Assembly: GCF_000764305.2 (NCBI RefSeq)
Contig: NW_025931704.1
Coordinates: 62,001-126,000 of the forward strand
DNA: 64,000 bases
Source of the DNA: Hyalella azteca
Taxonomy: Eukaryota > Arthropoda > Malacostraca > Amphipoda > Hyalellidae
Reading direction: 5' to 3'
The notes under the pieces were generated by a model, which worked only from the letters and a program-made list of their open reading frames with translations, did not search any database and was not told the origin of the DNA. The position numbers were made by a program, and so were the translations under genes. Shown here one piece after another: positions 1 to 64,000 of this stretch; position 1 is the stretch's first letter, and each line of letters opens with the position of its first letter.

Positions 1-1040
1 TAGTGGATCTTCTGGTATATCCAGTAGAGCAGCAATTGAATCTTGTAAGCACGAAGAGTCTTTTATTACAGGAAATTGGAAAATATTTACAAAATATCAC
101 ATGGCTGAGGTATCCTTCTAATTAATCGATACGCTCGACAATTTTTTTTGACACAATGAAATGACTAATTTTAATATTGGTGAACTTGATTCTTTATCTA
201 TGATTTTTTTATAACTTTAAATCAATAGGATCGAGAGATAAAGATAAGAGAGAGAGTGAAGTTTTTATATTCAGCTTTCATGTAATTTTAATACTTTCCT
301 TGATTCTTTATCTACGATTTCTTCTATTATTTTAAATCACTGGGATCGAGAGATAAAGATAAGAGAGAGAGAGTGAAGTTTTTTTATTCAGCTCCCCTGA
401 CAAGTTCCATAATCCTCATATATTCTTCACAAGGCACATTTCCAACCATATTCTTAATTAATTCACGCAGGAAAATATTGCTGTGGAGGCTGGTGGTGGT
501 AATGCCGGGGCTCGGCACCCCAGCCATGGTATTTATGGGCAAGAGTTACTTACACTGAGCCACCTGAGCTGCCGAGGATATAATATGCACCGTATCACAT
601 ACAAAACTATTCATTATGAAAATGTGCTCATGCATTTACAATTATGAATCACCTGCAGAATCCCACACGAGTATACAAGTTATTCAAGTAGTTGTTTGGG
701 GCAAATTGCTATTCAAGTAAAATTCAGGATAACAAATATATCTGTCATGAAATGCACACCCTTAAAAAGAAATTACATGAGTACATTTAAGTTCTAAATA
801 ATGAATAAATTTATTTCTTGTACTCTACACTTGGGATATATTGTCCCATGAAATGAAATTTGGAACGAACGCTTTTATTTACTCTGCGAAAAAATTAATG
901 CATTTCTGCACTTGACCTTTTTGTTTGATTATTCAGGAATATTTTTTGAAGGTCACTGAGAAGATGATTAACATTATCGTGATAGATACCTTATCTTATC
1001 ATCTAGATCCACTATTAGGTCATCCTTATCGATCGAGTTT
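1..1040. other. left edge, no gene seen
   Basis: AT-rich sequence. A stretch containing GGATCGAGAGATAAAGATAA occurs twice (about 228-262 and 342-376), so there is a short local duplication. Nothing else was recognised. Confidence 0.5.
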
Positions 1041-1046
1041 TTGGTC

Positions 1047-1265
1047 GATTCCATCGCTCCGACATGATGTTGTCCGCATAGACATTCTACAGTAGATTCC
1101 ATCGCTCCGACAAGATGTTGTCCGCATAGACATTCTACAGTAGACTCTACTGCTCCGACATGATGTTGTCCGCATAGACATTCCACAGTAGACTCCACTG
1201 CTCCGACATGATGTTGTCCGCATAGACATTCTACAGTAGATTCCATCGCTCTGACACGATGTTGT
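1047..1265. repeat. 48-bp minisatellite, about 4.5 copies
   Basis: Unit contains CCATCGCTCCGACATGATGT and CCGCATAGACATTCTACAGT. The period is divisible by three, so open frames appear on the minus strand, but there is no sign of a real protein. Confidence 0.9.
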
Positions 1266-1563
1266 CATTCGGAGCACACACACATCGTCATAGACATTCT
1301 ATAGGCGATGCTGAAAGTGGTCGTCTCTTTGAATGGCGTCTTGAGCCTGAAAAGCAGCAGGACCCTGCGCTGCTATAGAAGTCACGTCGAGCGATTTAAG
1401 CGAGCGCAGCGACTGAAGCTTCTGAATGGAAACTGATGATCCGCAATCTGTTCTGCGAACTTCCTAACACGGAAACTTTGAGCGGACGCCGGACGGGAGA
1501 GCAATCGCTGCTGCCATGGCTCCAAGCATCAATTCAGCTGAACATTGTTGACCCGATCCTCGA

Positions 1564-1892
1564 GATCAGGTTGCTTCGAATTTTGTTATTTTCAAACCCA
1601 CGTCGTATTGCATAAGTATAATATTGGAAATTAATCCGATGCGATTATAACATTGTAAAAATATACAGTCGGATATGAAAAATTAAGATAAGTATGAAAG
1701 CAGAATGTGCGTGTATCAGAACTTAGAAGATCAGGTTGCTTACAATTTTGTTATTTTCAGACCCACGTTGTATTGCATCAGTACAATTGTACATTAATCC
1801 GATGCGATTATAACATTGTAAAAATATGCAGTCGGATATAAAAAATTGAGATAAGTATGAAAGCAGAATGTGCGTGTATCAGAACTTAGAAG
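1564..1892. repeat. 165-bp direct duplication
   Basis: Two adjacent copies start GATCAGGTTGCTT and end CAGAACTTAGAAG, with scattered substitutions. GGTTCAATACC just after the second copy resembles a Pol III B box but has no partner. Confidence 0.9.
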
Positions 1893-2632
1893 TGCTGGTT
1901 CAATACCTGGAGTTACGCATTAATTATAGATGAGGTTTTCCGGGAACAATTTGATGAGGCCCTATAAGCAATACCAGGCTAGCAGCTCTGGCCCAATAAT
2001 GCAGCCTGGCGGCCACGGAACCGATATTTCGAAGGCCAAAGACCATCTGCCCCATCAGACATCTTGAACGCGATCAGGGCTATAAGCCTGCCTCCGACCT
2101 TTTTTAATTCAATGTTTCTGTTGGTAATTTAAACTAATTGAGCCTACGTTCATATGTTCTTTTACTACTTATATTTCGTTTTTGCAATGAATATTTAACA
2201 CATTCTTTAATATGGTATATACATTTTTTAGTATAATATTGTTGACAATGAAATACCTGGCGCTTCATTTGAGTCTCAAAACTCGTCGACCAACAGTGGG
2301 AAGAAGGTTGCTTATTTGATGACAACATGCGCGTTCTGTCGACAATGAAGAGTAAAGAAGAAAGTACACAAGAAGAGTAAAGGAGCGACCGTTATACCAA
2401 GGAACATATTCATCACTCTGCTGGCTCCGACCAGAGGAAATTTTCATATTCCCATCCACTGTTCTTAAAAATAATCTAGAGCGAACATGTTGGATACAAC
2501 GTAACTAGCTCATCCTAGTTACGTCTGAACTAGTCTGAACTAGATAAATTTGTCGTGGATTTATATAAGTCAAGTGGAATTACCTGAGAATCGACATGCC
2601 TTCAGATGAGCGGAATTGATCGGAATCTCGCT

Positions 2633-2808
2633 ACTTGAGCGAGACGCGAGAGAGCAGCAGGTGGTGGACTTGAGCGAGACCTGAGAGAGCAGCAGGCAGT
2701 AGACTTGAGCGAGACGTGAGAGAGATGCAGGCGATGGTCTTGAGCGAGACTTGAGAGAGCAGCAGGCGGTGGACTTGAGCGAGACGTGATAGAGCAGCAG
2801 GCGGTGGA
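2633..2808. repeat. 35-bp minisatellite, 5 copies, ending at an N
   Basis: Unit contains ACTTGAGCGAGACGTGAGAG and AGCAGCAGGCGGTGG. It stops at N 2809, so its true length may be greater. Confidence 0.9.
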
Positions 2809-3060
2809 NCTATGTGGAGACTATGTTGCACGATGTAGTTGAATATTAGATTCAATTACCGTGGACTTTTCACGGATTTTTTTTTGCGATATCCACCTTA
2901 TGAGTTATGTCCCTGGTGTATTAAGCGAGGACTATGACATTTAATTTGATTAGGCATTTCAGTGAATCTTTCGCTAATGGAGGGAAGAAGATCTCGTTAC
3001 GCGCGCTAAAATTGTGGTTTTATATTGAGTTGCGTTTATAGTGCAATTCGCAACATTGGG

Positions 3061-3123
3061 CTCTATGTCTATGTCAATGTCTATGTCTATGCCCATGTCT
3101 ATGCCTATTTCTATGTCTATGTC
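3061..3123. repeat. hexamer-like repeat (CTATGT)n
   Basis: Imperfect runs of TCTATG/TCAATG/CCCATG. Simple repeat. Confidence 0.8.
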
Positions 3124-3688
3124 CGATGGAAATATTGGTAAATCGTCCGAGTTAACCACTATTTATAAGCTATCATTAATTTTCACTATCAATGAGGCGT
3201 TTTTTGGAAAAAAATAAATCATTTAATAGTTGTTTGCAGGATAAAACGCTTGGTTATCGGTACAATTTATTACTTTTGTGAGTTAAGCTTTATTTTTTGG
3301 AATGGGTAAGTTGTGATTTATTGCTAGAGCAATTAAATATCACTGGGAGCTGAATTATGACACGAATTATAACGTTATTCCTTGTTAAGTCCATTTGAAT
3401 GCCCACACTCTTTAAATTAATTTCGGTAGAGACAATATTCCAGCACTGCCTGAACTGCACAAAGCCTTTAACGTGCCTCCACCTGAATATTATTCATGCC
3501 TCTATTCCCCGCGAATATCAGGAATGATTCGTCGCCTAAAATGAAGATGAGGTCGCAGGTGCCGTGGCGTGAACATAATCGCTCGAGGAGCGACAACGCA
3601 AGCGCATTTGCCGACGACATTTTACGAGAGGCGAATTATTTCCGGAGCGAATGTACAGTGATGGAGAGGGAGCTGTGACGGGAAATTG

Positions 3689-4583
3689 GAGTGTGAAGTG
3701 GGAGTGTGAGGTGTGGGAGTGTGAGGTGGGAGTGTGAGGTGGGAGTGTGAGGTGGGAGTGTGAGGTGGGAGTGTGAGGTGGGAGTGTGAGGTGGGAGTGT
3801 GAGGTGGGAGTGTGAGGTGGGAGTGTGAGGTGGGAGTGTGAGGTGGGAGTGTGAGGTGGGAGTGTGAGGTGGGAGTGTGAGGTGGGAGTGTGAGGTGGGA
3901 GTGTGAGGTGGGAGTGTGAGGTGGGAGTGTGAGGTGGGAGTGTGAGGTGGGAGTGTGAGGTGGGAGTGTGAGGTGGGAGTGTGAGGTGGGAGTGTGAGGT
4001 GGGAGTGTGAGGTGGGAGTGTGAGGTGGGAGTGTGAGGTGGGAGTGTGAGGTGGGAGTGTGAGGTGGGAGTGTGAGGTGGGAGTGTGAGGTGGGAGTGTG
4101 AGGTGGGAGTGTGAGGTGGGAGTGTGAGGTGGGAGTGTGAGGTGGGAGTGTGAGGTGGGAGTGTGAGGTGGGAGTGTGAGGTGGGAGTGTGAGGTGGGAG
4201 TGTGAGGTGGGAGTGTGAGGTGGGAGTGTGAGGTGGGAGTGTGAGGTGGGAGTGTGAGGTGGGAGTGTGAGGTGGGAGTGTGAGGTGGGAGTGTGAGGTG
4301 GGAGTGTGAGGTGGGAGTGTGAGGTGGGAGTGTGAGGTGGGAGTGTGAGGTGGGAGTGTGAGGTGGGAGTGTGAGGTGGGAGTGTGAGGTGGGAGTGTGA
4401 GGTGGGAGTGTGAGGTGGGAGTGTGAGGTGGGAGTGTGAGGTGGGAGTGTGAGGTGGGAGTGTGAGGTGGGAGTGTGAGGTGGGAGTGTGAGGTGGGAGT
4501 GTGAGGTGGGAGTGTGAGGTGGGAGTGTGAGGTGGGAGTGTGAGGTGGGAGTGTGAGGTGGGAGTGTGAGGTGGGAGTGTGAG
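3689..4583. repeat. 13-bp array, about 68 copies
   Basis: GTGGGAGTGTGAG is repeated almost without change for about 0.9 kb and stops at N 4584. The near-perfect identity suggests recent expansion or concerted change, and assembly collapse is likely. Confidence 0.97.
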
Positions 4584-4584
4584 N

Positions 4585-4671
4585 CTGGAGTTACACTGGA
4601 GTTACACTGGAGTTACACTGGAGTTACACTGGAGTTACACTGGAGTTACACTGGAGTTACCCTGGAGTTAC
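4585..4671. repeat. 11-bp array, about 8 copies
   Basis: CTGGAGTTACA repeats start directly after N 4584, so the 13-bp and 11-bp arrays may not be neighbours in the genome. Confidence 0.95.
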
Positions 4672-4810
4672 GAACAACACCGTCTTAGGACATCAGCTGC
4701 TCATAGGCAAGAGCTGTCCGCGGACGGAAGTGGCGTTAAAAATAACGATAAATGGCGGCATGGATGGCGGAAAAATCTTGACGTTGTCAGGCTCTGTCTC
4801 CATACGAATG

Positions 4811-6475
4811 CCACTCTCACGTCGTCCAGCCACACTAGTCACAGTCTGCTAGTCTCACTTTCACGCCATTCAGTCACACTAGTCACAGTCTGCTAGTCTC
4901 ACTTTCACGCCATTCAGTCTCACTAGTCACAGTCTGCTAGTCTCACTCTCACGCCGTTCAGTCACACTAGTCACAGTATGCTAGCCTCACTCTCACGCCG
5001 TTCAGTCACACTAGTCACAGTCTGCTAGTCTCACTTTCAAGCCATTCAGTCACACTAGTCACAGTCTGCTAGTCTCACTCTCACGCCGTTCTGTCACACT
5101 AGTCACAGTCTGCTAGTCTCACTCTCACGCCGTTCAACACTAGTCACAGTCTGCTAGCCTCACTCTCACGCCGTTCAGTCACACTAGTCACAGTCTGCTA
5201 GTCTCACTCTCACGCCGTTCAGTCACACTAGTCACAACCTGCTAGCCCCACTCTCACGCCGTTCAGTCACACTAGTCACAGTCTGCCAGTATCACCCTCA
5301 TGTCATTCAGTCACACTAGTCAGTCAGCTAGTCTCACCCTTACGCCGTTCAGTCTTACTAGTCACAGTCTACCAGTCTCACCCTCACGCCATTCAGTCAC
5401 ACTAGTCACAGTCTGCTAGTTTCACCCTCATGCGATTCAGTCACACTAGTCAAAGTCTGCTAGTCTCACCCTTACGCCATTCAGTCTCACTAGTCGTCAC
5501 AGTCTGCCAGTATTACCCTCACGCTATTCAGTCACACTAGTCACAGTCTGCCAGTATCACCCTCACGTCATTCAGTCACACTAGTCACAGTCAGCTAGTC
5601 TTACCCTCACGCCATTCAGTCACACTAGTCACAGTCTGCCAGTCTTACCCTCACGCTGTTCAGTCACACTAGTCACAGTCTGCTAGTCTCACCCTCACGC
5701 TAATCAGTCCTACTGGTCACAGTCTGCCAGTCTTACCCTCACACCATTCAGTCACACTGTTCTCAGTCTACTAGTCTCACCCTCACACCATTCAGTCACA
5801 CTGTTCTCAGTCTGCTAGTCTCACCCTCACACCATTCAGTCACACTGTTCACAGTCTGCTAGTCTCACCCTCACACCATTCAGTCACACTGTTCACAGTC
5901 TGCTAGTCTCACCCTCACACCATTCAGTCACACTGTTCTCAGTCTGCTAGTCTCACCCTCACACCATTCAGTCACACTGTTCTCAGTCTGCTAGTCTCAC
6001 CCTCACACCATTCAGTCACACTGTTCACAGTCTGCTAGTCTCACCCTCACACCATTCAGTCACACTGTTCACAGTCTGCTAGTCTCACCCTCACACCATT
6101 CAGTCACACTGTTCTCAGTCTGCTAGTCTCACCCTCACACCATTCAGTCACACTGTTCTCAGTCTGCTAGTCTCACCCTCACACCATTCAGTCACACTGT
6201 TCACAGTCTGCTAGTCTCACCCTCACACCATTCAGTCACACTGTTCACAGTCTGCTAGTCTCACCCTCACACCATTCAGTCACACTGTTCTCAGTCTGCT
6301 AGTCTCACCCTCACACCATTCAGTCACACTGTTCTCAGTCTGCTAGTCTCACCCTCACACCATTCAGTCACACTGTTCACAGTCTGCTAGTCTCACCCTC
6401 ACACCATTCAGTCACACTGTTCACAGTCTGCTAGTCTCACCCTCACACCATTCAGTCACACTGTTCTCAGTCTGC
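4811..6475. repeat. 44-bp satellite, about 38 copies, with higher-order period
   Basis: Unit contains CAGTCACACTAGTCACAGTC and TGCTAGTCTCACCCTCAC. The first kilobase is diverged. From about 5,745 the copies become nearly identical and alternate TTCTCAG, TTCTCAG, TTCACAG, TTCACAG in strict order, a 176-bp higher-order unit. The array is cut at N 6476. Confidence 0.97.
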
Positions 6476-6478
6476 NAA

Positions 6479-6497
6479 AGATGTGTATAAGAGACAG
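6479..6497 (+). other. Tn5 mosaic end (Nextera adapter) left in the assembly
   Basis: AGATGTGTATAAGAGACAG is an exact 19-base match to the hyperactive Tn5 mosaic end used in Nextera libraries. It starts three bases after an N at 6476 and follows an abruptly ended satellite. This is an artefact of library preparation, not a genomic element. Confidence 0.95.
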
Positions 6498-6573
6498 GAT
6501 CCCTTGTGAATCAAGTCACGAAAAGTTCAAGAATCGGCAACAGGCCATGGGCCTATGTCTTCAACGCCGACAC

Positions 6574-6597
6574 TTCTATTCTATTCTATTCTATTCT
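6574..6597. repeat. (TTCTA)n microsatellite
   Basis: About five pentamers. No further features. Confidence 0.9.
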
Positions 6598-6949
6598 TAA
6601 TGCTAAGTATCGTTAGCCGTGTGCCACACTGATGACAGACTACTTCAACATATGACGTCAACCAATCACGTCTTGTGTTACTGCTACATATTGTGGTAGC
6701 ACAAGACTTGATTGGCTGATGCAGCATTGAGAGGCAGATGTTCATCAAGGGAAACAATCATCAACTCGAAGAGATGAAGTGAAGTTAGCGGATTAACGAT
6801 TATCGCAGCTAACTTTTCGGTTAGCTGTTCAGGCAGAGACACAGCTAAGAATAACGGTGTAACTGTAACGCTGCCATGCTTTAATCTAACTAATGTGTGT
6901 TTAATGCTTCAACGGTGTGCCCGTTTAGTGCACTATCAGTATGTTTGTC

Positions 6950-7640
6950 CGTTGCAGCAACGTTGTTACCATTCACTGGAGTAGCGGTGTAACCATTTAC
7001 AGTAACGGTATAACCGTTCACTGCAGTAACGATGTAACAGTTTACAGCAACGGTTTAACAGTTTACAACATACAACAACGGTGTAACCGTTCACTGCAGC
7101 AACGGTGTAACAGTTTAAAGCAGCGATGTAACCGTTCACAGCAACGATGTAACAGTTTACAGCAACGGTTTAACAGTTTACAACTTACAACAACGGTGTA
7201 ACCGTTCACTGCAGCAACGGTGTAACAGTTTATAGCAACGGTTTAACAGTTTACAACTTACAACAACGGTGTAACCGTTCACTGCAGCAACGGTGTAACA
7301 GTTTATAGCAACGGTTTAACAGTTTACAACATACAACAACGGTGTAACCGTTCACTGCAGCAACGGTGTAACAGTTTACAGCAGCGATGTAACCGTTTAC
7401 AGCAACGGTGTAACCATTTACAGCAACGGTGTAACCGCTTACAGCAACGATGTAACCGTTCACTGCAGTAGCGGTGTTACCGTTTACAGCAGCGGTGTAA
7501 CACTTTCCAGCAACGGTGTAACAGTTTACAGCAACGATGTAACCGTTCACTGCAGCAACGGTGTTACCGTTTACAGCAGCGATGGAAGAGTTTACAGCAA
7601 CGGAGTAACAGTTTACAGCAGCGATAACAGTTAAGCACAG
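6950..7640. repeat. 21-bp family array with longer sub-periods
   Basis: Variants of GTGTAACCGTTTACAGCAAC are mixed with a unit carrying ACAACTTACAACAACGG. The mixture makes a nested period of about 75 bp between 7,090 and 7,370. Open frames on both strands are by-products. Confidence 0.93.
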
Positions 7641-7849
7641 CCACCGCGTAACATATTTGTGTGATGCCCGAAGATTCGCGGACAATTGGACCGGAGCAGG
7701 CAATCCCCCGGAGTGCGTCGCGGCGTTTACAGGACCTGGCGACGGTCTGCATCGTCGCAGCGCTGCGTTAAGAGGGTGCTTGCTGTACATGCAGATACAC
7801 TGGGCCGAACTTTAGAAACTTTCTTTTGTACACGTAGCTGCCCTAAACT

Positions 7850-7975
7850 TTCTTATGTACACGTAGCGACCTAAGTACACGTAGCGACCTAAGTACACGT
7901 AGCGGCCTAATTACATATAGCGGCCTAAGTACACGTAGCGACCTAAGTACACGTAGCTGCCTAAGTAAATGTAGC
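7850..7975. repeat. 18-bp minisatellite, about 7 copies
   Basis: TACACGTAGCGACCTAAG with substitutions. Confidence 0.93.
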
Positions 7976-8499
7976 GGCCGATTTTTGGTCTATGGTTGGT
8001 GGGCTTACCATAAAACAGCAGCCAGAGGCTGGCTGACAGAGTTACGACTAATAACTCGAAACTATAGTGCACAGTACGATAACAAAATAATTACACAGAG
8101 TATCATTAAATTAAACATATAAATATTATTATCATATTATTACATATAAATATTATCTTAATATTTATATAGTTTATCAATATTGTGATATTTGCTACCT
8201 CTGCAAATTTATATACATTTTGTAATAAAATCGGTGTATATTAAAAATCAGGAAATTGCAAGCAAAACAAATTTTTGCGGCATTAGTTTATGCGTCATTT
8301 TTTATATCAAATTAAATTGTTTTAAGACCTCGACCGAGCTCCCAATATCAATATAATTTATCACTGAACCTATGGACATTTGAATGTAGTAATCCAGCAG
8401 ATATTTCATTATTTCGATTGCTCTCGAAAGTTTGATGAGAACAGAGACACTAGACTTAACTGTCAGTCAGGTCGTCAGAAATGATAATATCAAATAAAT

Positions 8500-8503
8500 A
8501 ATG

Positions 8504-8551
<48 letters not shown>
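8500..8551. repeat. (AAT)n microsatellite
   Basis: About 17 AAT units in an AT-rich stretch. Confidence 0.95.
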
Positions 8552-8552
<1 letters not shown>

Positions 8553-8559
8553 TAATATC

Positions 8560-11500
8560 AAACAAAATTCCACCCATTGAAAATTGAAAACACTCTGCGC
8601 TTTACATTTCGTCCCTGATCTACAAAATTAAACTCAACTATTTTATTTCTTTTCACTGTTTATATTAAGAATAAAAAGTTGGTAGCCTCGCTAACGATAA
8701 TCACCGTCCCTGAATATTGCAGTCGACATTCTTCGCGTGATTCCAGCATCTGCAATTCGCGTTAATACTCGCGTTTGTTTAGCTAATTTAGTGTTTTTGT
8801 AGCGGCAACGCTTGAACACAGGCTCTACTTTAAACAAGAATCGTAACTGGTTTTTATAGAGTATTGAGTTTTCGAAATTCCTCAATATTCCAATTAAAAT
8901 GTACACTTAATATTTTAATGTTCCATTAAAGCTGTGAAGACTTTTATAGCACGAGGCTCAAGTTAATATATTTTCAGTTGAATGCACTTTTCTTACACGG
9001 GGCTTGACTGTATACATCTCACGCTTTTATAGCACGCAGAGTAAAAATATCTCATAATTTTCTTGTTTACGTAGCATAGTTAAAACAGATTAGGGTGTAA
9101 TATTTTACTAAGTTTTACTATTTCTATATAAACACGTTCGCGAACAATATTATCTATAAAAAGCAGCTCTGTGTGCCTATTTATTCCACCACCTCATACT
9201 GTGCGCATGAAAATTTTTTTAATATCTATTTAGTCCTGTCTTTTACTGCGGCAGCACCCGAACTTTTTCTCCGCCGCACTCTTTGCATTTTGATACTAAA
9301 CTCGGATTATCTGAATTTTTTTCAGCGTTCGTTAGACATCGAGTTTCGTTAAAAAAATTATTATTAGAATTTTACCCCAAACCGAGTTTGTTGCTACACT
9401 AGTAGCCTAAAATATGCTGAAAAGAGGGCAATTTTAATGGCTTTAGAGCCTCTTCGTTCAAACAAGCGAGAGTCTGAATAATACAAAAAAATTCTCCAGA
9501 AAATTTATTTAAAATTTTTATCCCTCGACTTACAACTTTATCAACGTTTCCGAATATTACTTGTTTCTATCATATTTTCTTACGTTGGCATAAAATTATT
9601 GATTTTAAAGAAGCCGTGCTCACGGCGGTTACATTGATCGTGCACTCATGCTTCTGGTCCTCCTTACGAACTAAATAATCATCCATCCTAATCAGTATTC
9701 TACCTCCTTATAAGTAGCCGTATGTTAAATAAGCCATATCGAAGCAATCTGAGACTGAGGAGCCGAGGGACATGAATTTGTTCCACACCGATAGATTCAT
9801 TTTACGTGGAGAAATTTCTCTTCGTACATAAGCGTTTGAAGCGAACGCATTCGAAGCTTTACCTTACTGGATTGATAGGCAGTGAAAATTTATGATTTTA
9901 GCATTTCCAAACATGATTATAAAACTCGGTATTAATATAATTATGCAGATACTTTTTTATAATCGTTTATTTAAAATTTTTTGGCAGGTCGGCAAAGTTT
10001 TTCTTCACTATTTTTTACTGTATGGTGTCACAACAACTCATAATTTGTTAGGCTGACGTTAGGTGCTGTCTTTCTATTGTGGTACAACATACAACTTAAA
10101 TTCTGACTGTTAGAAACCACATGGCTTCCAACAATTTATTCGACAGTAGAATTCTAATTTAGGGACAGTTTAATGATTTATACTCAATTGTGAGAAAAGA
10201 ATAATAATCAAAAGGCCTATCAAATTCGCAGGTGAGAATAATGCCGAAGTTTACAGGCCTATCCGGAAGAACGAGTACAGAAATCCTTCACTATCGCGCT
10301 TCACTGTCCACGGCTTCACTTCATCGGAGTTTTTCAAGAAATATTACGTAGAAAAATATTTCGCGGAGGTTCACTAGTTGACGTGTTCTGATAAAGTCGA
10401 TCGGCAGGTTTTTTCTCAAAATATAGTAAAATTAAATGAAAACATAAAATTTAGAAACGTTTGATTTCATTCTTTACAAACTTTTTAAACAGCGAAAATT
10501 TACCAAAAAAGTACAATATAAATATTTGAATAACTTCTTTCTGTCGATAAATTCGACAGATCGCGAATTCCACACATCTCGACCGAGATCTGTAACGCAA
10601 CATCCGCGCCACGTGAGGGTTTACAGTAATACAGAAGCTCTATTTTTTTCTAAAAATCTAAAGCTTCTAAAGCAAACAAAACGTGAAAGTTCTCCTATTA
10701 TTCCGAAGAAAAAATTTTCTGAGAACGAACTGAAGTTAAAAAATTCCATCTGAAATGAGCAGTTGAGTAAAAACTTGCGCAAAACACAACTGGAGTCCAA
10801 TTACGAGCGTCGGAGAAGCACCTGGGACCCGAAAATGCAAGCAAGCCTACTTAAAACACCCGCCAAATTACCTCCGAAATTTACCGGCTTTTCCACCGAA
10901 TGTGTGTAGCGCGATCCACGGATGTCAGACTTTAAAAATGGTGGAAAAATGTTTCGGCTTCAAACAGATCTAAAGGCCCTGTTGTAAAGGTAAATAAATA
11001 CACACAGGCATTGAAAATATACTTGAACACGATGACATCAAGCATTGATAGATGGATGAGGAAAAAGTATTTATTGGGAACGTTTACGTAATGATTTGTG
11101 GATATTTATAACTGCGAATAACAATAGGCTTAAATATTCAAGCAGTGTAGAAGAAAGCTAATTTAGGAATATAATTAAATCTTTCATAAAAAAATTGTTG
11201 GCAATGTGAGGTTTGTGGCTCTAAGTTAATGACATAATTAACATGAATAGTCTTTCGAAAATAATGTAAAAAAAATTGCCCGCCGTTGTTCATTGCAGCA
11301 AAATTTGTCACATGGAATCTGACGGTAATTCTACAAAATTTTTCTGCATGAAATTCATTTTTCCTTATTTAGACGATGAAATTTTAATTTTTGAAGTAAA
11401 TGACGTGAAGTTCTAAATTCGAGGCTATTTTAATGCCCGAAATTAAGTCCGCTTTCCAATGAAATTCTGATTCATAAATGGTGACCATTTGTCTATGGAG

Positions 11501-14500
11501 CTCAAAGTTACAGATTAATTACATGAATTGCTTGGGCGCAGCCTGCGATGAATGGTAGGCTTCAGCGTGACCACAATCAAGAATATATTCCCGTATTGCC
11601 AATTAACGGCAATCCGGACCACCCCGCATCCAATGAAAGTCAATCAGCTGATTGCGGTCAAAAAGGCCCGGCGATCAACAACAATCATCAGACTGAGGTA
11701 GACAAAAGTCTGAATGCCAGCCTATATATTATGATTGCTTTTAGCTATTACAATATTAGCGCTTATCGTAGGATACTAAAATAATTGATTAAAATTGAAC
11801 TCCAAGACTAATTCTTAGTATCGGACAAAAGGATCAAATATCACGCATAATCAGTACATGAAGGCACATTAAACGATTTTCATTAAATACTATTCTCAAT
11901 TTATCAAATTAAATCTAAATAAACACTGTAAATTGTAGGCAATTCAGAGATCATATACAGCAAGAATGCCAACCCCCAAGAAAGGAATCCTACTGACAAA
12001 AGAAGTCCTGATTAGTGAGATTAGAATCGAAAACAGAACCTTTCGCCCTTGTTCCGGAAACTTTTCCACCCAATCGTTTAATTTTTTTATGACATGGAAG
12101 TCGATCGCGTCTGTCTAGCAATGTCAAGGGTATCGAATAAACGCTTTCTGATGGTTATAAAATGAACGATTTCTGTAGGTAAACTACTAAAAAGGGGAAC
12201 ACGAATTCGAGAAAACCTCCCATGAATACTTTTTTGTTATAAATTTGATTAAACTTGCGTGTGAATTATTTTTTTTTGCACGAGTTGGAAATAGGAGATC
12301 GTGCATTTAAATCAATAAATATCTCCCGAGAGAAGACTGTAAAACATAAAAAGCCTCCTCATATTGCAAAAGCAAACCAAATGAAAAGACGCTCGTTTGC
12401 TAATTCCTTAAGAGGGAAATTAATTTGCAAAAACTTGTATACACTAACAAACCTACGATCTATTTCAAGTTCTTATTATCAAACTTGTAATTACCTTTCA
12501 ACTTTTTTAATGTCCAACATGACTTGTCTCTCTTGACTGAGCTTTGCCCAAGTTCTGTAAGTGCCTTTAGAAAGTTAGTGCATTTTTTCTTCAGGAAATT
12601 CAAAGGATGGAGATTTGTTTTGCTGAGTCTACGATGGCCTAAGGGATCAGAATGAAGCTTTTTGCCTCTCATCCAAATTGAATGTTGGCCAAACTTTTCT
12701 TGCTACTCGACGACGGTGCGTGGTGAGGCCCAGGCTTGTCACACTGTCGACGTCTCTGCTAACTCTTCTGAATGCAAAGTGTAGCCGCAGAACTTCGCTG
12801 CATGGAAATTTATATACGGATATAAAAAATGTAATAAAAATATGTAATATTTCATTGAGTGGTCTTTAAAAAGCATTTTAATAACCATTGTTGCGCTCAC
12901 AGCTGTTAATGTGCAATCAGTCTTGACCGGAATAACTGTTGAAAATTTATCAAAATTTAAAACTGGAAACATGAAAATAATCGAACAGTAATCTCTCACG
13001 CAACGTGGGTGTTACGTTCCAGACCTCGGATTGGAAATTTATTGATGTCGTTAGTTAATATTTGTATTGTAATTTTTAAATAAATTTTAATTGCTTAAAG
13101 TGTTTATTAGCCTTTCCTACACTCCTCATCGATCTTGAAGAATTGTTCAGGTATGCAGCTTCTTACGCATCCGATCGACCTAATACTTCTTTCTTTCGCA
13201 CCAGCGATGACGAGTAAATGATTTTTATCATTAATATTCCTTGAAAACACACGATGAAGTGAAGCCACTGTGGTCCAAGTGCCATATAGCAAGGAACAAC
13301 AGTACACTCGTTAAAAAACACAATTTCACAATGCGTTATCAATTTCCACTGCCCCCACGACGAAGGAGACCTGTAGCGGTCCAGTTTATTATTTAAGATT
13401 TTTGTATTAATAAATAAAAAAATTTTAAATTTAGAATTAGATTTAATTGTAATATTAAGATTTGTTTATATCTGAACGGAACCACAGCTGAATACGACAA
13501 TAGCCAACTTCATTCCAGCTTTTAGTATTTTTGATACATTGCACTAGAACCTCTTATTAGAGTAAGTACTAATGTGTTGCAGCAGTCATCCTGTACTAAT
13601 TAAGCAGGACTCAGAGAGCATCATGCATATCATTTGATGAATTGGAAGCGCAGAACTTGTAGGGTCACATCGATGTCAGTTGATGTCCGGATCAGTAAAT
13701 CTTTGTTGCCAATAAAACATTGATGCTCATCCATTGGCAAAATACGAGCCTCGAACGCTTCATGAATATGCACCGGCACGATCCGGAATATTTTTTAGTC
13801 TCGTGTTTTGTTCCATGGTTTGTGGAAGCGAGTCCATGCTGAATGCTAATACGGAAAACTGCCGACCAAAGTTTCCATCGAACATTTTAATGTGACTTGG
13901 GAAATAAAATAATATCGTCCACATGATTGTTTGGAATTAAAGTCTACCAGTATTTATGCAAATATATCTATCCAGTCATTAATTTTTACATACGACTGCC
14001 GAGGAGTTACTGATAGGAAATTTTTCAATATTTGATTAGGTATTTCATGGAAATTTGACACAAAATCTTCAATCGAAAAGTATTTGTTAACTGTAAATCA
14101 TGGTTAACTGTAAATAGTGGAAAAGTTATTGTTAACTGTAAATCAGCATTTACTGTCGATAGTGTCATTTTTATTTTTTCATGCATGAAGTAGATAATCC
14201 ACCATTATCCTCCATAATAAATGTGGCATAAATGTTGGTCTGTCGCAAAGTCTATTGTGAATCAAACAAATCCTCGTCAAAATCATCCTTTTCCTTCCTG
14301 CCGTCATGTCTCTTGGTACTTCGGAATCATTTCTGCTCAGTAGTCAACAAAAGCCAGTTCAAGTAACCTCAATTCATTTATTTCCGAGCAAAACAATTGA
14401 CATTCCTAATGGTTGTTAAAGGGTCGGGTGAATTTGATTACCTCCCTGTTGTTTACTCTCCTAAGTATCACGCTAAATATGAATATGTCTCTTCGAGATA

Positions 14501-14750
14501 TTATTTCTGATGATTAAATACCTCACATAAGACTACGTTTTGGAAATAAGCCACGTTCTCCTACAAACCATCGCAGAATTTCATCATTATCCGTCATGAA
14601 TCACAATATTATGAGATCAATCACTGCAACATTACGTCATAAAATTACATCAGGGCGTCCATTATTCAAGCCGTTCCATTGATGGCAGCGAACGGTCATT
14701 AATTTCAGGCATTGGCCGATACCGCGCAAATTTACGACCGCCAAAGTCAA
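8560..14750. other. 6 kb without recognisable genes or arrays
   Basis: AT-rich single-copy-looking DNA. Small open frames, for example 11,548-11,784 on the plus strand, have no recognisable domain, compositional shift or splice context. Nothing to annotate. Confidence 0.5.
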
Positions 14751-14756
14751 GGACCT

Positions 14757-15010
14757 GAAATTAGTAAGGAAACTACACGGTGCATAAATAACATCAATTG
14801 TCTTGGGAAAACTAAAATTGGTAAGGAAACTACACGGTGCATAACGTGAATTGTCTTGGTAAAAAAAAAATTAGAAAGGAAACTACACGGTGCATAAATA
14901 ACGTGAATTGTCTTGGTAAAACTAAAATTGGTAGGGAAACTACACGGTGCATAAATAACGTCAATTGTCTTGGTAAAACTAAAATTAGTAGGAAAACTAT
15001 GCGTTGCATT
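14757..15010. repeat. 57-bp minisatellite, about 4.5 copies
   Basis: Unit contains GGAAACTACACGGTGCATAA and TCAATTGTCTTGG. Because 57 is a multiple of three it is open in several frames on both strands. Confidence 0.93.
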
Positions 15011-15029
15011 AATAACGCGCATTTTCTAG

Positions 15030-16460
15030 ATGAAATTGAAATAAGTAACGAAACTGGAGCGGTGACATTATGCGGTGAATGCACAATACCAAATATTTGA
15101 ATGAAACAGAATTCGAAAGAAATGTAAATCTGAAATTAACTAGCATTTCTTCGAAGCAGCCAATTTTTTGACGAATTTTCTGAATGTCGATTTTTCAGCA
15201 AAGTAACTGCAAGGTACCAATCTACATTGTAAAGAATGCAATATGTTAATATCGGAGATGAAAGACTGCAAAAATTGTTTACCATTGCGGGTTGTTATTT
15301 TTGGTTACTATTGCGGCAGCACATGTGGAATTTAATTAAAGTAATTGAATGCTCAATTTTAGTCGAAATTCATTAATTGACGAACTGGCCTTGCCGTTGC
15401 AGTTTTAAATAATTTGCTGGCAAATATGCAGACGCTAATTAACAGCGATTTGCATGCTTGCAGTTGTAGGAAACTTGCGTAGAATAAAGGCAAGTAAAAC
15501 AAACAAGCTCCACGATGCAGCAATAGGGATGACATTTCTTTACAAATTAAAACGTATATTCTAGAAAAAAAAACATATATTGCATTTCAGATGCAGTCGA
15601 TAAAGCACATTTGCGCGAAAAGTTTCCTCTAATAATCTATTATTATTTACACTTTTTGAAAACATGCCTCCTTCAAAATAAATAATTGTTTCTTCGACAA
15701 AAATTAGGTGCCCTTCATTCCAAAATATATTATAATTTTAATTTGAAACGATCTTGATAAATATCGGGCTTCTTGAAACACCAGCATTTGCGCACAAAGA
15801 AAATTGTTTTTGTATACATTAACATACAAAACATGTGAGTTTTAAAGCCTGTGCATTTGTTGAAGGGGAAAGATGTAGCGGTTAAGACAGCGCGATGCGA
15901 GTGTCGTTTTCTTGTGTGTCTTAAAGCCGCGATGGTCAAGTGGCCGCCATCTTCCGCCCAACAACAGCGCTCAATTCATCCGCAAATGAACAAATAAAAG
16001 TAGAAAATTAGCAGAGAGGCGCTATATAAAGAGACAAAACGATTAAAAAATTACCAAGCAAAATACGGTTGTAGTGGTAGCAGAAACTGTGTGAGTAGCT
16101 GGAAGCATCACTATAATAAAGACGTTAAAACGACTGCACAGTCGCTACAGCGGTACTGAAATTTTAGAAGTCCCGACTTTCGTTAGGGCGGAGAACGTTC
16201 ATTCAATTCAGCATTTCTAACTCGTGTAAAGAAATACGTGTGTTAACTTGGGCGAGGTTCATACAGAAGTTGTGATAGAGTGTTCCTCTCTTTATTAGGC
16301 GCCATAAAGGCTCTGTAAAACAAGAGAGGAGGGGAAAATCAACAACCTTGCATGAATATGCAACAATATGAGACAGTTTAATATAAGTATTAAAATCACT
16401 TGGCTGCTTAAGTCGCAAATTTACCACGAATTTAAAAGTAAAGAAAATAGCCAAAAAGTT
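15030..16460. other. no gene seen, ends at the Penelope element
   Basis: AT-rich with no coding signal. Its right end may include the 3' flank of the Penelope-like element, but no target duplication was found. Confidence 0.4.
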
Positions 16461-16482
16461 AACCATTTCTTATAAGCGAAAA

Positions 16483-16509
16483 CGTTTCGGAGTCCAGCTC
16501 CATCGTCAG
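16483..16509 (-). ncRNA. hammerhead ribozyme-like core of the Penelope element
   Basis: On the minus strand about 135 nt past the endonuclease stop, CTGACGA is followed by a 4-bp stem (GGAG/CTCC around a short loop) and GAAAC. This is the order CUGANGA, stem II, GAAA of a hammerhead core. Penelope-like elements are known to carry type I hammerheads. One unpaired U lies at the base of stem II, and I could not find a convincing stem I or cleavage site downstream, so it is probably decayed. Confidence 0.4.
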
Positions 16510-16642
16510 TTCAAAATCTAGAACACAGGCACAAACAATTAGTAGCCTAAAATTCATATTCAAACAATTCACCTAAACTTGAGGATATTAGAACTAAAAT
16601 CGAAGATAACAGAAAAAAATGAGATAACATGTAGAGAGGGTA

Positions 16643-17098
16643 CTATCTATTTACAATTTCTAGAGGATAGGAACTGAATACAGCATTTAAACTGGGTTTC
16701 TGTTTGAAAATATATAAAGATTCTAAAATTCGTAGGTCAGAAACACCGGTTGTGGAGGCTAAAACTCTAAAGTCACTATTGGACACCGGGACGTTGCACT
16801 GCTCGGCATGAATACGTACGGCTAAATGAGGGGGATGCGCAAGTATGTTCCCTGTTCTATAACTCCTGCCCCTATGCTCTGCAAGCCTAGTATAAAAATT
16901 GCGCGATGTCATACCGACATACGCAGATGCGCACTGCGCACAACTATATTGATAAACTAGGGATGATCGCATAAGAACAGGGAGAGGATCTTTGTACTTG
17001 AAAAACGAGTTAATTTTAAAAATTTTCACCAGCAATACCTTAAGATTTACATTCGGGAGGTATTTAGAGGAAAGATCTTTCAACTCCTTTGCCATCAT
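16643..17098 (-). pseudogene. Penelope GIY-YIG endonuclease domain
   Basis: An open stretch of about 151 codons. It contains the family linker (KELKDLSSKYLPNVNLKVLL), then MRSSLVYQYSCAQCASAYVG: VYxY..C..C..AYVG is the GIY-YIG core with the Cys pair found only in Penelope-type endonucleases. TRLAEHRGRSYRTG follows, and later LRILESLYIFKQKPSLN with the conserved Glu-Ser-Lys-Pro-Leu-Asn. This part is intact over its length, but it is out of frame with the upstream LPYFGPAS motif near 17,100, so it belongs to a broken protein. Confidence 0.9.
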
Positions 17099-17263
17099 CT
17101 CAGATGCGGGGCCAAAGTAAGGAAAAGAACAATAAAACGATTCCTATCGTCACGTTCGGGAACCACCTCAGCATACTGTTTAGACAAGAATTTCATAATT
17201 TGAGTATACACCAACTGTGAAGGAAATCCATTCAGTGAGAACATACTGCGCAAATATTCAAAT

Positions 17264-17900
17264 TCAGTGTGCATACTGTGGAAAGTAGAGCAAATTCGGA
17301 AACCGCGGTTTATTAATGTTTGAATCCCATTTAATATGAAAAAAAGAACAGAAGCTAAAAAAGCTGGTGCTTAAGCCGGTAAACGTTGATTTTCTGAATA
17401 CAGATGTCTGGAAACAGCCACCGGATTTTATGACCTTGCAATCATGAAAGCATAAACTATTATTGGATTCAAGCTCCATAGTAAATTTGATGGATTTGTG
17501 TTGCCGATTAAGATAATCAAAGAAACGGCTCACATGAGAGGGAGGTTGAAAAGTAAAAATGTATCATCTACATATCGGTTGTAGAAAATTGGCTTAAAAT
17601 CAATAGGACAATTTGCCAGCCATGTAGCTTCGTGGTAACACATGAAAATATTAGCAAAGGTAGGGCCGAGAGGAAGACCCATGCCTATAGACCGTCAATT
17701 TGCCAATAAAATTTGCCAGCAAATACAAAAACAGAGTAAAAAACTGATAATTCGAGAAGAGATTTAAAAAAGTTGCGGTTCAGACCCATAACAAGTTCAT
17801 TGACACCTTTAAACAAAGAATTGAGGCAAATATCAATAGTTTCAGAAAGAGGTATGTTAGTGAACAAATTTTCTACATCAAATGAACAGTTTATTATATA
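17264..17900 (-). pseudogene. Penelope reverse transcriptase fragment, frameshifted
   Basis: Visible motifs, reading 5' to 3' on the minus strand: SFDVENLFTNIPL (17,874-17,882 holds the FDV of motif A), then QIDG and GMGLPLGPTFANIF in different frames around 17,690, then the catalytic YVDD at 17,563-17,574, and KFTMELESNNSLCFHD and SVFRKSTFTGLSTSFFSFC downstream. The last stretch is typical of Penelope RT after the palm. At least one shift lies between QIDG and GMG and a stop follows YVDD, so no functional enzyme is encoded. Confidence 0.88.
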
Positions 17901-17929
17901 ACAGCATTGCTGATCACTGTAGACTTAAC

Positions 17930-20370
17930 ATGAGCGTAAAAAATGAAAATTTGACAGTAAAGCGCCTCTGTTAATGAATCATCGTATGAACAATCTTACA
18001 CGGTAGTACAGGAAAACAATTAAAATTGATCCATTTTCAGGTCGTGTTGCTGGAACTAATATGTTAAAGCTTACACTTCTCTCTAACGGCCGATGTCAGG
18101 ATCACCTCCTTTTGACTATCAGGGGGAGAGCTCTAGGGGCTATCGAGAGGTCATATCAACTTGAATATTGTCTTGTCAATTCGAATAGAAGCAAATATGT
18201 TGCTTAAAATAGTCAATTAAATGGAACGTGTTAGCAATGAAACGACGCATAAAATCCAGTGTAGAGGTCGCTACGAAAATGACTCCAATTTACCTCAAGT
18301 TCAGTATCCGCCGTACTTGTATAACTGATGCATTAGAAGCCTGATTAATTATTGCCTAATGTACATCGAATGCAAATCACTTGAAAGATGATTTTAATGA
18401 ATTTTAGTTTTTAATTACATCTCGTACATATGTTTAATCTCAAATCAATTCACAAAAATTAGAACGCTAGGGTGAGCTCAGGATTCAGTGACAGTCGTAA
18501 ATCAACCCTGAAATTTAACCTTGAGTACCCACGATAACCTGAGCCTGCGATTCCCCTCATTAAATCCATGAAAACGTTGGCTTTGAAACGCAGTAAACGT
18601 AATGTGTGAGTGGCACGTAAATGATTTTTAACAATCATCACTGAATCACATATAGGACACGTATTTCTGCTAAATATTTTTTAGGATACTTTGTTCATGA
18701 ATTTGTTTTAATACTTGATGATATTTTAATGAAGTTCAAACAATGTGGCAAAATTACGTTGCACTTGACTGTTGGTTTTGTTCAGTCATGAATCCAGTTT
18801 GCCTGAAACATCTCTATTGCTTTTAGTTTACAGGGCAAAATCCCTGAATAACTGAAGAATTTTTTACTTTCAAATGCCACGCATTACAATCACGCAATGT
18901 CTTTAGAAATTTCAACGCCAAACATTTAATTGCTTTATGTATGTTTGAAAATGCTAGTGCATCCCCTGAGGGCTCTCAAAATGCCTGGTCGTTTCTCTGG
19001 ATGGCATTTTTATTTCGCTCAAAGCTGCATTCCGCCACTTCGTTTCTTCGTCAATTCCTGCAGGCAAATTTGGTCAGGTTCGCTTTGCTAGATAAAAAAA
19101 ACAGTACATGCAAAGCCCGTGTCTTTCCGTCAAGATTGCCGGTCTCGCAATCTCGTTCTTGCTGCGATGGTCTCGCAAGGCGCAATATTTGCCGCTGGAG
19201 GATTGGCCAAGATTGCTCAGATATTCTGAGGTGGCACGAACTTGACTTAAGGCTCGATTGTTGGAGGAAAAAATCTGACAAGACAAGCGTTTCCATGTCA
19301 AGATTACTGTAATGCGTATTTAAACTACACGTGTGATTGGTAAATACGTACGAAATTATTGGTATTACCTTCGTCTATTGAATACGAGAATGAAATTTTT
19401 TGCAGCGACCATGACTGGAAATAGAAAATCTCTATACGGAAATATTTACTCGGCTTATTGACTACGAAAAACACGGAAACCAAAATTTTAATGATGTTGC
19501 TTACGAATTGATGAATTTATCAATATTAAACATCTTGTTATATTTCTAATATTTCTATTAAATAAATTAAATCGTGACTCCAAGCTTAAATCTTAGCAAT
19601 ACCAGTTCACAATAATCTCTGTCGCCTCCTAATTAAAAAGGTTAACAAAAACATTACTCCGCTTCCTTCTCTGGTGAATATTGAAGGTTTTTTTCCTGAT
19701 ATAAGCGGTCTCATATATTACAATAACTGCAGGAAATATATAATCTTCAATACTTTAATTCAATTCAGCAGTTGATATAAAATTCCATCTCGACCGGCGA
19801 CAGTGCCTCGATCCGCATTTCTGCGACTCCTAATTGGACATTTTTGCTTGACCTGCTTTCATAATAAAAAAAATACGTCCGGTTTTTTGGTGGCCGATGG
19901 ATTGCGAATGGCTGGCTACCGCTCATCCTGCTTTGAGCTTTTGCTTGTAGCACATCTCTGTGTTGCTTTACTCCTAATGAATGTGTGAACAATACCAAAC
20001 TGTTGTTTTTCAGTCAATTTTTCTTTGGATATTTTGTCGAATTCTAAATCAGTTGTTGGTTAGACTTCAATTCTGACTATTGAATTGTTTGCGAGCTGAA
20101 ATTGTTGATCCACTCGTGCACTGATTCAATTAAATTTTCTGATCAAGTGTTTTTTCGCCCAATATGTTCTTGCAAAAACAGGTGAAATATGACCTCGATA
20201 CATGCTAGTTTCATGACTTTCGAGAGGTGCAGCAGAGATATTTTTCAACAATATGAATGCTGCTGGATTACAATTCTCCGTCAAAAAGCCCAGTTACGCG
20301 GATTTACAGGTAATTCTTAACAGTTTTGGATGAAAAAAACTCAGTTAATAAAACAGCAACCATGCTGCGG
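17930..20370. other. no recognisable gene
   Basis: The 18,941-19,312 stretch is open on both strands (123 codons on plus) and less AT-rich than its surroundings, but neither translation shows a known domain. The rest is featureless. Remains of the Penelope 5' region could lie in 17,900-18,360. Confidence 0.4.
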
Positions 20371-20375
20371 AGCAT

Positions 20376-20642
20376 ATGAATAACTGGAGAGAGGAGCACT
20401 CGTGCTAAATGCATGATCAAAATAACTGCCTCAAATAAAAAAAAAATGCCTCAATCAAACCTTTGTCACAAAATAACTGCCAAAAATGATGCCTCGCCGT
20501 AATAACTGGAGAGAAGAGCACACGTGCCAATTGCGTGATCAAAATGGCTGCCTCATATAAAAAAACTGTCTCAAAATAACTGCCAAAAATGATGCCTCGC
20601 CGTAATAACTGAAGAGATGAGCACTCGTGCTAAATGCGTGAT
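20376..20642. repeat. about 110-bp repeat, 2.5 copies
   Basis: Copies share TAATAACTGGAGAGAAGAGC, then a GTGATCAAAAT stretch and CAAAATAACTGCC. They are diverged. Confidence 0.8.
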
Positions 20643-20649
20643 GGGGGTT

Positions 20650-21750
20650 AGGAGGAGACTATGGCACAGCACAATTAAGAAGGAAGGTGCATGTGTATCT
20701 GAGATGATGAGGGGCGTTTCTGACCGAAAAAGTGAGTGTGATGTTGTGGGGTGTGAGAGGTGATTATTGGACAAGAACGATTGGTGGGATCAGCAGCTGA
20801 TGGAATTTAAAAAATGTTTAAAGAGCGCATGCAGGAGAGTAGAGAAGAGGGTGGCATTTAAGGTATTGAATTGTTAAGAGGGATTCAAAGTGAATAAACT
20901 GAAGTAATGAATAGATTCATCAAATCTCATGCATACTAGTAGTCTCATTGATATTTATTGAAGAGCCTATCCTAATTTTCAAAAATTTTGGTCGTTCTTG
21001 GGAAGTAAATTTATTGTAAAGCGAAGATATATTCGACTTTGGGATCTTTGCCGGTGTTTTGCTCTCGTAGTGATTCATGATTTTATAAAGATGGACAATA
21101 GCATCGTCTGATGATGCCAGCAGTTCACGGTAACAAAAATTTGGTTCATTTGCTCGTGCAGCGAAAAATTTGCCCTCCCTCTGTACTTCTCCTGAGGCAA
21201 AATTTGAAGATACCAAGTGTTGCATATAAGCAAGCCGTTTCAAATGGGCAACTCTGAATTAATCACGGTTCTAATTTTTATCGACATCTTGATTTCTCTC
21301 ATACAAATGTCTTGTATTTTCTGTCTGCTATAGCCAAATTTTCCTACCTTATTAAAATCAGTTACGTGATAGGCGCTGAATGTTGCCACGCATCTCAGTT
21401 CTTTGAAGGTCGAATAAAAATGAATTTCGAATTCCCACTATTTTAATAATTTTGAAATATTTCTGAAATTAAGCAGCGCATTTTTCATGCAGACTGTAAA
21501 CCATTAGTAACAATTTTCCAACATTATAAGATGAAAGTAGCTGCAAGAGCCCCAACTTACAGACCATCTCAGGGTTTAACACATTCCTAAAGCTTCCGAC
21601 TGGTCTAAATGCCATTAGCATTCAGAGAGCGTCGAATAAGGAGCGTGATGGGGAAGTTTTCCCCAACCTTTCCGGCACTTTTACTCGGCGTAGCGTTTCT
21701 GTTCGACTACGTATTCGAACGCGATGGAGTTGGTGTACAATTTCGTAGCT
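20650..21750. other. no confident gene; one 107-codon open frame
   Basis: The minus-strand frame at 21,243-20,920 is non-repetitive and of mixed composition (it includes ARANEPNFCYRELLASSDDA), but I recognise no family. It could be a decayed transposon gene or chance. The remainder is empty. Confidence 0.3.
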
Positions 21751-21756
21751 CCAACG

Positions 21757-22180
21757 GTCTTGTACACTACGGTCTTGTACACAACGGTCTTGGACACAAC
21801 GGTCTTGAGCACAACGGTCATGGACACAACGGTCTTGAACACAACGGTCTTGTACACTACGGTCTTGTACACAACGGTCTTGGACACAACGGTCTTGAAC
21901 ACAACGGTCTTGGACACAACGGTCTTGAACACAACGGTATTGTACACTACGGTCTTGTACACAACGGTCTTGGACACAACGGTCTTGAACACAACGGTCT
22001 TGTACACTACGGTCTTGTACACTACGGTCTTGGACACAACGGTCTTGTACACTACGGTCATGTACACAACGGTCTTGGACACAACGGTCTTGTACTGTTG
22101 TACACAACGGTCTTGGACACAACGGTCTTGTACACTACGGTCATGTACACAACGGTCTTGGACACAACGGTCTAGTAGAA
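21757..22180. repeat. 15-bp array, about 28 copies
   Basis: ACAACGGTCTTGGAC and the variant CTACGGTCTTGTACA. The 15-bp period gives long false open frames in several frames on both strands. Confidence 0.95.
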
Positions 22181-22209
22181 ACGTTCCCTCACACAACGGT
22201 CACTAAAGC

Positions 22210-24050
22210 AACGGTCCCGCGCACAACCGTCCCGTTTTTCTCCTGTTCGAAACCGTAAAAGTGGAATTTGGTTGCATGTTTGGTTCGATGTTCTGTTTAT
22301 ATTTAGATGTTAGGTCATCACTGTATCGAGTTACTGTTTTTGGCATCAAGCCGGGGAAATGCACTCCAGTTTTGAGTTCATTAAAATAAAGTATTAAACG
22401 AATTCAAAAGCAAAGAAAACGCAAAGCAAATTCACCAATGCACCTTGTCCAACACAGTACTTAACAGATTCTTGAATGGTTGAATGAATTTTGGAATTGC
22501 TCTGATTCGGTCTTCTGAAGAGTTTATTTAGAAATGAAGATGGATTAGAGTTAATACGGCAATTTTATAAACTTGTACGTATATTGAATGATATACATTT
22601 AGATAATTATGTTGAGTTTTCTCAACTCATTTATTTCCTTCATATTTGTTAGTTAACCTTAACGGCATCTGTCTATTTGCAGGAAATATCGACCGAAATT
22701 CTAAAAAGGCCATTGTCAAGTACAATATAATAAAATGTTGTTAGATTGCTTGTGAAATTAATCATTTATCATATTTATAGTCGTTAAATAGATCATATTA
22801 TTATTAATCAGCTGATTTTGGTGCTATTCTCTCTGTATGTGTATAGAGAAAGTCGCTGGGTGTGTAATCTTGAATCAAGAATCAAGTAATCTCTCGCTTT
22901 GAATCTCTTGATTATTCAAGAAATGCAGTAATTTCGAACCACTGTTGGTTTTCTTTAGTTTCTATTAACTTTTGTATTAACTATTGCCGTACGCTGGATT
23001 TGTATATATTTACTGGTGCGTTCACTTCTTACTGAGCTGAATTGCAGTGGAATCGAGTTCTCGATATATGGCGTAGAAATCATAATAAATTTATAAAGAT
23101 TCCACGATGCGTTATCGCCTTAGCATTTAATGTATAATGCTGAAAAGTTATTTACATTAGCAGTCATTCAGTGCAGTACAAATTAACGTCTGATGTTCCA
23201 TTTTCTTAAATGGAAGAGAGAGGATTCTTAAGTTTCTATATATAATAAGCCAAAGCGCCAGCTCAAGGTAATCAGTAATCATAAATTACGATGAAATCTT
23301 CGATACTCAATAACCATGATGAATAGCGATAAGTTCCATAATTTCAAAACAATATAATGGGAACATCAAAATGCTACAACCTTATCTCCCACTGAAAACT
23401 TCATCTCCAGACTGCAACCTTTCGTCATCTCCCCCGGTCTCCAGCATTCCCACTCGTCGCAAATTAGTTTAGCGCTGCAATCGATCGCACAGCGCGTTTT
23501 CGATGCCTGAAACCTGAAGATCCGAACCCAGTCACTGCAAACCTCGACTCAAAACCCCTAATGCTAGCAAAAAATTGTATGCTTTGTCTACAGCTTTCTT
23601 TTTATATCTTGCGACATAAAGTGCGATCGGAAGACCAGTTTCCTGGTTTCAATGCAACTACATTAGTAAAGAATGTACCCTTGCCTTTACAACGGAGATT
23701 ATAGTTTTAGAAATTTTAGTTTACGAGTTTATTATAAATTATGACTCAAAATTATAACTACAAAATGGGAAATAAAATAGAAAATATGTTGCAATTCCAT
23801 CACGTTAAACCACGAAAAGAAATATAAAATCAACTAAGAATTTTTTTGAAACTGTCGAGAATTCAATATTCTCTGAGATTTTAGAAAATATCCTGCGGCG
23901 TCGAAGTCCTGCGTAAAATTTAAAAACTCTGCCAGCCAGAAATTGTAAAGCTTGTCGGCTAATACGCCACTCACCTGCTCTTGCGATGGTACATTTTGAA
24001 ATGCACCCAAACTCTGCACGTCGCCAGGCACTTACTGCGCTTACGAGAGT
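22210..24050. other. no gene seen
   Basis: AT-rich DNA with no coding, RNA or repeat feature that I can support. Confidence 0.5.
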
Positions 24051-24059
24051 CGTGACAAA

Positions 24060-24720
24060 CATGAGACGGGAATTATGGCATGAGGAAAATGAGACATGAG
24101 GAACAAGAGACATGGCATGAGGAACATGCGACATGGCATGAGGAACATGAGACATGGCATTAGGAACATGAGACATGGCATGAGGAACATGCGACATGGC
24201 ATGATGAACATGAGACATGGCGTGAGGAACATGAGACATGGCATGAGGAACATGCGACATGGCAAAAGGAACATGAGACATGGCATGAGGAGCATGAGAC
24301 ATGGCATGAGGAACATGAGATGCGGCATTAGGAATATGAGACATGGTATGATGAACATGAGATGCGGCATTAGGAATATGAGACATGGCATGATGAACAT
24401 GAGATGCGGCATTAGGAATATGAGACATGGCATGATGAATATGAGACATGGCACGAGGAACATGAAACATGGCATGAGGAACATGAAACATGGGTGAGGA
24501 ACATGAAACATGGCATGAGGAACATGAGATGCGGCATTAGGAATATGAGACATGGCATGATGAACATGAGACATGGCACGAGGAACATGAAGCATGGCAT
24601 GAGGAACATGAAACATGGCATGAGGAACATGAAACATGGCATGAGGAACATGAAACATGACATGAGGAACATGAAACATGGCATGAGGAACATGAGACAT
24701 GGCATGAGGAACATGAGAAA
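24060..24720. repeat. 21-bp array, about 31 copies
   Basis: Unit GGCATGAGGAACATGAGACA plus one base. Variant copies with GATGCGGCATTAGGAATATG recur at regular spacing around 24,310-24,430, indicating local amplification of a two-unit block. Confidence 0.95.
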
Positions 24721-24729
24721 TGGCGTCGT

Positions 24730-25950
24730 GAATCCTGCCGTGTGAAGCGCTGTGTATATAAATATTTTGAGAAGGATTTGATATTCATAAAAGTTATGTC
24801 ACGATTCTCTCCCCTCGAAAGTTTTGACACTAAAAAAATTTGCATTTCTTTGCGAGTTTTTGTCTTTGTTCACGTTAGAACAAGAATGTTTGAGCGTAGA
24901 ATTTCAAAGTGATATTTGAAATATTAATTTATTTGGTTTATTTTGAATCACTACCTTGCGCATCATAGAAATTTTCAAACACTATATCTTATAGAAAGGA
25001 CTGTATAATTACTTATTGCTAAAGAATTTTACTAGAAATATACAATTAATGGTTTAACGACTGTGGTAGAATTAGAAAAAATGTTTATAAATGATAGTTG
25101 AAATTCACCATCTTCTATAGAAATGCGAATATTATTTTAAAGCTCATTCGTTCTCTTTCCCCAATAAACGCCGCAGTCTCTGCAGTCGTTATTTTATTAT
25201 CGTTTATTATCGTTTATTTTTTTATTTTATTCTACAAATGATAATTACGCCTGGAGAAATGCCTCTCATCGTCCGTAAAATTGCTACGCAATTCTGGCCT
25301 GATTTATAAGCGAAATTTTCCCGCCTTGACGTTGCATTGATATAAATAAAAGAACTGATTATTCAAACAACATTTAACAGTTCTCAAGTTACATGTAGTT
25401 TACAAAAAATTAATTGAATGCAAGTCCTTGGTACGAATAATTAATGTAGTTCCAATGTGCTTTCTGTTAATGGAAATCTATTTGCGTATTTAGTCCTTAG
25501 TCGTGTTTCCAATCATCATATGTACTAATATATCAATCAATGCAAATATTTAAATAGGTAACCAACGCAAATTTAAAATAATTTACATCATATTTAAATT
25601 ATTGAATACATATGAACTGGATACCAGCTTTATGTCTATTATGAGTAAGCATTTACTGAAATATTAGACTAAATATGACATCGAACTGTGGCATCATATG
25701 AGATAGATATTTTCATCAGTTCCAAAAATATTCACCGCATACAAATATTAACGAGCATACAAATACACTAACAACTTGTGTATTCATTGCACGCACACAC
25801 AGATTAACAACATACTTATAAAATTATGAGCTAGGGTATTTATGATTTAGTGTGTTCAAATTTAGTCGTAAATTTACTGTCATAAAGGAATAAATGATAA
25901 ACCTCAGATAACAAGAAATTATTCTAATTTCTACATGGGCAATCTGAGAT
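24730..25950. other. intergenic sequence beyond the side 3' end
   Basis: AT-rich. No open frame or repeat of note. Confidence 0.5.
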
Positions 25951-25954
25951 ATCA

Positions 25955-25960
25955 TTTATT
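25955..25960 (-). terminator. candidate poly(A) signal of side
   Basis: AATAAA on the minus strand, about 230 nt beyond the stop codon. The region is AT-rich, so the hexamer could be chance. No cDNA evidence is available. Confidence 0.3.
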
Positions 25961-26189
25961 TTGATTAATTAATGAAAAAATTAATAACTTTTTATGTCAT
26001 TATTACGCAGGTATTGTATAACTTGAAACTATTTCGAATGATTCACCACTTACATCAAATAGCGCTCTCCTTGATTTGATTATGAATTCATTAAATAAAT
26101 TTTCAAAAATGTCGAATTTTGCTGCCCCACTTAAATTAATATGGAATGCATTCTTTTTAAAATATATATCGTAGACAGCTGCCGTAACT

Positions 26190-27119
26190 TCACACGGAAC
26201 TTTCTTTTTTAATGAAAGATTTCGGGCTTTTCTGTCCTCTTTGTTTACATAATAATTCAGGCGAAGCAATTTTAACGCTGCCTGAGCCCATTACGTTACT
26301 CGCGCCCCGCCATGAAGGTTTACCATCACTTATTTGTCTATTCTTAAGCCTGTCACACTTGAGCGTTTCGTCTACAGTGGCTCCACCCACCGACGAAATA
26401 TCTTGAGCAGTTTGAGGCATCACAAATGGAGGGGACGAGTTAGAAAACATGGGAGGTGGCGAGAAGAAAGTTTCGTTCTTACTGTACACTCTGCCGTCAA
26501 AATTAATATCTTCTTGCAGTGGAGGCAGATGATAAGATACTCCAATCTCAAGTGAATCTGTTAAACCATTAAAAGATTTTACTGTAGAAGGAACCGATGA
26601 ATTTATTGCATTATTTTCCGTCCTCTGAAATTCAACGGACTTCATAGCGGCACTTGAAGCCGATGAAAGAGCTGGAGTTTGGCTTTCAGGATCCTTCTTG
26701 TTTTGTCCGGTAGGCAAACTCGAGGCGGAAGATGGAGAGAAAGGCACCTCTTGAGTGTTGTCTTGCAGAGCAGGACTAAATCTGCCTTGCCTCCAGACCG
26801 CCATGTCCACCTGCTGATGTTTGAGTGGAACCTTCCGAGGTAATACTCCTTGACGGTCCTTTGATGACATGACCTCTTTATCTCGAGGGTCATCAGCCGT
26901 ATCGCTGATTGCAGACAAATGGCTCACAGCAGGACCATCAGACGAAACAGGATCTGCTTCGCTGGATCTCGTTAAATCCAAGTCCAAGAAAGCTGCTCGA
27001 GATCGTTCATCAATCTGGAGCAAACTGTGCATACTTGAGTGGGATTTTTGAGTCTGAGCACCACACACTCTGTGATGTTGGAATTGATCTGAGGTATAAT
27101 AACCCCGCGGAGTTTTGCC
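26190..27119 (-). CDS. side: side exon 15: last coding exon, cytoplasmic tail ending ESSV
   Basis: The acceptor is TATGCTCCACAG, in phase 0 from exon 14. It encodes 309 residues beginning GKTPRGYYTSDQF. The sequence is low in hydrophobic residues, rich in Ser and Pro, and probably disordered. Recognisable stretches include SRAAFLDLDLTRSSEADP and PPLQEDINFDGRVYSKNE. It ends KKESSV and a TGA at 26192-26190. The last residues fit the class I PDZ ligand pattern S/T-x-hydrophobic. A plus-strand open frame from 26,212 and others here are antisense shadows. Confidence 0.85.
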   Translation of the reverse strand, partial: GKTPRGYYTSDQFQHHRVCGAQTQKSHSSMHSLLQIDERSRAAFLDLDLTRSSEADPVSSDGPAVSHLSAISDTADDPRDKEVMSSKDRQGVLPRKVPLKHQQVDMAVWRQGRFSPALQDNTQEVPFSPSSASSLPTGQNKKDPESQTPALSSASSAAMKSVEFQRTENNAINSSVPSTVKSFNGLTDSLEIGVSYHLPPLQEDINFDGRVYSKNETFFSPPPMFSNSSPPFVMPQTAQDISSVGGATVDETLKCDRLKNRQISDGKPSWRGASNVMGSGSVKIASPELLCKQRGQKSPKSFIKKESSV

Positions 27120-30100
27120 CTGTGGAGCATAAAGAAAAACTGATAAATTGTTATGAAAAGACGCAAGGAATTGGAGAAAAATATTATGGATATCAAAAGA
27201 ATAAACCAGAATCGATTAGTGTTGCGGTATATTTTAATTTTTTTGTTATATTTCAGACAATAGAAAATGTGGCTTGGAAACAATAATCATAATAAGAAGG
27301 CTCACAGATCGAGGCAGGGATCCAATTCTGGTATGCTGAGCTGTGATGTCTTGATGTGGAGTGTTATGGTTGTAGAGGTTGTGATGGTGGTGGTGGTGGT
27401 GGTGGTGTTCGACATCCAGTAATGATAATTGGTTGAACGTGAGACTTGAGGACACAGCAGGGGCTCTCGGTGGGGTTGGCACTGTGGAGCATAGTACTTT
27501 CAAATTAGCAAAATTAAATTATTAAGAATCTTCCTAAATTAGCATTATGACGATGTCACCGCTAGATAAGCAATCTCTATTAAAAAGGCAGCTGCAATTC
27601 AATAAACCATATATTTCATAGCTAAGTAAGGTATAAAATAGATAATATATATGTACAAAGGTATTCCCCAAAGAGGACATTGCACTGTTTCCCATATTGT
27701 TCATGAACAACACACAATAAAATGTGTCCGTTTTGGTCTCTTGGCACGAAATTACAGAATGGGCATAGAGTAAATGGAAACTATAAAATTCTAATCAAAT
27801 TATCGAACCTGATGGCATCTGGATTCATTCATCTTACAAGTAATAAACTAATTCAAGCAATTTGACGAAAGATAATGGCGATAAAAGTAATTTATTCTGA
27901 ATTTCTTATATACTACTATTTACTAAAATAGTTTTAATCCATATACTACGTATTATACTAGTTATAATACATATACCATATATTATGCTAATTATAATAC
28001 ATATATCATGTATTATACTAGTTCTACTACTATCTATTATACTACTTATAATACATATACTATCTAATATACTAGTTCAGCTCACAATTAGTGTACGGGA
28101 TGACGTCAGGACTAGACCCTGCAGTGTCCAGGTAGGTGGTGTCTGAAGGCTCAGTTTGGTTGCTCATCGAAAAACCATCATTTTTTTCTCGGGTCGAATT
28201 CCGTCGAGGTTTTGTGCGTGACGATCGCCGGGCTTTGATGACCACCACGACCACCACGCACGACAGTAGCAGTGATACCACCGCTACCACCACGCCTGCT
28301 ACCAGCGGCGCCAGAGGACCGTAATGACATTAAACTCTCATATTAATATACTCTATGCATGCATTTCCTTGGCAACTATTTGCTGGTTTGGCAAACGCTG
28401 TTCAAACCTGAAAACGAATCAGTGATTCATAATCAACGAATACAAATATTAATTGATTGAACGCAATATTAATTAAAATCTATTGGTACCACTTTGATTA
28501 TTAAAAGATGTCTACTTCATTTACAATTATTTTCAGATGTATATGATCTTTTATGTATGAGCGTATTAAAGTAGAAATATTTACATCAAAATACGTAGAA
28601 AAAATTCCAAGATTGTTTCAAAACTAAAATTTTTTAAATAGAGCCACCAAATCTCAACTCGAACGAAGTGGCTGCCAACGAGCGATTTTATCCCTGAAAG
28701 TTGCGGTAATCTGCAGCGATTATGAGTTTTAACACGAAAGAATTGTCCAAACTTTTTAACGACTTCGAAGAGCAACGCCTCCTATTTTTTTGCGTTTTTA
28801 TTGGTCCCATCCTAGCTCCTACAATTTTTGTTCGGGATTGAGATGAAAGTTGCATCGTTTCAAAAATTGCGAAGCGGGAGGGCAACGCGATTGAAATACT
28901 TAAATAGCAATGCTCAAATTTGCGAAGAGTACAACTTCCATTATAAACTAATTGGAGACTCATAATTATTCTTCACTTAAAATCTGCTACTCGTATATAT
29001 TCTTGCATTCTATGAACAAATCTTCATCCATAAATCATTTATCATGAAAGCTAATGAATCAAACCATCATAGCAAAGCCTGCTCATTACTCACCCCCAAG
29101 ACTGGTTCTTTTCTGGGCCTTATCCTCGAGCGTCTCAAGCACAATGCGCACAGGAGCGCTACCACCACGCGCGTTCACGGCGGACACAGTGAGCGCATAC
29201 TCCTTGCCGGGGTCCAGCCCCGTGACCGAGAACTCAGCCTTCGGGGAACTCGAGGTGTTGGCCAGAACTCTGGGCGCCGAGCTGCTGGAGTTGGCGCTGG
29301 GGCTGGCGTCAGGCGGACTGTCTTGACTGACGGAAAGCGTGAAGGTCTGAGGTAGACCGCCGTCCCAGCCCGCCTGACACCGCACCGTTGCTGACGTGCG
29401 GCTCACTTCCGAGACTGAGCAGTTGTGCACAGGCTCTGGAACGGCTTTGAAACAATGCACTTCTTTGATGAAAAATTATCAAGTCGCAAATGTTTTGGGT
29501 GCAGTTGTAAGAATAAAGAAATGATTAGTAAGACTTTTACATAAGTGTGCACTAGCGTAGGAGTTTTAAGAGACTTCTGTGACAGATAGGCAACATAAAT
29601 TTTTCGTTTTGCACACCGTTTCGTGAAATAGCAGAAAATGAATAACAGCCACAAAGCTCTCCTATATTTTCTTCAATGTTTAACATATAATGAAAATATT
29701 CTTCTCAATGAGTGTCATTCTTGTCTTTGTCTTTATTTATGACCAACAAAATGGGTATTTGTGGCTTTGTTCTTGCTCCTGGGTATTAGTCTAGTTTGCC
29801 GCATAATTTACATAAAATTGCTCTTATGAATAGAAAATCATTGAAAAGAACGTAAGAGAACACACAATGCTTGAAATGATTGACTAAAATATCTTATTTT
29901 ACTAAACATATTCTCCATTACGATGCTACATTTCAGCACAAGTTCTGCTCACCGGTGTGTATGATGTGTTGCTATAAAGTTCAACACAAGTTCTGCTCAC
30001 CGGTGTGTATGATGTGTTGCTACAGTTCAACACAAGTTCTGCTCACCGGTGTGTATGATGTGTTGCTACAGTTCAAGACAAGTTCTGCTCACCGGTGTGT

Positions 30101-33100
30101 ATGATGTGTTGCTACAGTTCAAGACAAGTTATGCTCACCGGTGTGTATGATGTGATGCTACAGTTCAACACAAGTTCTGCTCACCGGTGTGTATGGTTGC
30201 TACAGTTCAACACAAGTTCTGCTCACCGGTGTGTATGATGTGTTGCTACAGTTGAAGACAAGTTCTGCTCACCGGTGTGTATGATATGGAAGACACAAGG
30301 CACCCTCTGCTGGCCGACAGCGTTGGTAGCCCAGCAGAGCAGTGAGCCGTAGTCGAGCTGTGAGCGAGGCGTGTAGGCCACGTCTCGCAGGTCTCCGCTC
30401 ACCGCTTCGATGCGGCCAGGGTCTATGGAGACCACCTCTGCTGACGTGTTAAATGCCCACCTGCACCGTGGTGGGGCGGTGGGTAATTAGGGCGATGTTG
30501 AGCTTAATTACATGAGATAAGTGCAGCAATAAGAACTGTTTTGCAGCTTAATTACATAAGATAAGTGCAGCAATAAGGGTTATGATGAACCTTAATTTCA
30601 TAGTATAGGTGGATCAATAAGGGCTATTGTTGAACCTTAATTACATAAGATAAGTGGAGTAATAAGGGCTATGTTGCACCTTAATGACATGAGATAAGTG
30701 CATCAATAAATCAATAAAGGCTATGATGAACCTTAATTACATAAGATAAATGGATCAATAAGGGTTATGTTGCACCTTAATTTCATAATATAAATGGATC
30801 AATAACGACTACGTTGAACCTTAATTCCATGGTATAAATGGATCAATAAGGGCTCTGTCAAGACAAGGCCATGCTGGAAGCGAGTCTACTTCGTCCCACT
30901 TAATTGCCTGGCATTTCGCTCCTTCGAACCTGGTGGATATTGCCGTTCATACAAGGCTTAATACGTATATCAAGTTTAACCGCCCATCTCTTGATGTTGG
31001 ATGTTGCCACAAAATACGCTTCCACTCACCTGAAGGATGTTGCTGCAGGATAAGCTTCCACTCACCTGAAGGATGTTGCTGTAGGATACGCTTCCACTCA
31101 CCTGAAGGATGTTGCCGCAGGATACGCTTCCACTCACCTGAAGGATGTTGCCGTAGGATACGCTTCCCCTCACCTGAAGGATGTTGCTGCAGGATACGCT
31201 TCCACTCACCTGAAGGATGTTGCAGCAGGATACACTTCCACTCACCTGAAGGATGTTGCCGCAGGATACACTTCCACTCACCTGAAGGATGTTGCCGCAG
31301 GATACACTTCCACTCACCTGAAGGATGTTGCAGCAGGATACACTTCCACTTCACCTGAAGGATGTTGCAGCAGGATACACTTCCACTCACCTGAAGGATG
31401 TTGCCGCAGGATATGCTTCTACTTCACAGGTGACGTTGAGTCGCTCGAGTTTGGCCGCTCCTTTGACGCTAGGTTCTCGTGTCCGACAGACCGGGGAATC
31501 TGACGAGTATAAAGCAATGGCCGTCAAGCAGCGTATGAATTGAAGCAATTAAGTATATGAAGCTTATGGATGGCAGCATATGAATTTATTGTTTGTATAT
31601 TAAATAATATTACGAATATTCATCTCATGCTCCTTTCTTTCGCAGGAAAGCAAATAAATATTCAGAAATTAAAGTTTCTGAAGCCAGTACGAGAAAGTGT
31701 GAACAATCATAAGATGTATATGCTCGTGTATATTTCCCTAAATTTAGCATTGTAAAGAAGCAATTAACATGTGAAGAATCTACTATAGATAAGGTCATTC
31801 CTCAGAAAAATGTGATAAAATTTAAATATATCATACGAACACCAAATGAGACTTTCAAACTTTAATATAAGTAAATTTCATTTTGCTAAATTGATTAAAT
31901 TGAAAGATATTGCTACTTCCGTCTTTTTGAAAAAGTGGAAAGAGCGTACCTTTCAAGGTACGGAAAGTTTCATTTAAATGCTGATATTTAATTGGTTGAC
32001 GTGATAGTGGATGTTGTGCAATGCATGAAACGATTGTCAGATGAATGGTGATTGGCAGTGGCATGATAACGCAACCTCAAACACAAACAGGGGGCGTGGT
32101 GGCATTTTTGGGAAGGGGGGGGGGGAATTTGAAGTGATCATATGTAGTCACTTATTAATATTGAATGATTGGTTTATATGTTAAAATCTTATGAATTTAT
32201 TTTTTGCTTTAATCTACTATTACTTGTTTGGACGGGCGTCTTCTTATTTATAGATTAAGATAAAACTTTCGTCTCACTCAAAAATTTTCATTTGCATTGA
32301 ATTCGTCACGGCTCAAATATTTATCGAAATAATTGCGGAAAACTACACAATTTCTGAAAATTAAAGATCTAATAATTTTATTCTTTTCCTACACGATTTT
32401 TAACCGAATTTTTAATTTAGCTATTCCACTCTACTCTTATGCTAGTTACTTATCTAAATCAGCCACCGGCTTTCATCACGCAGTATCGAACTCACGGAGC
32501 CTGTACTTGAGACTTAGATAGGGGCTTGTTGTTGCCGTAGAATTTTGTGAGCTTTCTTGATCTGGGCTCCCGTATTCCGAAGAGTTTAAACCTACTTTTA
32601 TCGAAAGTCAAAATGATCTCTACAAAGCAATCTGTATTGTAGAAAAGATGTTCAAAAAATAGCTATGCAAATATGTCGGCTAAACTTGAACCCAAAATCG
32701 ACAAATATTGGAAAACGATTTGGATTTAAAAGAACAGCGTGTCCACGCATTGCAATCATTGCTCTCTTAGGATATTTGAACAAAGCTAGGTAATTCTTAT
32801 CGGGACTAAATAAGTATTTGAGTTGAGCTTTTTATATTATGCTGTGAGTGAGTGCCTTGAACTCCTACAGCCTGAGGGAGATAGGACGCATGGAACGGCA
32901 GTGGCAGCGCGTTATAATTTATTATAACACACATTATTTGATAATTATAATTATACTATAATTATAATTCGCAAGGTGATTCATGACCAGCGATGTAACG
33001 CGTAACGTCTCACGGTGATTATAAACTATCATGACAATTATGAGGCACGGGAGCACATTGTCTCCCGCGGTGATCATAAACCATCATGACATTTTTGTGA

Positions 33101-36100
33101 CACAACAGCGCGCAGTATCGTGTGGTGAACATAAATCATCATGACAGTTATGAGGCATGACATCGCCCTGTCTGCCGGTGTGATCATAAACTGTCATCTT
33201 AGAGGTTTTAGGCCTCAAAAATAAAGTTTGTGATGTACGAGCGAGGAAGAAACTGCCCGCGATATGCCTTCCATTGAGCAGTGAGCAGAAACTTGGTCGC
33301 TATATCACCGGCCGACCCTCAGCCGAGGGCCGACAGTTGACGAGGGAAACGTTCCAGGTGAGGGAACAATGTTGTTTGCATAGCGTGTGTTATAGCTGCA
33401 ACGGAGAGAATGTGTGGGTACAGAGAAGTGACCGCAGTGTTAAAATATAAATTGATATAAACTATAATTAGCCTGCATTATGCCGATATACATGCGGATT
33501 TTTTCATGACTGGTATTTTGAATGATTCTAATGCGTATGTCGCGACATTCTTTATACTCTGTCGGGCCTTCATGTGAACTATTCATGTCTGCAATTAAAT
33601 AAAACTTTTATTTCGATATCAAATATATTGCAGCCTTGCAGGTCATTCATATGAATTTCCCGTGACTTTTTGGCGAAAACATTTCCAACGCCTAATATTT
33701 TAACGTATTTTATTGTACACTTTTCGTGTCCGATACTTGGAAGGGATCAATGTGGTCCTTTTATCCTTTTGATATTTAGGGACTGGATCGAGCCTCTCCA
33801 GGCCAGAGAGATGAAGCCCTTCACGTCCACTGCTCCTCAATATTGGCCTCTGGAGCCTCTCTTCACTTAAAGCCTCTCGCAAAAATAGACGATATTTTCT
33901 CGGCGATGCGTTGGGCTGATCTTGCATGGAGCGAAGCATCCTTAATACTAACATGTTCTTGTTGTTGCATCAACATAACGTACTGCAACACTATAACTTG
34001 GTCATGTTGCAGCATCAACATAACGTACTGCAACACTATAACCTGGTCCTGTTGTTGCATCAACATAACGTACTGCAACACTATAACACCTGGCTCTGTT
34101 GCTGCATCAACATAACGTACTGCAACACTATAACCTGGCTCTGTTGCTGCATCAACATAACGTACTGCAACACTATAACCTGGTACTGTTGCTGCAGCAA
34201 CATAACGTACTGCAACACTATAACCTGGCTCTGTTGCTGCATCAACATAACGTACTGCAACACTATAACCTGGTCCTGTTGTTGCGTCAACATAACGTTC
34301 TGCAACACTATAACCTGGTCCCGTTGTTACATCAACATTAGTACAGAATCTTATTATTTATTTAATCACATCCCAACGTAACTTGTAACTTCTGGAGGAT
34401 CTACTCATGCCTCGTGCCGATGTTCAAATATTAGGCGATCGGTTCCTTGGTCTGCTCGGAATAATCTTGCATTTTTCTAGGTTTTAACCCGACATTACTA
34501 AGAAAATAGCAAAGTATTTAGTGAACGAATTCGGAAAAATACACGACAAAAATTTGACTGCGCTACATGCACTGCAATAAAGCAAAACATTTGTGATGAC
34601 TATAATCAAGCTTCAGAGAATTTATATTAATCTAATTACAACGAGGCATATCAACCTGTATTATATTAATTGTGAAGTAGTGATTAAATTTAGCGCATGA
34701 CCATTTGGTATAACTTATTTCTTATACAGATTATCAAATTATGTTAATAGCCTTAAGCAAATTTTTGTCAAAGATTCGTATCAACAATTTTATAATAATT
34801 ATTACAGCAATTGATGATAACCTCAAATAATTTTTACTGCATAGTTATAATAATATAATTTTTAAATAAATGATATTATTGAAAAGATCTACTACCAATA
34901 ATACACTTAGTATTTACTTTCATCACTAATTATGCATAAACGTTAATGGGCTCAAGTACAAAAAATCACTCCGAGTAAAAGCCCCCGCCAATAAACGATT
35001 AAGCTTTGAATTAACCGTTAACATTTTATATGCTCGGAGAATAAACCGCTTTTTATATGTTTGTTAGCAGGAGCCTGGAGCCATAAATGCCCAAGGCGCG
35101 TGTTTCTAATGCCTCTGTGTCAGGATATTGCATAAAATTGAATTCATAATAAAAGAATTACAATAAATTCAAGCTTGTCCCACTCGCAATACATATCGCA
35201 CTTTTAAAACTGATCCCAATTGCGAAACATATCACAATCATGACACACATCCCACTCATGACACACATCCCACTCATGACTCACATTTGACGATCGTGAC
35301 TCACATTTGACGATCGTGACTCACATTTGACGATCATGACTCACATTTGACGATCATGTTGACAGGCTCGGAGTGTCCGAGTCCCAGGGCGTTGGCGGCA
35401 GCGCAGACGTAGGCGCCGGACGCCTGACGACGTAGGCGCTGAAGCACCAGCGACTGGTTGCTTAGGATGACGCCAGACGTGACGTTGTGGTGCAGTTCCT
35501 CACCCTAATACATACATGAATAATGCATTCACTTACATTGACTTGTCATAAATACTGATGTATGTAACAAGTGACGAAATATTTATTATGTAAATAATGA
35601 ATTTCATCAAAAGAGACCAGAAAATCCAGGAGACTCTGCTCAATTTGCTACTTTTTTGGAGGCCCCAAAGTATCAGTCTAACTGAAAATATTGAGAAATT
35701 TGAGAAACTATTAATTGAATAATAATTTTCAAAAAATAAGATGTGGACTTCAGACTGTTGTGGAAGAAAGTGGACTTCAGACTGTTGTGGATGAAAGTGG
35801 ACTTCGGTTTGTTTTATACATACTTTCAAGTTTTAACAAGCGATTGCCAGCGCATGCATTCCACGCAAAATAACCACAACAGGTGCTCCTGCCATACGCT
35901 CAATGATTTTCATCTGGTATCCCTGATCATTGGTAAATATTTTCTAGAGAGAGAGAGCGAGAGAAGAGAGAGAGAGAGAGAGAGCATGCAGTGCAAGAGC
36001 CGAGTCCTATTTTATCTCTCGCCGCTACATGTGAGCAATATTCTCGCTCATGAATGTTACTCTAGCTTCTATGATGGAGTTCCATGCCTGTGCATAAGGT

Positions 36101-39100
36101 GTGGTCAGCAGAGCTGGCTTATAAGCTATGCATGACATAACTGCTTCTGTGTTCCACTGCAGGTGGATAATTCAAAGTCACGAGGTAATCTCTTGTATTT
36201 ATTGCAGCTTCCGCCTAACTGCAATCGCTTTACCGTATTTACGTTTTTGCATCGCTGGGAAATAAACAACGGAAAAACAAATAACTTATCTTGCTAGAAG
36301 AGTCTTATAAGGTATTATTTTTGTTTTATATAATGAAGTTATTATGTAATTGGTAAACGACTATCGTTTGTGAAAGATTAAATGTTGGATGCCTGTGAAA
36401 AGTGTAAATGGCTCGAACCTGCGTATGAATGTTCTATAAAAATCGCTGCAACGGAAATAAAACGAAAATATTGTTGAGTAGTGCCGCAGCTGTGCAAAAA
36501 TTACGCAAAACAATCATTAATAGAGTCGTTTCATTTATATACAATTTACTTCTGCTGAATGAAGACAGAACTGAGGCTTGATGGACTTTAATGTTAACGC
36601 AAAAAAATAACGTTTGATATTTCCCTGATTTTCATTTTACAATTTGATCTCACAACTTCCCTTCCAAACGCGATATCAAAAAATGGATTTTAATATCGGA
36701 CAGGACACGCTGCCGACGCGGAACATTTGCGGACACGGAACTCTGTGTGAATTTATCGGCTCGTAAAGTCGAGATGCGGATGATGGAGATCATCGATGCC
36801 TTCATGACTCATCGTCCACCAGGAAACGTAAAAAAAATCAAACATTTCCGGACTAGTGAAAAAAAACGAATTTTATTTATAGATGTGTAAATACTTACAG
36901 AACGTTTGATCTTACAATACAGAACGGATCAAATAATAATTTTTTAATACAGCTGGTTGCCAGGAGGGAAAAACTAGGGTTCCAGTTGTGATTTTCCTGT
37001 TATGCAACCAAGCAGAGTTAAATTTTGTATCGAGTTTTCACTGGGATAAGTGAGTCATTTTAGATCATTTTTACAATAGTTATAAGATTGAGTAAACGCA
37101 AGAATTTCTTTAGATAGTGAAACAAAAATTTCGAACCTAAGTTTTCGATTTTTTGCTGTTGTAAATAATCTTACGTCAATTTCATCACGTTGATTAAATA
37201 TTTTATTTGTAATGTATTGTGGTGGCTTAAGTATTGAAAAATGTAATGTATTGCGGTGGCTTGAGTATTGCTAAAATGTAATTTATTTCTGTGGCTTAAG
37301 TATGGCGAAAATATAATGTATTGTGGTGGCTTAAGTATTGAAAAAATGTAATATACTGCGGTGGCTAAAGTATTGAAAAAGGTAATGCATTGAGGTGGCT
37401 TAAGTATTGCGAAAATGTAATGCGTTGCGGTGGCTTAAGTATTGCGAAATGTAATGTATTGCGGTGGCTTGAATATTGCAAAAATATAATATATTTCGAT
37501 GGCATGAGTATTGCAAAAATATAGTATATTTCGGTGGCTGGCTTGAGTATTGCGAAAATGTAATCCATTGCGGTGGCTAAAGTAGTATTCGGCTCGTCAT
37601 GCCTGCTCCCCGCTGGCTTCGTTGACGCTCCGATCGAAGAGACTAGACAAAGTTGTGCAGGAATGTATGTTCAGACTTGTGGTGGTTATTTGAAAAGATC
37701 TGATAAAACAACAGCTTTCAGGTCTCATGTACACAAGTCGAGAAATTACAGGCCAAACTCGGCGACAGGCCAAACTAAACTTATTCTTCTGCCCTGATTC
37801 TACTATAAGATACTATGTTATAGTAATATAATCTTAACTTGCTAATTATTGAAGATATCCCTTGATAATATAGCACTCACGTTGTGAAGCCAGGACACTT
37901 TGAAGGACTTTGGGTTGGCAGAAATGTCGCACTCGAAGTAAACGTCAGAAAGTTACTTAGGTAAAGATTTAAATTTTTTTGTTCTTAATTCCGTGTCATT
38001 TCGAAAATCATGTCAGTAGAAAATTACCTAGTAAAAATATCTTAATTAAGGTTCTGGTTCTGGCCAGACAGGAGCCGCAGTGTAGATAGCTCAGCGCTGT
38101 AAGACGTTATTTAAATCAAGACTATAATTACTTGGCTCAGTAATTTTGTCGCGTAGAGCAAAAATATGGACAGGAGATTATGTCGTTTTTGAGTTTAGAA
38201 TTCTAACCAGACTTCACTGTGCACCTTGTAGCCTCTTGGGAATGGAAGGGAAAGTGGTGATGTGTTTATTTAAAATTATAAGTCTTGAATGATGAATAAA
38301 TAATTTAAATGCTCTGAGGTTGATGTTCAGGCATGAAACATCGCTGTGCCTACACACGCACGTATCAGCAAACCACATTAAAAAGATATTCTATCTTCCG
38401 AAATCGTATTAAATTTTATCAATAATAACAATCTGAGAAAATTTTCATCACAAGAACAGATGCCTTAATGTTGAATATTGGATTTGACAGAACTGGGGCC
38501 ATCCTTTCAAAACTCGCTAAGTGAACGTAAGTACTTATTACTATTACCAATCATAGACAAGTACTATTTTCTTGTCTATGATTGGTAGATCTGGCTTGAA
38601 AGCCCGTCAATGATTGGCGGATGAACTTACGATCTCTTAACTTTTTTTGAAAGTATAGGCCCTGGATACTCACAGTGCACTGTGATAGATCCATGATCCT
38701 CCAGATCTTTGTGATCCAGCCTGGAGTTCCGAGCTTTGCACGTCACCACAGCGCCCTCGTCTGACAACTGCGGCGTGATCGTCAGAGTTGCGCGAGTGAC
38801 GTTACCGTCATCGAAATTCTGGGATTCAAAATCATTATTTTACAAGAGATATATCATTTTTTGTTCTTTATGGCTGAATTTTCTTAAAGAAAGTGTTATT
38901 TACTGTTTTTAGACTTGTATAAATAATTTTCAAAGAGATATATTATTTTTTATTCATTATGACTGAATATCCTTCAAAGAAGTATTATTTATTGTTTTTA
39001 GAATTGTATAAATAATTTACTTGTGTACGAAATTTTTTCATTATGACTGAATTTCCTTGAAGAAAGTATCTAATAATGTTTTTAGAATTGTATAAATAAT

Positions 39101-42100
39101 TTACATGTGTACGAGAGTATACACCTGGTTGACGACTAGGTTGGTAGCATCAGCAGAGTGGTGGAGGGGTGCGTCATCCCACCACCATGTTATGGTAGCG
39201 GGTGGTCGCGAACCAACGCTCTCGCACTCCAGGGTGGTGGCCACCCCCTCAACCAGGGGGGACGATAAACCTTTCATCTCAACCCGCAGCGGCGTTACTG
39301 CAAATTAAATAAATTATATATAAATAATAAAACAATAAATATATTTATGTAAAAAATACAATAACAATAAATTAATCATAAATACAATAAACCAATTAAC
39401 AATAACATAACACAACACAATTATAATTATGAATAGAATAACAAATAATTATGAACAACAAATGTATATGAATAACAAATTATATAATTATGAATAAAAA
39501 TTAATCATAAATACAATAAATATATTTATGTGAAAAATGACTCCTCATTGGCCCACAAAATCGTATGTAATAACATTTCCTTATCAGAGCACCGACTATT
39601 AAAAGAACCAACAAACGGTTGCATTCAAAAGATAAACTCTGGGAAAACAAAAAAAATTCTTAGTTTTCAAATCCTGAAAGGTTATCAATGCGTTCATGAT
39701 TTTTGAAATAATTAAATGCTGTTGTATTCAATTTTGTTAAATTTAGGTCTTGCTAAAATCCTTTCATTAAAGAATAAAATATGATTTAAGGTTATAATTG
39801 TGCTTACTGAGGCCTTTGCAGTCCATTTTGTAGGCAATGCATCACATCAAATTGCAAATTTAAAATTTTTTTAATGCTTCAAAAAGTACTTCCCAACATC
39901 ACCATATTCAATTGCCGACTCCAACTCACACTCCACAGCAACACTATTCTTTACATTACAGCCTCCACTTACGTTGATGGTTTACTATAAATTCCAAGCG
40001 GAATTAACAACAGATATTTTATCAATATCAGATATTTTCTCAATATCCATGACAATACATTCCACTAAACTAATTAAAACAAGTACTGATTGCTAAGAAA
40101 CTTGTAAGGAACCAAAATAAGTCATAATTTCTTCAAATGAATTATCAATCTTAAATTACTTTTTGATGCATTGTTCACTCGAGGTTATTAAAATCATTCC
40201 TTCGTATTGACATTTACAAACTTTTGTTTCAATTTTATCAGCTGGAATTTTATCAAAGTGATCACTACATAAATTATGAAATTATTAATCGTAATCGAAT
40301 TTTGTATTAAACTTCATAATTAAGGCGCTTATTATCGAAGTAATTCAAAGTACCTTAATTACTGCAAAAATAATTTACTTCACTTAACAGCTGCGATGGT
40401 TCGCACTGCATCATTTAACAAAGCAACCATTCCGTTAACAGTGAAACAAATCACGATGGCGTGCGTGTGCCGGAAGCAAGACGGTCATTTATTTCTACGT
40501 AGAATTTTACGAGGTGTTCGAAAAGACGCGCGCGAGGTGGCGTGCGCCAGTGAACTTAAATCGATGGAGTAAAGTAGGAACGCGTACTTAATATATGAGA
40601 GCGCAGCACGAAGAGTGAATTGGTATGGAGCATGTAAAAGAGTTATGAATGATGGTAGTAAGTCTGCCAGCTGATCGTGTGAGAGAGCGGCACGAAGGGT
40701 GGCTTGGTATGGTGCATGTAAAAGAGTTATGAATGATGGTAGTAAGTCTGCCAGCTGATCGTGTGACAGCAGTTGTAAGCGGAGGTGACTTGGTATGGAG
40801 CAGGTAAGAGAGTTATGAATGATGGTAGTAAGTCTGCCAGTTGATCGTGTGACAGCTGTTGTAAGAGGAGGTGACTTGGTGGGGTGCAGGTAAGAGAGTT
40901 ATGGATGATGGTAGTAAGTCTGCCAGCTGATCGTGTGTCAGCAGTTGAATAATTGCAGTATATCAAGCTGCAGTCATTTTAAACCATGAATGCAGAATGG
41001 GATCGTACAGTTCTCTGATGAATAATGTTGGGTTCAAGCTAGAGTGTGAAATTCAGTGGATGGCATAAACGGGACCGACAAAAATTGATGAAGGTAAGAA
41101 AGATGCAAGGCGATCACCATTGGAAATTTGAATTACATGATAATGAAATGGCTGAAAATTGATTTCGTGTATCAAGAAATGAGAGGAAAAGTTTTCGGAA
41201 GTTTATAGTTCAGCAACTAAATGCTGAAGGCGAATTATCGTGGAATTAAAGTAAGTTCATGAGGATTAGTTGACGACAAACCTTGATATTAAAGCGGGAT
41301 CTGTCAAAAATTGGATTATTTTTAAGATAGAGCAGCGCAGAGAACAAATTTACTGTAAGGATGCCGATAAAATGAATTTTACGGCAAAGAAAATGATACG
41401 ACACTATTCCATTTTTCCGCAAAGGCCAGCGACGTTATCTAGCACTCGGTTAGCTGGTTCAATGGTAAATCAGCCAGAAGCTCAGAATTATCTGATTAAG
41501 CCGTCAAACCAACCAAGAAGCACTCAGGTAGCCGGTCCAAGGATGAAATCAATAATAGAACACAGAACTAAATGGCTCAAGCGTAACGCAAATGACAAAA
41601 TGAAAGACAGATCACCATAGCTCAAGCGTAACGCAAATGACAAAATGAAAGACAGATCACGCACACGTTATGTCGATCAGCACTGACGCGGAGAGAGGTT
41701 CAGTGGTGTTGGTGTTCAGTGCTTGGCACATAACTTCAGACTTCAGGTCTCGGCGAGCCAGGCTCGGCAAGTCAAGGCTGGTACTTGACACTTCACCCTT
41801 ACGTGAGGTGCCACTTGAGGGAACTGGTACGCCCCGGTACCACCAACTTACCGCCGGGTAAGGGATACCTTCAAGTTAACAATTAATCTTGATTAAAACA
41901 CGTAACGTAAGATGAACATTTTGTGTTAATTACTTCTATAGTTAGAATATTGTCAATGAGCTAATTGTTGTTAATTTATTAATACGCATACTGTGGCAAT
42001 ATTCGTATTTTGCAAATAGGATAATGGCTGTCAGTGAAAATTTGTTTCCCATAAATCGAGTCTACATACGAGCAGTGTTAACATAAACTCAAGCAAGAAA

Positions 42101-45100
42101 CGCTGTAAAAACTCAAATTTAACAAAATCCACTCACCTCCTAAGACCTCACACCGCAGGCTCACCACGTCCCCCTCCATGTAAGGCCCCACCAGCCCCAC
42201 GCTGCCCCCCGAGCTGCCCCGGGGGGTTGGTACGCCTTCCTCAAAAATCTTCACACTCCGCGGCGGCTCTGCATGGTCAGGAGAATAATTATTGCACTCT
42301 CAATGATACTTAAGTCGATACAGAACCTGAGTTAGTGGCAACTAAGATAATTAATCTGTTTACGAACATGCGTAAATACGAACTTTTCAGCAATATTTCG
42401 AAACCTTAATCATTATTTTGCATTGATGTAACGTGAAGAAACGGTAGACTGTTCGCTAAAATTTTGCTTGTAGTGTACGCTGCGAGTTAAGCGAATTGGC
42501 GATATACTTAAAACATGTGCGTCGTTAAAGAAAGTCAGTATATTATATATTATCTCTGTAGATTTTGTATACTATGAATAAAGAAGTATCATGGGCTTTT
42601 TTCATAAACGATTCAGGTAAGTGAAAATTTCAATTCGGTGATATTCTTCATAATATCCTTGACTTCTCGATGTTTTATCTTCGTATCACAGTTACGGCCT
42701 TCTAGCTAAAAATTGGTCTGAAAATTTTCAGAATCTTCACGAATAGAACAAGTATATACGAGTACTTATATTATCAGTCTGCTTATACCGCAAGCTCACA
42801 AGGAATTTAAAAGCAAAGAAAACACCAAGCAAATTCACCACATCGTGCAAGTTTCAAACGCAACGTTTTCAATATCGATATGGTAAATTTGCTAAGTATA
42901 TATGAATAACATGCGAATAAGACCTTAACAAATAGAACAAGTAGATCCCGAATAACATGCGGATAAGGCCTTAACAAATGGAATAAGTATATCCGAATTA
43001 CACTAGAATAAGACCATCACAAATAGAACAAGTATATACGAATAACATGCAAAAATTTCCTTTACGTATAGAACAAATTATTAGAAATTTTGTTCCGCAT
43101 ATTGAAATCCACTTTCTGCTTTAATTTAACGGAGACTTTAAAGATTAAGTTACATTAATAGTTAGACACTACTAATGTAACAGCGCTACACTGTTAAATA
43201 CTTTTATACCTCTGATCGGCTTTCAAGTCACTTCTAAATTGACCCCAGCGGTAATAATTTAGAAGGTTAGTCTCGAAATATTTAATCGTAACTTGTATAA
43301 TTGATATGTATATTCTAATCCTAATAATGAATTGAATCGGATATAATAGCGCTTACTTGTCTGTCCAATCTGATTCTTAACCATTAATTTACAGTATAAC
43401 CTCCGGTATCCTTAATTGTTAACCGTAAATTTACAGTATAACCTCCGGCATACTTGTTTACCGTAAATTTACAGTATAACCCCAGGTATCCTTGTTAACC
43501 GTATTTATCTTCGTATCACAGTTACGGCCTTTAACCTAAAAATTGTTATGAAAATTTTCAGAATCTTCACGAATAGAACAAGTATATACGAATAACATGC
43601 GAATAAGGCCTTAACAAAGGGAATAAGTATATCCGAATTATACTGGAATAAGACCTTCACAAATAGAACAAGTATATACGAATTACATGCGAAAATTACC
43701 TAACGAATAGAACAAATTATTATAAATTTTGTTCCGCATATTGAAATTCACGTTCCGTTTCAATTTAACGGAGACCTTAAAGATTAAGTTAGATTAATGG
43801 TATTGATTTCGAGAGAACCACTGATGCAAGAGGTCTTGAATTTTAGAAAACTTGTGTGATAAGGTGACTCATATGGTGTTCTTGGCTGCTGTATTGCTCA
43901 CAGTAACCCAAGTGCTATTCACTTCCTATTAACTGTTTTGACTTAATGCATGCTATGGGCCCCTTGTGACTATTTTGACTTGATGCATGCTATGGGCCCC
44001 TTGTGACTATTTTGACTTAATGCATGCTATGGGCCCCTTGTCAAGTTAATGCATGCCACTTCACTCCTTTGGTCTGAGGTCAACACCATAAAGACGTCTA
44101 TGACGCATTAATTGTACTGGCTGTATTACTCGTTTTTGAGCATTAATTCTAAGCCCTGTGACGCATTAACCTAATTATTAACTTAGCCAAGTTGGGTCGG
44201 CCATTCATTAATATCTTAACCATTGCACTCAATTGCACTGTTAAATACCTTTATACCTCTGAAAGGCTTTCAAGCCACTTCTAAATTGACCCCAGCGGTA
44301 ATAATTTAGAAGGTTAGTCTCGAAATATTTAATCGTACCTTGAATAATTGATATGTATGTTCTGATCCTAATAATGAATTGAATCCGATACAATAGCGCT
44401 TACTTGTCTTTCCAATCATATTCTTGACCGTTAATTTACAGTATAACATCCGGTATCCTTGTTAACCGTAAATTTACAGTATAACCTACGGTATTCTCGT
44501 CGCATCTCTTTTGCCGTGTGCTTCATGCCTCAAGTGCTGCCAGCACGACTGCTTATTTCCGATGTATATGTTATTTCATTTGAGGTTAGACTGGAAAATA
44601 CGTTCACTGTCAAGTTGTGCACCGCTAAATTGGAATTACTGACTATAATTGCTATAATTATTTTCAAGCTCCGGCATTCATTTAGTAAGGTCCTTTTTTC
44701 TAATTTCAGTTCCCTCAACTGCATCTACAGCAGTTCCGTTATTCTACTTCGCTGGATGCGAAATTTTATTCGTTGCAGTTTAAATAAAATTGTTAGCTGT
44801 TATGTTTGTGTGATTACCTTACAAAATGAAAATTATTAGAAATACTAAAATCAAAACGAATAACTATCAACTTGAACTTGAAAGTTTAATAATTTTCTCC
44901 TCGTTTAACTTGCCCTATTCATTTTCAATACCATGCTATTCAATGAAAGTTGAAAGTTTTTCAACTTTTAGAGCTTTTTTGAAACAATTTTCGCAACATC
45001 TATTTAATCCACGATGAAGCATACGTAATGGGCCCCAAGCTTTTAATCAGAATTCTCCCTCAGAATAAAGCTGGTAATTTTCTCCTCTGCACAGTAGAAA

Positions 45101-48100
45101 AAATCAGAAAATTAGGCCTTCATATTTAAGTAATTAACGCGCTTCACTTGGGGCATATAAAGCAATCATCAACACGTACGCATCATCAACACGTACGCAT
45201 CATCAACACGTACGCATCATCAACACGTACGCATCACAAGCATATGATTTTGCAAGAGGTCAGTAAAAATGGCGACTGTGCCATCTATAGCCCTAACTTC
45301 TCTGAAAATATTATACTGACTAAAATTAAAGACTTTCTAGTCATACCTAGTATAGATGACCCATGTATACTTATATGGTCGACAATAATTAATATCCGTG
45401 CATAGTATAATGTACTAAATTATAGTATTTAGTAGTACAGTTATAGTGACTCGTGTATGTTGCCCGTACCTCCCTAGACCGGCACCCGGGGCCGTTGGGC
45501 GGACTTCGATCTCTACAAAAAGTTTACGGAATTTTTCAAAATATCCAATGGCAAAAAAATCTATTTTAAGGCAGAAAATTCGAAGGAGCAGAAATTATTC
45601 GACATTTTAACAATCGACTCTGTACAAAAAGTAATTTCTAGCGAAACAATCTGAACAGAAGACGGATATTTCCTTCCAAAATTCTTGTTTGGCGCAATTT
45701 TATCCATGACTAAAAACTAAACCCTTTAGAATGACTTTCCATGCCATCGATTCTGAGTTAAATGGAGTTCATTACATCCAGCGCATGCACGAAATGTCAT
45801 ACTTTTTTTTAGCTAATCAAATTTTAGCGAGTAAATAATAACTGTAGAAATAATTAAAGTTTAATTTTTCGTCTTAAAAACATGGAAATTAATTGCATCC
45901 TATTTTTGTATAAAAACTCTTTAATAATCTGAAATGAAAGAGGTTCACTAAGGGAAAAAATATCCTGATAGCAGAGGTACATGCCAAGTATTTGGCTAGA
46001 ATTTGACCGAAAATAATTTATTCATCACCGTCTTCACTTTATCAAAGAAATAAACTTTACATACTTTGATAAAATGTTCTCATTTTGCGAGCTGGAAATG
46101 CGTCGTCAGAAAAAATTTGCAATTTGCAAATGTAATATTATCCCTTTTTTCAGTGAGTGGACTTGAATCGCCGGAAATTTTGAATTTTCTCAATATCAAT
46201 GTATAAAAAAAACCACGAAAAGGTCGGTTCATAACGCTCGAAAGGAAGAGTGGCATTTTATTTGCCTACAAAATGACCGCAATCCCATATATTTAAAACA
46301 TTAAAATGAAGTCACATCTCATCCACTATTACTACCGTACGAGTTCCACCTGAAATAAGAGCGTGCAATAAAAAAGGCTGATTTGTAATCCCTGTCGGGC
46401 GGAGTTCATAAACATCCGGGACTTTTCGGCGATTAAAGGTCGAAAATATGTAGAGTTTAAGAGCGTTTCGGTGAGGACGATAGTTGAGCTGAAAGACGTA
46501 CACTGGCAGGTAGTAAACCAAGCTATAGAAATGAAGGTAAGGTTCCATTGGTATAGTACTTGAATTTAGTACTGTGTTATGGCTACTCCGAAACTTTTAA
46601 GCTTTATAAACAATAGAAATGCGTAATTGTCTTGTGCTTATGGATTAACAAATTAAAGATTAGACAAACGCGCCTATTCTATTCAGAATTTGATAAATCA
46701 ACTTACCCATACAATTTATCAACGTGAATTACGAAATAAAGTCCAAATAGCGGGAAACTTAAGCAGTTATTAATTCGCATTGCCCAAGTCCAGAAGCTCG
46801 CTTTGACTTCACTTATTACAAAGTCTCATTTGACTCTTGCCTACTTTCTCTTCTATCCTAGATTTACTTTTATCCTCTTATCGTTCGGGACACTTTACAT
46901 GTATTTTTCATTCATTCTGCATATATTTCCAACAAGTATTCCATACATTCTAATTGAATTTTGCCATTTAAAAAACATTTTTCTTTCACTCATGCTACTA
47001 CTCGTACTTGTACATATTTGTCAAATTTGTGTCATGAAGCCTTGCAGTGTATAGAGTCAGTTAGGGAGCGTAACTAGGATACTTAATGTGTGTGGAATTA
47101 CGTGGTAGCTTTTTTAAATGATAGACTTCAAGGGTAGAACAAATGGATGGAAGAGTTTTTTTGAAGCGTGATATTACTTCGACAAGCGATCGTTCCATTC
47201 AGACATAGAAAGTTAAAATCCCGGGATGGAAGGGCTGGGGATGACGGGATTTACAATAACGGGATTTGCAATAACGGGATTTGTAATAATGGGATTCTTA
47301 AATTACGCAGGTATGCTGACAACATCAGCATACCTGCGAGTTTTATTCTATTTACTAGTTTTCTAGTTATTTTTCATAGCATTTCCCATAGACATTATAT
47401 TCACTGCCGTGAAGTTCTCAAATATTTATATGTGACAACAAAAGATCGGATTAAAAATTACAATTTAATTTATATTATTGTATAAAGTTAAGTTAAAAGT
47501 CGCAAAATTGTTGTCTCCCACTTTTGAAACTCAAGTCGAATGGCCGTACACTCAATGTCCTGTGTAGAATGAAGGCTTGAACCGGGTTTTCTAGTGTACA
47601 TTAGATCTAACACTGAAATGAAAGAATTCTCAATGAATGATTTCTAAAATTTCTACGATTAACTATATCGCTTAACCCCGGGCTAACGTGATAATTTTCT
47701 TATTAAGAACAACCTGAAATTTCGGAAGTTGCAGGAGAAAACATCTTTGAATGAGGGATATTATTATAATTGAATTTTTTAGATTAGAGAAACAATCTTT
47801 TGATACAATGATTCCCTAATGATAACGAATATTGTCTGCCTACAAGATCTAATTAAAAAAATCAACTCTTATCTTACGCTGCCTTTTCCTCGGTTAATTG
47901 GAGTGAACTCGAAACCCGGAAGAATTCGTCTATAAAATCTGACACGAGTGAGGTGCTTTTTAACGAGGCTAGTCTCTGCGAATGGTGTCGTCTGAACTGA
48001 GCGGGAAAGTCGTAACTGCAACGACTTCAGCGAGTCGGGCACTTACTGAAGTGGTGGGGGAATGCGGCTCTTCTTTAGGAGAGTGGCTACTTGAAATGCA

Positions 48101-51100
48101 ATACTTCCTGGAGTAAAGTTAATAGGCCTGTAAGCTAATAATGTTGATGAACTGTCTTGCTTAACCCTCTTTATACCACCGTATGTCACTCTCCGGGAAC
48201 ATAACTTTCAACTTAAATTATACGTAAACTATTGGGTGTAGCAACCTGAGGACGTTTGTACGCAACAGAGAAGATTTTAAAGTTGTACGTGGCGGCAACC
48301 ATTTTGCGCTCACTAGAACGTATCCTTTTGGGAAGTTGGCTTGTGACAATATTGCTCCGGTTACTCGTGTCAGGCGGTAGAGGGTTAATATGAATGCTAG
48401 GATTATATTATGATTATTGATCGAAGTTTTTGTTGAAAAATGGTTACTCTTTGCCTACGAGTATGTCAAGAAACGCTTCATTTTCCGAAATTATGCATTA
48501 GCGATCATATGAATTTTGCAGCGAAAATAATTACTTGAAATTTTCGTGGCAGCCGATAAATTTGATGTGTAAATTCCGTGGTCGACGCCCTGACATGCAG
48601 TATTGGGCGGCAGCGCCGGCGAAATTTCTGCTTGGTTGGCATGGAAATAACTACATCGCCTCCATCAATAAGGTCATATGGTTGTTTTGGTGATAAAATG
48701 CATGGCGCGTTTAAAAATAATAATTTTTTCTGTCGCTTTAATTCTGTCGTTCTTCTGTTCGTTTTAATTTATGTAAAATTTAAACAAATTTGTCATTGAC
48801 GATCTGAACCTGAATATCGTGTGTCATTTTCACTTTCTTTCTGAACATCTTTTTGTTTGGGACTTCCTACACTTCATGGAAATAAAAAAAAAATCTTCTA
48901 TCAAAATACTAAGCGCACGATTCCACGAGCATCTAAACATCATATTATAAACTACCATCGTCAGCTATGTTCTTATCTAAACATCATATTATACGAACTA
49001 TGATCGTCAGCCATGGACGCCTTCCTCCTATCCTGTCATTAATCATTGAATGGAATGATAAATTATATTGCCCATGATATTGTTTCTTAGTAATTTACAT
49101 TTCTCGTTCCTTTAATGCTCGTGTTTTTCGCGCATTTTACTGCTTTAATATTATTTAAGTTAGTGTCAATTGTCATATTTTATATTTTTCATTTGGTTCA
49201 TTTTCACCCTATATGTTCCATAACCCAGCCTTGCAGGTATTATCCTCCCTTTATTTCATGCCTCTCCTTGTATTCCATAACCCAGCCTAGCAGGTATTAT
49301 CCTCCCTTTACTTCATGCCTCTCCTTGTATTCCATAACCCAGCCTTGCAGGTATTATTCTCCCTTTATTTCATGCCTCGACTAATATAACTAATGAAAGG
49401 TCATGTTCGACAGCCCTCAGGAATAGAATGATGCCCCCGCGAATGGTAGTTTCATGGTACACGAGCGCAGAGAAAAATACAGGCCAACTATGAACGGGAT
49501 ATTGCGTGGTAATCTTGCAGTGCAGCCTCGCATGCGTAAGTCTCATGGCTGCCTAATTGAATGGAAGTCGCGCAAACTATTTGGATGAAATCCAGATAGA
49601 GATGGAAGGCAAGCTGGCAGGCTGCCAGTCAAGCGCCTCCCACTCCATTCGGCCACTGGGCGCTAACGCCACTCAGGCTTTGCTTCAATCTGGGGTACGC
49701 TGGCGTCTCTTAGGTGTCATAACTTGACTACTGGAGCCTTGATTGCCTCTTAGGTGTCATAACTTGATTACATGAGCCTTGAACGTTACTAAGGTTAGTA
49801 TTGGTTACGTTACTATTGCGTACAGGAGCCTTGAGCATCTCTTAGGTGTCATAATTTGACTACTGGAGCCTTGAGCGTCTCTTAGGTGTCATAATTTGAT
49901 TACATGAGCCTTGAGCGTTACTAAGGTTACTGTTGGTTACGTTACTATTGACTACAGGAGTCATGAGCGTCTCTTAGGTGTCATAATTTGACTATTGAGC
50001 GTTTGATCATCTCTTAGAAGTCATAATTTGACTGCTGGAGCCTTGAGCGCCTCTTAGATCTCATAACTTGACTGTGTTTGATTGCATGGTGCAAAGGCGA
50101 CACTGATTGACTATGTGGGACTTGGATGCCACTGTCTGAATAATTATATATTACAATATACCGGAATTTACAAGAAAGTTTCAGTAACGAATGGATTGTA
50201 TGCAGCTGGAATGCAATCTTCACACTAGTTAAGCATAAAATTGAAGTTCATTAAAAATGTTGCAGTCCTTTTTATGAGCCAATAATAAAACATAATTCTA
50301 TCGATGAATCGAAAATGTTCTTTTATTAAATATTAGTTTTTGAATACGCGGAAAGCTAATCAAATTAAACTAAACTTGCACGATAGCCCATATCTATATT
50401 GATAGAAAATGGAGGCACAAATGCGTTTATAATTCAAATATGTTTAAATTCTTGCACCTTTCTTGCTATTAGAGCAATAAATCCATGAAATTTAATATCC
50501 TGAGTCGTTAAAAAAAATGTTTCGTATCGCAAAATTTCAGCAATCGTCGCCTCAGCAACGAAAACGTCGCGAAAAGTGGAGTGTCATTTCGATTCCTGAA
50601 TCGGGAATGCACGATTACTGATCGCGTTGCTGAAGTGGGAATCTGAGTGTAAGTGTAAATTGTTCTTCAACACCGAGGGTTTTTTATCACCTGGCCTGTT
50701 GAAAAAAGTTTGGCGGGCGCGAAACTCGAATATTCCGTGTAGCTGCAACAGTTTGCTTCCGAATTGAATGCTAACTTCAACAATTTTTGGTGCAACTGAA
50801 TCATCTAAATTGAAGTTAAACATTTGCAAAACAACAGTAGCTCATAACTTGCAAATGGTAGTCGACAATTCAGCAATTAAAGCAAAGGATCAGAGCTGCG
50901 TACTGATTTACAGTGTTAGTTTATTGCAATATTTCGATTTTAAAACAAGATTTTAATGCTTTACAAGCAAATAATAATATTGGTACGAATTTAAGTTCAA
51001 TTTTTCAATAAGGAACCAAAAAAATAATAGAAGACTAATAAAAAAATAGTTAGCCCACGACCACGCTGGTGAGTGGCTGTCATAAAAAAAATCCATGATG

Positions 51101-54100
51101 CTGGGTATCTAACCCGTGCCTCTTGCCACCATTTTAGCCCACCAGCATTGTTGTTTACTACACTTCTAGTATTATAAACTACTCCTACCATTTATACTAC
51201 TACTTCTACTAGAATAATTCAACACATGGCACTGTTCTACTCACCCACTATCGTCAGTTTGACGATCTTGTTTCTAGACCTGGAAGATCTGAAGTCAACT
51301 CTTAAACTACTCCTACCATTTATACTACTACTTCTACTAGAATAATTCAACACATGGCACTGCTCTACTCACCCACTATCGTCAGTTTGACGATCATGTT
51401 CCTAGACCTGGAAGATCTGAAGTCAACTCTTAAACTACTCCTACCATTTATACTACTACTTCTACTAGTATAATTCAACACATGGCACTGTTCTACTCAC
51501 CCACTATCGTCAGTTTGACGATCTTGTTCCTAGACCTGGAAGATCTGAAGTCAACTCTGCACCGATATAAACCTTCATCCGATAGCTGCACTGGGTTGAT
51601 CACCAAACTTGGAGGGTCGAAGTTTAAGTTGAAGTTTGCCCTCGTGCCCAAAGTTGTCGGATCTTGCCAGTGCGCCGAGTGGACTAAAGTTGATGTCCGG
51701 CCGTCCACACTAAAAAAACAATGTTAAAAAATACGTCACTGACTTTAAATTACTACAGTATAAGATAAGTACACAAAACCATTATTGAGGCACATACGAT
51801 TAATGACCAGAGAATGCATTATATTCCAATTTTTAGGAGGTCGAAAATTTTTTCGGATGAAGATAATAGATCATAAGGCAGGCCTCAGCAAGTAATTATA
51901 ATATATTTAACCCGCATCTATTGAGATTGGACTCCAGCATTTGTTTGCAAACTACCGGAACTGTTTGAACTTTGAGATGGTTTTCAGAGTCATTTTTGTT
52001 TCAATTTTTTCGTGTTGTATCTTATTTACGTGTATTGTGTACTTATGTCCACCAACATTTCATTGCTCAGTGCCTCTTGTAACTTGAAAACTTAGACCTG
52101 CATGCCTTTTGATCTATTGACGTCACCTGAAGAATTTTCCGACTCTGAAATTTGGAACATAATGCATTCGCTGGTCATTAAACTAGGCCGACCACTAGCC
52201 ACGTATTATTCTTCGCCCCTCGTTGACTTCACCTTTACCATGCCACCCGTCGTGAACTGACAGTTGAGTAATTTACGTTAATCGTACATGTTTCAAAAAG
52301 AAAATTCTGAAATCTAATGCTAATAGAAGCATTATTCTATATTCCAGAGGCACTTCTATATAATATATACACAGAAAAAATGCCTAAATCTCTCATTTTA
52401 ATTTTTCATTTAGAAGACAATTATGTAAGAAGAATGAATGCATTTCATGTCACGATTGCGCGTTATATTAAATAGTTGTTAATGAGCGTAAATTAAGAAC
52501 AAAGACCAATTCCCGTGGACTCTATAGTTTAGGGCAAATGAGCAACTCTTAACTTATGCGTGAATCAAGTATCGGAAACAAAATGCCATGAAATAGTAAA
52601 TTGATAGATTGAAAATGCTTTTTCTCTCAAAGAACTTTTTTATGCTCGTTATTTTCCGTTGGCAATTTTTATGAGAGTTTGTAGGTAATAAGTGAAAATT
52701 TATGTACCGTATCCTGCACCATCAATTCTGAAACTCAAGCCAATTTTTTTTGGCTTATATAATAAATCAGTTCAAAGCCAGTGCCATATTACCTGGGAAA
52801 TACCTAAGTGAGTTTGTGCTGGTGACGTATACTTAACTACCACTAAACCTCCCTTGTATCCTCTCATTTAAATGTTTTGTGTCCTACACGTATGTATGGG
52901 AGCACTGTGAACATATGAGGTCCAAGCAACATGCGTGATTGCAATCATGACGATCCCTCGTACGCAATAAATACATAAGATGAGGCAATACGTGAACAGA
53001 ATTTAGGCCTCACATGCAATATTCTTCGCTATGTCGGCAAGCGCCAAAAATTTGGCAAAACAAGCGACGACAAATATTGTCTACTTGTGACGAACACAGG
53101 CTGAGAGCGACGTCCCTATATAAGATGGCCGTTATCACGACATGTTGTTTTTTTCATGCCGATATGCTGATGTATGATGAGTCACTATGCTGATATATGG
53201 AAGTTCGATATGCTGATTTAGGAAGAGTCGTTATCCTGATACATGCATAGTAACTATGCTGATATATGGAGCGAATATGCTGATGTATGAAGAGTCAATA
53301 TGCTGATACATGTATAGTCACTATGCTGATATATGGAAGTTCAATATGCTGATTTAGGAATAGTCGATATGAGATTCGCCTGATTTCCTTATTATCTGTA
53401 GAGCTATTTTGTTCAAATTGATAGACCATGCGGCCCAGTCTTGCTTGCTTTTAAACTATGTTTTGGAGACTAATATCCCTGAATAAAAGTAAAAAATCTC
53501 AGTGCCAGCTAAATGCGACTAAAAATCCTTCTATATTTCAAATATTTTTGAACACCAAATATCGAGTCTTGAAAATCTCCCGGCAGCAGCAGAGACGCAG
53601 ATTCATTTATTGCAGCGCCCACGCGAGAAGTCGCTTCTTCGTAGCCAAGAGGCGCGAGGAGTTAGAGCCTGTCGATATATCGGTGATGACACTGCACTTT
53701 TTAGGGACGCAAGACAACAAAGATATCCAATTTTTATTTAATTTCTTCGCTGTTAACGAACTATGGCTTACAGATTAGATTATAGACAGAGACAGAGTTG
53801 AAACCTCGTGTTTAATTAGAACTAATCATTTTAATGCGGTGGATTTGGTTGGGCGATTTGGTCGTTCCCAAAGCTCGTCCTTGTCGCCCTTGTTTCAGGT
53901 GGTCTAAATGGTCCTGAGAATTCAACAAATCCTTTTGAATCGTCCTGAACAAACCTTGATATGAAAAATAATGCAACATTAACAAGGGAAAAAATTTTAA
54001 TTTTCGGTTATTGCGCTTCTACGAAGGTCACACAAACGGTATATCTTAGGCCAGACTAACATATTTTGAGGTCATACACGGCCTGCAAGTTGTTTGACGT

Positions 54101-57100
54101 TCCGAAGTAGCACTCAAACTTACGTTGATTGCCTAACTTTAAAAACATTCCTGTTATGTTGGCCTGGATATTTTTTGACGCTTATTGCAGAATCAAGACA
54201 AAGTTGGAGGCGCGCGTCTGGCAATGACTGTGCAAGTCTTCCAAACTCTTAGGGCTCTCTCAAAAATTTCTAATTAAAAAGTTGTCAAGAAGTTGTACAT
54301 GAAGCCAAATGTCGTTCAGGAGATTAACAATTCCTCCATCATAATTCTTGCGTAGATATGATGAACTTTTTCCTTTAACTCTTAGCAGCAAAATAAATGA
54401 TTATTATTGATGTCTGAGTGATGCAAAATTCTCAACGGAAGGCTTTTTTTATAAAGAATATATTCATTTGCATCATGATGAAGCTATTTATTGTTATTTC
54501 TCTGTCGTGAATACGTTCTCTGATATATATTTTCAAATGTCTCAAGCATTATTAATCGCTTGTGTATAATTAGCAAAAATTAGGATATTGTAATTGAAAG
54601 TTATGATTGAGTAAGCCATTTAACCATCAAGGCATGAATGGTTCCAAGTTATTCATAAGTAATTGCTACTTAATATAACTTGATTACTGATACTATTTTT
54701 ATCACATGTAGTAATCATGCGACACGTACAAGAACCTCGGTAATTAACGCAATGTAAAGCAAGCCAGGCTGCACCACAAACATCGAACACAAACTTCAAT
54801 GCTATTGCTACCTGCATCTCTCGCGAATATAATAACTGGTTTATCACCTCCATTATCACCTCCAAACATTGCTGAGAACATTTGCTGAGAACTTTATTCA
54901 TACTCTTAATAACTCAATTAGCGAGCGGCCAGAATAGCTGTTCAAAGTTACGAGCTAACAGAACTGCTCATAATTTCTCGTCTATACCAATTCCAACGTC
55001 TCTGCTTGTGAGTTTACAATATTTCTCTTATTCGGTTTAATTGAACTGCGGCAGCTTGTGTAGAATAGTTTTTAGAATATTTATTTGAACTTACTTGCGT
55101 CCTCCCAGTTCAGGTGTTCCTAGATATAAAACCTGGCTAGTGCACAACGCAGACAGGCTAACGCTGATTAGCTGTAGGATTGCAGCCACATAACTCCTGG
55201 AATAACCCCCGGAATAATTCACCGAGCGTCTGCACCTAAAAACTCCAGCGTTACAACCCCTTAGCCTTAATGCCCCCGAGGGGGCGAGGCGCGGGATCGC
55301 ACATCGACGCTGATTAATCACCCCACTTGGGGGGTGGGTGGTGATGTGATGGTGTGTGATGAGGGGGAGTGTGATTAACATGTGTATTGCGGAATCAATG
55401 ATCATGATAGCGCTGTGTGGTGAACATGTGATTTGAAATGATCATGATGGCGCTGTGTGGTGAACATGTGAGGTGAAATGATCATGATAGCGCTTTGTGG
55501 TGAACATGTGATTTGAAATTATCATGACAGCGCTGTGTGGTGAACATGTGAGAAGAAATGATCATGATAGTGCTGTGTGGTGTACATGTGATTTGAAATG
55601 ATCATGATGGCGCTGTGTGATGAACATGTGAGGTGAAATGATCATGATAGCGCTGTGTGGTGAACATGTGAGGTGGTATGGTGATGATAGCGCTTTGTGA
55701 TGAACATGTGAGGTGAAATGATCATGATATCGCTGTGTGGTGACCGCCACTCCCGTACCACTCACTCGCCTGTATATAGGAGTGCCGCCACTCCCGTACC
55801 ACTCACTCGCCTCTATATAGGAGTGCCGCCACTCCCGTACCACTCACTCGCCTGTATATAGGAGTACCGCCACTCCCGTACCACTCACTCGCCTGTATAT
55901 AGGAGTGCCGCCACTCCCGTACCACTCACTCGCCTGTATATAGGAGTGCCGCCACTCCCGTACCACTCACTCGCCTGTATATAGGAGTGCCGCTGTGGCC
56001 ACGGTAGAACAGCACCATGATGGTCTGGTCGTCGCGTCCGCCGTCCACAGCGCAGGGCAGCGCCGCGTTACCGCCGGCCACCGCCGTCACCTCCGCCACG
56101 GGGCCTGGGCAGGGCAGTACGGCAATACATTTTTTATCCATACGGCGTTGGTGATAAATGTGAGAACGTCCATAATCTTGTAATTAACAGTGCACAGATG
56201 ATTTAGGTCCAGAAAAGATATTAATGTGATTGTCCATAAACTTTAAACTGACAAAGAACAGAAAGAAAGACTGCATATAATTGTAACTGAATATGACTAT
56301 AATAGCAGAATGTACATTAATTTTGTAATTACTTCCAGCAGTCGAATACAGAACACAAAGAGAGGAGCTGCAAGTTTCAATGCTTAACACTAACTATTAT
56401 TAGCACTGAATTTCGTATTCTCATTTGAACCGTATTCTCAAACCCACGTTCAAAGGAATGTTTAGAAAGCCATTGCATTGCATGACCATTATTGCTAGAT
56501 GCCAAGATCGGACCTGTTGTCAAATTTTCTATTTGTTTTCTGCATAGCCATTAATTAAAGGAAAACGCTAAGAAGGCTCTTGACTTTATTTCTATAGCAA
56601 TTCCTTTAATTAGAGTCGGGCTCCTCTTCGTGTGATGACTTGCCTGGACAACAACAAAGGCGCAAACATCAGGAATTTCCTACGCTGTTTCTCTAGGACA
56701 TTATGCGTCAGTAATGAGGACTGACTTATAAAGGTTTATTATAATTTAAATAACTAATTGAAATGGAGACTGCAAACTTTTCTTTGACCTACGCATTGGC
56801 AGGAGTTAAAGTTTGCAGTTTTGAAGAGGAAATAGAGACCGCCATGACAACACACCTGCCTAAGGGCTAGAGTCTATAGTTAAAAGTTTATATGTTTTTT
56901 GAAGTATAACGTGAATATCGGTATCACTGCATTGTTAGGTATAACACATTTCATAATATAAGATTACCTATTTTTCACAATACATAATATGTTATTATTA
57001 GGTATCATTGACCTAAAGTTAAACGTTTGAACTCACATATTCAACTTGTTTGGCTTGAAGTGAACTCTGAAGCAACTACTACTCTGCAATTTCAATTAAA

Positions 57101-57289
57101 ACTACTGTATTGTATTAGGGCTTTCACTGATTAAACTATTTATTTACTTAAAAAAAATATATTTCAGTACTCACTGTTTTCGAGGCCTGGCAACTGACTC
57201 GGAGTTGCCTTCACTGTTGCCCGTTGACTGGAGAACAGGAACAGCAAAGTAAACAGAGCCGTTGCTGGTACGGAATTATTCCCTGGCAT
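26190..57289 (-). CDS. side: Sidestep-family Ig/FN3 transmembrane receptor (15 coding exons, whole gene)
   Basis: Spliced gene read from right to left. Coding exons: 57289-57175, 56104-55975, 51709-51501, 42268-42137, 41868-41665, 39297-39125, 38818-38674, about 37940-37881, 35504-35345, 31499-31391, 30460-30273, 29444-29094, 28295-28086, 27481-27306, 27119-26190. The product has a signal peptide, five Ig domains, an FN3-like domain, one transmembrane segment and a cytoplasmic tail of roughly 400 residues. Every Ig domain has its two cysteines; family hallmarks include GTPIYSVDGR and DEGLYRCRVDF in Ig1, KYSPVCR opening Ig5 and RVPCVFHI closing it. Known for the family: Drosophila Side on muscle binds Beat-Ia on motor axons, and other Side proteins pair with other Beats. 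Junction phases agree throughout except before exon 8. Inference: surface adhesion or guidance receptor. The paralogue within the Side family is not determined. Confidence 0.93.
27306..27481 (-). CDS. side: side exon 14: cytoplasmic tail with His tract
   Basis: The acceptor is TATGCTCCACAG. It is in phase 1 after exon 13 and gives LPTPPRAPAVSSSLTFNQL, then a tract of nine His encoded by CAC/CAT, then NLYNHNTPHQD, ending PRS in phase 0 at the donor GTGAGC. No catalytic or binding motif was seen. The run of CAC codons is a trinucleotide repeat likely to vary in length between individuals. The acceptor shares 12 identical bases with the next one. Confidence 0.8.
27938..28079. repeat. AT-rich repeat at the start of side intron 13
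   Basis: Copies of about 36 bp share TTATAATACATATAC and TATTATACTAGTT. They begin about 5-10 nt from the exon 13 donor. Confidence 0.75.
28086..28295 (-). CDS. side: side exon 13: transmembrane segment and juxtamembrane tail
   Basis: The acceptor TGGTAGCAG fits the phase-1 end of exon 12. It encodes a hydrophobic helix, VVVAVVSLLLSCVVVVVVI, followed by the stop-transfer KARRSSRTKPRR. The tail then runs to SSPDVIPYTN, where PDVIP resembles the PDIIP-type cytoplasmic motif of Side proteins. The donor is AATT then GTGAGC, phase 1. Without splicing the frame would end six residues later, so a short-tail isoform by intron retention is possible. AT-rich repeats start about 5-10 nt into the intron. 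Confidence 0.9.
29094..29444 (-). CDS. side: side exon 12: FN3-like membrane-proximal domain
   Basis: One exon codes for about 117 residues: PEPVHNCSVSEVSRTSATVR, a WDGGLPQTFTLSV core, a long Ser/Ala-rich loop, then FSVTGLDPGKEYALTVSAVN and NARGGSAPV. The L.PG..Y.L.V.A.N.RG.S.P pattern is the FN3 F-G strand region found before the membrane in Side proteins. Several N-glycosylation sequons (NCS, NSS, NTS) are present. The acceptor is TTTCAAAG and the donor GTGAGTAA, phase 1 at both ends. A plus-strand open frame across this exon is antisense. Confidence 0.93.
29937..30287 (-). repeat. 46-bp array carrying exon 11 end and donor, 8 copies
   Basis: On the minus strand each unit contains CATACACACCG followed by GTGAGCAGAACTTG, i.e. 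the terminal bases of exon 11, the 5' splice site and intron sequence. The copy next to the exon is the functional one; seven copies follow in intron 11. One copy has GTGAGCATAAC and one has a short deletion. The length 46 is not a multiple of three. Confidence 0.93.
30273..30460 (-). CDS. side: side exon 11: second half of Ig5
   Basis: The acceptor is GGTGCAG. It encodes RWAFNTSAE with the C-strand Trp, then SQLDYGSLLCWATNAVG with the F-strand Cys, and QQRVPCVFHI. WATN.VG.QR.PC.FHI is diagnostic of Side Ig5. It ends in phase 1 at ACACCG before GTGAGC. The end of the exon, the donor and intron bases are repeated in 46-bp units immediately downstream. Confidence 0.95.
30495..30855. repeat. 45-bp-class array in side intron 10, about 8 copies
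   Basis: Units share ACCTTAATTACATAAGATAA and CAATAAGGGCTATG. It lies on the acceptor side of intron 10, about 35 nt from exon 11, and is unrelated to the 36-bp array at the other end of the intron. Confidence 0.9.
31018..31411 (-). repeat. 36-bp array carrying exon 10 end and donor, 11 copies
   Basis: On the minus strand the unit contains CCTGCGGCAACATCCTTCAG directly followed by GTGAGTGGAAG. The first copy is the true end of exon 10, and ten more lie in intron 10 with spacing of 36 bp. Since CCTTCAG precedes GTGAGT, each unit looks like a weak acceptor joined to a strong donor. Using a later donor would bring an in-frame TGA (AGG TGA) into the mRNA. Confidence 0.95.
31391..31499 (-). CDS. 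side: side exon 10: first half of Ig5
   Basis: The acceptor is CTCGTCAG. It encodes SPVCRTREPSVKGAAKLERL, then NVTCEVEAYPAATSF with the B-strand Cys. It ends in phase 2 at TTCAG before GTGAGTGG and joins exon 11 as FRWAFN. The last 26 nt or so of this exon plus the donor form the unit of the 36-bp array that follows, so exon-like ends recur ten times in the intron. Confidence 0.93.
32985..33200. repeat. about 64-bp repeat, 3-4 copies, side intron 9
   Basis: Units share GTGATCATAAAC and ATCATGACA with a variable G/C-rich part. They loosely resemble the 40-bp array at 55.4 kb. Confidence 0.75.
33955..34338. repeat. 45-bp minisatellite, about 8-9 copies
   Basis: Unit contains CATCAACATAACGTACTGCA and ACACTATAACCTGG. 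Multiple false open frames arise from the 45-bp period. Confidence 0.95.
35221..35358 (-). repeat. 20-bp array carrying exon 9 end and donor, 4 copies
   Basis: On the minus strand the unit is ATGATCGTCAAAT followed by GTGAGTC. Copy 1 is the genuine exon 9 end and three follow in the intron. Beyond them a related unit (CATGACACACATCCCACT) occurs about twice. Confidence 0.93.
35345..35504 (-). CDS. side: side exon 9: second half of Ig4
   Basis: The acceptor is TATTAG. The exon is in phase 0 after WLHN and encodes GEELHHNVTSGVILSNQSLV, then LRRQASGAYVCAAAN with the F-strand Cys, and ends EPVNMIVK in phase 1. The next exon completes VKYSPVCR, the family junction motif. The exon end and donor (ATGATCGTCAAAT, then GTGAGT) are repeated in 20-bp units downstream. 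Confidence 0.93.
35946..35985. repeat. (GA)n microsatellite
   Basis: Interrupted GA repeat in side intron 8. Confidence 0.9.
37205..37585. repeat. 35-bp minisatellite, about 10 copies
   Basis: Unit contains TAATGTATTGCGGTGGCTTA and AGTATTGCAAAAATG. It is in intron 8, about 300 bp from exon 8, and contains no exon-derived bases. Confidence 0.93.
37881..37940 (-). CDS. side: side exon 8: first half of Ig4 (5' edge unresolved)
   Basis: VYFECDISANPKSFKVSWLHN is read just before a good donor, GTGAGTGC, in phase 0. The DVYFEC, ANP and W-H-N pattern is the Side Ig4 B-to-C strand region, with Cys and Trp in place. The left boundary is uncertain. The only nearby AG, in CCTAAG, would bring a TAA into frame. 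The roughly 20 residues expected between the end of Ig3 and this block were not found in the adjacent intron. A small unseen exon, a non-AG acceptor or a local assembly error are possible. Confidence 0.75.
38493..38665. mobile_element. MITE copy 1 (about 170 bp, terminal inverted repeats)
   Basis: The left end has GGGGCCATCCTTTCAAAACT and the right end, reversed, reads GGGCCTATACTTTC, then a G/A-rich part ending GTAAGTTC. The interior holds AACGTAAGTACTTA and GATTGGYRGAT-type sequence. The second copy at 58,520 matches over its length, with a short extra segment here near 38,545-38,565. It lies in side intron 7 and its right end is only about 8 nt from the exon 7 donor. Confidence 0.7.
38674..38818 (-). 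CDS. side: side exon 7: second half of Ig3
   Basis: It begins NFDDGNVTRATLTITPQ in phase 0, continues LSDEGAVVTCKARN with the F-strand Cys, then a linker and HGSITVH. It ends in phase 1 before GTGAGTATCC. The NGNxT..TLTxTP run is a Side Ig3 hallmark. A MITE copy begins at about intron position 9, so the 5' splice site is nearly all that separates the exon from the transposon. Confidence 0.92.
38850..39115. repeat. 85-90-bp repeat filling side intron 6
   Basis: Three diverged copies share AGAATTGTATAAATAATTT and GACTGAATTTCCTT. They run from about 10 nt after the exon 6 donor to within 35 nt of the exon 7 acceptor, so the intron is almost entirely this repeat. Confidence 0.85.
39125..39297 (-). 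CDS. side: side exon 6: first half of Ig3
   Basis: The acceptor is ATTTGCAG. It encodes TPLRVEMKGLSSPLVEG, then TTLECESVGSRPPATITWWW with the B-strand Cys and C-strand Trp, and ends NLVVNQ in phase 0. The donor is GTGTATAC. A repeat of about 85-90 bp, three copies, starts roughly 10 nt into the 306-nt intron that follows. The SVGSRPPATITWWW block matches Ig3 of Side and of nephrin-like proteins. Confidence 0.92.
40630..40942. repeat. about 86-bp repeat, 4 copies, side intron 5
   Basis: Units share AGTTATGAATGATGGTAGTA and CTGATCGTGTGACAGC. Some copies have GAGCAGGTAAGAG on the plus strand, a donor-like string on the strand opposite to the gene. Confidence 0.92.
41576..41662. repeat. 43-bp duplication beside the exon 5 donor
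   Basis: Two copies share GCTCAAGCGTAACGCAAATG and GAAAGACAGATCAC. The first copy begins about 4 nt inside intron 5, in the direction of transcription. Confidence 0.93.
41665..41868 (-). CDS. side: side exon 5: second half of Ig2
   Basis: The translation IPYPAVSWWYRGVPVPS carries the C-strand Trp, followed by a linker and SLDLPSLARRDLKSEVMCQA with the F-strand Cys, then ASVLIDIT. This is the usual Side Ig2 ending (L..L.R.DL, then ..IDM/IT). Phase 1 at both ends matches exons 4 and 6. The acceptor CTTGAAG is weak in pyrimidines. The donor is GTGCGTGA. A 43-bp unit repeated twice begins about 5 nt inside the intron. An opposite-strand open frame here is only an antisense shadow. Confidence 0.85.
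42137..42268 (-). CDS. side: side exon 4: first half of Ig2
   Basis: The acceptor is CATGCAG. It encodes EPPRSVKIFEEGVPTPRG, a Gly/Ser-rich loop, then DVVSLRCEVLGG with the B-strand Cys. It ends in phase 1 before GTGAGTGG. The PPRSV-type opening and RCEV motif match the start of Ig2 in Side proteins. It is GC-rich compared with the AT-rich introns around it. No tandem repeat abuts this donor. Confidence 0.9.
42672..44480. repeat. large direct duplication in side intron 3
   Basis: Segments at 42,672-42,755 and 43,505-43,590 match (CTTCGTATCACAGTTACGGC), and those at 43,191-43,290 and 44,238-44,338 match (CAGCGGTAATAATTTAGAAG). An original block of about 0.8 kb was duplicated, and the second copy carries about 430 bp of extra sequence that includes the 36-bp array at 43,935. 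TTTACAGTATAACCTCCGG is also repeated at short intervals. Confidence 0.85.
43935..44055. repeat. 36-bp minisatellite, 3 copies
   Basis: Unit TTTTGACTTAATGCATGCTA then TGGGCCCCTTGTGAC. It lies inside the extra sequence of the duplicated block. Confidence 0.9.
47240..47297. repeat. 15-bp repeat, about 4 copies
   Basis: AATAACGGGATTTGC and variants, ending 9 nt before a perfect hairpin. Confidence 0.9.
47306..47338. other. perfect 14-bp inverted repeat
   Basis: CGCAGGTATGCTGA, a 5-nt loop, then the exact complement. Could form a cruciform or RNA hairpin; function unknown. Confidence 0.95.
49215..49378. repeat. 57-bp minisatellite, 3 copies
   Basis: Unit contains CATAACCCAGCCTTGCAGGT and CCTCCCTTTATTTCATGCC. 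Confidence 0.93.
49700..50070. repeat. about 41-bp repeat, 8 copies
   Basis: Copies share TCTTAGGTGTCATAACTTGA and CTGGAGCCTTGAGCG, interrupted twice by a GGTTACGTTACTATTG segment that itself forms a longer period. Confidence 0.9.
51060..51160 (-). mobile_element. second tRNA-like or SINE-like segment
   Basis: On the minus strand, TGGTGGGCTAAAATGGTGG is followed by AGAGGCACGGGTTAGATACC, which looks like degenerate A and B boxes, then an A/T-run tail near 51,030-51,090. It sits directly upstream of the 128-bp array. Support is modest, with one copy only. Confidence 0.3.
51176..51559 (-). repeat. 128-bp array carrying exon 3 end and donor, 3 copies
   Basis: Each unit holds about 58 bp of the 3' end of exon 3 (encoding the RVDFRSSRSRNKIVKLTIV region), the donor GTGAGTAGAAC and about 60 bp of intron 2-side sequence. 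The copy at 51,432-51,559 is joined to the rest of the exon. The other two are exon-end duplicates with few substitutions, so the event is recent. Confidence 0.95.
51501..51709 (-). CDS. side: side exon 3: second half of Ig1
   Basis: The acceptor is a run of T ending TTTAG. It encodes VDGRTSTLVHSAHW through DEGLYRCRVDFRSSRSRN to KLTIV. The DxGxYxC signature of an Ig F-strand is present, and the RCRVDFR block is characteristic of Side Ig1. It ends in phase 1 at GTGG before GTGAGTAG and joins exon 4 as VEPPRSV. The last 58 bp or so of this exon plus its donor recur twice downstream in a 128-bp tandem repeat, so two decoy exon ends lie in the intron. Confidence 0.95.
51720..53150. other. right part of side intron 2, no gene
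   Basis: AT-rich. No coding or repeat feature supported. Confidence 0.5.
53160..53370. repeat. irregular 20-40-bp repeat
   Basis: Recurrent TATGCTGATATATGGAAGTT and TATGCTGATTTAGGAA with variants. Confidence 0.8.
53380..55380. other. middle of side intron 2, no gene
   Basis: Short open frames on both strands without recognisable domains. Nothing else seen. Confidence 0.5.
55385..55740. repeat. 40-bp minisatellite, about 9 copies
   Basis: Unit AAATGATCATGATAGCGCTG then TGTGGTGAACATGTG. It abuts the exon-2-derived array and has no exon sequence. Confidence 0.95.
55743..55991 (-). repeat. 41-bp array carrying exon 2 end and GC donor, 6 copies
   Basis: On the minus strand the unit contains GGCACTCCTATATACAG followed by GCGAGTGAGTGG. 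The copy at the right edge is the true end of exon 2, and five copies follow in intron 2. Every copy keeps the GC dinucleotide at the junction; one copy has TATAGAG in place of TATACAG. Confidence 0.95.
55975..56104 (-). CDS. side: side exon 2: first half of Ig1 (V-set)
   Basis: The acceptor is a C/T-rich tract ending CTGCCCAG. It encodes PVAEVTAVAGGNAALPC, with the B-strand Cys at about residue 56, and then IMVLFYRGHSGTPIY. The exon ends in phase 2 at ACAG. The next exon needs phase 2, which puts the intron start at GCGAGT, a GC donor, although a GT lies 4 nt further on. The canonical V-set C-strand Trp appears as Phe (VLFY). The exon end and donor are copied in a 41-bp array immediately downstream. 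Confidence 0.9.
56105..57174. other. side intron 1
   Basis: About 1.07 kb, AT-rich. No embedded feature recognised. Confidence 0.7.
57175..57289 (-). CDS. side: side exon 1: start codon and signal peptide
   Basis: ATG at 57289-57287 with A at position -3. It opens a short polar N-terminus followed by a hydrophobic core (ALFTLLFLFSS, residues 11-21) and a small-residue region (RATVKA) suited to signal peptidase cleavage near residue 28. The exon ends in phase 1 before a strong donor, GTGAGTACT. Phase 1 joins exactly to exon 2 to give ENSPVAEVTAV. The other two frames either stop or give the wrong phase, which is why this start was chosen. An upstream 5'UTR exon may exist but was not identified. 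Confidence 0.8.
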
Positions 57290-58510
57290 ATTTCAAATGT
57301 TTGGCTCCTCCAAGAATTTCATTTGAGAGGGAGACTACGAATGCAAACCTGGCCCACGCATACCTCCATCTTTATCTGGAATCACCGCAGGTTTGTGTTC
57401 TCAATTTATTTGCGAAAAAACGGTTTGTGATAGCAAAATGGTTTCGCAAATAACAAGGGTAACATATGTATAGTCATATTCTAAAATAATGAAATTGAGC
57501 CAATATTGTTTATTCATTTGATAATTTTAGAATTATATTACACTAATTTTTTTCTCACGGCGCATTATTGTTTGATTTTCTTGCTTCCAAGTTTAGCCGC
57601 CAATTTTGTGTGGGCATTCCGTACTTCTCTGTAATAGGCAAAAATGCATAGGTTTATAATTACATTTATGCATCACTGCCGATAAGTAACTTATAATTTT
57701 CCTGGATTTATAAGTAATTCCTAGGACGATCAAATATCAGTCCTTTAAGAGAATAATCGGAACATGATATCATTTAAATGCTCGTTGATGTAACCTAACT
57801 TATTTATCAAAAGACGAGCACTTGCACTAGCCCATTTACACAAATTACATTATTATCCTTACGCAAATTACATTATTAGCCAGGAAAAAATAGCAAAATG
57901 CCTTCTTAGAATAATCCTTGCTTGTCTGGAAAATTTTAAACTATGTAATGAATCTCAATGTAATGTTTGCGTGTCCCTCTATCATCACCTTGGTGAAACT
58001 GTTAATTAGTTAACGTGATTTAACTAGACTGCCACGGCCAGCAGAGTTGTGCACAAGTTCCGATACAAGAACAAGTCAACTATTCATATCAATTATTCAT
58101 ATCAGCCATTCATATCAGCTATTCATATCAACTATTCATATCAAAGCACTCGTGCCTCAGAGAGTTATTGCATGCTAAACTATGCTGAGAATATTCATGC
58201 CTAGACAAATATTCAAAGGAAATTATAGGGTTGCTACAGCCTAATATTAAGATGAAGTAAAAGAATGACAGATGAGTGAGTACGTTTTACTAATTTGAGT
58301 ACGTTTTACTTTGCAAGGAAATGTAACAGAAAATAATGAAGTTCCACCGACAATTGCTGTCCTTTTTCCAATCCCAAAATTTGACGTTTACCCCACATAT
58401 AATACATATACATAATCAATATAATCAGGCCTGTACATACATAATCATGATCAATTTATTGAACTTGGGGGTCCAGAAGAGTCCCGTATGACCGTAGTCA
58501 GGTAAGATTT
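57290..58510. other. upstream flank of the first side coding exon
   Basis: Promoter and any 5'UTR exon would lie here or further right. No core promoter motif could be singled out. A 15-bp repeat (ATCAACTATTCATAT, about 5 copies) is at 58,078-58,143. Confidence 0.4.
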
Positions 58511-58519
58511 GCAAGCGTT

Positions 58520-58668
58520 CTGGGGCCATACTTTAAAACTCGCTAAGTGAACGTAAGTACTTACGCTCTATTTTCTTGTGTATGATTGGTGGATTTAGCT
58601 TGAAAGGCCGTCAATGATTGGCTGATGAACTTACGATCTCTTACCATTCTTTGAAAGTATGGGCCCAG
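58520..58668. mobile_element. MITE copy 2
   Basis: The same short inverted-repeat element as at 38,493: it starts CTGGGGCCATACTTTAAAAC and ends with the reverse complement of CTGGGCCCATACTTTC. The interior AACGTAAGTACTTACGCTC and GATCTCTTACC segments correspond to copy 1. No coding capacity. The superfamily is not assigned because target-site duplications could not be settled. Confidence 0.7.
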
Positions 58669-58679
58669 CAGACAACAGG

Positions 58680-60570
58680 CAAATGAACGTGAATAGGTAA
58701 AATATTAAAAGGAAATAATGAACTTCGAACGGCGAGTGAACATTCATGTTTGTTATGAACACAAGCTTGCAGTGAGGATATAGTTTCATGATGACAATTT
58801 TTCTGCTTTGATGCTTTTGCACAATTCTGCGTTTAAGTTCAATTATGGTATTCAAAAGTATTTCTATTATGGGACCGAGTTTCTTCAATAAATTTTTTTC
58901 CTGTGTTGAAACTTATCTGGCTTGATGGAAATGTTCACTTCCTGTTGTAACTGAGCAAATCAAGGTCTGTTATCGGAAAATTAATTGTGGATCTAAATAC
59001 GATTTAAATTTAAATGTCATTAATTTATTTAAATAACAATATTTAAAATGTAACATTTTCACTTACATAATTTTAACCTACACTTCACGACTGAACATAC
59101 ATGATTAAATTCATTCGATGCAACAGAAGAGCTCTAGCTCAGAAGGTGGCAGCAGCACAGCCACTCGCTCCATTAAGGTTTCAATGCAAATGATGACCAG
59201 AGTCGAGCTATCAGCGTAATTGAAATGAATAAATCTGTGCCATTCATCCCATGCATTAGGCCGCCGTTCCTTTCCATTCCCCGAATCTTTGCCCTTCCCC
59301 ATCAACCAAATTCCTCTAACATCTACGAAAGTCATTCGCTCGTTTCGTTATAATCCTCTAAATACTTTCATTATACGTTCATTAAATATGCTCACAACAG
59401 GTCATTGCACGTTCATAATATGATATAAATACGCTCAAAATAGTTTATTGCACGTTGATAATATTACATCGAAACGCGCATTATACGTTCATAATACGCT
59501 CATAATACTTCTTAATACCAGCATAACGCGCTTATGATAGGTTCATAATGCTCTACATTATTTTTCGCTCGGCTTAGAGTTTTGCCGTGTTTTACCATAT
59601 CCCTTTGCCGTGTGTTGCAAAATGGCACTTCTCTTAGGCAATTTAATTAATATTTTTCGCAGTTGTATCAATTGAGATAATAGAATGTGTTCAGTATTAT
59701 TTGGCTATGTTGCTGTACAGTACTATTTGACTATGTATCTCTGCATTCGTATTTGCTGCTCATCAGTCGCTTACATAAACGAGGGGGCAGCAGTTGCTGA
59801 CGTGATTGGTTTCCTGGGAGATTAGATTTGGTCAAGTTTGGAGACTAAGACTAGGCTCAAAATTCGAAGTTATTTTTCTTCCATTCTCCTAGATGTTTAG
59901 GTGGTTAGGGTATGGTGGCCCAATGGTTACAGTTCAGATTAACATGAATGGAGAAAAAAAGTGCTGGTTCGTCTCCAGCTCTGTTCGTGCGCCAGTTTCT
60001 GGTCAGAATCGGCGAGGAGGTCGGGCAGTTGAGCACAGCAAAATGAGAGGAGTGAGTTGCGTGTTCGTAACCACAACAAGCAGTGAATGTTCTGCGATGT
60101 TACGAATCTGCGACCGGCATACGGCCTAATAAAAGATGAAACCACAATTACATTATTATCATATTATTATAGATGTCGACTGTGTTCTCAAAATAATGGC
60201 ACGTGGCATTGAGGTGTTCAAGTGCGATGTTGAAAAAATTCGTATTTATCCATTTCTCATTTATCCATTCGTATTTCTGTCATTTTTATAAGACATTGCA
60301 ACTGAACGACAAAGCGCGATGTAAGAATATTCTTGCAGCAGCCGCCGGCAAAACCCGCGGCCTTCAGCAGCATCCTGGACACAAAGGCTATCATTTCAGT
60401 CGTTGTTGCACGAATTAAAAAATGGAATGAAAACATCGTGGACTTTTGAGAGCTTCTCGGGAGTTACCTCGAGTGTTCAATTGCACAACTTGAGGGTGTA
60501 TATAGCGTCGTCGAATGAATAACAGCGGTAAAATGAATGTGTTATTGGGAGAAGCGTGTTGTGGGGCAAA
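58680..60570. other. no gene; AT-rich with loose repeats
   Basis: Recurrent CATTATACGTTCATAATA-like strings at 59,360-59,550, and the SINE-like head at 59.9 kb. No coding sequence recognised. Confidence 0.45.
59900..60010 (+). mobile_element. tRNA-derived SINE-like head
   Basis: TGGCCCAATGGTTA resembles a Pol III A box and GGTTCGTCTCC, about 55 nt downstream, a B box (GGTTCRANNCC). The spacing is slightly wide for a tRNA, and no cloverleaf could be folded by eye. It is consistent with the head of a SINE. Body and tail are not defined. Confidence 0.4.
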
Positions 60571-60579
60571 CATATTATA

Positions 60580-60770
60580 CGGTATATGGAGAACGATGTA
60601 TTAATTTTAGCAAAGTTTGTGAACACTCACTGGACAGGTAATACGAAAATATTATATGGAAGACGATGTATTAATTTTAGTAAAGTTTGTGAACACTCAC
60701 TAGACAGGTAATAGGAACATAATATATAGAGAACGATGTATTAATATTAGTGAAGCTTGTGGACAAGTAT
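60580..60770. repeat. about 70-bp repeat, 2.7 copies
   Basis: Copies share ACGATGTATTAATTTTAG and AAAGTTTGTGAACACTCACT. Confidence 0.88.
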
Positions 60771-60779
60771 GGTGAAATA

Positions 60780-62530
60780 TGCATGTATTTCAGTTCAACA
60801 TTGGCAATGTAAATATATTTTGTAACATGTATCTTCACAATACATGATATGTTTAACATGTAAATATGCGTTTCATTTACGATTATAAATGCTATACAAG
60901 TTTTTAACAAACTGATGAAACGTTTTAAATTTCGGTTTGAGTCACAAGAGACAAGTTTTGATAAAAGAGTGAAGATGTGATTCCTTACGAGCCTGTTCTG
61001 TAAACAGGTATCATATAATATCATATGGTCAATAAATTGTTTATAAGACTATTGTAAACTGCGAATTATAGGAGACTTTAACAAAATTTTCTCTAAACAT
61101 AAACATAACAGCACTGAGTGCGACTTGTAAGACGTACACATAAAGTAGGGCATGTTTGTAATAATTCTAAAGTCTTTAATACGTTCTCTTCGAAAACACG
61201 GCGCAAGAAGTCATAGAACTCACAACATAACAAGCGTTCGACAATATTTTGGCTTCGTTGTAGTTGCTGCCTTAAAACTTCCCCGGAAACTCGCAGAAAT
61301 CAGAGCTGCTTCGGTCTTAAGATTTCGTTAACTAAGAGCTTTTTTTAGATCAAGACCGTAAAGACTTGGAACTCACAATTTCTCTCATATTAATGTGTCC
61401 TAGGATTTCAATATTTGTTTCCCTTTTCATTTGTGCAGTCGTGAGTCATGTTATAAGGCGAGCTGAGACCAGCTTAGTAGTTCCATATTTACCGTACAAA
61501 ATGCCGGAAATAAAAGAAAAAGATCGTTTTCGCCTAAGCACTTGTCAGCATGTCGAAACAAAAATAGTTAACTCGATACTGAGAAAAAATTCTTCAAGCA
61601 TTGCTCTTCAAGTATTAAAAAGTATGGAGATGAGTGTAGAAGCCGTAAAATAAAATAAAATAAAAGCATGGAGTAAAAAATTGTTAGGTATGTAAAATTC
61701 TTGCCCTAGACGAATCAGGATAATATTAAAACAATCGTCATATAGCGGCGGGGCCGTCATGTTTTGTGCTGTTATGTGTTTTGATAATTTGAATTTCACT
61801 AAATGCAATAATACTGCAGCTCATACGAAGACAAACAGAAAGGTAACGATACAGTTCATAGTTGTTAAATTTTTGTTAGTTGATATTTATGTGCCAAGAA
61901 CATATGTATAAGTTTAGAATTTTTTTGTAAATAAGCAATAAGTATTTATAATTTGCCGAAGCATGCGATTGAAACTTTTTCGGATTGGAAACTCCCCATT
62001 TTAGGTTCTCAATATAGACATTCAAAAGTTTAGTATGATTGCAAACGGAATGTGTTAACTTATTTGATATTACATATTGTAAATAAATCTTTAGACATTA
62101 TGAGAGCATTGGGAGGATGCAATCGTTAAATTGTTTTAAGAAAAGAAAATAAAATGTCACGCCAATAATCGTTAATGATGAATCTGTTGATTGTTTTCGT
62201 AGTTGCGATTTGTGAAAACTATTACTTTTAGGCTTGAACTCCGAGGAAAATAAGCAAGAATTGCACATGAACGGTATCGGGCAAGAAAATGGTCTCTTCC
62301 AAATTAGGTTTTGTTGAAGGCTGCTGTTCTTCTGTAATGAAGTGTTGCTGCAAATTTCCCACTACTGTATGTCAGACTACGAAGTTTAAGTAGGACCGAC
62401 TCTGACGTCGGTGTTAGGTTCAGTATAATGAATGTGCCTAACTTGGATACCAAGAGGACTTTTGAATTGTTTCAGCTGCATTAGAACAAAGTGGTGAATA
62501 GTTAACACCTGCAAAAAATGAAGTAAGGAT
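60780..62530. other. no gene seen
   Basis: AT-rich. Open frames (for example 61,366-61,653 plus) show no domain. Confidence 0.45.
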
Positions 62531-62539
62531 AGAAGTAAT

Positions 62540-62965
62540 TGCCAGATTTGGATGGGTATTTGCTGGAGCAGGATTTGGATGAGCCGTACAATAGGATCTG
62601 GATGGGTCGTTGAAATAGGATTTAATTGGGTATTTTAAATAGGAATTTGTTGGGTCGTTGACACAAAATTTGGATGGGACATTACAATTGGATTGGTGGC
62701 TCAATATAAGAGGATATAGATGGGCCATTTAAACGGGATTCGGATTGGCAATTGAAATAGGATATGGATGGGTCATTTAAATGAAATTTTAATCGGCCAT
62801 TGCAGCTGGATTTGGATGGCCCATTGTAACAGGATATAGATTGGCCATTTCAACGATATTTGGATCGGCAATTGCAACAGGATTTGGATGGGCCGCTATA
62901 ATAGGATTTGGATGAACCATTACATTTGGAGTTGTAATGGTTGCTACAGGATATGGGTGGGTCTG
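62540..62965. repeat. 27-bp-class degenerate array, about 15 copies
   Basis: Variants of GGATTTGGATGGGCCATT with short fillers (ACAACA, TAATA). On the minus strand it translates to imperfect 9-residue HPNPxxxAD-like units. Divergence is high, so this is an old array. Confidence 0.85.
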
Positions 62966-62969
62966 ATAT

Positions 62970-64000
62970 GCCACCGTGAGCGATCCTCATTGTCCTCAAT
63001 CGCCTTCTTCTAATGCAAAGATAGCATTGAAGTAAAAAATTGGGAATTCAGAGAAATTTTCATAAAATTTTTTAAAAAAAATCAGGCGAGATTCGGAAGT
63101 TGCGCGTCTGATTCATGCCATGATTCGGAATTTGATTCATGCCTCGGAAGTTGTGCGTCTAATTCATATCACGCGTGTGTTTCATGCCATTAATTCGTTC
63201 ATTACGATGGTAATTAACACTCAGTTTTGAAAATAATTTCTTTCTCGTGAGTGCAGACAAGTCGACGTTACATGTCATGAATTTTACTTCAATTATGATA
63301 GAGTTTTCTTCGGCCAATTGCTGATCGCCATTCAGGCGTCCGTCATCCACGTGTATTGCACTACCCTCACAACCGCTTAGTTCTCAAAATGAACAAGCAC
63401 CTCACCAGGCTCGCGTTCAGTGGACTTTTCAACGCCATAAACGCATTTATATGCGACAATACCGGCATCCTTTCATTCATTTTCTATACTCCCAGACCCA
63501 GTCGCGTTCGCTCCTCAACTCATTGTCGCATTTCACTGCATTGACGCGGCCACGAGGCAGGACTTTTTAGCTCATTCTTTGCCTTAAACCCATGCAATAT
63601 CATGGTCTTGGATCGTAAACAGACGGGCTGCTGTCGTAGGTTTATCGTAAACAGAGCGAGGGTTCCAGTTGAAGGCAGGATGAGGTTTATGATTTGAGGA
63701 ACACAATTGAGCTCAGGGAGCATGATTATTTGCCTGAAGATTGCAGCATTATGAAGTCATTAGACAAAGTTTAGCATATGTGAAACAGCATCAACTCCCT
63801 ACGTCTTGCAAATGGTGGAGAAAAGAAATGAAATCCTTTTCTCGTGGCTAAAAGCGAAAAATAAGAAGATCAAATGGAGAAGTAATTATAATAATTTCAT
63901 TAAAGTCAAAGACTCATAATTACGGTTTTCTCAATAACTTATTGATACTTTCTCCTTTGTGGTTATGTATATCTGGGTACCACAAACCGTAATAATTTCC
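62970..64000. other. right edge, no gene seen
   Basis: A pair of GATTCGGAAGTTGCGCGTCT-like copies lies at 63,090-63,160. Nothing else supported. Confidence 0.45.

Follow-up and report, generated by a model that had tools for sequence, protein, structure and literature searches.

Mirage-like tandem arrays at exon borders of a Sidestep-family gene and other genes of the amphipod Hyalella azteca

In lancelets, minisatellite-like tandem duplications of exon/intron boundaries have been described as mirages; as far as the available parts of the reports go, they affect both 5' and 3' boundaries, the units in the genes cited being 10-160 bp long, and in the globin genes BflGb6 and BflGb9 the copies lie in the intron together with their splice signals (PMC3087553). 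Regular splicing is reportedly undisturbed by these arrays, which are unstable in length (PMC3087553). Further lancelet cases occur in Adh (Adh3) and troponin C, and repeats of PGBD5 have been likened to mirages in the accessible portion of a second report (PMC3902484). In human IFI6 (6-16), minisatellite units supply donor sites as the H. azteca arrays do, to judge from the title of the report, which concerns a single locus, unlike the arrays described here. The polyubiquitin gene UBC, with its tandem dual-specific splice sites, likewise holds a splice site in each repeat unit; according to the part of the source available, the UBC units are coding, in frame and variably spliced (PMC10809524), whereas the later donors of the H. 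azteca arrays give stops. Intron gain via AG/GT tandem duplication, as outlined in partly available sources, also duplicates a splice-competent stretch, but the H. azteca copies sit in existing introns and no new intron is shown.

The arrays described here share with lancelet mirages, as these are set out in the available text, the tandem duplication of exon/intron borders, the involvement of donors and acceptors, and intronic copies that carry splice signals. They differ in belonging to an arthropod, in occurring five times in one gene and in affecting about a tenth of the sampled borders. For the lancelet mirages there is evidence from RT-PCR, from haplotypes and from somatic instability, whereas the H. 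azteca arrays are known from one assembly. The original prediction proposed an undescribed phenomenon, which is contradicted by the same arrangement in lancelet in the accessible parts of two reports (PMC3087553, PMC3902484). No crustacean mirage was found among the titles and abstract starts searched, a partial coverage of the literature. The apparently new elements are the phylum and the frequency, about one in ten borders checked, the arrangement itself being already known from lancelet. We consider it probable that the five arrays are 'mirage' minisatellites, in which tandem duplication of a border-spanning stretch was followed by expansion, with the additional copies lying in the intron.

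Donor arrays in a Sidestep-family gene

The window, by which we mean the whole 64,000-nucleotide stretch of H. azteca DNA that was analysed, carries a Sidestep-family gene on its minus strand (26193..56104, exons 2 to 14). The mitochondrial COX1 piece of the assembly shares 100% identity with three H. azteca proteins, further records of the species lying at 94-98%. Exons 3-5 resemble Protein Data Bank chains of Sidestep IV, VI and VII (best E 6e-14), and exons 9-13 resemble malacostracan homologues, the best of which is from Homarus americanus at 49% identity. Among nine exon pieces held to Pfam cut-offs, two passed for Ig and one for FN3; similarity to Sidestep proteins and the presence of Ig and FN3 domains are the features that place the gene in the family. 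The splice positions of exons 2-7 and of exons 9-13 yield an uninterrupted open frame across the joins within each block, while exon 14 (26193-27215, minus strand) is a putative exon with its open frame as the sole basis. For exon 8 (DVYFEC..., 37881-38673) no acceptor with an open frame was seen, and neither reading frames nor tblastn with 24 homologue pieces found its start or the short exon that precedes it in homologues. Assembly loss, an odd splice site or gene decay may account for the exon 8 problem.

Arrays were called with Tandem Repeats Finder and donor copies were counted in each, which confirmed the predicted copy numbers and unit lengths at five exon ends, all on the minus strand. 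The end of exon 2 with its donor is present in six copies of a 41-bp unit (55744..55993), that of exon 3 in three copies of a 128-bp unit (51175..51558), that of exon 9 in four copies of a 20-bp unit (35274..35358), that of exon 10 in 11 copies of a 36-bp unit (30999..31423) and that of exon 11 in eight copies of a 46-bp unit (29924..30285). In the frame-consistent model the real donors follow the last exon bases 55975, 51501, 35345, 31391 and 30273, respectively, all within the arrays. The donor of exon 2 (CAG/GCGAGT, six times present) was read as a GC donor because the GT four bases further on breaks the frame. Each unit of the five arrays holds an exon end and its donor. The first unit comprises 13-58 nt of exon, the remainder being intron, so the arrays start that far upstream within the exon and not, as had been proposed, at the genuine donor.

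Other minus-strand arrays of the gene lie close to its borders. An 18/36-bp array adjoins the exon 9 donor array (35213-35286), a 45-bp unit in 1.9 identical copies begins at intron base 5 after exon 5 (41575..41660, donor after 41665), and three copies of a 54-bp unit begin at intron base 8 after exon 13 (27911..28078, donor after 28086). Intron 6 (306 bp) is made up nearly entirely of three copies of an 84-89-bp unit, which start at intron base 11 and reach to within 26 nt of the acceptor (38844..39114), as if the intron had been enlarged by tandem duplication. Arrays stop 11, 26 and 25 nt short of the acceptors of exons 6, 7 and 11. In the window as a whole, 49 merged tandem arrays with scores of at least 50 and periods of at least 10 take up 19.5% of the sequence. 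Each of its three Ns (2809, 4584 and 6476) immediately follows a tandem array, and the lengths of these three arrays may be assembly products. Two bases after the last of these single Ns (6476-6497) lies AGATGTGTATAAGAGACAG, which we take to be the transposase mosaic end of sequencing libraries; positions 6479-6497 are an adapter remnant in the assembly. Elsewhere in the window, minus-strand open frames at 16646-17924 resemble reverse transcriptase and GIY-YIG pieces of a Penelope-like retroelement; a Pfam search of these frames returned no match.

Arrays cover 19.9% of the gene span, and judged by coverage alone the evidence of the window is weak: 5/12 donors are covered where 2.3 are expected (P about 0.05), and 0/11 acceptors where 2.1 are expected (P about 0.09). 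When the first unit is required to span the border, 5/12 donors compare with 0.09 expected (P = 2e-8), in a gene that the reader had chosen for having many such arrays. A count devised post hoc, of array edges lying in the exon end or at most 12 nt from the border, gives 8/12 donors (0.8 expected) and 1/11 acceptors (0.7 expected). The claim that none of 14 acceptors is affected holds to the extent that none of the 11 testable acceptors is straddled; under a looser edge definition, arrays end near 3/11 exon 5' edges, compared with 8/11 exon 3' edges. At the rate found elsewhere, 0/11 acceptors has a probability of 0.32, and the lack of acceptor arrays in this gene is unremarkable.

Border arrays in Sidestep paralogues and myosin genes

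Because the coverage evidence in the window is weak, the test was moved to other genes. Two gene families were sampled. The Sidestep paralogues comprised twenty 9.9-kb stretches with 58 exons, in which 54 donors and 51 acceptors were placed and four donors and seven acceptors dropped; the myosin sample comprised sixty short windows round myosin-head exons, covering 60 of 90 places. Borders were taken from a simple splice score and from match ends, the match end serving for myosin exons that had no scored splice site, a procedure that may favour strong donors inside arrays. In the paralogues, with positives checked by eye, arrays straddle 9/54 donors and 4/51 acceptors. Edge arrays in the myosins affect 13/60 exon 3' ends and 9/60 5' ends, the latter rising to 11/60 when the finder is run on the gene strand.

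The strict count required the first unit to span the border with at least 8 nt on each side and removed arrays within 60 nt of an N. It found 12/114 donors (P 2.5e-8) and 11/111 acceptors (P 1.8e-7) against 1.4 expected each, the expectation being based on the count of deep arrays, 61 in 180 kb of paralogue noncoding DNA, and on how long their units are, and applied to the myosins too. Border arrays at donors and, mirrored, at acceptors are thus about eight times more frequent than under an even spread in the sampled noncoding DNA. With another choice of unit length and no N filter, 11/114 donors and 12/111 acceptors compare with 0.9 expected. Under the looser edge definition, control pseudo-edges in the same noncoding DNA were positive in 15/890 cases, and they have no clipping exon, so that the excess over them is overstated. 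These counts support the predicted process at exon-intron borders and extend it beyond the window gene. They are at odds with its restriction to one gene, since border-spanning arrays also occur round Sidestep paralogues and myosin exons, and to 5' splice sites, since acceptors carry mirror arrays about equally often.

Individual cases illustrate both kinds of border. At L047 an exon end with its donor is repeated nearly five times, and at L044 at least four full copies of '...GTTGCAG/exon start' were seen by eye upstream of the real exon. Exon-start 20-mers were found again upstream in 7/8 myosin acceptor cases; in the eighth, L061, recurrence upstream was not confirmed. The acceptor pairs L014/L018 and L016/L019 are alike in sequence, and each pair may be one event. 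At homologous exon-3 donors the units differ (128, 53, 129, 74 and 23 bp), and the arrays therefore arose repeatedly. Two myosin exons, L059 and L068, have arrays at both edges simultaneously. Deep arrays show no GC enrichment over their flanks, GC being above the flank in 31/59 of them and in 17/38 in the window; the idea that GC-rich exons are a better substrate is therefore unsupported.

The window gene (5/12 donors) exceeds the genes outside (12/114) with p = 0.011, a comparison that is not independent because the gene was picked for its many arrays. The chance of at least five arrays in a gene with 12 donors is 0.005 at the outside rate, and that of at least one such gene among 28, our own round number, is 0.14; for this reason the window gene need not be special.

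Alternative explanations for the arrays

An array-rich genome could in principle decorate its borders by clipping, with arrays spread evenly through introns and cut by selection where they meet exons. Arrays do occupy 11% of noncoding paralogue DNA and nearly a fifth of the window, the five donors give only a borderline probability by coverage, and the pseudo-edge control inflates the excess for want of an exon. Clipping, however, cannot put exon sequence into every unit or extend the first unit across the border, and the spanning of borders by first units runs at about eight times the expectation. Array occupancy is also uneven: over 1-30, 31-200 and 701-1000 nt it amounts to 0.20, 0.31-0.36 and 0.12 after paralogue donors and to 0.11, 0.20-0.23 and 0.16 before paralogue acceptors, against a noncoding average of 0.11; in exon bases 30-99 nt inside the border it is 0.003-0.025. 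We therefore regard clipping as unlikely. An assembly artefact, in which short-read assembly of divergent haplotypes placed false duplicates of contig ends at exon edges or invented copies, appears distinctly unlikely. The adapter remnant and the single Ns at which three window arrays end speak for it, as do the outside cases L043, L059, L064 and L066 with only about two copies, the L043 array starting beside an N; with one assembly and single-N joins at some array ends, the copy numbers of long arrays are provisional. The five donor arrays, however, are free of Ns and contain substitutions among the copies in each, and the excess persists at no fewer than 2.9 copies with no N within 60 nt (11/114 donors and 6/111 acceptors, 0.6 expected each).

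The original prediction had offered replication or repair errors linked to R-loops or to nascent-RNA structure at 5' splice sites, or selection for extra U1 binding sites, as causes; neither R-loops at donors nor U1 selection explains the arrays, because other genes and acceptors have them too, the acceptors about as often. A donor-specific process would suit the window gene, with its 5/12 donors and 0/11 acceptors, and most definitions outside it also give donors the higher figure, whether in the straddling arrays of the paralogues or under a uniform definition (3' ends 14/58 and 5' ends 6/58 in paralogues, 13/60 and 11/60 in myosins, 27/118 vs 17/118 together, p = 0.13). This donor excess is not significant (Fisher 1.0 in the strict count, 0.22 to 1.0 over six settings), mirror arrays stand at 11/111 acceptors and exon starts recur upstream in the myosin acceptor cases, which makes such a process very unlikely. 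Selection for U1 binding sites or alternative donors is the least probable account of all. In its favour, donor 9-mers of later copies differ from the majority at 4/243 positions and the rest at 38/960, but the difference does not reach significance (p = 0.11) and special conservation of these 9-mers is not shown; the same arrays occur at acceptors, and every later donor leads to a premature stop.

Splice-site copies and duplication at exon edges

Extending an exon to any one of the 27 later donors and joining it to the next exon introduces a premature stop in every case, at most 60 codons beyond the normal exon end, and because of this the later copies are best read, from their predicted translations, as inert decoys behind the first donor. 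Exon-derived and intron-derived parts of the copies have diverged equally (p = 0.64). The idea that the 36-bp unit lengthens exon 10 in frame as a coding repeat was rejected, a TGA standing directly past the first donor. Paralogue L021 has two donors with arrays, and its annotated H. azteca protein uses the first copy at each, although this annotation may itself be a prediction; another annotated protein, P0011, had no match above 90% identity among L009-L028. Judging by frame and stops, and by the L021 protein, the copy on the exon side forms the genuine exon edge and the others are intronic, as in mirages. Again as in mirages, both 5' and 3' boundaries are affected outside the window, with donors only in the window gene.

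Under the mirage reading, tandem duplications would start unusually often at exon edges. Selection would remove duplications inside exons, whereas a duplication that keeps the exon whole, next to its own closest splice site, would be tolerated because splicing would pair the sites flanking the real exon and ignore the outer copies. Copy number would then drift through slippage or unequal exchange. The enrichment at borders could partly reflect longer survival near exons and not more frequent birth.

The frequency of the arrays and their occurrence in a new phylum suggest hot spots of tandem duplication at exon edges. We give about even chances to the broader proposition that throughout the genome of this amphipod new tandem duplications arise at exon edges, both donors and acceptors, several times more often than in other noncoding DNA, with about a tenth of borders bearing rows of ignored decoys. 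If true, mutation would be biased according to exon structure, and the borders would form a natural experiment on splice choice among identical sites. If the frequency holds genome-wide, mirages would be a recurrent outcome in minisatellite-rich animal genomes and not a lancelet curiosity. Spliceosomal choice between identical sites lying side by side could then be tested in many natural cases. Mirages might also give rise to new introns and to errors in gene models, and would help in asking why tandem duplications would begin at exon edges.
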